DNA from: Prosopocoilus inquinatus
Taxonomy: Eukaryota > Arthropoda > Insecta > Coleoptera > Lucanidae
Reading direction: 5' to 3'
Assembly: GCA_036172665.1 (NCBI GenBank)
Contig: JAYKNF010000015.1
Coordinates: 3,162,001-3,226,000, forward strand
DNA length: 64,000 bases
In this document: piece after piece, positions 1 through 64,000 of the stretch
How the letters are laid out: every line of letters starts with the position of its first letter
Numbering within the stretch: position 1 is the first letter of the stretch
Notes under the pieces: generated by a model
What the model was told of the DNA's origin: nothing
Seen by the model: only the letters and a program-made list of their open reading frames with translations
Database searches by the model: none
Position numbers and translations under genes: made by a program

Positions 1-95
1 GACAACCCACTCGTTCAAGATCAAATACCCATTTTCGCGTGTCAAAAACGTATAATGGCAGTACCTGTGTCCTTAGACAGAGATCGAGTGCCTTA
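1..95. mobile_element. Right end of a ~1-kb TIR element (truncated by window edge)
   Basis: This stretch closely matches 20618-20714, the right terminal inverted repeat of the complete element at 19722-20714, including the end that reads GATCGARTGCCTTA. The element stops at base 95. The left half and the left target duplication lie outside the window, so the insertion cannot be fully defined. It lies just downstream of the Uggt 3' end. Confidence 0.75.
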
Positions 96-163
96 TGCCG
101 GCCGGGTAGGATAAGTGCGCGTCGGCCTTAACGATAACAAAGCAGGAATTCATAAATATTCAT

Positions 164-169
164 TTTATT
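164..169 (-). other. Candidate poly(A) signal of Uggt (AATAAA)
   Basis: The minus strand reads AATAAA about 65 nt downstream of the Uggt stop codon (234-236). The position suits a short 3' UTR. The surroundings are AT-rich, so chance occurrence is possible. Confidence 0.5.
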
Positions 170-233
170 ATTGGTTTTATAAAATAAGAAATTTGTACAA
201 ATTGAATTTAAAATAATCACAACTCTAAGTCCG

Positions 234-262
234 TCATAACTCCGTATGTACATCCGTAGTTT
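234..262 (-). CDS. Uggt: Uggt terminal micro-exon encoding the HTEL ER-retrieval signal
   Basis: This exon is only 29 nt and too short for ordinary ORF calling. After acceptor ...ATTTTACAG the minus strand encodes ETTDVHTEL and a TGA stop (the first codon is completed from exon h). HTEL/HDEL-like C-termini are the known ER-retention signals of UGGT. The frame fits the preceding exon exactly, which strongly supports the call. Confidence 0.9.
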
Positions 263-3200
263 CTGTAAAATAAATTGTGATAAAACATTCAACATTCTCT
301 TTGAATTGAAACTTCACCTTTTAACTCCTCTTCCCGATCTGCATCGAATTCTCCCGAGTCGATTCTCAACTGCAAATTCCGAATTTCCTCATCATATCCT
401 TTCCATTCTGGTAATATTCGAACAGCCGCTGTTAATTTGGCCTCCTTCGTCATCGGGTTATTACACTGTAAAATCAGAATCAGAAAACAACAGTCACGCT
501 CTAAAGAACTTAGACGTACCAAATCAATAGTTTTTGCTTTCGCCTTTGACTCATCATCACACCATGTTTCACACCACAACCACTCCTGAGGTAGAGACTT
601 GATAGCCACCTGATGTATCATGTTGTTCGGCAAATCCTGGTCCAAATTTGAAAGACTGTTGGGATCTTGACTGAGCGCCTGATATTGACCTCGCAATCGA
701 TCGCCAGCTGCAATACGCCTGAACCGTTTCAGGTCTACTACATAGAGAGCGGAAATATGGTAAGTACGGCCCTGCAAGTGATTACGCCAGTAACCCTGTT
801 TCCAGAACCGGAAACCATCCATTTCTCTACGAGAATCACAAAATGGTGTATAGCCGTATGGAGCGCCTCCTAAATCCAACTGCTGAAGTTCTCTTAAATC
901 CGCACGGACGACCTAAGACATTGCTACGATGTATACATTTTATTTACTCAAGTACTGTAAATTAACTATGTAATTCTTATATTCATCAGGTTATACACTC
1001 CATATGCAACAAGAGTTGAGTAACAAAGTGACAACCCAAAATGAAAAAAAAGTATTCTCAAAAACGAAATATTACAATGGTTTAAAAATTATTAACTTAT
1101 TTTTGTAGAATTGATGCAATCAAACAAATTTAAGTGCAAAAGATAACGTAGGAGTGTGTAAGAATTTTTATTCCGATTTAAAAATTAAGGCATCTAGAAA
1201 ATCTTAAACAATATCAATCCAACGCAATATTCTTATTCTGTACAAAAAACAGAATTTGTGCTAAAAAATCTTTAGAACAATCGATCATGCCGAACAAGAG
1301 AGTTCAGAAAACTTCAATTGCAATATTACATGTCACAAATATTTTTTTTTAACTGCTACTTACAGAAAATACAGATATACAATCTCAAAGTACAGTCGAA
1401 ATTTCGAATCAAGAGTAATACGTCCTTGATGACGAAAACTCGTAAACATTCGTACCTCAGTAATTTGTTTCGTGTGTCTGACAGTTGTATATCAATGTAA
1501 TTATCTTGATTGTAAAGTGGGTCGTACTCTAAGTTCAATTACTTCCTAATTTCATTCTAGCAATCTGAGAAGTAATTATTAAAAAACTAAATAAGGCCCA
1601 GTTTTACAATGACGGTTTAACTTTGAGCCGAAGCTTAAATCCTTCACAACAATTGTTAAAATTATCGTTGCTAAGGGTTTAAGCCTGAGCTCAATGTTGA
1701 GCCCCGTTTGTAAAACTGGACCTAAAAGAACCTTTTACCGTTTTTACTGTATGACGTTTCATTTAAATTTCTGTTTAGCGCCACTACCATTGCCATCTCA
1801 ATACACATCCAGGCCTTTAGGCAGCAATCATTACAGACACACGTAATGTTCTCCAATGGACAAAAAAAGGCTTTATTGAAATAGTAGTTCTTCATTATGT
1901 AGATAGTAATTTAGCCAAATTATAATAACTGTGATAATAACTTCTCATATTCTTCACGAGAGCATCCCGTCCCCTTATGCTTGGATTCAATCAGTTGAAC
2001 CAACGAGATTTACACTGTTTTATTGATTTGCGCTTTAAAATGCTTTAACAAGTTTAATAGTGTTTTCTAGTATAATACGAACAATAGTATAATACGAACA
2101 ATATTATATTAAATTAAAATACCTGTCAAATCTGGTAGCGGTTTTTTTGTATTCTGCTAATTACTAGTCTCCACGGGCATGTTCTTTGATAAAAACTATT
2201 AAATACGCTTACCCCATCTTTTACGGAGCAATTTTATTTACTTTTTCTTTGCAAACATCGATAAAAATAATAAAATATCACATTTCGAAAAACGTCGAAA
2301 CCCCTTTGTCGTCTTCTGTTAATTTCTGCCTGCGGCCCGGTGTAATGTCAAGATGGCAATGCCAACATCTACCTACTTTGACGACATTACTAGCTGTGAC
2401 GCATTACGCTTGCTTCGTGACGGGGCCTTTATCTATCTATATAAAAAACACTAGCTGTTCACTTTCTTTTTAGTTTCAGAGTAGGTCTGTTAGGGTGACA
2501 TTTTTGTTGGTATCGCAATGAAATGTAGACGTCAGAAAATTGGTTGATGGTCATTTTTAATTTTATGGTTATATTTTTGAAAATTACCACTGCCACTGTT
2601 GTCAGCTCGACTAAAACAAAACCGAAGCATTCCGTTAAAACGAAAAGTATCGTCTCCAGCAAACAGTTGATAATTATTTATTTGTTCATTAAAAAAGTAA
2701 TTACATGCATGGGAATTTAAATAGCAGGATCTTCTTGCTGTTGCTGATGACTTAGAACTTTTTCCATGGTCATTTACAATTCTGTCTGTTTCTTTCACCA
2801 CCTCCTACAACGTGCATATCTTCAGATTCTTCTGGTAATATGGCAGTTCTTCAAATCCGCTTCATTTTTAAATTTCACTATTGCACGTTTAGTTCCGTCA
2901 CTTACATCTTTCAGCATTTTGACATTATAATAAAAAATATATTTGTTTTAATTTTTTACTTTAATTATGCCACCGTAGTCTACGTATCGGCAACACATTC
3001 AGTACCGCTAAAGTGACACTAAGGTATTTTTCGCAACTAACCGGTTACGCATAGCAATGTTTAGCAGTAGTGACGTCACCGTGACGAGAATACGTCATTC
3101 GCCAAAATGAAACGGTTACGGTTACAGGCGTTCTGGCGGTTGCATTTTTAAATTTGACAACAGTCCCACCATGAATTGGGTATTTAACTGTTACAAAAAA

Positions 3201-6200
3201 AGTTGTGATTGAATCAAGTTGAGGTTAACACGCAGAACCACGGATCTGTGCAGAACACACTGAATATGAAAGAGATAGCAATGTTCCACAACTCTCTGAC
3301 CAGGTTAGGAAAATAGTAACCGGAGTAACAGACGTGACGTCATATCAGCAGTTACCGGTAACTCACAAAAATGGAGTGGTTACCTATTTCGCCTAACCAC
3401 ACGTAACCGGTTAGGCGCGAAAAATACCTTACTGTCATTATTTCTTTCATGGCAGATTTTGACTTCCTTCAAAATACCTGCACGTAACTTAACGAAAAAA
3501 GTTAGTATATGTTAGTATACAATAACATCTGGCTATCTTGAAAAAGTATATTTTTTAAGATGTAATCATATTCTTCCGCATGATCGATATACAGTGCCGT
3601 GTTTCATTCATAAAGTTCGTAACACTATGGGAAAATATTTTATTTTTGATTTTTGCGAAAAAAAATTACTATGATCAGTTTGTACTTCAATGAAAACAAG
3701 AAAAAAACACATCCACACCTAATCTAACGAGTGTACAATTGAAAACTTCATCAAGCGGGTTTTGATTCTTAGATGAAAGAAGATGGAGCGAAAAAGGGAT
3801 GACTTCAAAACTGATGGAAGTCTGACAGATGGTGATTATCAAGATGTATTAAGCTCTTTTTTCTCGTCAGAGGAGGCCGTATTCTAGTTTCCTCTGGTTG
3901 CTTGTATGACTTTTGATAGATGCCAGAATCTGACAAGAAAAATATGACAATTTCACACTAGTAATCTGACTATACTGCCAAATACTAAAAAGCACCCGAC
4001 TGCAACCGACTCTGACATAAATAAGGTACCGACTACTGCAGTCGAGGTAATGTCAATGCACTAAAATCATAAACACTGAAATTGGAAATAAACTTAACCA
4101 TTTCATCTGACGTCTGAATTTCATTGCGATACCAACAAAATATCACCCTAGCTCGCCTACTCTGACAAGAAAAAAGGGTTAATGCTTTATAATGTTTTGA
4201 TAATAGAGAATGCAACCCTAGTTACGGGGAAACCATAGTAAGGGAACACCGTATTTTGACGTTTGCGCATGCGCAGAGCGTATTTTAGTACAGAGTTGGG
4301 CAAATTGTATTCATGAGTGAGTACTGATTACGAGTACTATGTAATCATACTCTTAATATGAGTAAAGTCTATGTAATCAGTAATCATACAAAGTGAGAGT
4401 GAGTAAAGTACATGTAATCAGTAATCATAAATAATGAGTACATGTAATCAGTAATCATATAAAATGAGAATTAGTACAGGTAAAATGTAATGGCGTGCTG
4501 TTTCAATTTTTCGTCTCCTGTCACTTTGACATTACTTAGCGGCACAATGCTGGTCCACTGGGTCTCGCAATTCGCAGTGTTTGTACGTTTGCAAATTCGT
4601 CCGAACTGTACTGTACAAAGTGTCTCATCTTCGATGGCATTTTATAGATATTTCCGAGATCTGAATATGATAAGGACACTTTATTCAACTTTTATCAGGC
4701 CTAGGCATAATCGAGAAGAGCCAGGTCGTAGTATCTCCCACTATTCGATAGGCGTCGGTAACAGTGAGCCAGCCTGCCAGCAGATAGTGCACTAATAGAA
4801 GTTATAAAACGTATGGCTCGCGTGAAATACAAACGAACCAAAATTGTGAACTTAAGTATCTGTGTTTTATAAACAATACAGGTAATGCAGAATGTATTAT
4901 TTGCGGTAAACTGTTGAGCATAAAACGATATAATATTGCTCGTCACTACAACATTTTCCATAAAGAATATTATCTACATAAGTTTTGTATACCGTTGGTT
5001 GTTGAAATTGAAGCGCCTGAGCATCAACCGGGAACCGGCACTGCCTGTGCGATCGTAGAAGGAGAATATATCCCGACATATTCCCCTCGCATGATTAGGC
5101 CTGAACTAGATTAAGATTTCTTCATTAAATCACTTAAAAATTCGTAATAATCCATAGGAAAACCCAACTGTGCATATTGTGAGTGCCATTTTTTCTGAGC
5201 TACAGGAAAATATTATGGGTTCTCAAATATTATTGAATTTTATGTCCCCAAGGCAAAATACGATAAAAATTTACACTGCATCCGCTAGTTCTCAAATGAA
5301 CATCTACATGTTAATGTTTAAAATTATGAAGATTTACACAATTATTTAAATAAAGATTTCGGAAGTTGTAATCTTATTTAAAAATCGTATTTTTTATGTT
5401 TGATTTAGGCAAGTATGTTAGCGCACTTGCTTATTTTCCCGACTTTCTTTCATCAAAAATCGAACTTTTCAATCGAACACTCGTTATAAATTCCATAAAC
5501 AATTTCAAACAATATAAACTAACATGTGTCGCAAGTCTTATAATCCAGACGCCTCTGACCAGTAAAAAATAATTTGAATATTAACCAATAATTTATATGG
5601 TGGATCAAATAAAGCCCAAGATTTTTAATTTTTTGCATAATTTGAATATTAGACATTCAGTTTTCAAATAGTCAAATATTACAATTCGAATTATCTCTCA
5701 TGAACGTCTAGAATATAAGATTTTTGGGACACAGGTTATATAAAAAATTGAGTTCGTAGTTTGGCTATTATGAAGTTTTCACGTGATTTAATTGTTAATT
5801 ATGGAACCATAATCTATGTTAAAAATCAAACAAAAAAGCTATCATTTTTTTATATCTTTAAAAATAAAAGTTATTTGCGTTAAAAAGGTTGGTAAATTTA
5901 ACATTTTTCAATCGTACCACAAAACAGCAAGAAATAGCAAATTTTCGCTTTAACCATTTAAATTAGCATTAAAAGTTAAAAATTAAGTTAATATTAGGTT
6001 TTGGGTTCTTTTCTGTTTCCATTACTCATGAAGAAACCTGTACAATACCATCGAAAATGGGTACACACATCTTAGACAAAACAAATTAAATCAAAATCAA
6101 AAGCTTATGGATGCTCGAGGGATTCACTGCAATCAAAAACGATTTGAAACATTTTTTTTTAATAAGTCTGTTCACTTTAAAGCTTAGACCACGCGGTAAG

Positions 6201-9200
6201 CGTACAATTAACAGCATTTGGAAAAGCCTGAATATTATTAGAGGTGAATAAATGGTACTTTCATATTCAACGTGGCAGATATTAACTGGTGAATTATTAT
6301 TTCTTTGGTTGTCATCATTTAGGGTTGCGGCAGTGATACATCATGGAGATCATAGGCCGCGTTGACCAGACCACAATATACACATCAATAGTTGTCTTTT
6401 ATTTGCAACGCAGATTAGTTCAGGTCAGTTCAGTTTAACCCAAAGTAAACTGATCTTAAGTGATCGATTTAATAGTACATAAAACATGCGAGATGCGATT
6501 TCTGCATTTTAATCTTCAGATGAAGATATTATTTTTGCATCACTTTATTGCGAGTTAAGCAAAAACAAAAGGTTATTTGGACGAGTAATGTAATTTGACA
6601 AACAGTTGAAATATCCCTTCTACAAGTGAACCAACTGATCCAAACTGATCTAGAATTTTCGAGGTGTAGTATCAGCAAGGCGGGAAGTGTTTTGGATCAC
6701 TTTGGGTTAGATCATGTAGCCAAATAAAACAGACAAATTTTTGAATAAGTGATCCAGGGTAAAAGTGAACTGATCTGATGTGCAAATAAAAGACAACTAA
6801 TCAGTAGGGACAGCTTCGGCTTTTTGCTTATACAATTTCTGAGGGCGCATGTCTGAAAACGAGCGGTCCTTCCTCAAATAGTCGAGGGTGGCGCAACGGT
6901 CAATGGTTGATTTTTCAACGGCCGCGTTCAGGTAACCACAGGAGCTGAGTTACTAATTCAACGTAGCTATTGAACAGACATGCTTTTGGAATGCTAAGCT
7001 TCAGCAGCTAGTATTCTCTCATTAACCCTTTTAAGAACACGAGTTGTTAACTTTCAATATGCTGCGTCTGCATACAGGCTCGGTGATCACGTAAACATGG
7101 CCAAAAAGCGGACGTTCCGCCAAAATTCCGGCAGGCATTCAATATGGCCGTCAATTACCGATCAGCTGTTTTAGTGAATAAGTAACTATTAGATTATCTT
7201 ATCGAATTTCATCATATTTCGACTATTTTGAGCTCACTTATAATTTTTCTAATAAAACAAGCTTTTGTTTTTTAAAATAAGAAATACGAAATAAACAAGT
7301 TTCTTAAGTGGCGACATCTGGTAGCATTAGAATGACTGCCCGCTAACATAGGTTCGGAAAATTGTAGTATGATCTTCAAAGGTGCCGACAGAAGCTTGTC
7401 CTTACTGATTGATGTCTATACTGTGACCAGACGATCTCAGCTTGCAAGCTGCTTGTGATTTTTTAGTGAATGCTGTAGTTACCTTTCATTAATTACGCTT
7501 AAAAATAATCATAAGCAGCTTGCAAGCTGATTGCAGGTTGATTCGTCTGGTGAACGCGGCCATAGATACGTTGAATGTTGGGCAGTGTTGGATGCGTTTT
7601 TAAACAGGTTAGAACTTCGAACACTGTGAACACGAACAACTCTTCGAGCAGTCAATTAACAGGCAATTACAATAGATAGCCATTTGTGTGCGCGAACAGT
7701 CGTTCGCACCCTTTAAAAACGCACCCAATATGGCTGTCAAAATTCAAATATTTGCTTTGCAACTTTTAGCATCGTGTGGCGACCATAATGGTCCATAGCT
7801 GAGTACTCGAAAGATTAAAAGGTGGTCAGAAAAAAATTTTGTAATGGCTACGGCAGTTAATGAGGTAGTTTCAAAAAGAGAGGTAGACCAATGGAAACCA
7901 ACATTAATATATTAACTGCAACGCTTTTAGAATATAAGGAACGGTTGTTTAATAATGGTAAAGTTGTGAGTCGTTCAAATTCAGTTTGGAAGGAGATCGC
8001 TAAAGATTTTACAAAAAACCTTCAAAGGAATAATTCGGAAACTAAATCTAAATCGGCTCTAGCACTATATACTGTGTCCACAATTCGATGCTCACCATTG
8101 GCATCTCGGTTATTAGAAGATATAGAGCAACGGTTAAATGGGAAATGTTTTGCAGAATTCAATGCTCGCAACAAATCTCATTTCAAATTCACCATAACTT
8201 TTTTAAATTTTAAGATAATTTAAGAAAACCAAAATTTGACGATTTCAATATTCCTCAATAACTCGATAACACCTGATGTGACCTCTTCTAAATTTTTACA
8301 TTGTTGTGACACTTTCTTAAGACAAAGTTTTTGATGCAAACAGAAACCTCCGATTGTCATTTGTTTTCAAGTTATTAGCGCTAACTTTTGTTTTTCATAT
8401 GGCACCCATATTAGGTTTTTGGTTAGTTAGATAGTCTTTAAAAAGAGCTTTTCAACGATGTATAACATACCCGAAAAATTTTTATTTTTAGGGGACATAT
8501 TAACAAAAACATAAATTAATCCCTTTTGAAATTAGTAGGCTATGAAATTAAACACTCAATACTGTAAAATAACGAAACGATATTGACGTAACAGATATTT
8601 GGAACTACTAACAACCGAAAAATACCTGCTTCGAAACAGATTATTAATCCTGACAACATGCAGAACATCTGGTTCCAGCAGGATGGTTTCCTGGCCCATG
8701 ACAGTCGTGACGTACATTTTTTGAGAGAAAACTTTAATGACAGTGCTTTCAAATAATGGACCAGTAGAATTGTTTGCGAGATCGCCCGACCTTACTCCCC
8801 TTGACTTTCATTTATGGGGTACCACTAAAAATGAAGTATTTAATTTTGCACCGCCAAAAGATTGGGAAATTTTAGAACAAAGAATTCTGGATGTGCTGAG
8901 ATCATTAAACGAAAACACAGGGTGAAATGCAGATTACAGGGAAATTCTCTTTTTGTGTTAAATAAGAATTTTTGATCATTTTCCGAAATGAAATGAATTT
9001 CTAGACCAAAATTTTGGCGCGGAAACTGATATTTACATAATTATAAGCTTATTTAATTTTCTTATAACAGTAAAACACAGTTACGACATGTTTTAGTTTA
9101 ATTGCATTTTCTGGCATTTTAATAATTGAAATGTGCTACTTGGGAATATTTAAGCTGATTTTAATGAAAGATGGGAGATTATTCTTACAATTTCAAACAA

Positions 9201-12200
9201 GTTTTCATCATTACTTGAGGAAGTGTTTCTTATTGTAATTTTCACTTTTGACGTTTAATTTTTAGGAAAATTTTGTGCAAATCGTTTTTGATTGCAGTGA
9301 GAACCTCGAGCAGCCTCTGGACAGCTGTTTCAGCCCTGCTTGGGGCTTCTTCAGCAGAAACGTAGCTCGACATTCCCACTGCAGACCAAAAACGACTTGC
9401 ACAATTTATTCGAAAATGCGATGTAAGAATGATGAACATATAAAATAGCGACATCTTACTATCGCTTGTTGACCTAACATTGCAGTAGGATAGACAAATT
9501 GAAGCGGGATTTGCTCCTAATGAGTCCCCCATGCAAGGCGGCCATGCTTGCTGTCAAAGCATAATGAAAGATTTTAGAAAAATTTAATAAATTGTGCAAG
9601 TCGTTTTTGGTCTGCAGTGGGAATGTCGAGCTACGTTTCTGCTGAAGAAGCCCCAAGCAGGGCTGAAACAGCTGTCCAGAGGCTGCTCGAGGTTCTCACT
9701 GCAATCAAAAACGATTTGCACAAAATTTTTCTAAAATCTTTCATTATGCTTTGACAGCAAGCATGGCCGCCTTGCATGGGGGACTCATTAGGAGCAAATC
9801 CCGCTTCAATTTGTCTATCCTACTGCAATGTTAGGTCAAAAAGCGATAGTAAGATGTCGCTATTTTATATGTTCATCATTCTTACATCGCATTTGCGAAT
9901 AAATTATGCAAGTCGTTTTTGGTCTGCAGTGGGAATGTCGAGCTACGTTTCTGCTGAAGAAGCCCTAAGCAGGGCTGAAACAGCTGTCCAGAGGCTGCTC
10001 GAGGTTCTCACTGCAATCAAAAACGATTTGCACAAAATTTTTCTAAAATCTTTCATTATGCTTTGACAGCAAGCATGGCCGCCTTGCATGGGGGACTCAT
10101 TAGGAGCAAATCCCGCTTCAATTTGTCTATCCTACTGCAATGTTAGGTCAACAAGCGATAGTAAGATGTCGCTATTTTATACGTTTAATTTTTACTTTGC
10201 CGGATATTTGTAATGTTTCTTGTGGTTAGGTATATTTTTATTTACCGTGCAATTATGCGTTTATCTTCTTCAGCGCATTCTGCATTTATCTTGTTCTGTT
10301 AACACTTCTTTTTTCATAAATGAAGTTGAACACCTAGATATTCCATTATATTTAGCTCTTCCCCTCGAGTCTAATTTACAAAAAGTGCGCAAAAACTGTT
10401 TTGACCGTGTAGTTACTATGACAACGTGACTGCATTGCAAATGATTTGCAATTTGCAACGTCGGTAATGACTTGTAAGTCCTTTTTCGTGAATGATCAAC
10501 TGAGAATAATTAATAATTAAACTTCAATACATTTTCTTATTTTTCGTAATCACGTTGCTATGGCGAAGTTGTTTAATTATTCGACTTATTTTCGATCTGT
10601 CAAAAAGCAATTTTCATTTCTTGATTATTCCATTACTCGAAGTATAATTTTTTTTTTTTTTTAATTTTACGTGGATTGTTTTTTTATCCAGACTACACTT
10701 CTGTGCACTAAAATTAGGCACAATGAAATATTGCGGTTTAAAGAAAAAATATACATTATACAGAATAAAACACTAGAACAAGAACGGCCAAATGAAAACA
10801 TTAAAAGTGCCTTAAAAACTGAACCCTGATTTAAACGTTGGAATAAATATTAATGACTGTGCTTAAGATTATTGGAATAGGAATTAATACTGCTCTAATG
10901 TACCGACGCTCACAGAGCAAGTAAAGCGTTAAAAAAGGACAATATTAATTGCCCTAAGCACGTATTCGGCGATCATTCTGATTGTGACGTCTATTTTTGC
11001 ACCGGGTTCAAAGATAATGAAATTAATTCAGTTCCAGACTTAGTAGAATGTGGATTATTTCATGATATTATTGCTTGGTGTAATCATTTGACGCATAATG
11101 CACAGTTTACTTTTATACACTGAGAATCTTATAAGAATGCACATAGTATTCATCAATGGAAGCTTTATTACATTATTATTTCCAAATTTATTTTCTTCGC
11201 CATGGTTACCGTGCGTTTTTAGTAATGACACTACTGATTTAGAATTGTCAGATAGAATTAAATTGTTCTCTTGATTTATTGTAAAATGCATACAACCGCC
11301 GAAAAAGTAAAAATGTAGGTGCACGTTATTTTCAGATGAAGTTCATTGACAGAGGTCTTTGCGTTATTTGCCGCCAAATTTCCGGATAGATCAATTATTC
11401 CCTTCTTTAATACTTCCTATGTGCAATTTGTAAATGATTCAGCATTGAGAATTGAGTAGTAACTATAGCAACATAATGTTAAAACCTCTATGTGCAATTT
11501 TATATGATTCAGAAATGTATTATCTGATCACGTAATTTTCGTCTATGTGCAGCGTTACAAGATTCTCACTATATATGAACATTAATGCAGCGGAGACGTA
11601 CAATTCAATTGTTTCAAAATTTGTTGGTGGAACAAGAGTTAACTTCTCTTTGAAAAATAGTTACGAAGTGAGATGCCACGCTGCGAGCGTTTCTTATAAT
11701 TTCAGTGAGCAATATCACCACCGCATTTAAAGAGAATGGTCGGGAAAAGTCCAGGCAAATATACCAAAGTATACAGTGTGTCCGGATACGTAGGGACAGC
11801 ATGGGTCTGTCTTTGAAGAGATATAGAGATGATTAAAAAAGATGCAGGTTCGAGAGCTCATTAACAATCCATTTTCAAATATTACTTGTCATGGCCAACT
11901 TGGTTAAAATTTTACAAAAACCAAAATCTCCTAATTTATTTTATTTGCCGTAACTTTTTTGTTACTTAAGATATTGAGATGCGGTTTGAACTAGTTTGCA
12001 TGATAATTTAAGTACTTTTATGGGCACTTAATAAAACTAATCTCATTTTTACAAATTTTCAGTAAACTAACCTAACCTTAAAATTTTAAATTGGTACTCC
12101 CTAATTTTATTGGCCCTTTTAAGAGAGAATTTATTTCTGATATTATTGCTTGGTGTAAAAAAATGTTGTCCCTACGAAATCCGGGCACACTGTATACGTC

Positions 12201-15200
12201 AAAGCTGCGTAGGAGACGTTTTTACTGAAAATGCAGAGCACGACTATTTCCTGGGCAAGGCAGAAAAGAAAACAGGCAGCCGAAGCTGAGGGTGACTATA
12301 GTCTAGTAGAAGAGGTAATCCCTCTTGAAAACTTAGAAGAAAAGAAATCATCTTTAATGAACTACTTGAGCAGAACCAAGGTGGAGTTAGAATCGTTAGA
12401 GAGAAACACTGTTGGCCAAAACACCAAAGTGAAATGGCATAAAGAGCGAAGACTAACAGCATCGAAATTTGGTATTATCTGCAAAAGACGTCAAACAAAT
12501 GATGCCAAAAAATTGGCGTAAAAATTAATTAATTTTTCGGGAAGTATAGTTACAAATTGGTGCCATGAGCATGAAGAAATTGCGACAAAGCAATTTTTAC
12601 AGGAACTTGGACATAAAGTTGATAACGGCGGATTATTTATATCTAAAGAAATGCCGTATCTTGGAGCTAGTCCTGATGGACTAGTTGGTGAGGATGCTAT
12701 AATTGAGATCAAGTGTCCCTATAAGTTAGCGAAGTTAAAAATAACTCCTCAGGAAGCGGCAAAGATGAAAGTTATGCCCTATTTCTTTTTGGATGCCAAT
12801 ACTGTGAAACTGAAGAAACACATATCTACTACTATCAGATTCAAGGGCAGTTAGCTTTAACGAATAGTTGTGCAGATGTACTTACAAATTTGAAACCGTA
12901 GTTGTAGGTGATATTAAATGTCCTTTTTCTTTGTTGACAGTTTGCGCTGATTTGCTAAAACTATACTCTATTTTTTATTAATAGGCGAAAGTTTACTGAT
13001 TGATATAACGTATTACATATAAATCGTTCACAATAGTTTTAAATTCGGTCTATCCAAGAAAATCTGATATTTTAGTTGTCAGTAACGTTAGTTGTTAAAA
13101 TAAATTTATTTTAGGTTACAGTTCATGAGATCTGAATCCTCGTATTCATCAAATATTTATATTTTATTCAATTAGTTGTGCAGAAACAAAAATTATTTAA
13201 CGCAGTTCCGTTTCACTATTTGGGTGAACTTGGTATTCAAAATGTTACATCGCCGACTCATTTTATTTATTGTTTATTCCTGTGTTATCTCTACATAATC
13301 GAGGAAAATAGCCCGTCCAGTCTCCCAGATGTCGATTACGCATCGTAACACCCCCGGTGTAGCGCATATCTGGGACCGTATTCTCAAATCGAGCGACAAG
13401 AGTCGTATGCGAAAATGACGTCAAAATGATGCAATTCTCGAACGATATCTACAGTTTTGTATAAGAGTCTACGTCATTTTCGCATGCGACTCTTGTTGCT
13501 CGACTTGAGAATAGGGCCCCTGAATCGTTCGATTGACGGTTTAAGAGAGACGCGCGTTGTTGAGTATTCTCAGGTATTCGAAATTCAAATAGGGAAGATA
13601 ATACTAAAATTTCTCAGCTATTAATCGTTATTAAAATTAATTTTAAATAACGTTCCAAATTTTCGTTCGTTCGTTCGTTTCGATTTGCCGTGAGAATGTC
13701 TTGTCTTTTAAAGCGAGAAAATGATCTTTCTACATAACAGGTTGTGAGAGACGCTTTCTCTAGGTAAAGTTTGAACTCTTCAATATTTACGGAGAGACTG
13801 AGCAATCAAATAAATGTCGAATCGTCAAAATCAAAATTAATGAGACGCAGAATTCGACCGTAGAATCGCCGTGCCTATCGGAAATGCAGCGAGAAATCGA
13901 GCCTCGCCGCCTGCGGAATACAACGCCTCTGAGTTTGGACCCTCAGATTCGAAGCCTTAGTTATCACATAATATTAATTACATGCATTAACAGGGATTTT
14001 TAATGATGTCAAGGTAAATGTGTACTCTACACAAATAAATAACAAAATAACACAAATTTGTTGAGTTTTCCCTTTTTAAAACTAATTAAGCGCATGACTA
14101 CCAGATTTGCAGAAGTTTATTATGACAAAAATGTTTCTTGCAATGTAACGTAAAAAATTTACCAAAATGCACGACTCTGAAAAGAGAAATATAGAAGAAT
14201 TGTAGGGACTTTATTTTCTGGCGGCACTCGGTAGCGTTCGTGTGTTTACGGTGCGTGTATTCTGTGTTTCACTCATACACGCACTGAAACGCATTCGCTC
14301 TCATTCATACTCTTCATCTGTCACTAAATCGGGAGAATGAATGTGCGAATTCGCCCCTCTTGCACTAGGCCCGAAGGCGGAGCTAGCGTGTATCACATAC
14401 CACATTTGATTTCAGCGATTTCATTCCAAAAATTACAAATATGTTTCCCATTTCCTGACCTTATTTTTAAAAATAAAAAAAAAAACTAAACGGTTTATTA
14501 TTATTGAATACTGCGAAATTTCAGCTAAAGATTTTTTTCGAATTTTTTTAATTTTAATTTTTTTTAAGGCATTTTTGGCAATTCTCGAAAAAACGAGCCT
14601 TTAGCCGCCTAACAGAATCTATTTAAAAATTTTTCGCGAAAAATCGGTACGATTTTAATGAGAAATAAGCCCAGGAAATGGGAAAAACGATTTTGAAGCC
14701 GAGCAAACAGCCTTAATGCTTACTGGTTACCTGAACTTACTGAACGTTTAGTGGTAGATCTCAAGTGGATGCCTTTGTGGTCATGTACAGTAAGAGAAAA
14801 ATTTGATTATGGACGTAAACCAGCATCAAGTGCTCATGTTGAAGCTGAAGTTAAAAATTTTAAAAAATATTTACTAGAAAATCAGTCGGTACCAATGCAA
14901 GTTGATGCATTTGTAAAATTCCATGTACAACATCTCGGTGGCATTGTTAAGAGGGTATTCACCAAGTGGTAAATGTGTAAATATAAAAATTGTTTTTTTA
15001 TGTAGTTTATAAATCAAATTTTAAGGTTAAGTTTAAAAACTATACTTAATTTTTGTTACCCTTTTAAGGTTTGCGAAACTCCAGTCCATATTCTTGAACC
15101 TTGTTCAGGAACATATGGTGAAGAAGGATACGGACAAGCTCGCATATATAATAACTGTAGGAATCAAAACAATGTCCATCAAATTATTGAGTCAAGGCAA

Positions 15201-18200
15201 GAAGAAAACTGGAAAGGTCTGACTTCCTTATTTAAAAATTACTGTTACGAATTTGGTGTTCACAAATTATAGTCGTTAAATTTCAGAACACTTTAATTTA
15301 AAGCTGTCGCTTTACACTATTAACAACACAATTGTAATGAGCTTGTCTATCAACTAACACTTTTACAAAATGTACTTTCTATTTATTCAAGGTACGAATC
15401 CTTCGCTCGCTAACTTCATAACTATCACTCCTGACGGATCTACGGCTTATATAGCAGAGCCCTCCGTTGCTCCAACATACTAGAATAATCGAGTAGTCTC
15501 CAGTCATGTTCTGTGACGCAAGGTGGCGTACTGATGCTAAAAATAGATCTGTTTGCGCGTGACGGCCGTAACACTGCCCCCCTCTTAGTTCTGTTCGTCC
15601 CGAATAGAGTACGGAACCAAACGGTCGATGTGGATCATTTTCATGTTCCTACGAGGTAGCTTTTGTATTCTATAGACCACATCATTGATCCTCTTAATTA
15701 TTTGATAGGGTCCATCCCAAGTCGCCTGTAGTTTGGGGCACAGACCACGAATCCTTCTGGGGTTGTATTAGCCACACCTGGTCTTGTTTCATTGGCTCGT
15801 CGATCGTAGCGGGTCTTCATTTTGTCTGTCGCCAAACTGATGTTACGTCGGACGTATTCGTGAGTGTTCATTAAACGGCGTTCGAGTTCTTGCGAGTATT
15901 CACTTCGTCCCAGTCGAGTTTCTGGTCGCCCAAATTTTAAGTCACAAGGCAGACGCATTTCTCTTCCGAATAAGACACTGTATGGAGTTCATTTAGTAGT
16001 GTCATGCTCTGCAGAACGATACGCCATCAGGAAAAGGGGAAGATGTTCATCCCACTCCCGTTGGTTCTTCGAAACAACTTTAGCCAGATGTCTTTCCAAA
16101 GTCCTATGGAAACGCTCCACCATTCCATCTGACTGTGGGTGTAAGGAAGTTGTTCGCGTTTTGAAAATGCCTAGTAACCTGGTTAATTCCTGGAAAATGT
16201 CTCCTTCAAAGCTGCTGCTTTGGTCGGAATGGATCTCCATGGGTACTCCAAATCTTGTTATCCAATTTTCTATCAAGGCATTCACAACGGTTATTGACTC
16301 TTGATTTGACAAAGCGTAACCTTCTGGCCATTTGGTGAAATAATCAGTCACTACCATAATGTATTTGTTTCCATGATTGGTTTCCGAAATTGGCCGGCTA
16401 TGCCCACTTCATCGGTAAAGGCGAAGATTCTTTTGTATTTTCGAAACAGTCCTCTTATGTCTTCTGTTTCGATGGGTGTTAACGATGTCGATACCTCTTC
16501 CAGCAATTTCTCTAGTAGCGGTGGTAGAGTGTCAGACTGATGCCGAGCGGATGCATCGTTTACTAGAATGTGGTTTACAGAAGCAATTGCTTCACATTTG
16601 CCCACCACCGTTCCGCTGGGTATGGTCACTGGGTAAATGTTGACATTTGCAAGACGAATAGGAATTGTTTCTTGGATCTTCACCAGAGTCTCAGCCAGTA
16701 AAATTCCTTTTTTTTCGCCGCTGTTGTCAATTGGCTCTATGATTCCGGCAGGATAGCTACCAAGATTGCTTTCCAACTTCGCCAGAATTAACTTATCGGT
16801 TAAGGCTGGAATGTTTATACTTTCGTCCAATATTACTTTTAGCACTGTAGATAGATTTCCAGGAACGTGGAGAGGTATTTCTTCAGATCCAATTCGTAGA
16901 ACTTTATCTTTTAAATCTACAACCAAGCCGTTTGTCCTCATGAAGTCCACTCCCAGTTTGAAGTCGTCAACAATGTCTGCCACTAACACCCTGTGTGTGA
17001 ATTTCATACTTCCAATCTTCATGTCAATTTCGGCTTCACCACAAACTGGAGTAACCTCGCCAGTAGCTGTTTGGATGTGATATGCCTTTCCATTATTTAC
17101 TAGCTTCCATTTTGGTAGAAGATCTGTTCTTATGATGGACACATTCGCTTCGGTATCAATTGTGAATTGGAAAGATGTCTCACCAATTTTTCAAATCTAC
17201 TATCAAGCTATTTTTATTGTTCCTTATCATGGAAATGGAGACCATCTTGAGGCTATCAGTAGGATCAGTCAGCATGCGCCCCTTCTTGCTGACTAGTTTT
17301 AGTTTAAAGACTCGCTGTCATCTTCTTGTCGCGCTCCTTTGCGCCGGCAGTTGGAACTCAAATGACCTGGTTTACCACGGTTCCAACAAGTTGTAATTCA
17401 TCTGTTATTGTTCATGGATTTCTTCTCTTCAAGGTGTTTCAGTCTTTCCAGGATTTCTGTTAGGGTACTCTTATCAGCAGCTTTCGCCTCTCGTACCCGT
17501 ACTAGGCTTTTAGATGCTTGCTTGGCCGCCTCGAATTCCAGTGTACGGGCCAGTACATCTGTGCATTTGGAGAAGTTACCCAACCGTAATACTTCGCCAG
17601 AATTAACTTATCGGTTAAGGGTGGAATGTTTACAGTTTCTTCCAATATTACTTTTAACACTGTAGATAAATTTCCAGGAACGTGGAGAGGTATTTCTTCA
17701 GATCCAATTCGTAGAACTCCTATCTTTTAAATCTACAACCAAGCCGTTTTTCTTCATGAAGTCCACTCCCAGTATGAAGCGTCAACAATGTGTCTGAATT
17801 TCATACTTCCAATCTTCATGTCAATTTCGTCTTCACCACAAATTGGAGTAACCTCGCCAGTAGCTGCTTGGATGTGTTATACCTTTCCATTATTTACCAG
17901 CTTCCATTTCGGTAAAAGATCTGTTCTTATGATGGACACATTCGCTCCGGTATCAATTGTGAATTGGAAAGATCTCTCACCAATTTTTCTATCTGCTATC
18001 AAGCTATTTTCATTGTTCCTTATCCAGGAAATGGAGACCATCTTGGGACTATCCGTAGGATCAGTCAGCATGCGACCCTTTTTGTTGACTGATTTTAGTT
18101 TAAATGCTCACTGTCATCGTCTTGGCGCGCCCGTTTGCGACGGCAATTGGAACTCACATGACCTGACTTGCCACAATTCCAGCAAGTTATGATTCGTCTG

Positions 18201-21200
18201 GGACTGATCACCTTCTCTTCCAGCTGTTTTAATCTTTCAAGAACTTCTGTCAGTGCACTGTCATCACCAGCTTTTATTTCTCGTACTCTAGTACGGATTT
18301 CTGTTAGGGTACTCTTATCAGCAGCTTTCGCCTCTCGTACCCGTACTAGGCTTCTAGATGCTTGCTTGGCTGCCTCGAATTCCAGTGCACGGGCCAGTAC
18401 ATCTGTGCATTTGGAGAAGTAATACTTGTTGCATTTCCTGATCTCTAATGCCGTCGATGAATGCTTGGATGGCCAAACGATGAAAAACTGGTTCAGGTAA
18501 GGAATCTCCATATGCCATGCGTACCAGGCTCTCAATGTCGAATTCAAACTCTTGAAGTGACTCATCATTTTTCTGGGTACGAGTTTTCAATTGGATGGTA
18601 TGGAGTTGCTTCATGTGTGCATCACCAAAGCGCATTTTCAAGTTCTCCACCAGTTGATCAAAGTTGTTCCGTACTTCCTCGGGAATGGACTGTAATGCAC
18701 TCAATGCTGGACCTCGCATAGCCAAAACGAGTGCTACAGCTCTGTCGCAGTCATTCCAGCCATTCACGTCAGCAGCAATTTGAAACTGTCAGATGAAAGT
18801 AGACCAAGGTAAGTCGCCTTCAAATTTAGGTGGTTTCAGTTTCTGATTTGACGACGCAGACGATGGTGTAATCGAACGACCTAGTCCCACTTTATGCAGT
18901 CATTTCGCTAAGTCTTCAAATTTATTTTGGAACTGAAGTTTTATTCCACCAAATTTCTCATCAAGTTTATCGTAGAATTCAAATTTCATGATCTTAATTG
19001 TACTATCAAACTGATTTCGTACGCCTTCAATTTTCTCGTCACATTCGGTTTTAAGATCTTCGATCCTTTCGTCGATTTGCATCTTCATTTTTTCTATATT
19101 CAGATCGGTTTTGAAACTGTAAGTTTCCATTTTCATATCCAAACTTTCCATTTGTTTTCTCACTTCTTGCGTTTGCTCTTTTATATTTTCTTTCACTTCC
19201 TGTGCATTTCTAATTTCATATTTTCGTTACCTTTTTCCATTTTTTCTTTCACTTCCTGCATTTCTAATTTCATATTTTCGTTACCTTTTTCCATTTTTTC
19301 TTTCACTTCTTTCAGTAGAGCTACTACGTCTTCAATTTCAAATTCAAATGTTTCCAGGTCTTTACCTTCATTTATAAGAGCTTGTTTCAGCCGTTCTTGT
19401 AAACCGCTTTTCTTTCCCGAATTTTCCAGGCCTCTTTCTTCTAATTCCTCACGCAGCTCTTTCAGTTTTAAGTCGCAGAGCTTCATTCTTGAAATTTCCG
19501 CTTCTGACACCAATTTGTTACGAATTTGGGGTTCACAAATTATAGTCGTTAAATTTCAGAACACTTTAATTTAAAGCTGTCGCTTTACACAATTAACAAC
19601 ACAATTGTAATGAGCTTGTCTATCAACCAACACTTTTACAAAATGTACTTTCTATTTATTCAAGGTACGAATCCTTCGCTCGCTAACTTCATAACTGTCA
19701 CTCCTGACGAATCGTACGGCTTAAGGCACTCGATCTCTGTCTAAGAACACAGGTACTGCCATCATATGGTTTAGACACTTGACAGTGGGTATTTGACCCT
19801 GAACAAGCGGGTTGTCAAAAATGACAAACTGAATATTTTATGAACATATAAAATAGCGACATCTTACTATCGCTTTTTGACCTAACATTGCAGTAACTGA
19901 AACAGCTGTCCAGAGGCTGCTCGAGGTTCTCACTGCAATCAAAAACGATTTGCACAAAATTTTTCTAAAAAAAAAATTTTTCTGAATATTTTATGTAAAT
20001 CAGAACGCAAATTTAACGCAAATCATTTTAATTTCTATGTTATTAACGACAAGAATAAGTTTACAATCAACAAGGAATAAGTTTACAATAAATCTAGACA
20101 TTAACGGTGCGATTAGGACACAATAAACCGAAAAAGTAACCAAACGTAGATACGTGAGTATATTAAAAGCTTTTCAGGTAAAATATTAAATTTACATACA
20201 TCCCGAAACTATTTCAAGGCATAAATCTCTAAACAGTTAACCATAGAAATAGAAGTTTCAGTAATTTAGCTGTTAACTTTGAAATTAAAAATTGTTGACT
20301 GTTTGTAATTTTCCATCATGTTCCAAGGGTAAGCTATTAGATTCTGGATAATGGCACTCGGAAAATAATTGGATTTAGCGAATTCCAAAAAAATTTAGGA
20401 TGAAAATGAGCTTTAGGATCCGGTCCAAAAAAGCGTAGGTAATACCGGACAAAAAGATATTTTTTAGGCAGAACTTCCCCATTTATTATGTCATATCGCC
20501 TCGTAGTTGCTTAGTTTTATTATAAATTTATACTTTGTCTCCATAAAATGGAAATTGAAACTATTTTGCGTTATTTTTCATCTTGATTTACATAAAATAT
20601 TCCAGTTTTTGTCATTTTTGACAACAGATTTGTTCAAGGTCAAATACCCACTGTCGCGTGTCAAAAACATATGATGACAGTACCTGTGTCTTTAGACAGA
20701 GATCGAATGCCTTAGTATGGCTTATATAGCAGAGCCCTCTGTTGCTCCAACATACTAGAATGATCGAGTAGTCTCCAGTCACATGTTCTGTCACGCAAGA
20801 TGGCGTACTAATGCTAAAAATAGATCTGTTTGCGCGTGACGGCAGTAACATTACTATACTATTTACAAAATACATTTCCTAAAAGTACCTTTCAGAAGAA
20901 ACCAATTCTTCGAAAAATTCCGATCTTAAGAAATGGCGAAGATAAAAATTTAAAAGCTATTCGAAAGGGCGAAAATAAGATTGATTTCATACAAACCAGT
21001 GCGTTTGATGCTTTACTACAGTTATTTTTAGCAAGTTCAATAGATTCTCCATATTTAAAAAAAATAGAATTCAGAAATATTCAGACACTATTCTTTTTAA
21101 TAATATGATGAAAAAAAGTTGCAGAACATGGCATAATATCTGGATCATATCGCCTTCGGGCTAATATATAGAGCAATTTATTTACAGAAAGTGGAAGTAA

Positions 21201-24200
21201 TAATAAATTTAAATGCTATGTAGTTAACTGTTTTACAACTGCAACGCAATTGTGTCGAAGGCTTTTAGAAAACGCTCCATGTTTCATTGAAAAAAGAATA
21301 TGTCAGAAAAATATGTCACAAAAAAACGATTAAACATACTTCTCTTATGATCTCAGAAGCAGCTTTAAGAGCACCAGACTTCAATCAAAAGATAGAGGGA
21401 GAAATTGTTTTAAATTCCAGTAATTAAGTTAATCGTAATTTAGGTAAAGTCGGAAAATAAAAATCTTTAGTGAGTGTTTAGCATAGACTTATAAGTTAAA
21501 ACAAAAAAATTTTCATGCAGCTAATTTTTGTTTTAAATTTTTTCCAAACTGACTACAACTAATCAGAAAGATTACAACAACATGAAGTTTTAGGTATTTT
21601 CGTACTACACAAAAAGTCGATAGTATTTGGCGATACTGATGCGTTTGGTCACTCGATGTTTTCTTTCATATGTCAAAACCTTGTAACTTTTCATGTCGCT
21701 TATTTAATTTTTGATAGCCAATAATTTTTATTATTCGATGTATGATTGCTGCAAACTTAAATGCTGTCAGCCAACGAAAAAATTCAGATTCACCAGTTAA
21801 TATCTGCGGCAATATGAAAAACGTTTTTTGCGGTAAAATAACATAACGGTATATTTAGTTATGTTTATATAGTTTGCACATAATTAGCACTTTAATATAA
21901 TTCATGTTTCGTTAAGGAAAAGTTATTACTTCTACTCTGATACTGTTAAAGTTACATGTACTCAGCAGTTTTCTTTCATGTTTAAAAATAATATATACAG
22001 CCTTAGATGTTTAATAATGAACAATAAGTAATACGAAAACACTTAAAGAGCACTTAATTTCTATATCAATTAGTGTTGGACAACTTTAGATCTCCATTTG
22101 TGTACCGCTAAGTTATTAAAAGTGGACAATTCCGCATACTTTTTTATCTTTCTGTAAAATCATTTTAGCACTAAATTTTATTTTAGCGCACTAAAATATA
22201 ACACCTAAATAACACTTTATTTTGATGTAATTTTTTTTAAGAATCCTTTTATTTGATTTGCTAAGTTTAGGGAGCTCTTCTGTCAACCGTCAAGTAAGGT
22301 GTTCGTTTTATTTACGTTATTTATTGATTTCATTACAAAAATAATTTCTTTTCAGTACTCATTTACGATATTATTGACTTTATGCTGCATTACAAAATGA
22401 TGTTTGATGTTTACATTGAAGCAGATTTATGATTGAAAATTAATTTTCGTAACAGTTCAAAAGACATGGGAGTACCGAAACTGCTGAGAAGAGTTTAGAA
22501 TTGAATTTGCCGCTGTATTGTTGACTATAAAATATTTGAAGACAACATGCATTGATAGGTACAGATGTTTCGACAAACTAGAAGATCTTCCGAAGAACAG
22601 TCAACTATGAAAACATACTGCTAAGATTATGGAAAGTGCAATCGATTAATAATAACTGCAAAAATAAAACCTCCACTTTCAGAGCAAAGTATTTAAAAAA
22701 AATGCAGTAATATATTGCTTGTCCGCCTGACAGTAGGACATAGGGATTTCACATAGGAAAACAGAAATTGATTTATTATTATTATACTCAATCAAATAAT
22801 CAAATCAATAATAAAAAAATATCCTCTGTTTCCAATTTTCTACCGGTCACTATATTATGTAATACATGAACTGCGTAAAATCATTACTCTCATATATTTT
22901 AATATAGGTTAGGTGATTCTCCATACCGTGTTTACACCAACTCAAATAAAAGTACGAATCAGAATAAAACGGGAAATAAAATAAGACAGGACGAACTCTC
23001 AATAGAAGATGAAGGAGCAGACGAAAGGCGTATTGTGGACATAAAGGACTTTTTCCAAAGTTTGAAAAATTTTTCAAATCATTGTCCTGCATTTGGCTGT
23101 ACATTAGCAAATTTAAATGTATATTCGGAGAAAAGAGTTGGCCTGATGTCCATCTTAAAACTAAATTGTAATATGTGTAAGGGAAATTTCTACTTAAATA
23201 CTTGTAATCTAAAGGTGAAAGAAAATCTGGATATAAATACATCTGCAGTTTGCGGTATAACAACCTCGGGTATAGGATTTGCTCAGTTTCAGGAATTATT
23301 TGCTGCCATGAATATTCCAACAATGACTCAAAATCTTTTTAGTACAATCAATAATACAGTATGTGATGCATGGGACAAAGCTGCAACGCGTACTATGGAA
23401 GCCGCAGCAGAACGAGAACGGCTAGTTGCAATAGAAGAAGGCAGAGTCAAAAACGGCATAGCTGTAATTGATGTAATAGCAGATGGCTGTTAGTCCAAGA
23501 GGTCCTACAAAAATAAGTATTCTACACTTTCTGGAGCAGCAGCAATAATTGGGCGAAAATTTGGGGAGGTGTTATATATAGGAGTCAAAAATAAATATTG
23601 TTGTATTTGTGCACGAGCAAATAACAAAGGTGTTTCGCCTAAAGATCATCAATGTTATAAAAATTATTCAGGTCCTTCAACCAATATGGAGGCAGAAATA
23701 TTGGTATGGTTTCAAAAATTCTGTGGATATGTATAATGTAATTTACGGTAGGCTTATAGCAGATGGTGATTCAAGCACGTATACAAAAATTTTAGAGGCT
23801 AGACCGTATAGCAATATTACGGTAGAAAAAATTGAGTGTCGAAATCACTTACTTCGTAACATGTGCAGTAAATTGTCTGCTGTGACAAAAGAAGCTAAGT
23901 ATCCCTTACATATGCGCAAAACATTAACTACACAAAGAATATTGGCAATCAGGAAGGCCATTTGTTTAGCCATAAAAGAACAATCAAATAGACAGGAAGA
24001 CCAGCATACTAAAATTAAAGACTTGTAATTAGACATTTCAAACTCTTACAACTATGCGTTTGGAGATCATAAGAATTGTAAAGAATATTATTTTAAAGTT
24101 TGCACTGTTGCATCAAATTCTCGTAGCTTAATAATTAATGTAGATAGTAACATGGTAGAACAATTTAATGCAATAGTCGCAAAATTCGTAGGAGGAAAAA

Positions 24201-27200
24201 GGATAAATTTCAGTCAACGTCAAGCGTATCAATCACGATGCTCAGCAGCCGTAGTTTCTTATAATACAAAAAGGCCATTGTATACATTACAAAAGTCCCT
24301 ATTGTGTTTAAGCCCTAAATCGAAATCGAAAATGTTGGAAGAAAAACGATTGAGAAAAAATATCCTTAATAAAAAAATACTCGCGTGTCAAGAAGACTCA
24401 ATTTTAAAAGAAAGTCATGTAGTGATGAACACTATGGTGATAACTGTCAACGACCGGATTTACCTGAAAATGATTTGGAAAATTTGAAAAAAACCTTGTT
24501 ACAAAATTTAGTTAAATCAGATGAAGACAGATCTCATATACAAAAAGCGACAATTTTGCAGAGATTGTAGTGAATGGCTTGAGCTACGTAGGCAACTGAT
24601 AACAGCTTCGAACTTTGGAAGGATTATTAACAGACGGACTACTACCAGTGCTTCTATTGTAAAATCGTTGTTATATAAATCTAGTATTTCACATGTTGCA
24701 TCCATAAAACACGGAATAGACAATGAAAAAATTGCTCTTGAACAGTTATCCACAAAACACGTACTCTAGAAATGAAAGTGAATAAGCGAATTACAAATAC
24801 CAGTTTGTTGCTGCTTGCACCCGTTGGGTGGCGCTGACTGAAATCGGAAGGTAAGGTAGAAGGGGATCCCACATTTAAAATTTCAGAAATGTCAAATTGA
24901 CGCATAAAATTCCACACAGTAGATACGCAAAGGTGTAAAAGAAACTAAACGTTGAACATTGAAATGTTGAGTAAAGGAAGGGTAGCTAAATGTTGCATCA
25001 ATGCATGTGATGATTTTTGCAGCAAGAGACATCGTTTTCCTAAAAATGAACCGGAAATTTTTAAAAAGTGGTTGAATAATGTAAACAGTTGTGTTTTGAA
25101 AGACAAATCGCCCGAGTACATATACAAAACGTATTATGTGTGCAACAGACATTTTGAAGAAAATGATATCGTACCTGGAACACGAAGAGGATTAAAAAAA
25201 ATGCTCTGCCAACTTTATTTTTAAATAGTAAGTGGCAGATGGCTACATGTCTCAATCATAAAACATTTTACTTTTCTCAGAAAATATAACTTCAGTGATT
25301 CCAACAACTTCTGTTGTATCAACTAGAAAAATGCTTCTGCAACACTCCACGTCAACAGAACCTGATGTTTAAATTAAAAATTTAAATTATTCTCCTAATT
25401 GCACATACATAAACATTTTTGGGATTAATTGTAATCTGCCTAATCGGTGTTAAATATGGATAAAATTTTGCCTAAAAAGTAGAAAAGGTTTATCTAATTT
25501 GCCGTTATTGTTGTTTTTTTCCGACTAAATTGTGTCTAAAGGTGAGTATTTACTCCAACAACGATAAGATGTAGTCCTACTTTTACATGGTGAATATGCA
25601 AACTCCGTTTGTTTTAACTCCACATATGGATGGACGCGACGGAACACCAAATTTATTTTTATTTATTATTTTTTTTATTCTGTTCGCTCTGAAAATATCA
25701 GGAGACATTTCTGAACCGTCTTGTACTTACAGGCTTGCATCGTTTAATTCCAATTTTTTTTGTGCAGCTCCTTTAATATCAAGAAACGCATACGATGTTG
25801 GTTTAGCGAATTATCACAAACATGTGGAACTTAAAGATCCTACCCAAAATTATATGGAAAAAGCAAATTTACAATCTTCGCTTTCATGTATGTATCTACA
25901 GCACACATCTACAGTTACTGTAAAAGAATGAATGACCTTCATATCCAAATTAGCAGATTATGTTTATGTTAATAAATAATACCAATATACTTTCTTCTTA
26001 TTATAGGTAAACGTAAGCGTCCATCAATATTATAGCACGTTGGTTGCACACGAGCTAACCAGCTTACTCCAGCTGCCAGAAAGTTACACCAAATTGTTCG
26101 ATATTGGAGAAAGAAAAACGCTAGTTTACAATATCGGCTGCGGTCATATCGTAAACGACTTAAAGATGCTTTGGCTCTAGCTAATTCTTCACAATGTGCA
26201 AACCTTTGGAATCATGTTAATGCAACCACTTACAAATTCATTATGCTACAAGTAAGAAATCAGCATCGAAAGCCAAGATCTCGAAGATTTACCTTACAAG
26301 AGAAAATCCTAGCCCTAACGTTACTAAAAGCAAGTCGTCGCGGATATAAATTACTTTCGAAAATATTTTGCTTACCTTCACCAAGAACATTAACAGAATT
26401 GTTAAACAAAATACCTTTCAGCCAGGCATTAATGAACAGTTGGTCACAACATTGACAGAAACTGTTCAAAAAATGACTAAAAGAGATCGAAATTGTTCTG
26501 TAGTCTTTGATGAAATGACTATAGCAAGCTTGCTGCAATATCAGCGAAGGGATGATATTATTGAAGGATTCGAGGATGTGGGAACAAGGAGGAAACCTTT
26601 ATTAGCAGATCATGCAACAGTATTTATGCTGAAAGGTAAATCTAAATTCATTTAATATAATAATAGTAATAATAATTTTACCTAAGGTCTGTATCGGCAG
26701 TGGAAGCAGCCTCTAATGTATGCGTTCACTAGTGGACCTATGAAATCAGTTGATTTGAAGTGCTGCCTTAAAGAAGTCATCTGCACATGTCAGCGTATGG
26801 GATTAATAGTAGTTGCTACAATTTTCGACCAGAGCACTACAAACCAAACCACAATGAACTCCTTAGCGAAAGATACTGAAGAGCAATATAACAGGAATGG
26901 TTTGGAAAAGCGAACGTTTGGATTTGAAATTAATGGAATGGAAATTCTACCTCTCTATGATGTCCCACACTTAATGAAATGTATACGTAACAATTTACTG
27001 AGTAAAAATTTGCATTTTGTTCTCAATGGGCAAAAGAAAGTGGCAAAGTGGGACCATATTATCCAATTTTATCAATTAGACGCTGCAGATGACACACGCA
27101 TGTGTCCTAAACTTACGGACAGCCATTGTCTTCCTAACAAAATTAAGAAAATGAAAGTGTCAATCTGCATGCAAGTGTTTAGCCATCAAGTTGGGGCCCT

Positions 27201-30200
27201 CATGAAACGTCTTAGCAAAATGAGTATGTGTATGTCACTTTTTTGTGTTTAAAGTCTAAACTCGTTTTTTTTTTTAGATGTTCAATATGAGGACGTTACT
27301 TTAGATTCACAGGCAGAGGACACGGCAGATTTTATATTGTTTTTGGACACTCTTTTTGATAGTTTAAATGGTAACGCAAAAATCGCCCCAGTTAGTAAAC
27401 CGTTAAAAGGTGGAGTTTCCAGTGAATCAGGACACGTAAAATTCTGGTATTCTGCACTCCAGGTATTCCAATCGATGAAATTTTTTTCTAATGAGAAAAA
27501 GACATTTACCTACTGCGCTTCTGTTCAAAATTTCATTAAAACGTTAAATGGATTTCTGCATTTACAAAAAAAATTAGTTAGTGGAACCAGAACTTATTTC
27601 CTACCACGCAGTTTGAATCAGGATTGCCTCGAAAACTTTTTTGGGAGTATAAGAAGCCATGGAGCCCGAAACGTAACTCCGAGTGTTACTCATTTCGTAT
27701 CTTCATTTAAGTCGCTAATAGTTAACAACTTCATGGCTGTACACTCTCCTGGAGCAAATTGTACTGAAGACTTCACTAGCGGGGCACATACTTCCTCACA
27801 AGATATCCCAAACATAAATATTCCTGTTGCATATTTTCAAAAGAAAGTGTCATATGTTGCGAAGTGTACCACATTTTATGTAGCTGGTTACGTTTGCAAG
27901 AAACTTATTAAAGTTACAAACAATTGTGAAAACTGTAAACAAACTCTTCTAATGCGACACAACACTAACAGTACTGACTTAATAATTGAAGCCAGAGAGT
28001 ATCCAAATAGTAAAATGTGTAGACCAGGTACTTTTCTTCAATTCATTACCAGACAAGCTTTGTCCCAATTGTTTTTCCTAATACCTCGCCTTGTCACGCA
28101 CTTTCCTATAATTTCAATTCTGCAAAAGATTTTATTACAATCACTAAGTTTCCGACATGTCTTACAGTGTACAGTTCATAGCCATTTAGATATCATGGCA
28201 ATAAAAATTATTATTAAATGTGCTGTCTATTTTTGGGTTAAACGAGTTAATTTAATTTCCAAGGGACAAGATGAGAAATTTGTTTCATTTTTAAATCGTG
28301 GTGTAGATACACGTTTCATAGACCCTGTTAAACTTGCGGCCCACAAAAAAATTTTAAGCACAAAATCGCGTATGATTGCAGTTCGACGTAAAAAACAGTT
28401 ACAAGATTAATTACCTAAATTTACCTAGTTTTATTATTATTATTTTTATAAAATTTTACGGATTGTTAAGGCCAGTTTACATTATCCGATTTTGGATTCA
28501 ATTTTCAGTTTCGAGTAGCTCAAACGTGATATTTTTGCCTTTATACTATTCGATTTTCTTTTCGATACGCTAGTGTCATTCGAGACAAACTCGAGTATAA
28601 AATTGAACAAAAAAATCAAACATAAAAACCGAATAATGTAAATTAGCCTTTAGTTATGACGACCTTATATTATACATTACTAAAAATAAAACGTATAAAA
28701 TAGCGACATCTTACTATCGCTTTTTGACCTAACATTGCAGTAGGATAGACAAATTGAAGCGGGATTTGCTCCTAATGAGTCCCCCATGCAAGGCGGCCAT
28801 GCTTGCTGTCAAAGCATAATGATTTAATTTAATTAAGCATTATGCTTTGACAGCAAGCATGGCCGCCTTGCATGGGGGACTCATTAGGAGCAAATCCCGC
28901 TTCAATTTGTCTATCCTACTGCAATGTTAGGTCAAAAAGCGATAGTAAGATGTCGCTATTTTATATGTTCATCATTCTTACATCGCATTTGCGAATAAAT
29001 TGGGCAAGTCGTTTTTGGTCTGCAGTGGGAATGTCGAGCTACGTTTCTGCTGAAGAAGCCCCAAGCAGGGCTGAAACAGCTGTCCAGAGGCTGCTCGAGG
29101 TTCTCACTGCAATCAAAAACGATTTGCAGAAAATTTTTATAAAAATAAAACATTTAGTTGGGTATCTATTAGTTTTATCGTTGTCAATTTGTTAATATTC
29201 ATAAGGTCTGTTAGTTTGCTGCACTAGTGCACACTCAAAGTGTCTTCATTTCATAATAATGTAAAAGATATTGTCTACGTTTTAACAGATTAAAAATTAA
29301 AAGTCCCTTTAACGTATAGAAATAGAAAAGGTAAATGGGATCTTTAATTTTAAGCCTCCGTTAAAGCGTTGATAATACTTTTCAATACGTTTCATACTTC
29401 TAAATTTCATTTCATATTTTAAAGTAGGCGCGCTTACAAGCTTAGTTCTGCTTGCATCCACCAGCGCCGCTAGTGTCAACTAAATTTCAGCGTCATTCAC
29501 GGCAGTTTCATTTCTAGAGTGCATGTTCTATGACAGTTATCGCTGCAAGAAGACGTGACAATTGACCCTTGCGGATTATTCATTGATGGTGAAATTCCAT
29601 ATTTAGGCGCTACACCGGAGGGGGTTGATAGAAGGTGATACAATAGTTGAGGTAAAGTGTCCAATATCAGCTTATAAAACCTCGTTAGAAGAAGCCATTC
29701 GGAATAAAAAAATTAGATTTTGGAACATGAAGAATGAAGAAATGGTAATAAATAAGAGGCATTGGTATTATCAAATTCAGGGTCAGCTCCATATTACCAA
29801 AAGAAAAATGTGCCTTTTTGCAATATGGTCCGGAGAAAAAAACTTTGAAAGTTGAATACATTCACCGCGATGACATTTTTTGGAAAAAGAATATGGTTGA
29901 AAAATTAAAAGTTTTTTACATTGACCAAATTTTACCAGAATTATTAGATCCCCGACACAAGAAATATGCCAATTAGAAACCCGATACAAAGTCAAACAAA
30001 AAAGCGAAAACGAACCGATATCACGATCCAGGTCCCCTCTACAGTTCTAAATAAGACATAAAATCGAAGTGTTATATTTAGTGTTATATTTTTTGATAAA
30101 AAATTGTACTTTTACATTTTGTAGTACTCAATAAAAAATAAAATATTTAGTAAAATCTTTTACTTTTTCAGCAGTATCTATATAAATTTAAATTTGGTAA

Positions 30201-33200
30201 TCGATTTTGTGGCATTAAAATATATACAGGGAAATTCAGGCAACCCATTCATTAGAAGTTTACGGACTTCCTCTTTGAATTTCTATTTCATATTTTGCGG
30301 TTATAAGTTAGCGATAATGATCTATTAAAATATAATATTTCCAACTTTCGGACACTTCCGCTTGTACCGGAAGTTGCTGTCAACTTTCTTATTTTAAATG
30401 GAATACCCCATTTTTTATTGCATTTCCGAAATCTTCATGAAATTCTAAAAAAAGTTCAAAGTTGCAGTACCTTGTTTATGATGCTGCCATCTTTGTGTAA
30501 CAAAAGCCATAATTTCAATTTTTGGCCTTTAGTAGGGTATGCTCATAAGCTTTCAGGTCATACCTAATTTTACACAAAATCGTTTACGGGCTGGTTCAAA
30601 AGTAACTTCTATTCGAACTGATTTCAACTGTCGAAAAGTCATGTTTTTAAATAGAACACCCAGTATTTTTTATACTATAAGAATCAGAATTAAATGTCCT
30701 TTCGAACTGTATTAGCTTTCCCTATACCCATCTCTTACCTTTCTCTTTCTATTGATGATTTTCTCTTTGCCACATCAATTTTTTCACTTTTCAGTATTAT
30801 TCCTGAATGGTGTGCTATGAAAATTTAACAAACTGAGGTTTTTTAAATTAATTTCTGACTGTAATTTCAATTTTATTTTAAAAACCGACAAATAATATTT
30901 AAATACACATCTATCATCTGAACTTTTTGTTTACATATGCCGCATGTATTAGAATTCTCGGTATGACTATTTACATATTTACAAGGAAAAATTTACACTT
31001 AGAATACAAAATTTTATGAAAACTAATAAATAAATCAAAAATATTAAAAATAATACACAAATTGTTGGTCATAATATTGGCTCTAAGTTGTCCTCGGCTA
31101 TTATTTATTAGTAATAACTTTCTACTGTATCTAAGTAATAACGCATTTTCCTCGGTATAACAACCTTTTTTTATTAACTTCTTGAATTGTCGATTTTTTT
31201 ATCATTAAATATCTTTAATATGTGTGTTTGATTATTCATTTTTTTGGTTCTTCGTAGCCATTAAATTGTTTTTTTTTAATACCTACTAGACGGATGATTT
31301 CAAAATTATAATTTTTCTAGTTTTCATAGCCCACTATTTAAAAATAATACCGAAAAATGGAAAAAAATACGTGTTAAAAAGAAATCATCGATAACGAGTG
31401 AACTATAAGAGATAGGTATAGGGAATGCTAATACAGGACGAAAGAATATTTAATTCTGAGTCACATGGTATAAAAATATACTAGGCGTTCCATTTAAAAA
31501 ACATGACTATTCGACAGTTGAAATTAGTTCGAATAGAAGTTACTTTTCAACCAGCCTGTAAGCAATCAAGTGCAAAACTGGACATGATCTGAGAAAGAAT
31601 GTTACTGTAGCCTACTACAGGCCAAAAATGGACATCATGGTTTTTGTTGCACAAAGATGGCAGTATCATAACCAAGGTTCTGCAAGTCTGAGTTATTAAA
31701 AAAAAATTAAAATATCTCGGAAACGGTTAATTTTTCTTGTATGACATGTTGCACAAAATATTTTTAGATTTTTATGAAGATTTCAAAAATGCATTAAAAA
31801 TTGGGGTAATCCATTTAAAATAAGAAAGTTGACAGCAACTTCTGGTATAAGCAGAGACGTAGCTCGAGCTACGTCTCTGCTGAAGAAGCCCCAAGCAGGG
31901 CTGAAACAGCTGTCCAGAGGCTGCTCGAGGTTTTCACTGCAATCAAAAACGATTTGCACAAAATTTTTCTAAAAACTTTCATTATGCTTTGACAGCAAGC
32001 ATGGCCGCCTTGCATGGGGGAATTATTAGGAGCAAACCCTGCTTCAATTTGTCTATCCTACTGCAATGTCAGGTCAAAAAGCGATAGTAAGATGTCGCTA
32101 TTTTATCTGTTCATCATTCTTACATCGCAATTGCGAATAAATTGGGCAAGTCGTTTTTGGTCTGCAGTGGGAATGTCGAGCTACGTCTCTGCTGAAGAAG
32201 CCCCAAGCAGGGCTGAAACAGCTGTCCAGAGGCTGCTCGAGGTTTTCACTGCAATCGAAAACGATTTGCACAAAATTTTTTTAAATAAAGTGTCAAAAAT
32301 TTAAAAAAAAGAAAACAATCGTTTAGATAATTATAAAGTGACCAGTTTAGTATTTTTTTCAACTTCAAATGATGCATATTCACCAAGTAAAAGTTATTCT
32401 TAAAAAATTTTAGTGCTCCTTTCAGACATTTTTTTCAGTAAGAAAAATTACATTAATCATAATTCTAAAACAATAGTCGTTTAGTAAAACTTTCTTTCTT
32501 CAACATATATTTCTTTTGGCAATTTATAATCATCCCTGAACGAGTACAATTAATTTAAAAAATCGCTTCTGAGGTAGTTCCGGCTCTTAAAGTATTCTGA
32601 AATTTAACGACTATAATTTGAGAACCCCAAATTCGTAACACATCGGTGTCAGAAGCGGAAATTTCAAGAATGAAGCTGTGCGAGTTAAAACTGAAAGAGC
32701 TGCGTGAGGAATTAGAAGAAAGAGGCCTGGAAAATTCGGAAAAGAAAAGCGGCTTACAAGAACAGCTGAAACAAGCTATTGTAAATGAAGGTAAAGACCT
32801 GGAAACATTTGAATTTGAAATTGAAGACGCAGCAGCTCTACTGAAAGAAGTGAAAGAAAAAATGGAAAAAGGTAACGAAAATATGAAATTAGAAATGCAG
32901 GAAGTGAAAGAAAAAATGGAAAAAGGTAACGAATATATGAAATTAGAAATGCAGAAAGTGAAAGAAAATATAAAAGAGCAAACGCAAGAAGTGAGAATAC
33001 AAATGGAAAGTTTGGATATGAAAATGGAAACTTACAGTTTAAAAACCGATCTGAATATAGAAAACATGAAGATGCAAATCGATGAAAGGATCTTAAAACC
33101 GGATGTGACGAGAAAATTGAAGGCGTACGAAATCAGTTTGACAGTACAATTAAGGACATGAAATTCGAATTCGACGATAAACTTGATGAGAAATTTGGTG

Positions 33201-36200
33201 GAATAAAAATTCAGTTCCAAGATAAATTTGAAGACTTAGCGAAACAGCTACATAAAGTGGGGTTGTTCGATTACACCATCGTCTGCGTCGTCAAACCAGA
33301 AACTGAAACCACCTAAATTTGATAGAGACTTACCTTGGTCTACTTTCATCCGACAGTTTAAAATTGCTGATCAACTGGTGGAGAACTTGGAAATGCGTTT
33401 TAGTGATGCACACATGAAGCAACTCCATACCATCCAATTGAAAACTCGTACCCAGAAGAATGGTGAGTCACTTGATGATCGGATGATCGGACTTGATGAT
33501 GAGTTTGAATTCGACATTGAGAGACTGGTACGCATGGCATAAGGAGATTTCTTACCTGAACCAGTTTTTCATCGTTTGACCATCCAAGCATTCATCGACG
33601 ACATTAGATATCAGGAAATGCAACAAGTATTACGGTTGGGTAACTCCTCCAAATGCACAGATGTACTGGCCCGTACACTGGAATTCGAGGCGGCCAAGCA
33701 AGCATCTAAAAGCCTAGTACGGGTACGAGAGGCGAAAGCAGCTGATAAGAGTACCCTAACAGAAATCCTGGAAAGGCTGAAACACCTTGAAACTGTGGTG
33801 GTGTGTCTTTAAACAAAAACCAGTCAGCAAGAAGGGGCGCATGCTGACTAATCCTACGGGTAGCCCCAAGATGGTCTCCATTTCCAGAATAAGGAACAAT
33901 AAAAATAGCTTGATAGCAGATTGAAAAATTGGTGAGACATCTTTCCAATTCACAATTGATACCGAAGCGAATGTGTCCATCATAAGAAAAGATCTTCTAC
34001 CAAAATGGAAGCTGGTAAATAATGGAAAAGCATATCACATCCAAACAGCTACTGGCGAGGTTACTCCAGTTTGTGGCGAAGCCGAAATTGACATGAAGAT
34101 TGGAAGTATGAAATTCACACACAGGATGTGAGTGGCAAACATTGTTGACGACTTCATACTGGGAGTGGACTTCATGAGGACAAACGGCTTGGTTGTAGAT
34201 TTAAAAGATAAAGTTCTACGAATTGGATCTGAAGAAATACCTCTCCACGTTCTTGGATATTTATCTACAGTGTTAAAAGTAATATTGGAAGAAAGTGTAA
34301 ACATTCCAGCCTTAACTGATAAGTTAATTCTGGCGAAGTTGGAAAGCAACCTCGGTAGCTATCCTGCCGGAATCATAGAGCCAATTGAGAACGAAAAGCG
34401 AAAAGAAAGGAATTTTACTGGCTGGGACTCTGGTGAAGATCCAAGAAACATTTCCTATTCGTCTTGCAAATGTCAACAGTTACCCAGTGACCATACCCAG
34501 CGGAACAGTGGTGGGCAAGTGTGAAGTAATTGCTTCTGTGAACCACATTTAAGTAAACAATGCATTCGCTCGGCATCAGTCTGACACTCTACCACCACTA
34601 CTAGAAAAATTGCTGGAAGATGTATCAACATCGTTAACACCCATGGAAACAGAAGACATAAGAGGACTGTTTCGAAAGAATCTTCGCCTTTACCGATGAA
34701 GACTTAACCCGGACGGACATTGTTCAGCACAAAATAAACACTGGCGATTCGAATCGAATTCGTCAACCCGCACGAAAACTGCCATTGGCGAGGAGAGAAA
34801 AGACCGACAAGTTAATCAAGAAGATGCAAGGCCAAGGAATTATTGAACCGTCGCAAAGTCCATGGGCATCTCCTGTTGTAGTTGTAACTAAAAAGGATGG
34901 CAGCACGCGTTTCTGTGTGGACTACCGGCGATTAAATGATATCACGAAAGAAGAGAGCTATCCCTTACCCCGGATTGGTGACACAATTGACACCTTATCC
35001 GGTGCGAGATGGTTCTCTACTCTGGACTTGAAAAGTGGCTATTGGCAAGTTGGAATGCATCCCGAAAACAAGGAAAAGACAGCCTTCACTGCAGGTACTG
35101 GTCTGTGGCAGTTCAAGGTGATGCCTTTTGGTCTATGCAACGCACCAGTCACTTTTGAGTATTGGTACTGGGTGAACTTAGATGGAAGACTTGCCTCGTA
35201 TACTTAGATGATGTGATTGTGGTTGGAAGAACCTTCAAAGAACACTTTACAAATCTGAGGAACGTTTTCCAAAGGATTGAAGAGGCGAAGCTAAAATTAA
35301 ATCCGGTCAAATGCAAGTTTTTCCAGAAGGAAGTGAATTACCTGGCACATGTCATCTCTGAGGCAGGAGTTGCGACCGATCCGGATAAGTTTCTTGGGGC
35401 TCTGTACCTATTACAGACGATTCGTTAGGGACTGCAAAGGCAGCAAAACCTCTACATGCACTGACCGAAGGAAAAACCACATTTTTCTGGAGTAGGGACT
35501 GCCAAGAAGCCTTTGACAATCTGAAGGATCTATTGGTGACTGCTCCTATATTGCTTTATCCAAGATCAGAGGGCAAGTTTATTATTGACAGTGATGCGTA
35601 TTGTAACAAGCAAGACGGTCAAAAACGTGTTATTGGTTACTTCAGTAAAGTTTTGTCGAAAGCTGAAAGGAACTACTGTGTAACCAGAAAGGAGCTTCTT
35701 GCCATGGCGAAGACAACAGAACATTTTCACAAGTATCTTTATGGCCGACAGTTTCATCTTCGAACAGACCATGCAGCATTGAAGTGGTTGCTTCAGTTTA
35801 AGAACGTAGAAGGCCAGCTTGCTAGATGGATAGAAAGATTACAGGAGTATGATGTTACAATCGAACATTGTCCAGGTCGTGTCCATAATAATCCGGACGC
35901 ATTCCCCAGAAGACCTTGTCCTGAAGATTGTCGGCACTGCTCAAAAGCAGAAAATAAAGAAGGGATAATTCCCATCAGAAGAACTGGCGTCGTAGTAGAC
36001 AGGTGGCAAACCGAGACCATTAAGAGGGAACAGCGAGAAGATCCTGAACTAAGAACCATAACTGAATGGAAGGAAAGACAGCAACGTCCCACCTGGGCAG
36101 AGATTTCGCGGAAGAATCCAGTGTTTAAAACTTATTGGGCACAATGGAATTCCCTGAAGTTGAAAAGTGGGAGTGAGATGAAGGACCAACTTGTACTTTC

Positions 36201-39200
36201 AAGGGTAAGGGTCGCTGAGGTCCTGGAGGAAATTCAGGACGGTACGTCCGGTGGACATTTGGGCATCAACAAGACGTTGTCGAAAGTACGAGGAAAGTTC
36301 TACTGGGCGAAATGTAGAACTGATGTGGAAAATTTGTGTGCCAGATGTACTGCATGTGCTGCAGTATCCGGGCCCGCGAAAAAGACTCGCGGAAAATTAC
36401 ACACTTACAACGTTGGAGCACCATTCGAGAGGATTGCCATTGACATAGCCGGCCAATTTCGGAAACCAATCATGGAAACAAATACATTATGGTAGTGACT
36501 GATTATTTCACCAAATGGCCAGAAGGTTACGCTTTGTCAAATCAAGAGTCAATAACCGTTGTGAATGCCTTGATAGAAAATTGGATAACAAGATTTGGAG
36601 TACCCATGGAGATCCATTCCGACCAAAGCAGCAGCTTTGAAGGAGACATTTTCCAGGAATTAACCAGGTTACTAGGCATTTTCAAAACGCGAACAACTTC
36701 CTTACACCCACAGTCAGATGGAATGGTGGAGCGTTTCCATAGGACTTTGGAAAGACATCTGGCTAAAGTTGTTTCGAAGAACCAACGGGAGTGGGATGAA
36801 CATCTTCCCCTTTTCCTGATGGCGTACCGTTCTGCAGAGCATGACACTACTAAACGAACTCCATACAGTGTCTTATTCGGAAGAGAAATGCGTCTGCCTT
36901 GTGACTTAAATTTTGGGCGACCAGAAACTCGACTGGGACGAAGTCAATACTCGCAAGAACTCGAACGCCGTTTAATGAACATTCACGAATACGTCCGACG
37001 TAACATCAGTTTGGCGACAGACAAAATGAAGACCCGCTACGATCGACGAGCCAATGAAACAAGACCAGGTGTGGCTAATACAACCCCAGAAGGATTCGTG
37101 GTCTGTGCCCCAAACTACAGACGCCTTGGGATGGACCCTATCAAATAATTAAATCAGTACACCAGCTTGCGTCACAGAACATGACTGGGGACTAGTCGAT
37201 CATTCCAGTATGTTCAAGCAATAAGAGGCTCTGCTGTATAAGCTGTTACCGTTCAATTTCTGTCCGTCCCAGAGACACCCTGTACAGTGAATTTCTTTCG
37301 ATTAACCGCCCTGAGTGTAACTCTTCGCGTTTCGTTTGCATGCTTTCATTGTCTCCTTGGCATAGCGAATTTCCCTGTGAAAATTAGATTGAGGAAAGTG
37401 AGTTTTGAAAGTTAATTTACGGCAAAGTTGCTTTTTCATTTAGAATTTTTAAGAGTAATGAAAAGTGGTGCAATAGGTCGTAATCGGGAAAAAAATCACA
37501 TGGCGTGTCTGTGCAGGAATTGACTCCTGATATTTGGAGCCCATTGGTTGATGTTGACATAAGATTCTGCAGCGGTTGGAGTACACATCTCGCCTCTTCT
37601 TTTCTCATACCCCGTTTCTTTTCACGCGTTATTTCGGAGCGAAATCAGAAAATCATTCCCGCTAATTCCCTTGAAGTGATAGCACTTATTGTTTGTGGGT
37701 GGTGAACCCGTTTTGTTCAAGTGTGTTTCCTCAGTTTTGTTTGGTGAAAACTTAAGTGGCTAATTCGCCGGAGTTTTGTGCTGCCCAAAAGATTATTAAT
37801 GCCATTGCATTTCCTACGCCTGTTCCCCAAGTAGCTTTGTGAACAGATGAGTTCACTCTTAGGTGTTTTGATTCGCTTCGAACGTTTCTATCGTGTACTT
37901 TTCTTCCTTACAGGCTTTACTTATTTATTTAATTTTTGATCTACGTATTTATTGGTGGATCTATTTTTCCCGACTGTTACTGTCTCGTAGATTTTACGCT
38001 GCATCCAGCGCATGTTGGATTTTATTCCTATTGTTTTGTTGTTTATGTATTGACCTGGGTATTTGATTGTGACAATTTGTTTACTGTTCTCTGTATTTAA
38101 TAAAGTTACATTGTTGTAAATATTGTGGAGGAGTTGCGTTTTCTTAGTTTTCCCCCGTAGCAAAAAAAAGTTAAGTGGCGCCTTTATCTTTCCTTTCGCG
38201 AAGAGTTTGAGAGAACCAACCCTAACCCACTGGGGCTAGCCGGCGACGCCGAAACGTCTGTCACGGCGATCACTTGTGAATACCTGAGCAGATAGGTAGC
38301 AAAGCCGTACAATCCGCCAGGAGTAGTTAGTTATGAAGTTAGCGAGCGAAGGATTCGTACCTCGAATAAATAGAAAGTACATTTTGTAAAAGTGCTATTT
38401 GATAGACAACCTCATTACAATTGTTGTTAATTGTGTAAAGCGACAGCTTTGAATTAAAGTGTTCTGAAATTTAACGACTATAATTTGTGAACCCCAAATT
38501 CGTAACAATACATGTAAACATTAATACCTCACATACTCTTAAATAAAACTTTTTGGTTAGTACTCGATATACGTACTTTCGAAATATGAAAAAATGTACT
38601 GAGTGTTCCATTAAAAAAAAATATAACTTTGGTATGGCTCACAGTTACCAAACACCCTGTATACCCAAAAATAATTTCATAAAATAGAACTGACTGATTT
38701 GCACCTTAGCTCGTTTGATTTTTTTTCTATCTTGTGTTCTTTAGACAGAGAAGTTCGCGGCACTCGGTGGACACCTGCATATGGCTCATCACTAAAGACG
38801 ATCTTAAACGAAGTAAGTCACGTCTATGAATACATAACAACTTAAGAAATTCTTAAATATATAAGATGAACTTACATAAGACGGTCTTAAGCAATTGCTT
38901 AAGTCATGGCTATGAATACTGCCCAACTTACATTTAAGTGTTTTTTTAAAGAAATACATATTAAAATACCTGATCGGCATCAACGAAAATAATTTTTCTA
39001 ACGTCCAAAGGAAACAGCACGTCCAGAAACAATATTTTATACCCCCAAATAATTCTCTGCTTCTCTGTCTGTTGATGCAACCACCTGGGCCATTTATATT
39101 GGACCAGTTCATATTCAAAACCATATTCCTTGGCCATATAAGGCAAGAAATTCTGCAAAACAATTTTTTACTGACGAAAACAAACTTTCAAAAACTCATA

Positions 39201-42200
39201 CCATTATTTGTGGTGATAGATAGTTCTTCAAAAACCAAAACTTGACAGATGTTTTTGTATGCTTCAACACAGACAGCATCATAATTCGCAGGAACCGTTC
39301 ATACAAGTGGCCTGACGCCAAGGAAAATATGTTCAGCTTCTCTTCGATCTCGTCATCCGTTGAGCTAAAGGAACTTGAAGCACAGCAAATTAATCAATCG
39401 ACATGAAAATCAGACGTGACAGTAATTAAAAAGCGCTATGAAAACAATATCTTTACCTTAGAATTCTGTGAGCATGCAAAAACATAAGTAAACTATAAAA
39501 ACATGCAAAAAAATGTTTTATTTCAAAGTACCTCGTGATAGAGTTCCAAATACCCATGCTGGGTTCATCTTCTGACAGCAGGTCCATGTGCACCTTATCC
39601 GGTTTCTTCGACACCCTCAATTTTACAATCTGTGATCTCAACGTACTTATTAGCACTTTAATATCAGGCGAATTTCGTGGTGTGTCAGAGCCCTCATGAC
39701 TGTGCAAAGAAAGACGAATTAATTGTGTAGAGGTATATCAAAAAGAAAATAAACTAAGACTTCATATGCGTGACGCAGAAAATACTTTTTAGACGAATTC
39801 TTTGCACTAAGCAAGGGATTTGTTGTTTAATATAAAACACAGCATTCATTAAAACAAATAGTACCGAATTATGACGGCTGAGAAAAGCTTCGTAAAGTTT
39901 TTTTTTAATTGTTGTAGATATTTCTCCAAAGCCTTGCTCCATTGGTTCATTATCACGTCCACTTCGGTACCTAAAACACTTTTCCTCAGTTGTAAGAACC
40001 ATTTTCAAAAAACAAAATAAATAGAATTGTCACTTTCGGTACTGTTTATTTCGGCGTATACTGTACTTCTTATCACAATTAACTTATTAACATACAGTGC
40101 GTCCTTGGTACATATTCTAACAGTCGAAATCTATCGGACCGGTTTCGGCAACTGCGCCTCCACGGTGGCTGTACGTAGACGTTGCAACGTCGCCCTATGT
40201 AACAGAAATGATCTCAGAGCACCAGTTGAAATGCTAACTTCTTATTCGTCTTTTACTTCAAAATTTTGACGTCGCCTTTTTCCAATGGTTCCGCTAAGTA
40301 ACGGGAAAAAAACCGGAAGTGCTGGGCTGGCTTCTCGCCGTTGTCGATACCGACACCGATCGAGTGAGGTTGTGCGTTATATTGTCTCGTGAATTTGAGC
40401 AGCAGTTATTGTTAACAAGATTCAACTCGTACAGTTCAACTGGCATTCGTTCAACTCGTGTCATCTAAGGTGCTAGATAGCATCTTAATCCAAACGATCT
40501 ATTCAATTAAGTTAATACGTTCCAAATTTAGTTATTAACAGCGTTATTTGACGTCATTTCTCCCTCCTTTTCATTTAGAATACTTTGAAAATTCTTCATT
40601 CGCTCAGTTTCGAGATACTTAAAAAAGATCAAATTCAATTTATACTAAACTATCAGTACGGCCTTGATCAATAAATGTTAAAATAAATTACTAGAAAAGC
40701 TTTTTCTATCAATCTTTTTCAAAAACGACTAGACTTATTAATTATCTGTCCAGTTTTCACTATTGTTAATCAAGGTTTTGCTGATAGTTTGGTTTAAATT
40801 GAATTTAGTTACAAAATCTTTTTTTAAATATCTTAAAACTCAGCGTATGAAAAATTCTCAAACTTCAAAAAGAGATTCATCTTGAAGAGTACTTTAAAAA
40901 ACCTAAACGGAATTTTCCTGTAAAATAATTAGGGAAGCCAATATTCAAGTACCTTTAAATTAACATGAGATTTCCTATGTTGCGTTTCAAAACGCAGCAT
41001 CCTGTATATCATATACCGTCTGTTTGATTATGAAGGCCCCGAGCTGTAACTCCTTTATTTTGTGCTCACCTTTCTAGAATCTTTATTTATTAATCGATTA
41101 ACTTGAATTTTGGAGACAATAAATTAAGCAAAATATGGAATTGCTAGTCGTCATAGGACTTCCGGTTTCGCCGGAAGTTATATCAACTTTCTAATTTTAA
41201 ACATATAAAATAGCGACATCTTACTATCGCTTATTGACCTAACATTGCAGTAGGATAGACAAATTGAAGCGGGATTTGCTCCTAATGAGTCCCCCATGCA
41301 AGGCGGCCATGCTTGCTGTCAAAATAAAATAAAATCTTTCTAATTTTAAATGGAACACCCTATATATTTTTACATATTTGAAATTTACCTTTATCAGATA
41401 AAATAGCGACATCTTACGATCGCTTTTTGACCTGACATTACAGTAGGATGGACAAATTGAAGCGGGATTTGCTCCTAATAAGTCCACCATGCAAAGCGGC
41501 CATGCTTGGAGGACTTGGGAGCAAATCCCGCTTCAATGTGTCTATCCTACTGCAATGTCAGGTCAAAAAGCGATCGTAAGATGTCGCTATTTTACCTGTT
41601 CATCAGTCTTACATCGCAATTGCGAATAAATTAGACAAGTCGTTTTTGTTTGCAGTGGGAATGTCGAGCTACGTCTCTGCTGAAGAAGCCCCAAGCAGGG
41701 CTGAAACAGCTGTACAGAGGCTGGTCGAGGTTTTCACTGCAATCAAAAACGATTTGCACAATTTTTTTCTAAAAACTTTCATTATGCTTTGACAGCAAGC
41801 ATGGTCGCCTTGCATGGGGGACTTATTAGGAACAACACCCGCTTCAATTTGTCTATCCTACCGCAATGTAAGGTCAAAAAGCGATAGTAAGATGTCGCTA
41901 TTTTATCTGTTAAAAATTTATCATTATGAGTCCGAATATGTATCAATTGTTAATTTTGGTTTCCATGACAACGAAAAAAAAAAAACTTTTTTATTTTTCA
42001 ATCTAGAAAGCTATGAATCGTAGTTTTTCGATCTAATGCGATCAAGTGTTTCGAGAAAATCACCCCTTTGATGGTATTTTTATTTTTAACATTTTTAGCA
42101 TGTCTTATTGAAATTTTACACTGCCTTTATTTCAAATGACTTTCAAAGAAAATATGATGTATTTGGTATCAACGTACTCAGAAAGAAATGTTCTATTAAA

Positions 42201-45200
42201 CTAAGCTAAGAAACATAAAATGCGTTCAATTAAATCCGTTATCGAGATGGCTTGGAACTTGCTTTTATTTTATACCGGCACGTCGTAGCTTAGTACGTAT
42301 ATTGAAGAACTGCGAACTGTCAGCGGTGTTTACTGTCAAAGGTTTTGTTTACATTTTCGAGGTATTGTGTTCCGTTATTTGTGTTGTCGCTTTAATTCCA
42401 TTAAAAAACAGTTCTTTTGGCTTATGTCAAATGCAAATTTTACGAAGTCGCGTTAACTTAAGCCACATGATTATAATAAACATAACCCAACTTTTTATAC
42501 CCATTTATGATTTTCTATAAATTGAATAAGAGAATGCAATTAACGAAAACATTTATTTTTTACAAAAGGTGCTTAAAATGCCCACCACCTACTTCATAAC
42601 ATTTTAAAACTCTACGTTTAAGGGAACTCACGACTACATTTTCTAACAAGTTCGGATTTTGATTAATTTCTTCAAATTTTTGCCTTATTCGGTGCTGTAG
42701 TTCTTCTAGATTGTTCATAGGGGTTGCAAATATTGAATTTTTAAGGTAAGGCCATAAAAAATAATCACAAGGTGTTAAATCGCACGACCTCGGAGGAAAT
42801 GGTGTTGGAGTGTTGCGACTTATAATTTGGTCATCATAAAATTCATGAAGGATGGCCAATGTTTCTGCTGTACAGTGGGGTGTTGCACCATCTTGTTGAA
42901 AGTAACCACCTTCTAACTCATCATCGTGAACGTTCTCCAAAAATTCAGTTAAAATTTCATTTCGGTATCTTGTTGCATTAAGCGTACCTAAAAATTAACA
43001 TGCGAATATAAGTTTAAAGATTATTTTTATGATTTATATATTTATAAACACCTTCAAAGAAAATTGGTCCGAATTAATCGTCTGCCACTTATAGCGGCCC
43101 ATACACCATTTTTTTCAGGATGCAATGGACGTTCAACAAACATATGAGGATTATCTGAATTCCAAGATCTCATATTCTGCGAATTTACATATCCAGACAA
43201 GTAGAACCACGATTCATCAGTAAAGAAAGTCATCCATAGGGTATCGTTATCATTATTTAAAGTGTTTATAAACCATTGGCAAAATTCTAACCTCTGCGGT
43301 ATATCAATGTCTTTCAATTCGTGAACTGCTGTTAGTCGATAAGGATATAAATGTAAATCCTTTCTTAACATCGCATGAGATGTTCCAACTGAAAATTCCA
43401 TTTGTTGCGCTAATTGTCGAACAGTTGTTTTTGGGTTATTTTGCATGATTTCTCGTCCATCATCGATAACCTGTTGACTTCGTTTAAGAGGACGACCAGA
43501 ACCTTCCTTTCTTAAGACACCTCCAGTTTCACGAAATAGCGTAACACATCGATCCAGCGTAGCATTAAAATGGTTGTAGTCAATAATCAACTCCGGAAAT
43601 TTAGCTCTGAACTCTTCTAAACAATCTGGTCTAGAATATACCCAATTGCCGTCAATTTTACGTCCATTTCGAAAATACGATTCTAACATAAACACTCTAT
43701 GTTCAGTAGTAAACATTTCTCGGCAGTTTAGTTCCCAAAAGAACTGTTTTTTTTAAAGGAATTAAAGCAACAACACAAATAACGGAACACAATACTTAGA
43801 AAATGTAAACAAAACCTTTGACAGTAAACACCGCTGACAGTTCGCAGTTATTCAATATACGTACTAAGCTACGACGTGCCGGTATAAAATAAAAGCAAGT
43901 TCCAAGCCATCTCGATAACGGATTTAATTGAACGCATTTTATGAGTTTGTATTTAAAAAAATGAGTTACGACCTAATGAAAATTTTAAATGCTGAAAAAT
44001 GTTAAGAAGCAAAATACAGTCCAAGGTGTGATTTTCTCGAAACACTTGATCGCATTAGATCGAAAAAATGCGATTCATAGCTTTTTACATTGAAAAATAA
44101 AAAAAGTTTTTGTGAAAATAAAAAGTTTTTTTTTTTTTTTCGTTGTCATGTTATCAATTGATACGCATTCAGACTCATAATAATCCGTAAATTTCAAATA
44201 TATAAAAATATATAGGGAGTTCTATTTAAGATAAGAAAGTTGATATCACGTCCGGCGAAACCGGAAGTCCTATGACTAGCAGTATGTCGAAAAATTCCAT
44301 TTTTTCTTTAATTTATTGTCTCCAAAATTCAGGTTAATCGATTAAGAAATAAAGATTCTAGGTGAGCACATGGCACAAAACACGCAGTATATTTTTGAAT
44401 GGGACGTTCTCTCCTAGAGAATGAAGAATCAAAATATTTTTTTTTGGCTACACTGTATAGGAGTCATGATGTCATCGCCAATTTTTTTGAATGGCACGAT
44501 GATTTTTTTTGCAAAATTTAACAGAACATCCTTTTCCCTTTTCAACCACATAAGATTTTTATATCCTTACATCAGAAAATTTTCGAGAAAACTCAAGAAA
44601 ACTATATTACGCATTTTAAAAATAAAGGCCACGTTGACATTTGTCTATTGAATCTCAACGAAATATTGACATTTGTAAGAAATCAGAGAGTTTAGCACAG
44701 GATATATTTACAGGTGAACTGAACTAATTGCTGAAGCTCGAATACAAAAAAACTCCAAATGTAATTTTTACGTAATGAAACTTTAACTCCTTATTTAATC
44801 TTCAATTTATTTTTAACCTTTATTTTGGAATCTGCTGAATATCTAAATATTGACGCACCCTGTATACGTACTTATTCTATATTTGTTTCAGGCGTTATTT
44901 CTGATAAAAATAATAGAAAGATCAGTAACACGTTCTTGTAAAAATAAACCTCCAATAAAGTACTATGCCGCACTATTAAGAACGTTCCGCCATGCAAATT
45001 CGGCGACTGATAAGTTCTTCTCTACTGAATTTTATTATAATTCCACTTTTAGATAATTATGTTTGACCTACTTTACTATGTCGTAAATCTCGGAGCTTCG
45101 TCCTTGCCGTAATCGCAAAATCCATGCGCCTGGATTCGCTTTTAACTGGAAGTAACCGAGATTAGCCATGACGATTGTGTCTACCATGACTGGTCGACTT

Positions 45201-48200
45201 TCTGTGCCTAGAGTTACTTGAAGACCCCTAGGGGCGCTGCCGGTCGTAGACTCGAAACAATGGCCTTCTACTAATAAGTATTCCAATTCATATTCGCTGA
45301 GGACAAGAAATAACAACCGAATTAAGAATAGTAAAGCAGACAGTAGTTAAAAATATTAGTTTAAGTCCGTATTACGGATATAAATTAATATTTCTATGGT
45401 TTTGTTTTATTTATGGGCCGAATGTAAGTAATTATTGAGTCAGATAAATAAAAAGTAAGCAATTGCTGAAAAAGCAAACGCTTTAAGAAAAAGCAGTTGC
45501 TGAAATATTAGATGAATAAAAATTTCAAGCCTTTGCTAGGTTTCCGGCTACGTTTAAGCAATTGCTAGTATGACTTGTGCGGAGTTCCATATCTTAACTT
45601 CTTTATCAAAGTGAGTACTACGCTTTTAATAAAATATCGGTTACTAGTGATTCAGATAATGAAGCCGAGTTAGGCAAAAATTATTTTTGCTAGAAAATTT
45701 AAAGAAAATAAAATTATTTTTAATAAATCACATAAAAAAGAGAAAACCTTGCAAGTAATAGCTAATAATTATATGAAAATTGTTAATGTTTCATTTACAA
45801 CTAAACAAGTAGTAAAAAAATAAGCAATAAGAAAAGAGAAGTAAAAATCAAGTTTGATTTAATAAATTCACTTTCTACGAAATGATAGATTTTTACGTAA
45901 AATCCTGAAACACGCAGATTTTTAATTATAAAATGATAGGAGTATTATTTTAGCAGAATTTAGTTTTTCACCCTTCTTCCCCCTTCGAATGACAGTTATC
46001 TCTTCAATTTTTTTAATGGAATGAGCGGTCATGCAATGGCTCATTTGAAAAGCATTTTATTCTCTATTCAGTAATATAAGATATTTTCTTTAAATAAAAA
46101 ATAATGCACTTTAGTATCAACGAACAAAATTTTAAAATTAAACAGTTTAAATCAAATGCTGGAAATCATTTGATTCTTGATAAAACGTACAAACGTAATA
46201 TAATCCATAGAAACTAATGTTGACTGTATCTAATAAGTAAAACTTATTATCGTGCAAATGCGGTGAATACGAATTTATAATTGCTTTCAGCAAATGCAAG
46301 GCTGGGGTAGAGTGGGCCTTATGAATAAAGTTTAAGCAATTGCTTTTCCTTAAAATTTACTAGTAAATGCTTAATATCGAATGAATGAAATCTTTAGCAA
46401 TAGCTAAAGATTTTACAAGGTCAAGTAATAACTTGACCTTGTAGCAATTGCTACGACACTAAGGAAAAGCTTACAGTAAAAGGTTTTGCTTAAAAATTTC
46501 AAGTATTTGCTTAATTTTGTATGAATAAAAGGAGCAATTGCTTTTTCTTCTAAGCATTTGCTTGAAAAATGTTAAGGCTACTCTACCTCAGCCTTGCCTT
46601 TGCTTTAAGCAATTAGAAATTCGTATTCATCGCATTTGCACGATAATAATGGATAATATTGGATAAGTCAACATCAGTTTCTATGGATTATATTACTTTT
46701 GTACGTTTTATCAAGAATCAAATGATTTCTACAATGCGTTAATAAGTTATTTAGATCAATTCTTGCTATGAAATTTTTAACGTTGCACAGTGAAAATGCC
46801 GTAAAAATTCGCAAGATTGACATGTTTGAAAGTCCAATCAAATAAAGCGATAGTTTCAAAGACAATAAAAATCTGCCAAACTAAATTGCACAGCAAGAGT
46901 TAATCTAAATAATTTAATAACGCAATGTAGTTCGAGCATTTGATTTAAACTGTTTCTTTTTTTTCCTGATAAGCAAAAGCTTAAAGCAATTGCTTACTTT
47001 TTATTCATCAGGCTCAATAGCCTTAAAATTTCTCAAGCAAATGCTTAAAAGCAAGAGCAATTGCTCCTTTTATTCATACAACATTAAGCAAATGCTTGAA
47101 ATTTTGAAGCAAAACCTTTGACTATAATCTTTTCCTTAGTGACGTAGCAATTGCTACAAGGTCAAGTAATTGCTAAAGATTTTATTTATTCGATATTAAG
47201 CATTTACTAATAAATTTCAAGGAAAAACAATTGCTTAAACTTTATTCATAAGGCCCATTGTCAAAACAATGGTGATTCATGACTAAATAACAACACAAAT
47301 AAATAATACTCCTATAAGAAATTGAAAAACTGTGTTAAATGTGTTTGAAAACACATTTTGATATTTTCATTTAAAATAGTGTAATAAGCAAGGTGGCCAG
47401 TTGTATTTAAATTGATTATTGCAAGAATTAAACGCTATGGTAAGTGAATGGTCAAACAGGTCAGACTAAAACACGTGACAAGTTTTCCCAATCGCTGCTT
47501 GTTTGGTCTGACCGTTGACTTGACATTTTAGCCATTCACTTACAGAGTTTTTCACTGGTTGCATTTTCTTGCACTCACTGCTCACTAAGCGCAAATGTTA
47601 TATTCCACTGGTATTTGACAATTACACTCTTTAAGTGTTTTGTATTCCGCTGGCGCATTAGCACTCATAAAGGTCGCACTGAGTAAATATGGCGGAAAAA
47701 TTTACCGAACTTTATGCCGCTAGCAGGTTCTTATTGGAAGAGACCAAATCGGCAGTTTTGCGAACGTCATAAAAAATTATTCCGATGAGCAAGTCTTATT
47801 AGTAACGGAAGTTGCTAGAGTCCCGAACACTGGATCGCTTCCAAAAAATTAAAATCCCGAACGGACGTGATTTATTAATAATCGTTCCGGATTTACAAAA
47901 ATTTACGATTTACGATCCCGAACGTAAAACTTGCTGAATCTACAACATGATACCTGCACGCTGCATTTGATTGCCTTCTAAAATACAAGCAAAAGCAGGA
48001 GTGCGTTCATAAATGACGCCCGAACGGGTGAGTTATACCGGGGTGCACTAAAACCGTTCATAATTAAATTTCAAGCTAGATGCACCTCGCGCTTGAAATA
48101 TGGAACATGGGTTGAAATCAATAACATTTAAATATTAAACGATATCTGAATCTGAAATACCTAGATTCATGTAGTAACAGTAACAAGAGTAATAATAAAA

Positions 48201-50353
48201 AAACTACGCCACCCGGATGGCGTCTCTAATTGTTCAGAATTTTGCAACGCTCTGGGCGAACCAGCCGTCATTAACGTCGGGGTAACGCTCTACCCTACAC
48301 TCTCCATTTTTGAACGCACTCCAGTCATTATCATTTTGCTTTTTCAGAAAAGTTTTCTTACATGCATTTGAAGTTTATAAAGAATACAAAATACTAGAGA
48401 CAAATTTGAAAGACAACTACTTTTTGAAAAGATATCTCAAAACAATAAAGTACACAAAACATTTTGTCCTCAACATGCATAAGACAGTGGTTAGAGTTAT
48501 CTTCTAAGAATCATGCAGTAAGTATCATGCTTGATAAAAACGTTATTCACACACATGCATGAACATTCACTAGCAAAAATCTAAAACAATATCATTTTAA
48601 CTGAGCGTGACAGTACATTTTTAATGTGTTTAGGATATAGAAATGGAGAAGAAAAATTACAATAACAGTAAGATAACATCAATTGTCGATAGTGACGAAT
48701 CGAGTTTATGTGCAATTGGCTAAATTAATACCTTCTTTTAATTTTATATGTCCCAGAAACTACTTAGAAACAATTATATCGACAATGCTTTTACAAGATA
48801 CAAAAAAGAAAGTTAGGTAGATCATGTCACTGGAACGTATATTCATGTAATCGAGATAATAGTCGATCCAATGGTCGGGATCGGTATAATTTTACAGAAA
48901 ATTCCGAACGGATTCATTATACCACACCCGTTCGGGATTTTAATTTTTTGGGAACGATTCCGCGTTCGACACTCTAGCCACATCCATTAATAATACATAT
49001 TTTATTAAGTAGTTTATTTTCTTGGTAATTTAAAAGTAATTTTATGATAAATAAATCCATATAAAATCCTACAAAACAAATTCTCAGTTTCGAAATTATT
49101 CCTGAAATTTATTTATTTAAATTCAAATTTGTTTCCTTTTAAGGTTAGATATTAAACCGATATCGTAGTAATCGTATTCTGGTACGAAAATGCTATGAAA
49201 TAAGTGCCAACTTGCACTAAACTCGAACATTGAAAATCTCAGTGCGTACTCAGTGCATATGAGCGGAAAACACTATTAGTAACTTGACCTAATTTTGTTT
49301 TATTGACAAGTGGTAAAACTATTACATATGACATTTTTTTTCCAAATGGATATTTGTAATACTTGTTGCTGCCTTTTACCGAAAGAAAAAGAGAAAATAC
49401 TTTATCATGTTTCAATATTAGTCCTAAATTGAACTATTTTCTAGAAGAAACACATTTGGTAAGACTTCATTTGATTTCAAAGTTTAATTTTCTTATAAAA
49501 TGTAGTCATTCGGGGTTATTCTGTACCATTGATGTGCATATCAATTGATATGGTCTTCAATACCTGAAGAGAACTTGTTACGATTTCATAACATTTCACG
49601 TCGATTGCCGACCGCAAATTGAAAAGAGATGCATATTAACTCGACATCACACTTGAAACGGATTGCAAGTTGTTACGAAACTATTTACAGAACACCAATT
49701 TTGCAAGGTCACTTAAAACATAGCAATATCAAATCCATATCAATGTTACAGAATAGACCCCATTATTTCTTTGAGTCTTCAATCTGCTTAAAACTTACCT
49801 GTGCACGTTAGTTTCAACATTTTCAAGTCTAATATTATCCAAATCATAAGCTGATCGCATAACTTCAATCAACCAGTTTTCAGGAACATGCAAATTTTGA
49901 GTCAGCAAAGGTGATCCTGGCATATTATTAAATCTGGCAATCGGACCCGGAAGTTGATGACCATCTGCCCCAAATTGAATTTCCGGCTCAATGACAAACC
50001 GGTAGAAACTAAAATTTTCATTGCAATCATTATTCACTCGGTATAAGATCCATATTTTGTAGGTTACCTTTTCACAGGCATGTCACTATTCTTCTCCACG
50101 CTATTCAGAAACACACGTATGTTACAGTTTAGGACTTCCTGCAATATTTGTAGAATCGGCCCTAATTTTTGAGCCCCGCGAGAAACTGGATCAACAACTG
50201 CTGCAATGTCGAAAGCTGCCTTTTCAGGTTGAGCAGCTGAAAACTTCAGCACCGAGTACAGGTCACTGTGGGGGGTGATTTCAAAACGAGTTCTTGATTG
50301 TGGTCTTGATACGAGAAGTGATATAATTCGCAACAATGAATCTGTAGTAACAT
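234..50353 (-). CDS. Uggt: UDP-glucose:glycoprotein glucosyltransferase, C-terminal ~600 aa (nine exons)
   Basis: Spliced minus-strand gene with exons 50353-50068, 50008-49799, 45296-45072, 39699-39532, 39364-39202, 39152-38970, 912-520, 465-318 and 262-234. Every junction I placed is GT-AG, phases match, and the joined length is exactly 601 codons including the stop. UGGT resides in the ER lumen, recognises misfolded glycoproteins and re-adds glucose to their Man9 glycans so that calnexin/calreticulin rebinds them. The part seen covers the end of the folding-sensor region ([23 protein letters not shown]) and the whole GT24 catalytic domain ([19 protein letters not shown], a DxD motif in [41 protein letters not shown]). 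The protein ends in HTEL, an ER-retrieval signal. UGGT proteins are about 1,500 aa, so the N-terminal ~900 residues lie beyond 64000. Coding sequence looks intact. Confidence 0.95.
318..465 (-). CDS. Uggt: Uggt exon h, end of GT24 domain
   Basis: Acceptor ...TTTTACAG. Encodes [31 protein letters not shown] and an acidic tail ending EEELK. The donor AAAAG|GTGAAG at 317 splits a glutamate codon completed by the last exon. Unspliced read-through would end at 289 in an alternative tail without an ER signal. Confidence 0.9.
520..912 (-). CDS. Uggt: Uggt exon g, GT24 domain core
   Basis: The acceptor ...TCTTAG is at 913-914. The exon encodes [75 protein letters not shown] and [14 protein letters not shown]. 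It ends ATTGATTTG|GTACGT. Reading through the 54-nt intron keeps the frame open, but splicing restores the conserved [13 protein letters not shown] join. Confidence 0.95.
1595..1722. mobile_element. MITE, 128 bp, TAA target duplication (PIF/Harbinger-like)
   Basis: Terminal inverted repeats begin GGYCCAGTTTTACAA at both ends and extend imperfectly inward (the TTGAGC segments also pair). TAA flanks both sides (1592-1594 and 1723-1725). A 3-bp TWA duplication is the signature of PIF/Harbinger elements. No coding capacity. Confidence 0.7.
2475..4170. mobile_element. TIR element ~1.7 kb (unclassified) containing a nested MITE
   Basis: The segment 2475-2585 is inverted relative to 4060-4170, sharing TCAGAGTAGG, GTTGGTATCGCAATGAAAT and AGACGTCAGA. 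The inverted repeats are about 100 bp and imperfect. The interior shows no transposase. A separate MITE is nested at 3021-3430. I could not assign a superfamily or a clean target duplication. Confidence 0.6.
3021..3430. mobile_element. MITE with AAGGTATTTTTCGC terminal inverted repeats
   Basis: Both ends read AAGGTATTTTTCGC inward, and the match continues through CTAACCGGTTACG. The interior has further self-complementary ACCGGTTA blocks, so the single strand would fold extensively. A 3-bp ACT flanks each side and is the likely target duplication. No ORF of note. Confidence 0.7.
4315..4490. repeat. Minisatellite with ATGTAATCAGTAATCATA units
   Basis: Three or four degenerate direct units of about 33-40 bp share the core ATGTAATCAGTAATCATA followed by an AGTGAGAGTGAGTAAAG-like spacer. 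Nothing coding overlaps it. Confidence 0.7.
4882..5114 (+). pseudogene. BED/C2H2-like zinc-finger fragment
   Basis: The frame reads [20 protein letters not shown] followed by HYNIFH, a C-x2-C ... H-x4-H finger of the kind found at the N-terminus of ZBED and hAT-derived proteins. It runs on to a stop at 5114 without any transposase domain. It may be the first exon of an old element gene or a decayed copy. I see no downstream partner. Confidence 0.35.
6112..6160 (+). repeat. Short fragment of the hammerhead-ribozyme repeat
   Basis: GCTCGAGG followed by TTCACTGCAATCAAAAACG matches the 3' arm of ribozyme stem I and the segment just after it in the 312-nt monomer. The catalytic core is absent. 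Probably a decayed or 5'-truncated copy. Confidence 0.6.
6353..7565. mobile_element. Possible TIR element with GGCCGCGTTSACCAGAC ends
   Basis: Left end ATAGGCCGCGTTGACCAGAC and right end, read inward, ATGGCCGCGTTCACCAGAC are about 20-bp inverted repeats. Inside, CAGCTTGCAAGCTG palindromes at 7438 and 7515 suggest further inverted structure, and a separate MITE lies at 6391-6797. No transposase; superfamily unknown. Confidence 0.4.
6391..6797. mobile_element. MITE, 407 bp, TA target duplication (Tc1/mariner-like)
   Basis: Ends read GTTGTCTTTTATTTGCA inward on both sides, flanked by TA. The inverted repeat extends imperfectly through the AGTTCAC/AGTTCAG motifs. No ORF. TA duplications are the hallmark of the Tc1/mariner superfamily. 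Confidence 0.7.
7891..8223 (+). pseudogene. Possible SANT/Myb-like domain fragment
   Basis: The reading frame starts [20 protein letters not shown] and continues [20 protein letters not shown], resembling the Myb/SANT-like DNA-binding domains common in insect element-derived proteins (helix, basic turn, W-containing helix). After about 55 residues the similarity fades. It is probably a remnant; nothing around it completes a gene. Confidence 0.3.
8655..8925 (+). pseudogene. Mariner-type (DDE_3) transposase remnant
   Basis: Frame one reads [20 protein letters not shown] up to a stop at about 8747. The next frame continues [19 protein letters not shown] and [10 protein letters not shown] to the stop at 8925. 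FQQDG..AH holds the second catalytic Asp and RSPDLTPLD the third acidic block of the DDE fold. The N-terminal half is missing and at least one frameshift is present, so it is dead. The family is the same type as the transposase at 42560-43716. Confidence 0.8.
9305..9371 (-). ncRNA. Type I hammerhead ribozyme (copy A1)
   Basis: On the minus strand: stem I GAGC..CUG, CUGAAGA box, stem II AGCCC/GGGCU, GAAA, two-pair stem III (A-U, C-G around AGCU), triplet GUC before CAGAG, which returns along stem I. Predicted cleavage lies between 9320 and 9319. Confidence 0.8.
9625..9691 (+). ncRNA. Type I hammerhead ribozyme (copy A2)
   Basis: 67-nt motif. Stem I is 5' UCGAGC..GUUUCUG paired with 3' CAGAGGC.GCUCGA, with an internal loop. 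The core is CUGAAGA, stem II AGCCC/GGGCU closes a CAAGCA loop, then GAAA, minimal stem III, and GUC with cleavage after 9676. All invariant hammerhead core bases are present (CUGANGA, GAAA, NUH). Confidence 0.85.
9937..10003 (+). ncRNA. Type I hammerhead ribozyme (copy A3)
   Basis: Same fold as A2, exactly 312 nt downstream, cleavage predicted after 9988. One change lies at the loop II border (CCCUAAG instead of CCCCAAG), which leaves the core intact. Confidence 0.85.
11118..11572. mobile_element. MITE inserted in Mutator/YqaJ copy 2
   Basis: Left end TGAGAATCTTATAAG and right end GTTACAAGATTCTCA are inverted repeats, followed inward by CTATGTGCA-type motifs. The paralogous copy at 60945-61917 lacks this segment (its sequence passes directly from TTTACTTTTA to TATGAACATTAATGC), which defines it as an insertion. 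TA flanks suggest a Tc1/mariner type. Confidence 0.65.
11774..12192. mobile_element. MITE, 419 bp, TIR CAGTGTGYCCGGAT, TA(TA) duplication
   Basis: Both ends read CAGTGTGYCCGGATWYCGTA then GGGACARCA inward, and TATA flanks each side. It interrupts the coding frame of the Mutator/YqaJ gene; removing it rejoins ...KYTKVY to the downstream frame. The same MITE sits at the same place in the copy at 61548, so the insertion predates their divergence. Confidence 0.8.
13372..13518. mobile_element. MITE, ~147 bp, near-complete hairpin
   Basis: About 50 bp at each end are inverted copies (CGTATTCTCAA, CGAGCRACAAGAGTC, CGCATRCGA, AAAATGACGT). Only a short loop remains, so the whole element folds as one hairpin. 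No clear target duplication. Confidence 0.7.
14716..15242 (+). pseudogene. Unrecognised coding remnant, part 1 (interrupted by gypsy element)
   Basis: Frame 14716-14970 reads [50 protein letters not shown] and [20 protein letters not shown] second block, 15069-15242, reads [19 protein letters not shown] and [17 protein letters not shown] do not know the family. It looks like the C-terminal part of an element-encoded or repeat-family insect protein. The gypsy element at 15243-20850 cuts it, and coding resumes at 20851. Removing the element and one TTAC copy rejoins the two sides. Confidence 0.5.
15243..15573 (-). repeat. 3' LTR of minus-strand gypsy element
   Basis: Begins TGTTACG and ends GTAACA. 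It is homologous to 19516-19721 plus 20723-20850 and, more divergently, to LTR pieces at 32581-32640, 37152-37243 and 38306-38507. The preceding TTAC is one copy of the target duplication. Confidence 0.9.
15585..16405 (-). pseudogene. Gypsy integrase, frameshifted
   Basis: From 16357 the frame reads [16 protein letters not shown], then [19 protein letters not shown] and [19 protein letters not shown], carrying the D, D and E of the retroviral-type integrase core. The C-terminus shifts frame near 15740 and resumes with [17 protein letters not shown] and [10 protein letters not shown], stopping at 15585-15587 inside the polypurine tract. A second frameshift just before MVVTDYF is shared with the plus-strand copy. 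Confidence 0.85.
16406..17142 (-). pseudogene. Gypsy pol N-terminal (post-protease) region fused to integrase by deletion
   Basis: The frame begins just after the protease active site ([19 protein letters not shown]) and continues [33 protein letters not shown] to RIFAFTDE, where it jumps directly to IAGQFRKP of the integrase. In the plus-strand copy about 1.75 kb of reverse transcriptase and RNase H lies between these points (34700-36447), so this copy has a clean internal deletion. Confidence 0.8.
16778..18415 (-). repeat. Tandem duplication of gag end and protease (offset ~818 bp)
   Basis: 16778-17575 and 17596-18415 are diverged direct copies, each with [14 protein letters not shown], a CCHC region and the protease. 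The copy at 17877-18071 keeps [16 protein letters not shown] with the retropepsin DTG. Divergence between the copies suggests unequal recombination or template switching between two family members rather than a recent duplication. Confidence 0.8.
18095..19486 (-). pseudogene. Gypsy Gag with SAP-like motif, coiled coil and CCHC knuckle
   Basis: Begins at ATG 19486-19484 ([19 protein letters not shown]). The first ~40 residues resemble a SAP domain (LKxxLxxxGLxxSGKKxxLxxRL). Next come two repeats of [19 protein letters not shown], a long coiled coil (18900-19196), then the capsid-like segment at 18354-18767 ([37 protein letters not shown]). It ends with the zinc knuckle [14 protein letters not shown] (18150-18195). 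Frame breaks near 18420, 18770 and 19195 make it non-functional. Confidence 0.85.
19722..20714. mobile_element. TIR element, 993 bp, 8-bp target duplication (hAT/P-like size class)
   Basis: Left 19722-19822 and right 20618-20714 are ~100-bp inverted repeats starting TAAGGCAYTCGATCTCTGTC. Flanks GTACGGCT (19714-19721) and GTATGGCT (20715-20722) form an 8-bp duplication with one mismatch. It sits inside the gypsy 5' LTR. There is no transposase; the interior carries a hammerhead-repeat insertion (19843-19981). An 8-bp duplication is compatible with hAT or P superfamilies. Confidence 0.85.
19843..19981. mobile_element. Hammerhead-repeat retroelement, truncated head-to-head copy F
   Basis: A minus-strand piece (19843-19894, AAAATAGCGACATC type) is fused to a plus-strand piece (19895-19981) that starts inside the ribozyme at CTGAAACAGC and ends GCACAAAATTTTTCTAAA. 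It is flanked by perfect 14-bp duplications CTGAATATTTTATG (19829-19842 and 19982-19995). The catalytic core is incomplete. Confidence 0.85.
20851..21430 (+). pseudogene. Unrecognised coding remnant, part 2 (downstream of gypsy element)
   Basis: The open frame continues through [38 protein letters not shown] and [13 protein letters not shown]. Further blocks at 21170-21425 read [36 protein letters not shown] and [19 protein letters not shown] in nearby frames. Together with 14716-15242 this appears to be one gene-like unit. The [13 protein letters not shown] type segment is reminiscent of cysteine-peptidase-like active sites, but this is a weak impression only. Confidence 0.45.
22960..24762 (+). 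pseudogene. Mutator-like transposase domain plus start of YqaJ nuclease (copy 1)
   Basis: 23035-23493 encodes FCPAFGC-like start ([18 protein letters not shown]), [13 protein letters not shown] and [17 protein letters not shown], up to ADGC, where a TAG stop replaces the expected Trp before [20 protein letters not shown]. After a frameshift near 23700 the frame continues [56 protein letters not shown] and [38 protein letters not shown] starts the YqaJ-type nuclease. The gene is cut at 24762 by the P element and resumes at 29521. Confidence 0.8.
24952..25224 (+). CDS. THAP DNA-binding domain exon of P-type transposase
   Basis: The frame reads [18 protein letters not shown] and ends with [18 protein letters not shown]. 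The C-x2-4-C ... C-x2-H spacing (CINAC ... CNRH) and the HRFPKN / W residues fit a THAP zinc finger, the DNA-binding module of Drosophila P transposase and THAP9. It is open, about 90 codons, and probably the first coding exon; a following exon around 25284-25370 ([19 protein letters not shown]) may continue it. Confidence 0.85.
   Translation: MNIEMLSKGRVAKCCINACDDFCSKRHRFPKNEPEIFKKWLNNVNSCVLKDKSPEYIYKTYYVCNRHFEENDIVPGTRRGLKKMLCQLYF
26007..28410 (+). pseudogene. P-element transposase catalytic region (RNase H-like plus GTP-binding insertion)
   Basis: Exons 26007-26635, 26687-27223 and 27278-28410 join across 51- and 54-nt GT-AG introns. Features in order: basic leucine-zipper-like helix ([13 protein letters not shown]), first catalytic Asp in SVVFDEMTI, second in [13 protein letters not shown], the GTP-domain block [18 protein letters not shown], and the final acidic block [19 protein letters not shown]. 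The C-terminus ends VRRKKQLQD. Two lesions are visible: a TAG near 26034 and a one-base frameshift near 26420. Otherwise all catalytic blocks persist, so decay is recent. Confidence 0.85.
28469..28649. mobile_element. MITE, 181 bp, TTA duplication (PIF/Harbinger-like)
   Basis: Inverted ends AGGCCAGTTTACATTATCCG and AGGCTAATTTACATTATTCG, with TTA on both sides (28466-28468 and 28650-28652). Located in the P-element 3' region. No ORF. Confidence 0.75.
28693..29139. mobile_element. Hammerhead-ribozyme retroelement, copy B (head-to-head)
   Basis: The minus piece 28693-28822 is an inverted copy of 28838-28968, separated by a short AT-rich loop. The plus unit continues through the ribozyme (29033-29099) to 29139. 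The 12-bp flanks TAAAAATAAAAC at 28681-28692 and 29140-29151 are a target duplication. Lies inside the P element. Confidence 0.85.
29033..29099 (+). ncRNA. Type I hammerhead ribozyme (copy B)
   Basis: Identical in core to copy A2: CUGAAGA, stem II AGCCC/GGGCU, GAAA, minimal stem III, GUC; predicted cleavage after 29084. Stem I is intact. Confidence 0.85.
29521..29978 (+). pseudogene. YqaJ-type nuclease, C-terminal part (copy 1, after P insertion)
   Basis: Reads [19 protein letters not shown], then after a one-base insertion [19 protein letters not shown] and [20 protein letters not shown] second one-base shift leads to [19 protein letters not shown] and the end at 29978. The D..EVK and Q-QLH residues match the catalytic core of lambda-exonuclease/YqaJ folds. 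The first half is at 24520-24762. Confidence 0.8.
29979..30364. other. 3' flank of Mutator/YqaJ element; no gene seen
   Basis: AT-rich, with AATAAA-type motifs near 30131 that could have served as the element's poly(A) signal. Nothing else identifiable. Confidence 0.4.
30365..31850. mobile_element. Long inverted-repeat (foldback-like) element
   Basis: Arms 30365-30770 and 31390-31848 are imperfect inverted copies (shared blocks GTTGACAGCAACTTC, CATTTAAAATAAGAAAG, CAAAGATGGCAG, TTCGAATAGAAGTTACTTTT, ATAGGTATAGGGAA). The ~600-bp loop is non-coding. The arm end resembles that of the long-arm mariner element at 41060-44385 (CCGGAAGTT..., TTTAAATGGAAYACCC), so it may be a non-autonomous relative. 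Its right edge is bordered by hammerhead copy C. Confidence 0.65.
31863..31929 (+). ncRNA. Type I hammerhead ribozyme (copy C1)
   Basis: Core CUGAAGA / GAAA / GUC, cleavage predicted after 31914. Stem I has GUCUCUG where copy A has GUUUCUG; both pair with CAGAGGC, so the change is pairing-neutral (C-G versus U-G). Confidence 0.8.
32175..32241 (+). ncRNA. Type I hammerhead ribozyme (copy C2)
   Basis: Same as C1, 312 nt downstream, cleavage predicted after 32226. Confidence 0.85.
32670..33830 (+). pseudogene. Gypsy Gag (plus-strand copy), degraded
   Basis: ATG 32670 ([19 protein letters not shown]), with the SAP-like start, the [13 protein letters not shown] repeats and coiled coil, then capsid-like pieces ([19 protein letters not shown] near 33390 and [17 protein letters not shown] at 33660). 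Deletions and frameshifts occur near 33090, 33370 and 33540. The CCHC knuckle is lost in a deletion after 33795. Confidence 0.75.
33831..37145 (+). pseudogene. Gypsy Pol (plus-strand copy): protease, RT, RNase H, integrase
   Basis: Protease-linked region 33930-34560 with DTEANVSII in place of the DTGAN active site, so the protease is dead. Reverse transcriptase from 34785: [43 protein letters not shown] and the catalytic YLDD at 35200. RNase H at 35560-35910: [31 protein letters not shown]. Integrase: zinc region [18 protein letters not shown] ... CARCTAC, and core [13 protein letters not shown] (36495). Frameshifts near 34680, 35160, 35430 and 36480. Only this copy keeps the reverse transcriptase. 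Confidence 0.88.
37244..38301. mobile_element. Solo LTR (1,058 bp) of another LTR retrotransposon
   Basis: Inserted in the gypsy 3' LTR. Begins TGTTACCG, ends GGTAGCA (TG...CA), and is flanked by AAGC on both sides (37240-37243 and 38302-38305). No coding region. An AATAAAG signal at 38098 and TGGCGCC at 38177 lie inside. Orientation and family unknown. Confidence 0.7.
38595..38790. repeat. Dispersed repeat, ~200 bp (second copy at 58662)
   Basis: Shares GTGTTCCATTTAAAAA-like start, TATAACTTTRRTAWGGCTC, CTGAACATCCTGTAT-like middle and CGGCACTCSGTGGACACCTG end with 58662-58850. The TGTTCCATTTAAAAA and ACACCCTGTATA motifs recur at ends of mariner-type elements in this window. Confidence 0.65.
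38970..39152 (-). CDS. Uggt: Uggt exon f, GT24 domain with DxD motif
   Basis: Encodes [38 protein letters not shown] and KIIFVDADQ, the most conserved stretch of the catalytic domain. The DAD of VDADQ is the metal/UDP-glucose binding DxD motif. The exon ends CAG|GTATTT, and the following intron runs to 913, about 38 kb away. Confidence 0.95.
39202..39364 (-). CDS. Uggt: Uggt exon e, start of GT24 catalytic domain
   Basis: Encodes [38 protein letters not shown] and [13 protein letters not shown]. This is the N-terminal beta-alpha unit of the GT24 fold. Acceptor ...TTTAG; donor AATG|GTATGA. The next intron is only 49 nt (39153-39201). Confidence 0.93.
39532..39699 (-). CDS. Uggt: Uggt exon d, linker before the glucosyltransferase domain
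   Basis: The exon starts after ...GCACAG and encodes [17 protein letters not shown], then [19 protein letters not shown] and MGIWNSIT. The donor ACGAG|GTACTT splits a serine codon completed by exon e. The low-complexity acidic linker is usual for UGGT at this point. Confidence 0.9.
40585..40862. mobile_element. Inverted-repeat MITE-like element
   Basis: 40590-40660 is an imperfect inverted copy of 40785-40862 (TTTGAAAATTCTTCATWCGC, TTCAATTTAWACYAAACTATC). Loop about 120 bp. No coding and no clear duplication. Confidence 0.55.
41202..41335 (-). mobile_element. Hammerhead-repeat retroelement, truncated copy D1
   Basis: A 134-bp minus-strand fragment from AAAATAGCGACATC to GCTTGCTGTC with an (AAAAT)n tail, flanked by 15-bp duplications CTTTCTAATTTTAAA (41187-41201 and 41336-41350). 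It contains no ribozyme. Confidence 0.85.
41395..41913. mobile_element. Hammerhead-ribozyme retroelement, copy D2 (head-to-head)
   Basis: The minus piece 41395-41511 joins a plus stretch 41512-41913 of more than one monomer, including one ribozyme. Flanks AAATTTACCTTTAT and AAATTTATCATTAT (41381-41394 and 41914-41927) are a 14-bp duplication with two mismatches. The right arm of the host element shows the uninterrupted site. Confidence 0.85.
41663..41729 (+). ncRNA. Type I hammerhead ribozyme (copy D2), GUA triplet
   Basis: Core CUGAAGA / AGCCC-GGGCU / GAAA with GUA instead of GUC before CAGAG; cleavage predicted after 41714. GUA is an allowed NUH triplet. One stem I distal position is mismatched (GGUCGAG). 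Confidence 0.78.
42560..43716 (-). pseudogene. Mariner-type transposase (HTH plus DDE_3), one intron, one frameshift
   Basis: Starts [19 protein letters not shown], with a helix-turn-helix region ([20 protein letters not shown]) and the first catalytic Asp in [16 protein letters not shown]. Exon 2 has the second Asp in [16 protein letters not shown] and the third acidic block in [22 protein letters not shown] intron (about 42988-43051) separates GPIFFEG from [16 protein letters not shown] one-base insertion near 43078 breaks the frame just before the intron; otherwise it is intact (about 350 aa). It belongs to the DUF4817-like Tc1/mariner group common in insects. Confidence 0.85.
45072..45296 (-). 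CDS. Uggt: Uggt exon c, region preceding the catalytic domain
   Basis: The acceptor is ...TCCTCAG. The exon encodes [19 protein letters not shown], then [18 protein letters not shown] and [21 protein letters not shown], one of the most conserved UGGT blocks. I place the donor at AA|GTAGGT rather than at the earlier GTAAAG, because only the former restores the reading frame to exon d (giving ...DIVNHEGSD). Confidence 0.93.
45420..47260. repeat. Palindrome-rich foldback block built on AAGCAATTGCTT modules
   Basis: GCAATTGC-type modules occur more than a dozen times, often as AAGCAATTGCTTTT. Nested inverted repeats: 46150-46310 pairs with 46590-46740, and 46315-46520 pairs with 47040-47255 (both ends read GGCC.TATGAATAAAGTTTAAGC). 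No ORF of note. The ORF at 46674-46865 lies within an arm and has no features. Confidence 0.7.
47443..47545. mobile_element. Short MITE with GTAAGTGAATGGYYAAA ends
   Basis: GTAAGTGAATGG and CCATTCACTTAC terminate an imperfect hairpin that also pairs GGTCAGAC with GTCTGACC. A related half-copy occurs at 56522-56575 (AATGGTCAGACCAAAGC) and a scrap at 54955. Confidence 0.6.
47800..49000. mobile_element. TIR element ~1.2 kb with AAAATCCCGAACGG repeats
   Basis: 47808-47875 is inverted relative to 48925-48998 (GGCTAGAGT, CGAACRC, AAAAAATTAAAATCCCGAACG). The interior has no transposase; the small ORF at 48310 is featureless. Superfamily unknown. Confidence 0.6.
49799..50008 (-). CDS. Uggt: Uggt exon b
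   Basis: The acceptor ...ATTTTAG is at 50009-50010. The exon encodes [12 protein letters not shown], then [19 protein letters not shown] and [16 protein letters not shown], all typical of UGGT. It ends at a strong CAG|GTAAGT donor. The 59-nt intron to exon a shows that small introns coexist with very large ones in this gene. Confidence 0.94.
50068..50353 (-). CDS. Uggt: Uggt exon a (first exon in window), folding-sensor region
   Basis: The exon starts after ...AAATTTCAG with the last two bases of a codon and then encodes [13 protein letters not shown], continuing through [19 protein letters not shown] and IRVFLNS to MPVK. It ends at a ...AAAAG|GTAACC donor that splits a serine codon completed by the next exon. 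It corresponds to the part of UGGT just before the [11 protein letters not shown] segment. Confidence 0.93.
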
Positions 50354-50463
50354 CTGAAATTTTTATGTACACATGTATATTCCGACACGAATTCGTTTAA
50401 ATTCAGCTGATTTATACAGACTGTCCAGAAAAAGTTGTTTACTACAGGAATTTCGCTTGTAAT

Positions 50464-50668
50464 TGTTGGTTGGCAGTGACGATAACACTTACTTCAATGT
50501 ATTTATTGCAAGAACTTTTTCAAAATTTTGCAATTACAAACTAAAGCTTGATGCATAGACTAGACGATACATATTAAAAAAAATATGACATAAACTAACT
50601 TGATTAAGTATGTATTTACAATACTCAAACAATATTGAATGACTGATTAAATGATTATAAACTCAACA
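50464..50668 (-). repeat. 3' LTR of copia element
   Basis: 205 bp, TGTTGGTTGG ... CTCAACA. Identical to the 5' LTR at 54707-54911 by direct reading. Confidence 0.93.
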
Positions 50669-50683
50669 CTTCCCCTTAATCTG

Positions 50684-53600
50684 TCATTCAAATTTAACAG
50701 TGCTCTTAAGTAATCCAAATCCATTCACGCAAAAATAATGTTTAGGAGAACTTAAGCCTTTTGTGAATACGTCAGCAATCATTTTATCTGTTGACTTATA
50801 ATGAACAGCAATTACACCTCTGTCAACAATGTCCCTAATAAAATGATATCTGACACTAATATGTTTAGTTCTATTATGAAAGATAGGATTATATACTAAT
50901 TTCTGTGAACTTTGATTGTCGTTGTACAAATCAATTTTAACGTCAAAACCTAGTTCACTCAAGAAGCTTTTCAGGTATACAGCTTCTTTTGAAGCTTCTG
51001 ACATAGCAATATATTCGGCTTCAGTACTAGAGAGAGCTACACAAGATTGTTTCTTAGCTTCCCAATAAACAGCTGTACCACTTAACGTGTACACAAAACC
51101 GCTGTAAGATTTGCGATCTTGATCATTTGCCCAATCAGAGTCTACAAAACCTGTAAGTTCAAATTTAAAATTACCATTGAATACAAGTTTAAAGTCAATA
51201 GTAGCCTTCAAATATCTCAAAATTCTTTTAAGATGATTCCAATGAACTTTACTATAACCATTATTAAACTGACTCATAAAATTAACGGCAAAAGTTATAT
51301 CAGGTCTAGTATTGACGGATAAATATAACAATGCACCTACAAGTTTTTGATAAGGAAGTGACAAATCTACATCATTACATTTTTCTAATTTTAAATTAAC
51401 TTCCAATGGTGTTTTTGCGGGTTTACAATCAAGCATGTTATATTTCCGCAGTAATGACAAAATGCATTTTTTCTGATGAATTGAAATTGTCTTCTTATCA
51501 ACATATCTCTCAATACTAATGCCAATACATTGTTTCGCCTCTCCTAAATCTTTAACTTTAAATCTTTCTGACAATAGTTTCCTTAACACTTGCTTCTCTG
51601 CGTTACTATTACAGAATATTAAAAAATCATCAACATACACTGTAATAATAACGATTTTGTCTTCGTTGTTTCTAATAAATACGCAAGGTTCGTACTTCGA
51701 TTGACTAAAACCTAAATCTAATAAAGTTTCAACAACCGTCACGTTCCAAACTCTGGAGGATTGTTTAAGGCCATATATTGCTTTATGCAATAAACAAACT
51801 TTATTTTCATTTCCAGGAGTTATGAAACCTTCAGGTTGTTCCATAAAAACCTGTTCTTCTAAATTTCCGTTAAGAAATGCTGTCTCTACATCAAAGTGAA
51901 AAATATTTAAATTCATTTTTGCAGCTATTCCAAACAGAATTCTTAACGTTGAATTTCTAACGACTGGGGAAAAAATTTCATGGTAATCTTGGCCAAATGT
52001 TTGTGTAAATCCTTTAGCAACCAATCTTGCCTTATGTTTCATTGAACCATCTGGCAAACTTTTTAACTTAAACACCCACTTGTTTTTAACTACACTTTCA
52101 TTTGCTGGCCTCTTCACTAGAGTCCATTCCTTATTATCCATTAAAGACTGAAATTCACTTTGCATGGCTGCTTTCCACCCATCACTATCGTCACGTGTCA
52201 GTGCATCCTTGACATCAATGGGGTCGTCTGCTTCTGCCATGTACACTACATATTCTGGATACTCTTTTGATTTCTTCAGCCTGAGTGACCTTCTTAATGT
52301 GCCTTCTTCAGTGATACTTCTGTCAATTGTTTCTTCAGCAGGCTCTTCTGGTTCTATCATGTCTTTTGCATCCTCTTCAAATTCAATTCCATCTGATATG
52401 TTTTCTTCAGTATCAATAATGTTTCGGTTAATAGGTATTACATTAGTCTTGTTATTTGCAATATCTTCTTTTTTGTTCCAAAATTTGTTTTCTATGAATC
52501 TGACATTTCTTCCCTTTGTTATTGCCTTTGGTTTTTCTGGATTAAATAGCCTGTAGTCTTTTGTATCTTCACAATATCCAACAAAAAATATATGGTTTTC
52601 CTTTAGCATCCCATTTTCTTCTAAACTGATCGGGAATATAATTGTAACAGATACATCCGAAGATACGCAAATGACTCAAATTAACCTTTCTTCCTGACCA
52701 CAACTCCTCAGGTGTTTTGCCAGGAATTGCCTTATGGGGAGAACGATTCTTGAGATAAGCCGCAGTATTTACAGCTTCTGCCCACATTCTTTCATCACAA
52801 CCAGATTCCTTGATCATACTTCTCGCCATTTCAGTTAAGGTTCTATTGGTCCTTTCTGCAATACCGTTTTGTTCAGGGTTATATGGCACAGTAGTTTGAT
52901 GCTTTATACCCTTTGACTTCATGTATTCTTCCATGACTCTGTTTGCGTACTCTCCGCCGTTATCAGATTTAAGACATTTTACTTTTCTTTCTGTCTCTCT
53001 TTCTACTTTACTCACAAATTCTGGGAAAATATCTTTGACATTATCTTTACTCCTTATAAAATATACGAATATTTTTCGAGTAAAATCATCAATAAAGGTA
53101 AGTACGTACTTTGCACCATTCCAAGACGCACAGGGCATTGGTCCACACAAATCTGAGTGAATTATATCTAGAACGCCTTCTGCTCTTCTGTTTTTATTTT
53201 TCTTGAAGGGTAATCTTGCTTGCTTTCCTTCAATGCATGCTATGCAAGGTTCTGATTTTGCATTAGAAAATTTAACACCTTCTGCTAAACCATTTTTAAG
53301 TAAATTCATACTAACACGGTTTAAATGTCCTAATCTTAAGTGCCAAATTATGTCATCCTGACTGTTAGTGTTTGCTGAATAACAGGCTTCATCATTTTTT
53401 GTGCTAATTTTAAATAGCCCATCTTGACGAATACCTTCGATGATTGTAGTTCCATTGATATTACAATTTTTATCATCAAGAACTTTACATCCATATTGAT
53501 TAAAAATGACAGTGAGACCTTTTTGCACCATTTGTTCGACAGACAATAAGTTTGTCTTCAGTGAAGGTACATGAAGCACATTCATCACCTCATTTTCTCC

Positions 53601-54618
53601 ACCACGCGTAATTATTTTTACATTACCAACACCATCACTATTTATGCTTGCATTGTTCGCTACAGTTACTTTTAAATCTTTTCTGGAGAAGTTACATAGC
53701 CAATCCTTTCTACAAGTCATATGTGCTGTTGCACCAGAATCGACAATCCATTCCTCTGATTTATCTACATTTGCATTCAGGCAAATATGCAAAGCTTTAT
53801 TATTATTAGGCTTGAAAGGACTTATGACTGTTTTGTTTTTCTCCTTTAATTTATTCATGGGACATACATTCTTAAAATGACCTGGTTGCCCACACTTGTA
53901 ACAAACCATTTTCTTTTTGTTTTGCGGATGCTTTTTGACATGCAATGCTGATTCGCTGCTGGTAGATGGTAAAGCTTCAATATTTTCTTTGTGTTCTTGT
54001 AAAAGTTTTGACTTCACAAAATCACTTGTTATTTTTTGACCGCTGCTTTCAATAGCCATGACCATAGGATCATATGCAGACGTTAGACCACTTAGCATGA
54101 TAACTGCCACAAATTCATCGTCCAAACCTGCTTCCATATCTGCTAATCGCTGCGACACTGCAATGATTTCACTGACATACTGGTCCATATTTGCAAAATT
54201 CACCAATTTTATACTGGCAATACGACGCATTAACGTTAATCGCCTGGTGAGACCTCTGTCATCATACACTTTTTGTAAATTTTCCCATGCTTCTTTTTTT
54301 TTTTCTTTTCTTTTTTGCTGTTTTACAATCCCTTACGAACGGGTAGGCACAAGGTTTAATCATCAAGCATATTTTTGCTAATGCTTTCTGCTCCTTCCGA
54401 AATCGTTCGTCTGTCGATAGTTTACTGTCATCGCCTTCTATGCATTGCCACAAATTGTCATGTATTAAAGCCATTTTCATCCCAAATTTCCAGTTTGCAT
54501 AATTGGATCTTCCTTCGAGTTTCTCGAAACTTACTTGAAAATTGTGATTGTCACTCATTTTTACCGAGTAAAGCAATTTACAAAGTTCAAAGTAAATTTT
54601 GTTTCGTTGACACTCCAC
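50684..54618 (-). CDS. Copia Gag-Pol polyprotein (two homopolymer frameshifts)
   Basis: Gag begins near 54561 (MSDNHNFQVSFEKLEGRSN). A frameshift lies in the A-run at ~54290-54305, after which KVYDDRGLTRRLTLMRRI follows. Zinc knuckle CYKCGQPGHFKNVC (~53900), protease WIVDSGATAHM, integrase HLRLGHLN plus IIHSDLCGPM and the DDE core (VKCLKSDNGGEYAN, YNPEQNGIAERTNRTLTEM). A one-base shift in a T-run at ~52585 precedes the RT frame (52609-50684): KARLVAKGFTQTFGQDY, YGLKQSSRVWN, VYVDDFLIF with the YVDD box, RNase H FVDSDWAND and SSTEAEYIAMSEA. All catalytic motifs are present. The frame breaks could be sequencing errors in homopolymers or real recent lesions. Confidence 0.92.
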
Positions 54619-54706
54619 GTTGCAACCGCGTTGACGTTTTTTAAATATACTTTTTCGTACACTATTTTCTTAATTTGAGGCAAACCTTGTATCTGGGCCC
54701 ATAACC

Positions 54707-54911
54707 TGTTGGTTGGCAGTGACGATAACACTTACTTCAATGTATTTATTGCAAGAACTTTTTCAAAATTTTGCAATTACAAACTAAAGCTTGATGCATA
54801 GACTAGACGATACATATTAAAAAAAATATGACATAAACTAACTTGATTAAGTATGTATTTACAATACTCAAACAATATTGAATGACTGATTAAATGATTA
54901 TAAACTCAACA
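54707..54911 (-). repeat. 5' LTR of copia element
   Basis: 205 bp, identical to the 3' LTR. The primer-binding site occupies about 54690-54706 on the minus strand. Confidence 0.93.
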
Positions 54912-55140
54912 GTAATTAAAGTTAAAATGGAGCCTATTTTAAGGTTGAATTAAATGAATGGTCAAACTGCACGAAACCACAGATTAACTTACAAATGCGA
55001 AGGCTTCGGGCAGTACCTTTGATGTCGCGTGGCAAGAATCTGTAACCTTCATCATTGTTCAGATGGTTGGTAAAGTGCGAATTTTGAAAATTGCGGCGTA
55101 TTGCAGTATTCGATTTCTACATACAGCTTTAATAAATTAA

Positions 55141-56333
55141 GGCTCAATTCTCACACAGCAGCGCGTCGCGTCGCGTCATTTTGCTGCTTCGATAAGTTGT
55201 CATGGGGTGCGTTTTGTTTGCGTGTTCATACGCTTCAAGCGCTTACGCTTACAAGCGCTATTTTCTGCTGTTTCCTTTGGCGCTTGGCCGCATCAGCGTT
55301 ATAAGCAAGTGTTCCTTTTGGCTGTTGTGTGCACAATAAATTCTTAACCTTTACAACTTGTGCGGTGCTGCAGTACTACAATTAATTATCTTCCTAAAGA
55401 CCAACGCCATTTAAATTATACATAGTTAAATTTCCCAAAAAATGAATAACAGCAATATTTCAAAAGTAAATTTTGCAAACCTTTCGCTTGCAGAAAATTA
55501 AAATTTTAGGCAGACCTGTGCCAGTTTAAGTTTTGTAGCATTTGATCAATAATGGATTTACAAGGCAGGATCATTAGAATATATGGACATCTAAGATATC
55601 TGCTTGTCAGTATTTTGAAACAAAAATATAATATGTGAGAAATAAAGTGCACAGTTTTTTAAAAATCTGACACATAAAATCATTTTCTATTATAACCGTG
55701 AAAATTAACATTAGTGAAATTAAACCAAACATAAATAGCTGAAACGCAACATTTATAACCTACCGCTACCTGTTTGACGATGATCAGCTGATTCCCTCAT
55801 ACGTTCCATTTGTGGCATAAGCGCCATTAAGCGCTCACGCTTTTGCTGCCCTACCTCGATGGAATAAGCGATTGTGAGCACAGGCTATGACGTCACAATG
55901 ACGTTTCCATATCGACAACCAGCGCTTCGTGAGCGTTTGCAAAGCCAAAAGGAACAGGTTAAGCAATGCTTACAAGCGCTCAAAGCGTATAAGCGCGCAA
56001 ACGAAACGCACCCATGGTTTTAAATGGAGCAATTCTCACTCGGCAGCATGTCAAAAAATTACATATAAAAGCATAGGAACAAAAATGACGCAACGTGACA
56101 CGACGTGCTGAACTTTAGGCTCAATTCTCACACAGGTAGCGCCTCGCGTCGCGTTATTTTATATGTAATTTTCTGACAAAATGCTTAAATGCTTCATATA
56201 AAACCACGACAACTTTCAGAGGGAGCAAAATGACGGTTTTAAATGAAGCAATTCTGACTCGGCAGCATTTTATGTCAAAAAATTACATGTAAAAATTTGA
56301 CGCGACGCGACGCACACATGTGAGAATTAAGCC
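55141..56333. mobile_element. TIR element, 1,193 bp, TTAA duplication (piggyBac-like target)
   Basis: Ends GGCTCAATTCTCACA and, inverted, GGCTTAATTCTCACA are flanked by TTAA (55137-55140 and 56334-56337). The TIRs continue into a CpG-rich GCGTCGCGTCGCG block. Several internal partial copies (56015-56130, 56225-56270) repeat the TCAATTCTCAC...GCAGCAT...AAAAATTACAT unit in both orientations. No transposase. TTAA duplication is the piggyBac signature, but the TIR itself is not decisive. Confidence 0.65.
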
Positions 56334-56814
56334 TTAAGTCGAATACACCTTTAATCAATAAGCTATTTTGATCAACGAATAAAGATACCAATGAAAGTGC
56401 CGTGAAATCATTTGATTATTGACAGTTACTACCTGATTAATAAACAGCCTAAACAATGGCGGCATGAAAAATGACGGGAATGTCTTTGCATCTATATTAG
56501 TAATCTGTGCCGAAATCGTCTAGTCAATGGTCAGACCAAAGCACCTGACCACCACTCAGCGATTGGGAAAACTGAGAGCCATACCAAATTTATATTTTTT
56601 TAAATGGAACACTTAGTATATTTTTACATATTTCGAAAGTAGGCATAAAGAGTAGGTAATAACAAAAATGTATAAAAAGTTGCTCTACTTTGGCTCTTAT
56701 AGTTTGATTATTTATGTACATTTAATCGCGATTTTTTTTAGCTAGTCAATACAATATCTCGTCTACAAAAATTTCACAACAGATTCAATCTATTAGTTAT
56801 TATGTGTACAGTGT

Positions 56815-58080
56815 GTTGAGTTTTGAAAAACTTAATTTTTCTCAAAATTTTCAAATGGAACACCCTGTATGTCTAAACTCTTATAAAACTCTGCCTTAAT
56901 GAGCTTTCATAAAACGCCAAATGTTTTTGTCTAAACTGAAGAAATCGCGAGACAACAATGAAATATTCTTTTCTTTCAATATTATCGTTATTTATCGTTT
57001 CCGTCCGGTTTTTCTGTTTCGGTTAGATGATAAATCAATGAATATGTTTTATTTTGTGTTCAAAGTAATTGAATATGTTCCTATTAAACTAATTCCTATG
57101 TTCCTTTACTTTAAAAATATTTAAATAACTTTATTAAAATAATTTAAAAAATAAAATTTAAAATTACGTTGCCGTTTGCTAGAAAATAGGAAAACAGTTG
57201 CCATGAATTTTTAATTGACAGAACAACTGTTTAGATTAGTGAGACACTACTTTTACAAGTACTTCTTTTTGTGTTAACAAAATGGATTTTAATAATGAAA
57301 AGTATAGGGTATCGAGTTTTGAAAAAGTTAATTTTTCTCAAAATTTTCAAATGGAACGCCCTGTATGTCTAAACTCTTATAAAATTCTGCCTTAATGAGC
57401 TTTCATAAAACGCCAAATGTTTTTGTCCAAACTGAACAAATCGCGAAACAGCAATTACTCATTTCCTTCAATTGCAATATTAACGTTTTTTAGCCTCTTT
57501 GACCGTTCCTTCTGTTCTATTTTGTTGATAAATTAACAAATATTAGTTAATTTAATTAATAAATTAAAAAGAACAAAATAATGTACAAATTAAGAATAAT
57601 AAGTATTAAATTAGAAAATAACAGAAAACAATGAACAAATTAAGAATGACAAGGAATCATTGGATCTAGAAATTTTTATATTAAAAATTCAAATTTTTTT
57701 CAGCTTCTTGTAAATACTTCTTACTTCTTGTAATCTTGACGCCAAAAGATAGTTTTAGTTGCTTGCTCCTATTAGTTGTGTCACGTCATGTAACTTTTCA
57801 TTATTAAAATCCATTTTGTTAACACAAAAAGAAGTACAAATTTGTAAAAGTAGTGTCTCACTAATGTAAAGAATTGTTTGGCAATTAAAAATTCATGGCC
57901 ACTGTTTATTTAAGTTATATTATTTAAGTTTATTTAAGTTATTTAAATATTTTTAAAGTAAAGGAACATACGAATTAGTTTAATAGGAACATATTCAATT
58001 ACTTTGAACAAAAAATAAAACATATTCATTGATTTATCATCTAACTGAAACAGAAAAATCGGACGGAAAGGTAAAATAAC
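56815..58080. repeat. Complex direct and inverted repeat block with TTCAAATGGAACRCCCTGTATG motif
   Basis: 56818-56960 recurs as a direct copy at 57315-57455 (AATGGAACRCCCTGTATG, CTGCCTTAATGAGCTTTCAT). 56960-57300 recurs inverted at 57790-58080 (CCTATTAAACTAATTC, TTGTTAACACAAAAAGAAGT). This looks like two or more non-autonomous mariner-type copies, one inverted. The right arm is interrupted by hammerhead copy E. Confidence 0.65.
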
Positions 58081-58100
58081 GTTAATATTGAGTTTTTAAA

Positions 58101-58650
58101 AAAATTTGTGCAAATCGTTTTTGATTGCAGTGAAAACCTCGAGAAGCCTCTGTACAGCTGTTTCAGCCCTGCTTGGAGCTTCATCAGCAGAGACGTAGCT
58201 CGACATTCCTACTGCAAACAAAAACGACTTGTCCAATTTATTAGCAAATGCGATGTAAGAGTGATGAACAGGTAAAATAGCGACATCTTACGATCGCTTT
58301 TTGACCTGACATTGCAGTAGGATAGATAAATTGAAGCAGATTTGCTCCTAATAAGTCCCCCATGCAAGGCGGCCATGCTTGCTGTCAAAGCATAATGAAA
58401 GTTTTTAAAAAAATTGTGCAAATCGTTTTTGATTGCAGTGAAATCAATTATGCTTTGACAGCAAGCATGGCCGCCTTGCATGGGGGACTTATTAGGAGCA
58501 AATCTGCTTCAATTTGTCTATTCTACTGCAACGTCAAGTCAAAAAGCGATCGTAAGATGTCGCTATTTTACCTGTTCCTATTAAACTAATTTCTCTTACA
58601 CCGCATTTGCGAATAAATTGGACAAGTCGTTTTTGTTTGCAGTGGGAATG
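58101..58650. mobile_element. Hammerhead-ribozyme retroelement, copy E (head-to-head)
   Basis: A minus-strand monomer with ribozyme (58101-58399), the start of a second minus unit (58400-58440), then a plus-strand unit (58441-58650) that stops just before the ribozyme. The plus unit carries CTATTAAACTAATTT at 58577-58591, a stretch also present in the host repeat (57077), so template switching or gene conversion is likely. Target duplication not identified. Confidence 0.8.
58138..58204 (-). ncRNA. Type I hammerhead ribozyme (copy E), canonical CUGAUGA box and GUA triplet
   Basis: On the minus strand: GUCGAGC..GUCUCUG, CUGAUGA, stem II AGCUC/GGGCU (one U-G pair), GAAA, minimal stem III, GUA, then CAGAGGC. 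Cleavage is predicted between 58153 and 58152. This copy has the most common N7 base (U) of natural hammerheads. Confidence 0.83.
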
Positions 58651-58661
58651 TAAAAAAATAT

Positions 58662-58850
58662 AGTGGGTGTTCCATTTAAAAAATATAACTTTAATAAGGC
58701 TCTCAGTTACTGAACATCCTGTATAGCCAACAATAATTTTAGAAAATAGAGCTGACTGAGTTACACTTCAGTTCGTTTAAATTTCTTTTCTACCTTGTAC
58801 ATTTTAGACGGTAGAAAAGACGCGGCACTCCGTGGACACCTGTATAATGA
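58662..58850. repeat. Dispersed repeat, second copy of the 38595 family
   Basis: See 38595-38790; the shared segments include TGTTCCATTTAAAAAATATA and the CGCGGCACTCCGTGGACACC end. Confidence 0.65.
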
Positions 58851-58859
58851 ATTTTATTT

Positions 58860-60940
58860 CCGCCTTTTAGTAAATGACATTTTACAGTTTAATTTTGTTG
58901 TTTATGGTAACCAAGTAAACGATAAATTACGGAAACAAACTTGTAATATTTTAAAAGCTGGTATAAATGACCTGTAAAATTTTACAGGCTTATAGAAAAG
59001 CAGATTTTCTGTTTACATCACCATCCCTATCTAGCTGGAAATAACGACTTCGATAAAAATATATTTTCATAAAAAATGAAAGTAAATTAATTAAAAATCG
59101 TCATGTGAATAAAAGTTTAAAAGTTTTTGGGCGACAAACTTTGTAATCAATCTTTACGGGCGAGCTGGAAGCAATCCAGTGACCCCACAAAGTTCGCCAC
59201 GTAAATAACTATTGTAACTGTTGTGTTTGAGTCATAAATTTTTCTGATTTCGATTTAGTTACTTGTTACAGCCATATCGGATATGTCGAAAATTGTTCCA
59301 TCCCATAGCGACTTTATTTATGATCCGATTTTAATCAATAAAAAAACGAAACAAATGGCTTTAGATGTTAACTTCAATATCTATCGATAGTCAACGTCAA
59401 TATTTTTCAAATAGCTTCATATACTTTTTAGGTTTAATCCAAGAGAGCATTTTTTTCTAAATCGAATGAAGTATTCAAAATTATTATTTAGTGCACAGTT
59501 AATTGGAAAAATTAATACAAGTTATAATTAACATAATGAATGAAATTTTGAAGTAAGCCGTTGAAATTTGCAACAATAAACGACAAATATCGTTCAATCA
59601 TCATTTTGGAAATATTTATAGTTTTAATTGTTATTATTAATTCTTCGTTATGTGCATTCATAAGACTAAATAATTCTTCTGTATGAAAGTTGATCTTATT
59701 GTAGCATATTTAAGTGTTAGAATATAGCTCCTTCGGACCTCGATCATTTTCCTGTATTACTTGGACTTTTTGAGGAATGATTTAAATTTGTGCTTTTTTA
59801 GAATTGCGTGCACAGTTCGATTTGATCTGTCAATGTTCTTTGCAATTTCTCGAGTTGATGTCCGCGGATTTTCTTAAATACGAAAAAAACATTTAATTCA
59901 ATATTTTCATCAAATCTGCGCTTCCTCAAGTCTTACGAACTTTCAAAAGTCTAAAGCTTCTTTATCAGGAAAACTAATCAAGTAATCAAATATTGCGGCT
60001 TTACCGCAATACTTGATTATGACTTTTATTACATTCGACATACATTTCACACATATCATTTACTTGATTGTTGTCTGCCATTTTGCCTGTTGGTATTTTT
60101 ACAAAATTTTATAATTTACAAGGAATAATAACAAAAATGAAAACTGTATTTTTAAAACGACGGTTGAACGACATTTGTCTCTTTCGTACGTAACGATCCG
60201 GTCTATTAATCTCGTGTTGTTATTAATTAGCTAACTCGCAAATTTGGAGATTTTTATTGTATCTGCAGAAATGGTCTGTAGTTTTACGGTCGCCAAAGAG
60301 TCCTGACTTAATAACTTCAGATATTTATTTTTGGGGGCGTTTCAAACAAGTTATCTAATAATGCGGAAATACTAAAACATCGGATAAGAGTTGCTACAGC
60401 GTCTTTAACAATTTATTCTTAAGGCTGTATGCTCGCTTACAGCTGAACTCGATTTCAAATGGGCGTATCACTATTTTTCGCATATATTTAGAAGAAACAT
60501 ACGTTCAACATGTGTTCCTGCATTTTTACACACAAACGAAAAGAACAGAGAACAGTATTACCACCTAAACGTTTTCCTTGTAATTTATGACTCTGCTGTC
60601 ACTGATCTTTATTTTTGATTGGTTTACGTGTCAGTTTGACACACCCACAAGAGAATATTCCGATAAGGCCTCATTCACATGGTTACCGCCCGCGGCCTCC
60701 TGCAAATTCTAAGGTCGAGCGCACACTCAGATGAGTAAAATTTTTTATGTAAAAGTGATGTAAATAAAAACTGCGACCTAATCTAACACAGAAACTATGT
60801 AAAACTCGGAAAATAAAAATACATCTGTCGGAAAGTGAAAGTTTATCAGAATTGAAACGACACAAAAAAAACGCATAGCATGTTCCTCTGTAAATCAAAA
60901 ACGTCATTTTGTTGTTTCATTACCGTTATTATTATCCCTA
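58860..60940. other. Intergenic/intronic DNA with two weak mariner-type remnants
   Basis: 59760-59880 (minus) reads NPRTSTREIAKNIDRSNRTV then HAILKKHKF, a helix-turn-helix of Tc1/mariner type. 60265-60355 (plus) reads WSVVLRSPKSPDLITSDIYF then WGRFKQVI, resembling the last DDE block. They are on opposite strands, so they come from different or rearranged copies. A hairpin at 59144-59205 (GGCGACAAACTTTGT / ACAAAGTTCGCC) has no tRNA features. Nothing else seen. Confidence 0.45.
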
Positions 60941-60944
60941 TAAA

Positions 60945-61917
60945 ATTGTTTTTTTTTTTTAATTTTACCTGGATTGCTTTTTTATCTAGACTACACTTCC
61001 GTGCACTAAAATTAGGCACAATGAAGTATTGCAGTTTAAAGTGGACGTAATGAAAAAATATACATTATACAGAATAATTGTGCTTATGATTATTGGAATA
61101 GGAATTAATACTGTTCTAATGTACCGACGCTCATAGAGCAAGTTAATGCGTTAAAAAAGGACATTATTCATTGCCCTAAGCACGTAATCGGCGATCATTC
61201 TGATTGTGACGTTTATTTTTGCACCGGGTTCAAAGATAATGAAATTAATTCAGTTCCAGACTTAGTAGAATGTGGATGACTTCATGATATTATTGCTTGC
61301 TGCAATCATTTGACGGATAATGCACAGTTTACTTTTAAATATGAACATTAATGCAGCGGAGACGTACATTTCAATTGTTTCAAAATTTGTTGGTGGAAAA
61401 AGAGTTAACTTCTCTTTGAAAAATAGCTACGAAGTGAAATGCCACGCTGCGAGCCTTTCTTAAAATTTCAGTGAGCAATATCACCACCGCATTTATAAGA
61501 GAATGATCGGGAACAGTCCAGGCAAATATACCAAAGTATACAGTGTGCCCGGATACGTAGGGACAGCAAGGGTAACTTCTGTCTTTGAAGAGATAGAGAG
61601 ATGATTAAATTAGCAAAAAGATGCAGGTTCGAGAGCTCATTAAGAATCCATTTTCAAACTTACTTGTCATGGCCAACTTGGTTAAAATTTTACTAAAACC
61701 AATATCTCCTCATTTATTTTATTTGCCGTAACTTTTTTGTTATTTAAGATATTGAGATGCGGTTTGAACTAGTTTGCATGATAATTTAATTACTTTTATG
61801 AGCACTTAATAAAACTAATCTCATTTTTACAAATTTTCAATAATCTAACCTAACCTTAAAATTTTAAATTGGTACTCCCTAATTTTCTTGGCCCTTTTAA
61901 GAGAAAATTTATTTCTG
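60945..61917 (+). pseudogene. Mutator-like transposase remnant (copy 3), paralog of 10650-12135
   Basis: Nearly collinear with copy 2: [38 protein letters not shown], then [19 protein letters not shown] and the 11774-type MITE beginning at 61548, which ends abruptly at 61917 without its right TIR. It lacks the 11118-11572 MITE and all YqaJ sequence. Stops (TGA after VECG, TAA in ASLS*) show it is dead. Confidence 0.75.
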
Positions 61918-62384
61918 AATGCAATGATGTAGCACACGATATGGAGACTTCTTCAAAATTTTGAAAAACCGAACTTATTCTTTTTACGAACAGAAATCGC
62001 TAGTGCCATGATCACAGAAATTTTGCTTTTTGTTTATCAATTTATTCTGCAGTGGCACTGATCGATTGCAGCCAATGGTGAGCGAGCCATTTATTTAATT
62101 TATATTTTATAATTTATAATTTTAAACCAATATCACATCAGCTAGGGGTATGATGTGCCAAAAAGATAAGAATTTCATTGGTCTAAAATTTTAATCGCTT
62201 GTACACGATTGTCCACGAACGATCAGTGGCACTGCAGCTTCATCTGTGTAGCCTTTTCTGGATACTGAGCTTCGTATATTTCACGAGTAAGTTCTACGTT
62301 CTTGTAGCACTTGGTATACGTATAGTCGCGATCAAGTGAATCGAGACCTATTTAAAGTTCTGCAATCCTTAAGGAGTGCTTACA

Positions 62385-62885
62385 TTACATACATGTCTTC
62401 AATAAATTCAAAAACAAATCTTTACAAAACTGTCGACTTGTCGCATACAAATCCTGATGAATCTTTAGCACAAGTCTTCGACAAATACTAGCACAGGACA
62501 TCGTTTACACTATGTGACCTGTTCGCTACATATCTAGTATTTAATAATAAAAAAAGTATCGCTCGTGAAAGATGACAATCAATTTTTGTTTTTGGCCGCG
62601 GCAGCATAATATTACTATGCTCTTTTTGGATCACTCCATCGTCACAAACCATCAGATCGCTTAATAGTTTAAAACAGCTAACTATTCTAACCTTTGTATG
62701 GTCTGCGATCGCTGTGTTTTCCATTAATTTGGAATACAAATCTGTCTGGTAAAACATGTCGGATACATGTCAAATACATGAAAAATGTAATAGTAGTATG
62801 AGACAAATTTCAGATTCATTTCCAGACTTGTCAAACAATATGTAGGACACATGTATAATACAAATATGTATGTAATGTAAACGCC
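62385..62885. mobile_element. TIR element ~500 bp with TTACATTACATACATR ends
   Basis: Left CTTACATTACATACATG and right (inverted) TTTACATTACATACATA terminate imperfect inverted repeats that also pair GACTTGTC with GACAAGTC. The minus ORF 62488-62757 inside has no recognisable domain. Class unknown. Confidence 0.5.
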
Positions 62886-62967
62886 CGTTTATTACCAACG
62901 TTAACAAGGGCGCGGTTAGCTTGCAACGGTCTCGATAACAAAGTTTTGTGATCATGGCACTCGCGAT

Positions 62968-64000
62968 TTTTTTTTTTTTTTTGGACTTTATTAATTATCT
63001 TTTATAAATAGAGCAGTACATTTATAGAAAATATAGTCATAGGCGAAGTTCAGTTACCTGTTCTTCCACTTAACCTATATTACAACTTTAAAATTTATAA
63101 ATACAGCCGGATTTAAGAATTAAAAATACAATTAATTAAGCGAGTATCAACACAGTAACATTTAATAATAAACACAGTTAATAAATAGATTAATTAATGA
63201 TTAATGAGGCAGGTTTATCTGTGACTGACGGTCTAGTAAAAACTTTTTAAATTTAGATTTGAATTTATACTTTGGCAAAGACTTTAGATCTGCAGGAAGT
63301 ATATTATACACAGAAGCAACATTATAAGAATAAGAACGTTCAAACAGACTGGTTTTGTGCAAAGGTGGGGTTATCACGTTTTTATTTCTGATATTTATAT
63401 TATGTATATCAGATCTAAATCGAATTTTGTTATACAAGTATGCAGGAGTTTCCGTACGCACAATGTTCATAAACAAGCAAGCTGAATGCAACAGGCGGCG
63501 ATTAGACATATTCAACCAACGAATTTCTTGTAACACATGAGATACATGGTCTCGTCTTCGCAAACCTGAAATCAATCTTAAGCAGGAGTTCTATATTCTT
63601 TGTATGCGTTTAGCTGAAGTTGCGTCTAGACAAGGGCCATAAGCAGAATCAGCAAACGAAAAATAAGATAAAACTAATGAATCACATAAATGAGTTTTTA
63701 ATTTTTTGCTTAAAATTGATCTATTCGAATATATTAGTTTTAAGTTTGTAAACGCTCTAGCAACACAGACATTTATATGTTTATGAAATCGCAAGTTTAC
63801 ATCCATGTGCAAGCCAAGATTTCTGGAAGATGTTACACAGGATATGTGTACATTATCTATTGTAATTTTTAATCTAGAAACAAAGAGAGAACACTGCAGG
63901 GGTTTACCCAGTAACATAACTACGGTTTTTTGTGAATTTAAGATTAAGTTATGATTTCTGGATGCAATAACAAGTTCATTAATGTCACGGTTAATGTAAT
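62968..64000 (-). mobile_element. Non-LTR retrotransposon 3' end (5'-ward part beyond window)
   Basis: Minus-strand coding (63201-63999) is followed by a ~200-bp 3' UTR, an AATAAAG signal (62986-62992) and a 15-nt poly(A) tail (T-run 62968-62982). The layout is that of a Jockey/CR1-type LINE. Confidence 0.85.
63201..63999 (-). pseudogene. LINE ORF2 C-terminal region, single in-frame stop
   Basis: Reads INELVIASRNHNLILNSQK, LGLHMDVNLRFHKHINVCV and VLSYFSFADSAYGPCLDAT, to RIQRI, then TAG, then NSCLRLISGLRRRDHVSHV, YLYNKIRFRSDIHNINIR and PPLHKTSLFERSYSYNVAS. This is the thumb and C-terminal region typical of insect LINE reverse transcriptases. The frame is continuous except for the TAG at ~63592, which is one C-to-T change from the usual CAG (Gln). 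The reverse transcriptase palm and endonuclease lie beyond 64000. Confidence 0.85.

Follow-up and report, generated by a model that had tools for sequence, protein, structure and literature searches.

Animal non-LTR retrozymes carry a type I hammerhead ribozyme in low-GC tandem repeats of about 300 bp, are also reported in insects, and are flanked by target site duplications (TSDs) of more than 4 bp (Cervera and de la Pena, 2020, PMC7229834). The enzyme that mobilises them was left open in that paper, in which Penelope-like elements (PLEs) residing in the same genomes are only "a strong candidate" (PMC7229834). PLEs with a GIY-YIG endonuclease occur as head-to-head copies with an optional tail of about 31–40 nt at one end and a hammerhead in the repeat; they prefer AT-rich targets, and both strands are cut and extended in vitro (PMC3846280, PMC11167929). 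Animal retrozymes, including those of insects, head-to-head PLEs and the PLE tail are already known, and the repeat described here resembles the retrozymes in its unit and the PLEs in its insertions. The pDo500 family of Dolichopoda cave crickets is likewise an insect repeat with a hammerhead but, unlike the present one, is listed as satellite DNA (PMC2837043).

The window, a 64-kb stretch from the beetle Prosopocoilus inquinatus, contains a repeat with a confirmed tandem period of 312 nt, whose reference unit (u1–u312) lies at window positions 9586–9897 on the plus strand and has 42.9% GC. The repeat is dispersed in the 650-Mb assembly, where 40 of 155 candidates were scored and gave 118 matched stretches, and many copies are 98–100% identical. 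The sequence-only reading had proposed a non-autonomous dispersed hammerhead repeat of retrozyme type, "active or recently active"; the type I motif, the 312-bp tandem units and the dispersed copies support the first part, and the many nearly identical copies support recent activity. As expected of a retrozyme, the hammerhead is of type I with an intact core (its Rfam match being below the gathering score), the unit falls within about 150–450 bp at low GC, the TSDs exceed 4 bp (mode 12), an abundant GIY-YIG PLE is present in the same genome, and no reverse transcriptase or transposase is encoded, the longest frame round the tandem unit being 103 aa. With such a frame the unit is too short for the reverse transcriptase and GIY-YIG domains of a PLE; the repeat behaves as a template of the PLE kind without being a PLE itself. 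The tandem unit at 9586–9897 has one plus-strand frame interrupted by just one stop in 104 codons, leaving 103 aa open, which may be due to chance. Our main reading, to which we give a probability of roughly 0.74, takes the 312-nt repeat for an animal retrozyme: a Penelope-like enzyme would have copied its predicted RNA circle into cDNA, primed by the two 3′ ends of one staggered chromosome cut, each end using its own preset site.

The hammerhead motif of the reference unit spans 9625–9692 (u40–107, plus strand) and is recognised by pattern search, by a family model (R1), by its conservation and by an Rfam match on a short stretch. CUGAAGA occupies u57–63 and is followed by a 5-bp stem II, GAAA at u80–83 and C17 at u91, placing the predicted cleavage site after 9676. 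Stem III has only 2 bp and is located inside the palindrome ACAGCUGU (u83–90). Pattern search and R1 recover all eight window copies at the positions first reported for them: that of the reference unit, its neighbours at 9304–9371 (minus) and 9937–10004 (plus), and the more distant copies at 29033–29100 (plus), 31863–31930 and 32175–32242 (both in a plus arm), 41663–41730 (plus) and 58137–58204 (minus). The CTGANGA box reads CTGAAGA in seven and CTGATGA in one; R1 scores 92.8–103.4 bits at all eight, a result that holds by construction because the model was built from the same repeat family. In an alignment of 132 genomic copies that cover the motif, 2 cells are changed at the 12 core positions, whereas the change rate per cell is 0.92% elsewhere in the ribozyme and 1.5% for flanking sequence; core bases thus do not mutate as freely as the flanks, whereas equal freedom would have told against the initial proposal. 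Among the 132 copies N7 (A/T/C) and H17 (C/A) vary, and both positions are left free in hammerheads. This well-kept motif is very probably a ribozyme.

Models and folding give a more mixed picture. On the whole 64-kb window Rfam returns no hammerhead match, either at the gathering threshold or at E ≤ 10. Hammerhead_1 (RF00163) does match when a 121-base stretch is presented alone (23.8 bits, E 0.00048), a score below the gathering score of 34, so that the covariance-model hit named as a check in the initial proposal exists on the short stretch only, and there below the cut-off. Microrna-family Rfam matches in the window were set aside because their scores are below gathering and the best ones lie inside the inverted arrays. 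The earlier statement that stem I variants keep pairing also stands in part: in 29 of the 33 variants from the 132-copy alignment, 97.4% of stem cells are paired in the given register and at most 45.2% when partners are slid, the changes being one-sided; column shuffles also give 97.4%, and none of the 29 variants tested carries a two-sided, covarying stem change. For the isolated motif an alternative fold is predicted at −27.6 kcal/mol, against −21.6 kcal/mol for the hammerhead, a gain in stability of 6 kcal/mol. Through the palindrome ACAGCUGU, two copies could form a longer stem III in common. According to the title of a 2017 paper, Penelope hammerheads reportedly cleave better as dimers. 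Better cleavage as dimers is likewise described for salamander hammerheads with a short stem III (PMC7229834). The exact ribozyme core has 0 matches in viral contigs and 0 in genome contigs, both sets holding few or no animal genomes.

Three insertions in the window have clean ends and a TSD. The intact one at 9265–10180 is arranged head to head, a minus arm followed by plus arms, between 14-bp matching TSDs at 9251–9264 and 10181–10194. A short insertion at 19843–19981 lies between 14-bp matches (19829–19842 and 19982–19995), and another at 28693–29139, with the hammerhead copy at 29033, between 12-bp TSDs (28681–28692 and 29140–29151). The remaining three are truncated or damaged: a plus arm at 31864–32285 with two hammerhead copies and no TSD found, a composite at 41200–41911 and an insertion at 58091–58651 (ends at 58091 and 58577), the last two with one hammerhead copy each and no convincing TSD. 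The outer ends fall at two places in the unit, site A at u147–152 (9732–9737 in the plus-strand reference unit), presumably a start of reverse transcription, and site B at u286–292 (9871–9877, plus), whose role is likewise presumptive. The first insertion has A on the left and B on the right, the second and third are B/A, the truncated arm retains A, the composite has B ends on both sides and the last is A/B.

The same arrangement, which the initial description missed in treating the arrays without their inversion and fixed ends, is seen beyond the window. The unit was mapped on the window and on 37 genomic regions fetched around the best matches to one unit, so the sample is biased toward such matches. 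Arm orientation changes from minus to plus 48 times and from plus to minus 3 times (in L014, L019 and L025, each apparently the product of several insertions); the typical insertion is a minus arm and then a plus arm. Outer ends cluster at A (u~147–152) and B (u~286–292). Of 50 mapped clusters, 41 have both ends classified, as A/B in 21, B/A in 18, B/B in 2 and A/A in none, giving mixed ends in 39 of 41; one of the 39 (L009) duplicates the first element of the window. Of the two B/B clusters, L019 consists of two abutting insertions, each mixed by a less strict end listing, and the other is the damaged window copy (41395–41911). Nine clusters have one end unclassified, among them L021, in which a single arm was mapped. 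Inner junctions are variable, with microhomology of at least 3 nt in 26 of 46, compared with 6% expected from random joins, and arm length varies from less than one unit to over 7 units (L020, which runs out of the fetched region on both sides). Read from these copies, retrozyme arrays are mostly head to head with two preferred outer ends. Animal retrozymes, in contrast, are described as tandem repeats from dimers to multimers, and the available portions of that account mention neither head-to-head arrays nor two fixed ends per insertion, nor a TSD of 12 bp accompanied by a target motif, nor a target in common with a PLE (PMC7229834).

A script finds a TSD of at least 11 bp in 39 of 42 retrozyme elements, exactly 12 bp in 20 (the mode); one of the 39 (L025, 15 bp) is spurious, the match lying inside element sequence. 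Deliberately mismatched left–right pairs give a TSD-like match of at least 11 bp in 5 of 252. The empty site follows the pattern AAC[12 bp]GTT, the bases before the TSD being A in 26, A in 28 and C in 20 of 38 half-sites (19 sites counted in both orientations). One old copy (L033:18–526), with arms 83.0 and 86.8% identical, has a 12-bp TSD and ends A and B in the end listing, the left end being unclassified under stricter anchors; the insertion habit is therefore not new. At L019:2019–3265 the abutting insertions have a single copy of the duplicated target, AAAAATATTATC, in common, a pattern that would fit two uses of the same site.

A search of the genome for GIY-YIG gives 150 scored matches of 2232 candidates, with open frames of up to 788 aa. 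Neighbouring matches less than 10 kb apart (n = 48) are minus-plus in 47 cases and minus-minus in one, with no plus-minus and no plus-plus pair. The protein read from L053 contains RVT_1 and GIY-YIG domains; its best named relative, among 120 listed, is from the beetle Tribolium (52% identity), and a comparison with solved structures gives 0 matches. L053 and its kin qualify as PLEs by having reverse transcriptase and GIY-YIG in one frame, a tail and a hammerhead, the last recognised by eye only: the motif was read in the 3′ region of L057, together with the palindrome AUACGUAU, and has no match in Rfam. R1 has no match in the PLE loci searched and therefore provides no link between the two hammerheads. 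Ends were read for 44 pairs (40 as 141-base stretches, plus L054–L057), of which 42 could be scored. In all 42 one end carries a tail of 37–38 nt and the other is tailless, with 21 in each order. All 42 also have TSD matches of 11–17 bp, exactly 12 in 15 (again the mode), and only 3 of 1722 mismatched pairs reach at least 10 bp. At the exact 12-bp sites the outward flank resembles GTT (G 18, T 18, T 19 of 30).

As judged from these copies, the PLE and the retrozyme of the same genome share insertion geometry, TSD length and target flank, and the tie to PLEs is stronger than the sequence-only reading could see. No sequence shared by the two was detected; the retrozyme repeat, unlike PLEs, matches no PLE protein-coding part. 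The TSD mode of 12 differs from the 8–10 bp of rotifer Penelope elements (PMC3846280). Some PLE-related copies merit separate mention. A retrozyme copy with ends B/A (L047:2006–2467) lies less than 500 bases from a GIY-YIG-like frame of 84 aa. The only minus-minus PLE pair (G000:C2:41411689–41418268) has starts 2,604 bp apart, which suggests a tandem of a PLE unit of about 2.6 kb.

In the mechanism that we propose, the hammerhead would cut the repeat RNA, which would then close into a circle. A PLE-type endonuclease would make a staggered cut in the chromosome, leaving 3′ overhangs of about 12 nt, and the top-strand and bottom-strand 3′ ends would both prime antisense cDNA on one circular ribozyme RNA, one cDNA starting at A and the other at B. 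Tandem units would arise by rolling round the circle. The two antisense cDNAs would finally meet and anneal by short homologies, and repair would give a palindrome flanked by the 12-bp TSD. The mechanism fits an in vitro report on an anole PLE, in which both target strands are cut and extended and synthesis begins within the PLE RNA at two adjacent sites (PMC11167929). Against a strict rule, the start site does not differ between the strands in that system, and its cut motif is ATT, which differs from the GTT flank found here; ribozyme mutants have no effect on insertion, so the ribozyme is not needed (PMC11167929). Strict use of one site per end is not stated for known PLEs in the available portions of these reports (PMC3846280, PMC11167929).

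The predicted 312-nt circle is far more stably folded than shuffled sequences (−116.9; 100 shuffles, mean −75.2, sd 4.7). Its fold consists of two domains with an unpaired linker on either side connecting them, A lying in one linker and B in the other. Computed from a tandem trimer, the mean unpaired value is 0.73 at A and 0.71 at B, as opposed to 0.33 overall. In the PLE the tail between the two start sites folds as a stem-loop, but start 1, unlike A and B, is paired in the single fold made, which makes the structural parallel only partial. By eye, the order common to both is hammerhead, about 50 nt, start 1, structured spacer, start 2. Arm segments cross the predicted cut site in 84 of 109 cases and are longer than one unit in 60 of 109. 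The cut site itself, at which insertions from a linear monomer template should end, is not enriched among ends (3 of 109 vs 2.4 expected). Together these observations make a linear cleaved monomer an unlikely template; a circle and an uncut multimer would both fit. The difference between units is 0.67% for those of the same arm, 0.55% for those in the two arms of one element and 1.85% for those of different elements (1.19% within and 1.05% between arms without L020, which contributes about half of the comparisons). Of 42 multi-unit elements, 18 have one or more variants that are fixed in both arms, four in L030 and five in L028 for example; several such sites, however, are common polymorphisms, and two elements, L014 and L025, are mixed. 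The low difference between arms and the variants fixed in both suggest that a single RNA, or RNAs very similar to each other, served as template for both arms.

Other ways of producing such insertions are less probable. The same two-ended process might be run by a second PLE family or another retroelement instead of the sampled PLE, as the lack of shared sequence between that PLE and the retrozyme would allow, and L048, L050 and L051 do represent a PLE family with a different 3′ region; we nonetheless regard this as unlikely, since the sampled PLE, the family that the comparison covers, matches the retrozyme in TSD mode and target flank. The three copies of that second GIY-YIG family are 94–95% identical and have CTGANGA...GAAA motifs of their own. 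Slightly more doubtful still is fold-back self-priming, proposed for head-to-head Penelope copies in the rotifer Adineta vaga (PMC3846280), in which the end of a single cDNA, or of an antisense template, would loop back and prime its own copying to give a head-to-head repeat. A long self-complementary stretch in the unit (u7–46 with u100–138) could aid such folding, and the microhomology at inner junctions is also compatible with it, but it predicts equal outer sites, and the sites differ in 39 of 41 readable retrozyme clusters and in 42 of 42 scored PLE insertions, in both orders. A fold-back or MITE-like DNA transposon with a chance hammerhead-like motif, which inverted arms, dispersed copies and TSDs fit superficially, is very improbable: the outer ends lack terminal inverted repeats, A and B being no more alike in inverted comparison than shuffles (score 5.0; shuffles mean 5.19), inner junctions vary and show microhomology, arms reach more than 7 units, and TSD and target equal those of a retroelement, the PLE.

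Priming of a retrozyme circle from both ends of the cut by a Penelope-like enzyme, the reading we prefer, can be placed in a wider scheme that we hold with less assurance but still favour. Penelope machinery would carry out coordinated two-ended priming on a single RNA, each overhang having its own start beside a structured domain, so that every insertion is born palindromic; hammerhead circles would have evolved an imitation of the two-site signal that lets them travel with the machinery, and rolling round the circle would turn them into multi-unit inverted arrays. The pattern of one site per end would account for head-to-head Penelope structures and their optional tail, and makes a direct prediction for the published purified-enzyme assay (PMC11167929). 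The shared geometry, TSD and target flank would provide a genomic signature of the suspected link between PLEs and retrozymes, searchable in any genome. Our searches of the open-access literature turned up no report of retrozymes arranged head to head, of a two-end rule that they follow or of a target that they share with PLEs.

The window also contains other mobile elements. A Copia-type element at 50464–54911 has long minus-strand open frames (RVT_2, rve and gag) between two identical 205-bp repeats. Two inverted retroelement copies with RVT_1, at 15694–19569 and 32587–37152, are up to 99% identical over 709 bp. Frames at 26686–28410 include a TNP-like RNase H domain and point to a transposase relative.
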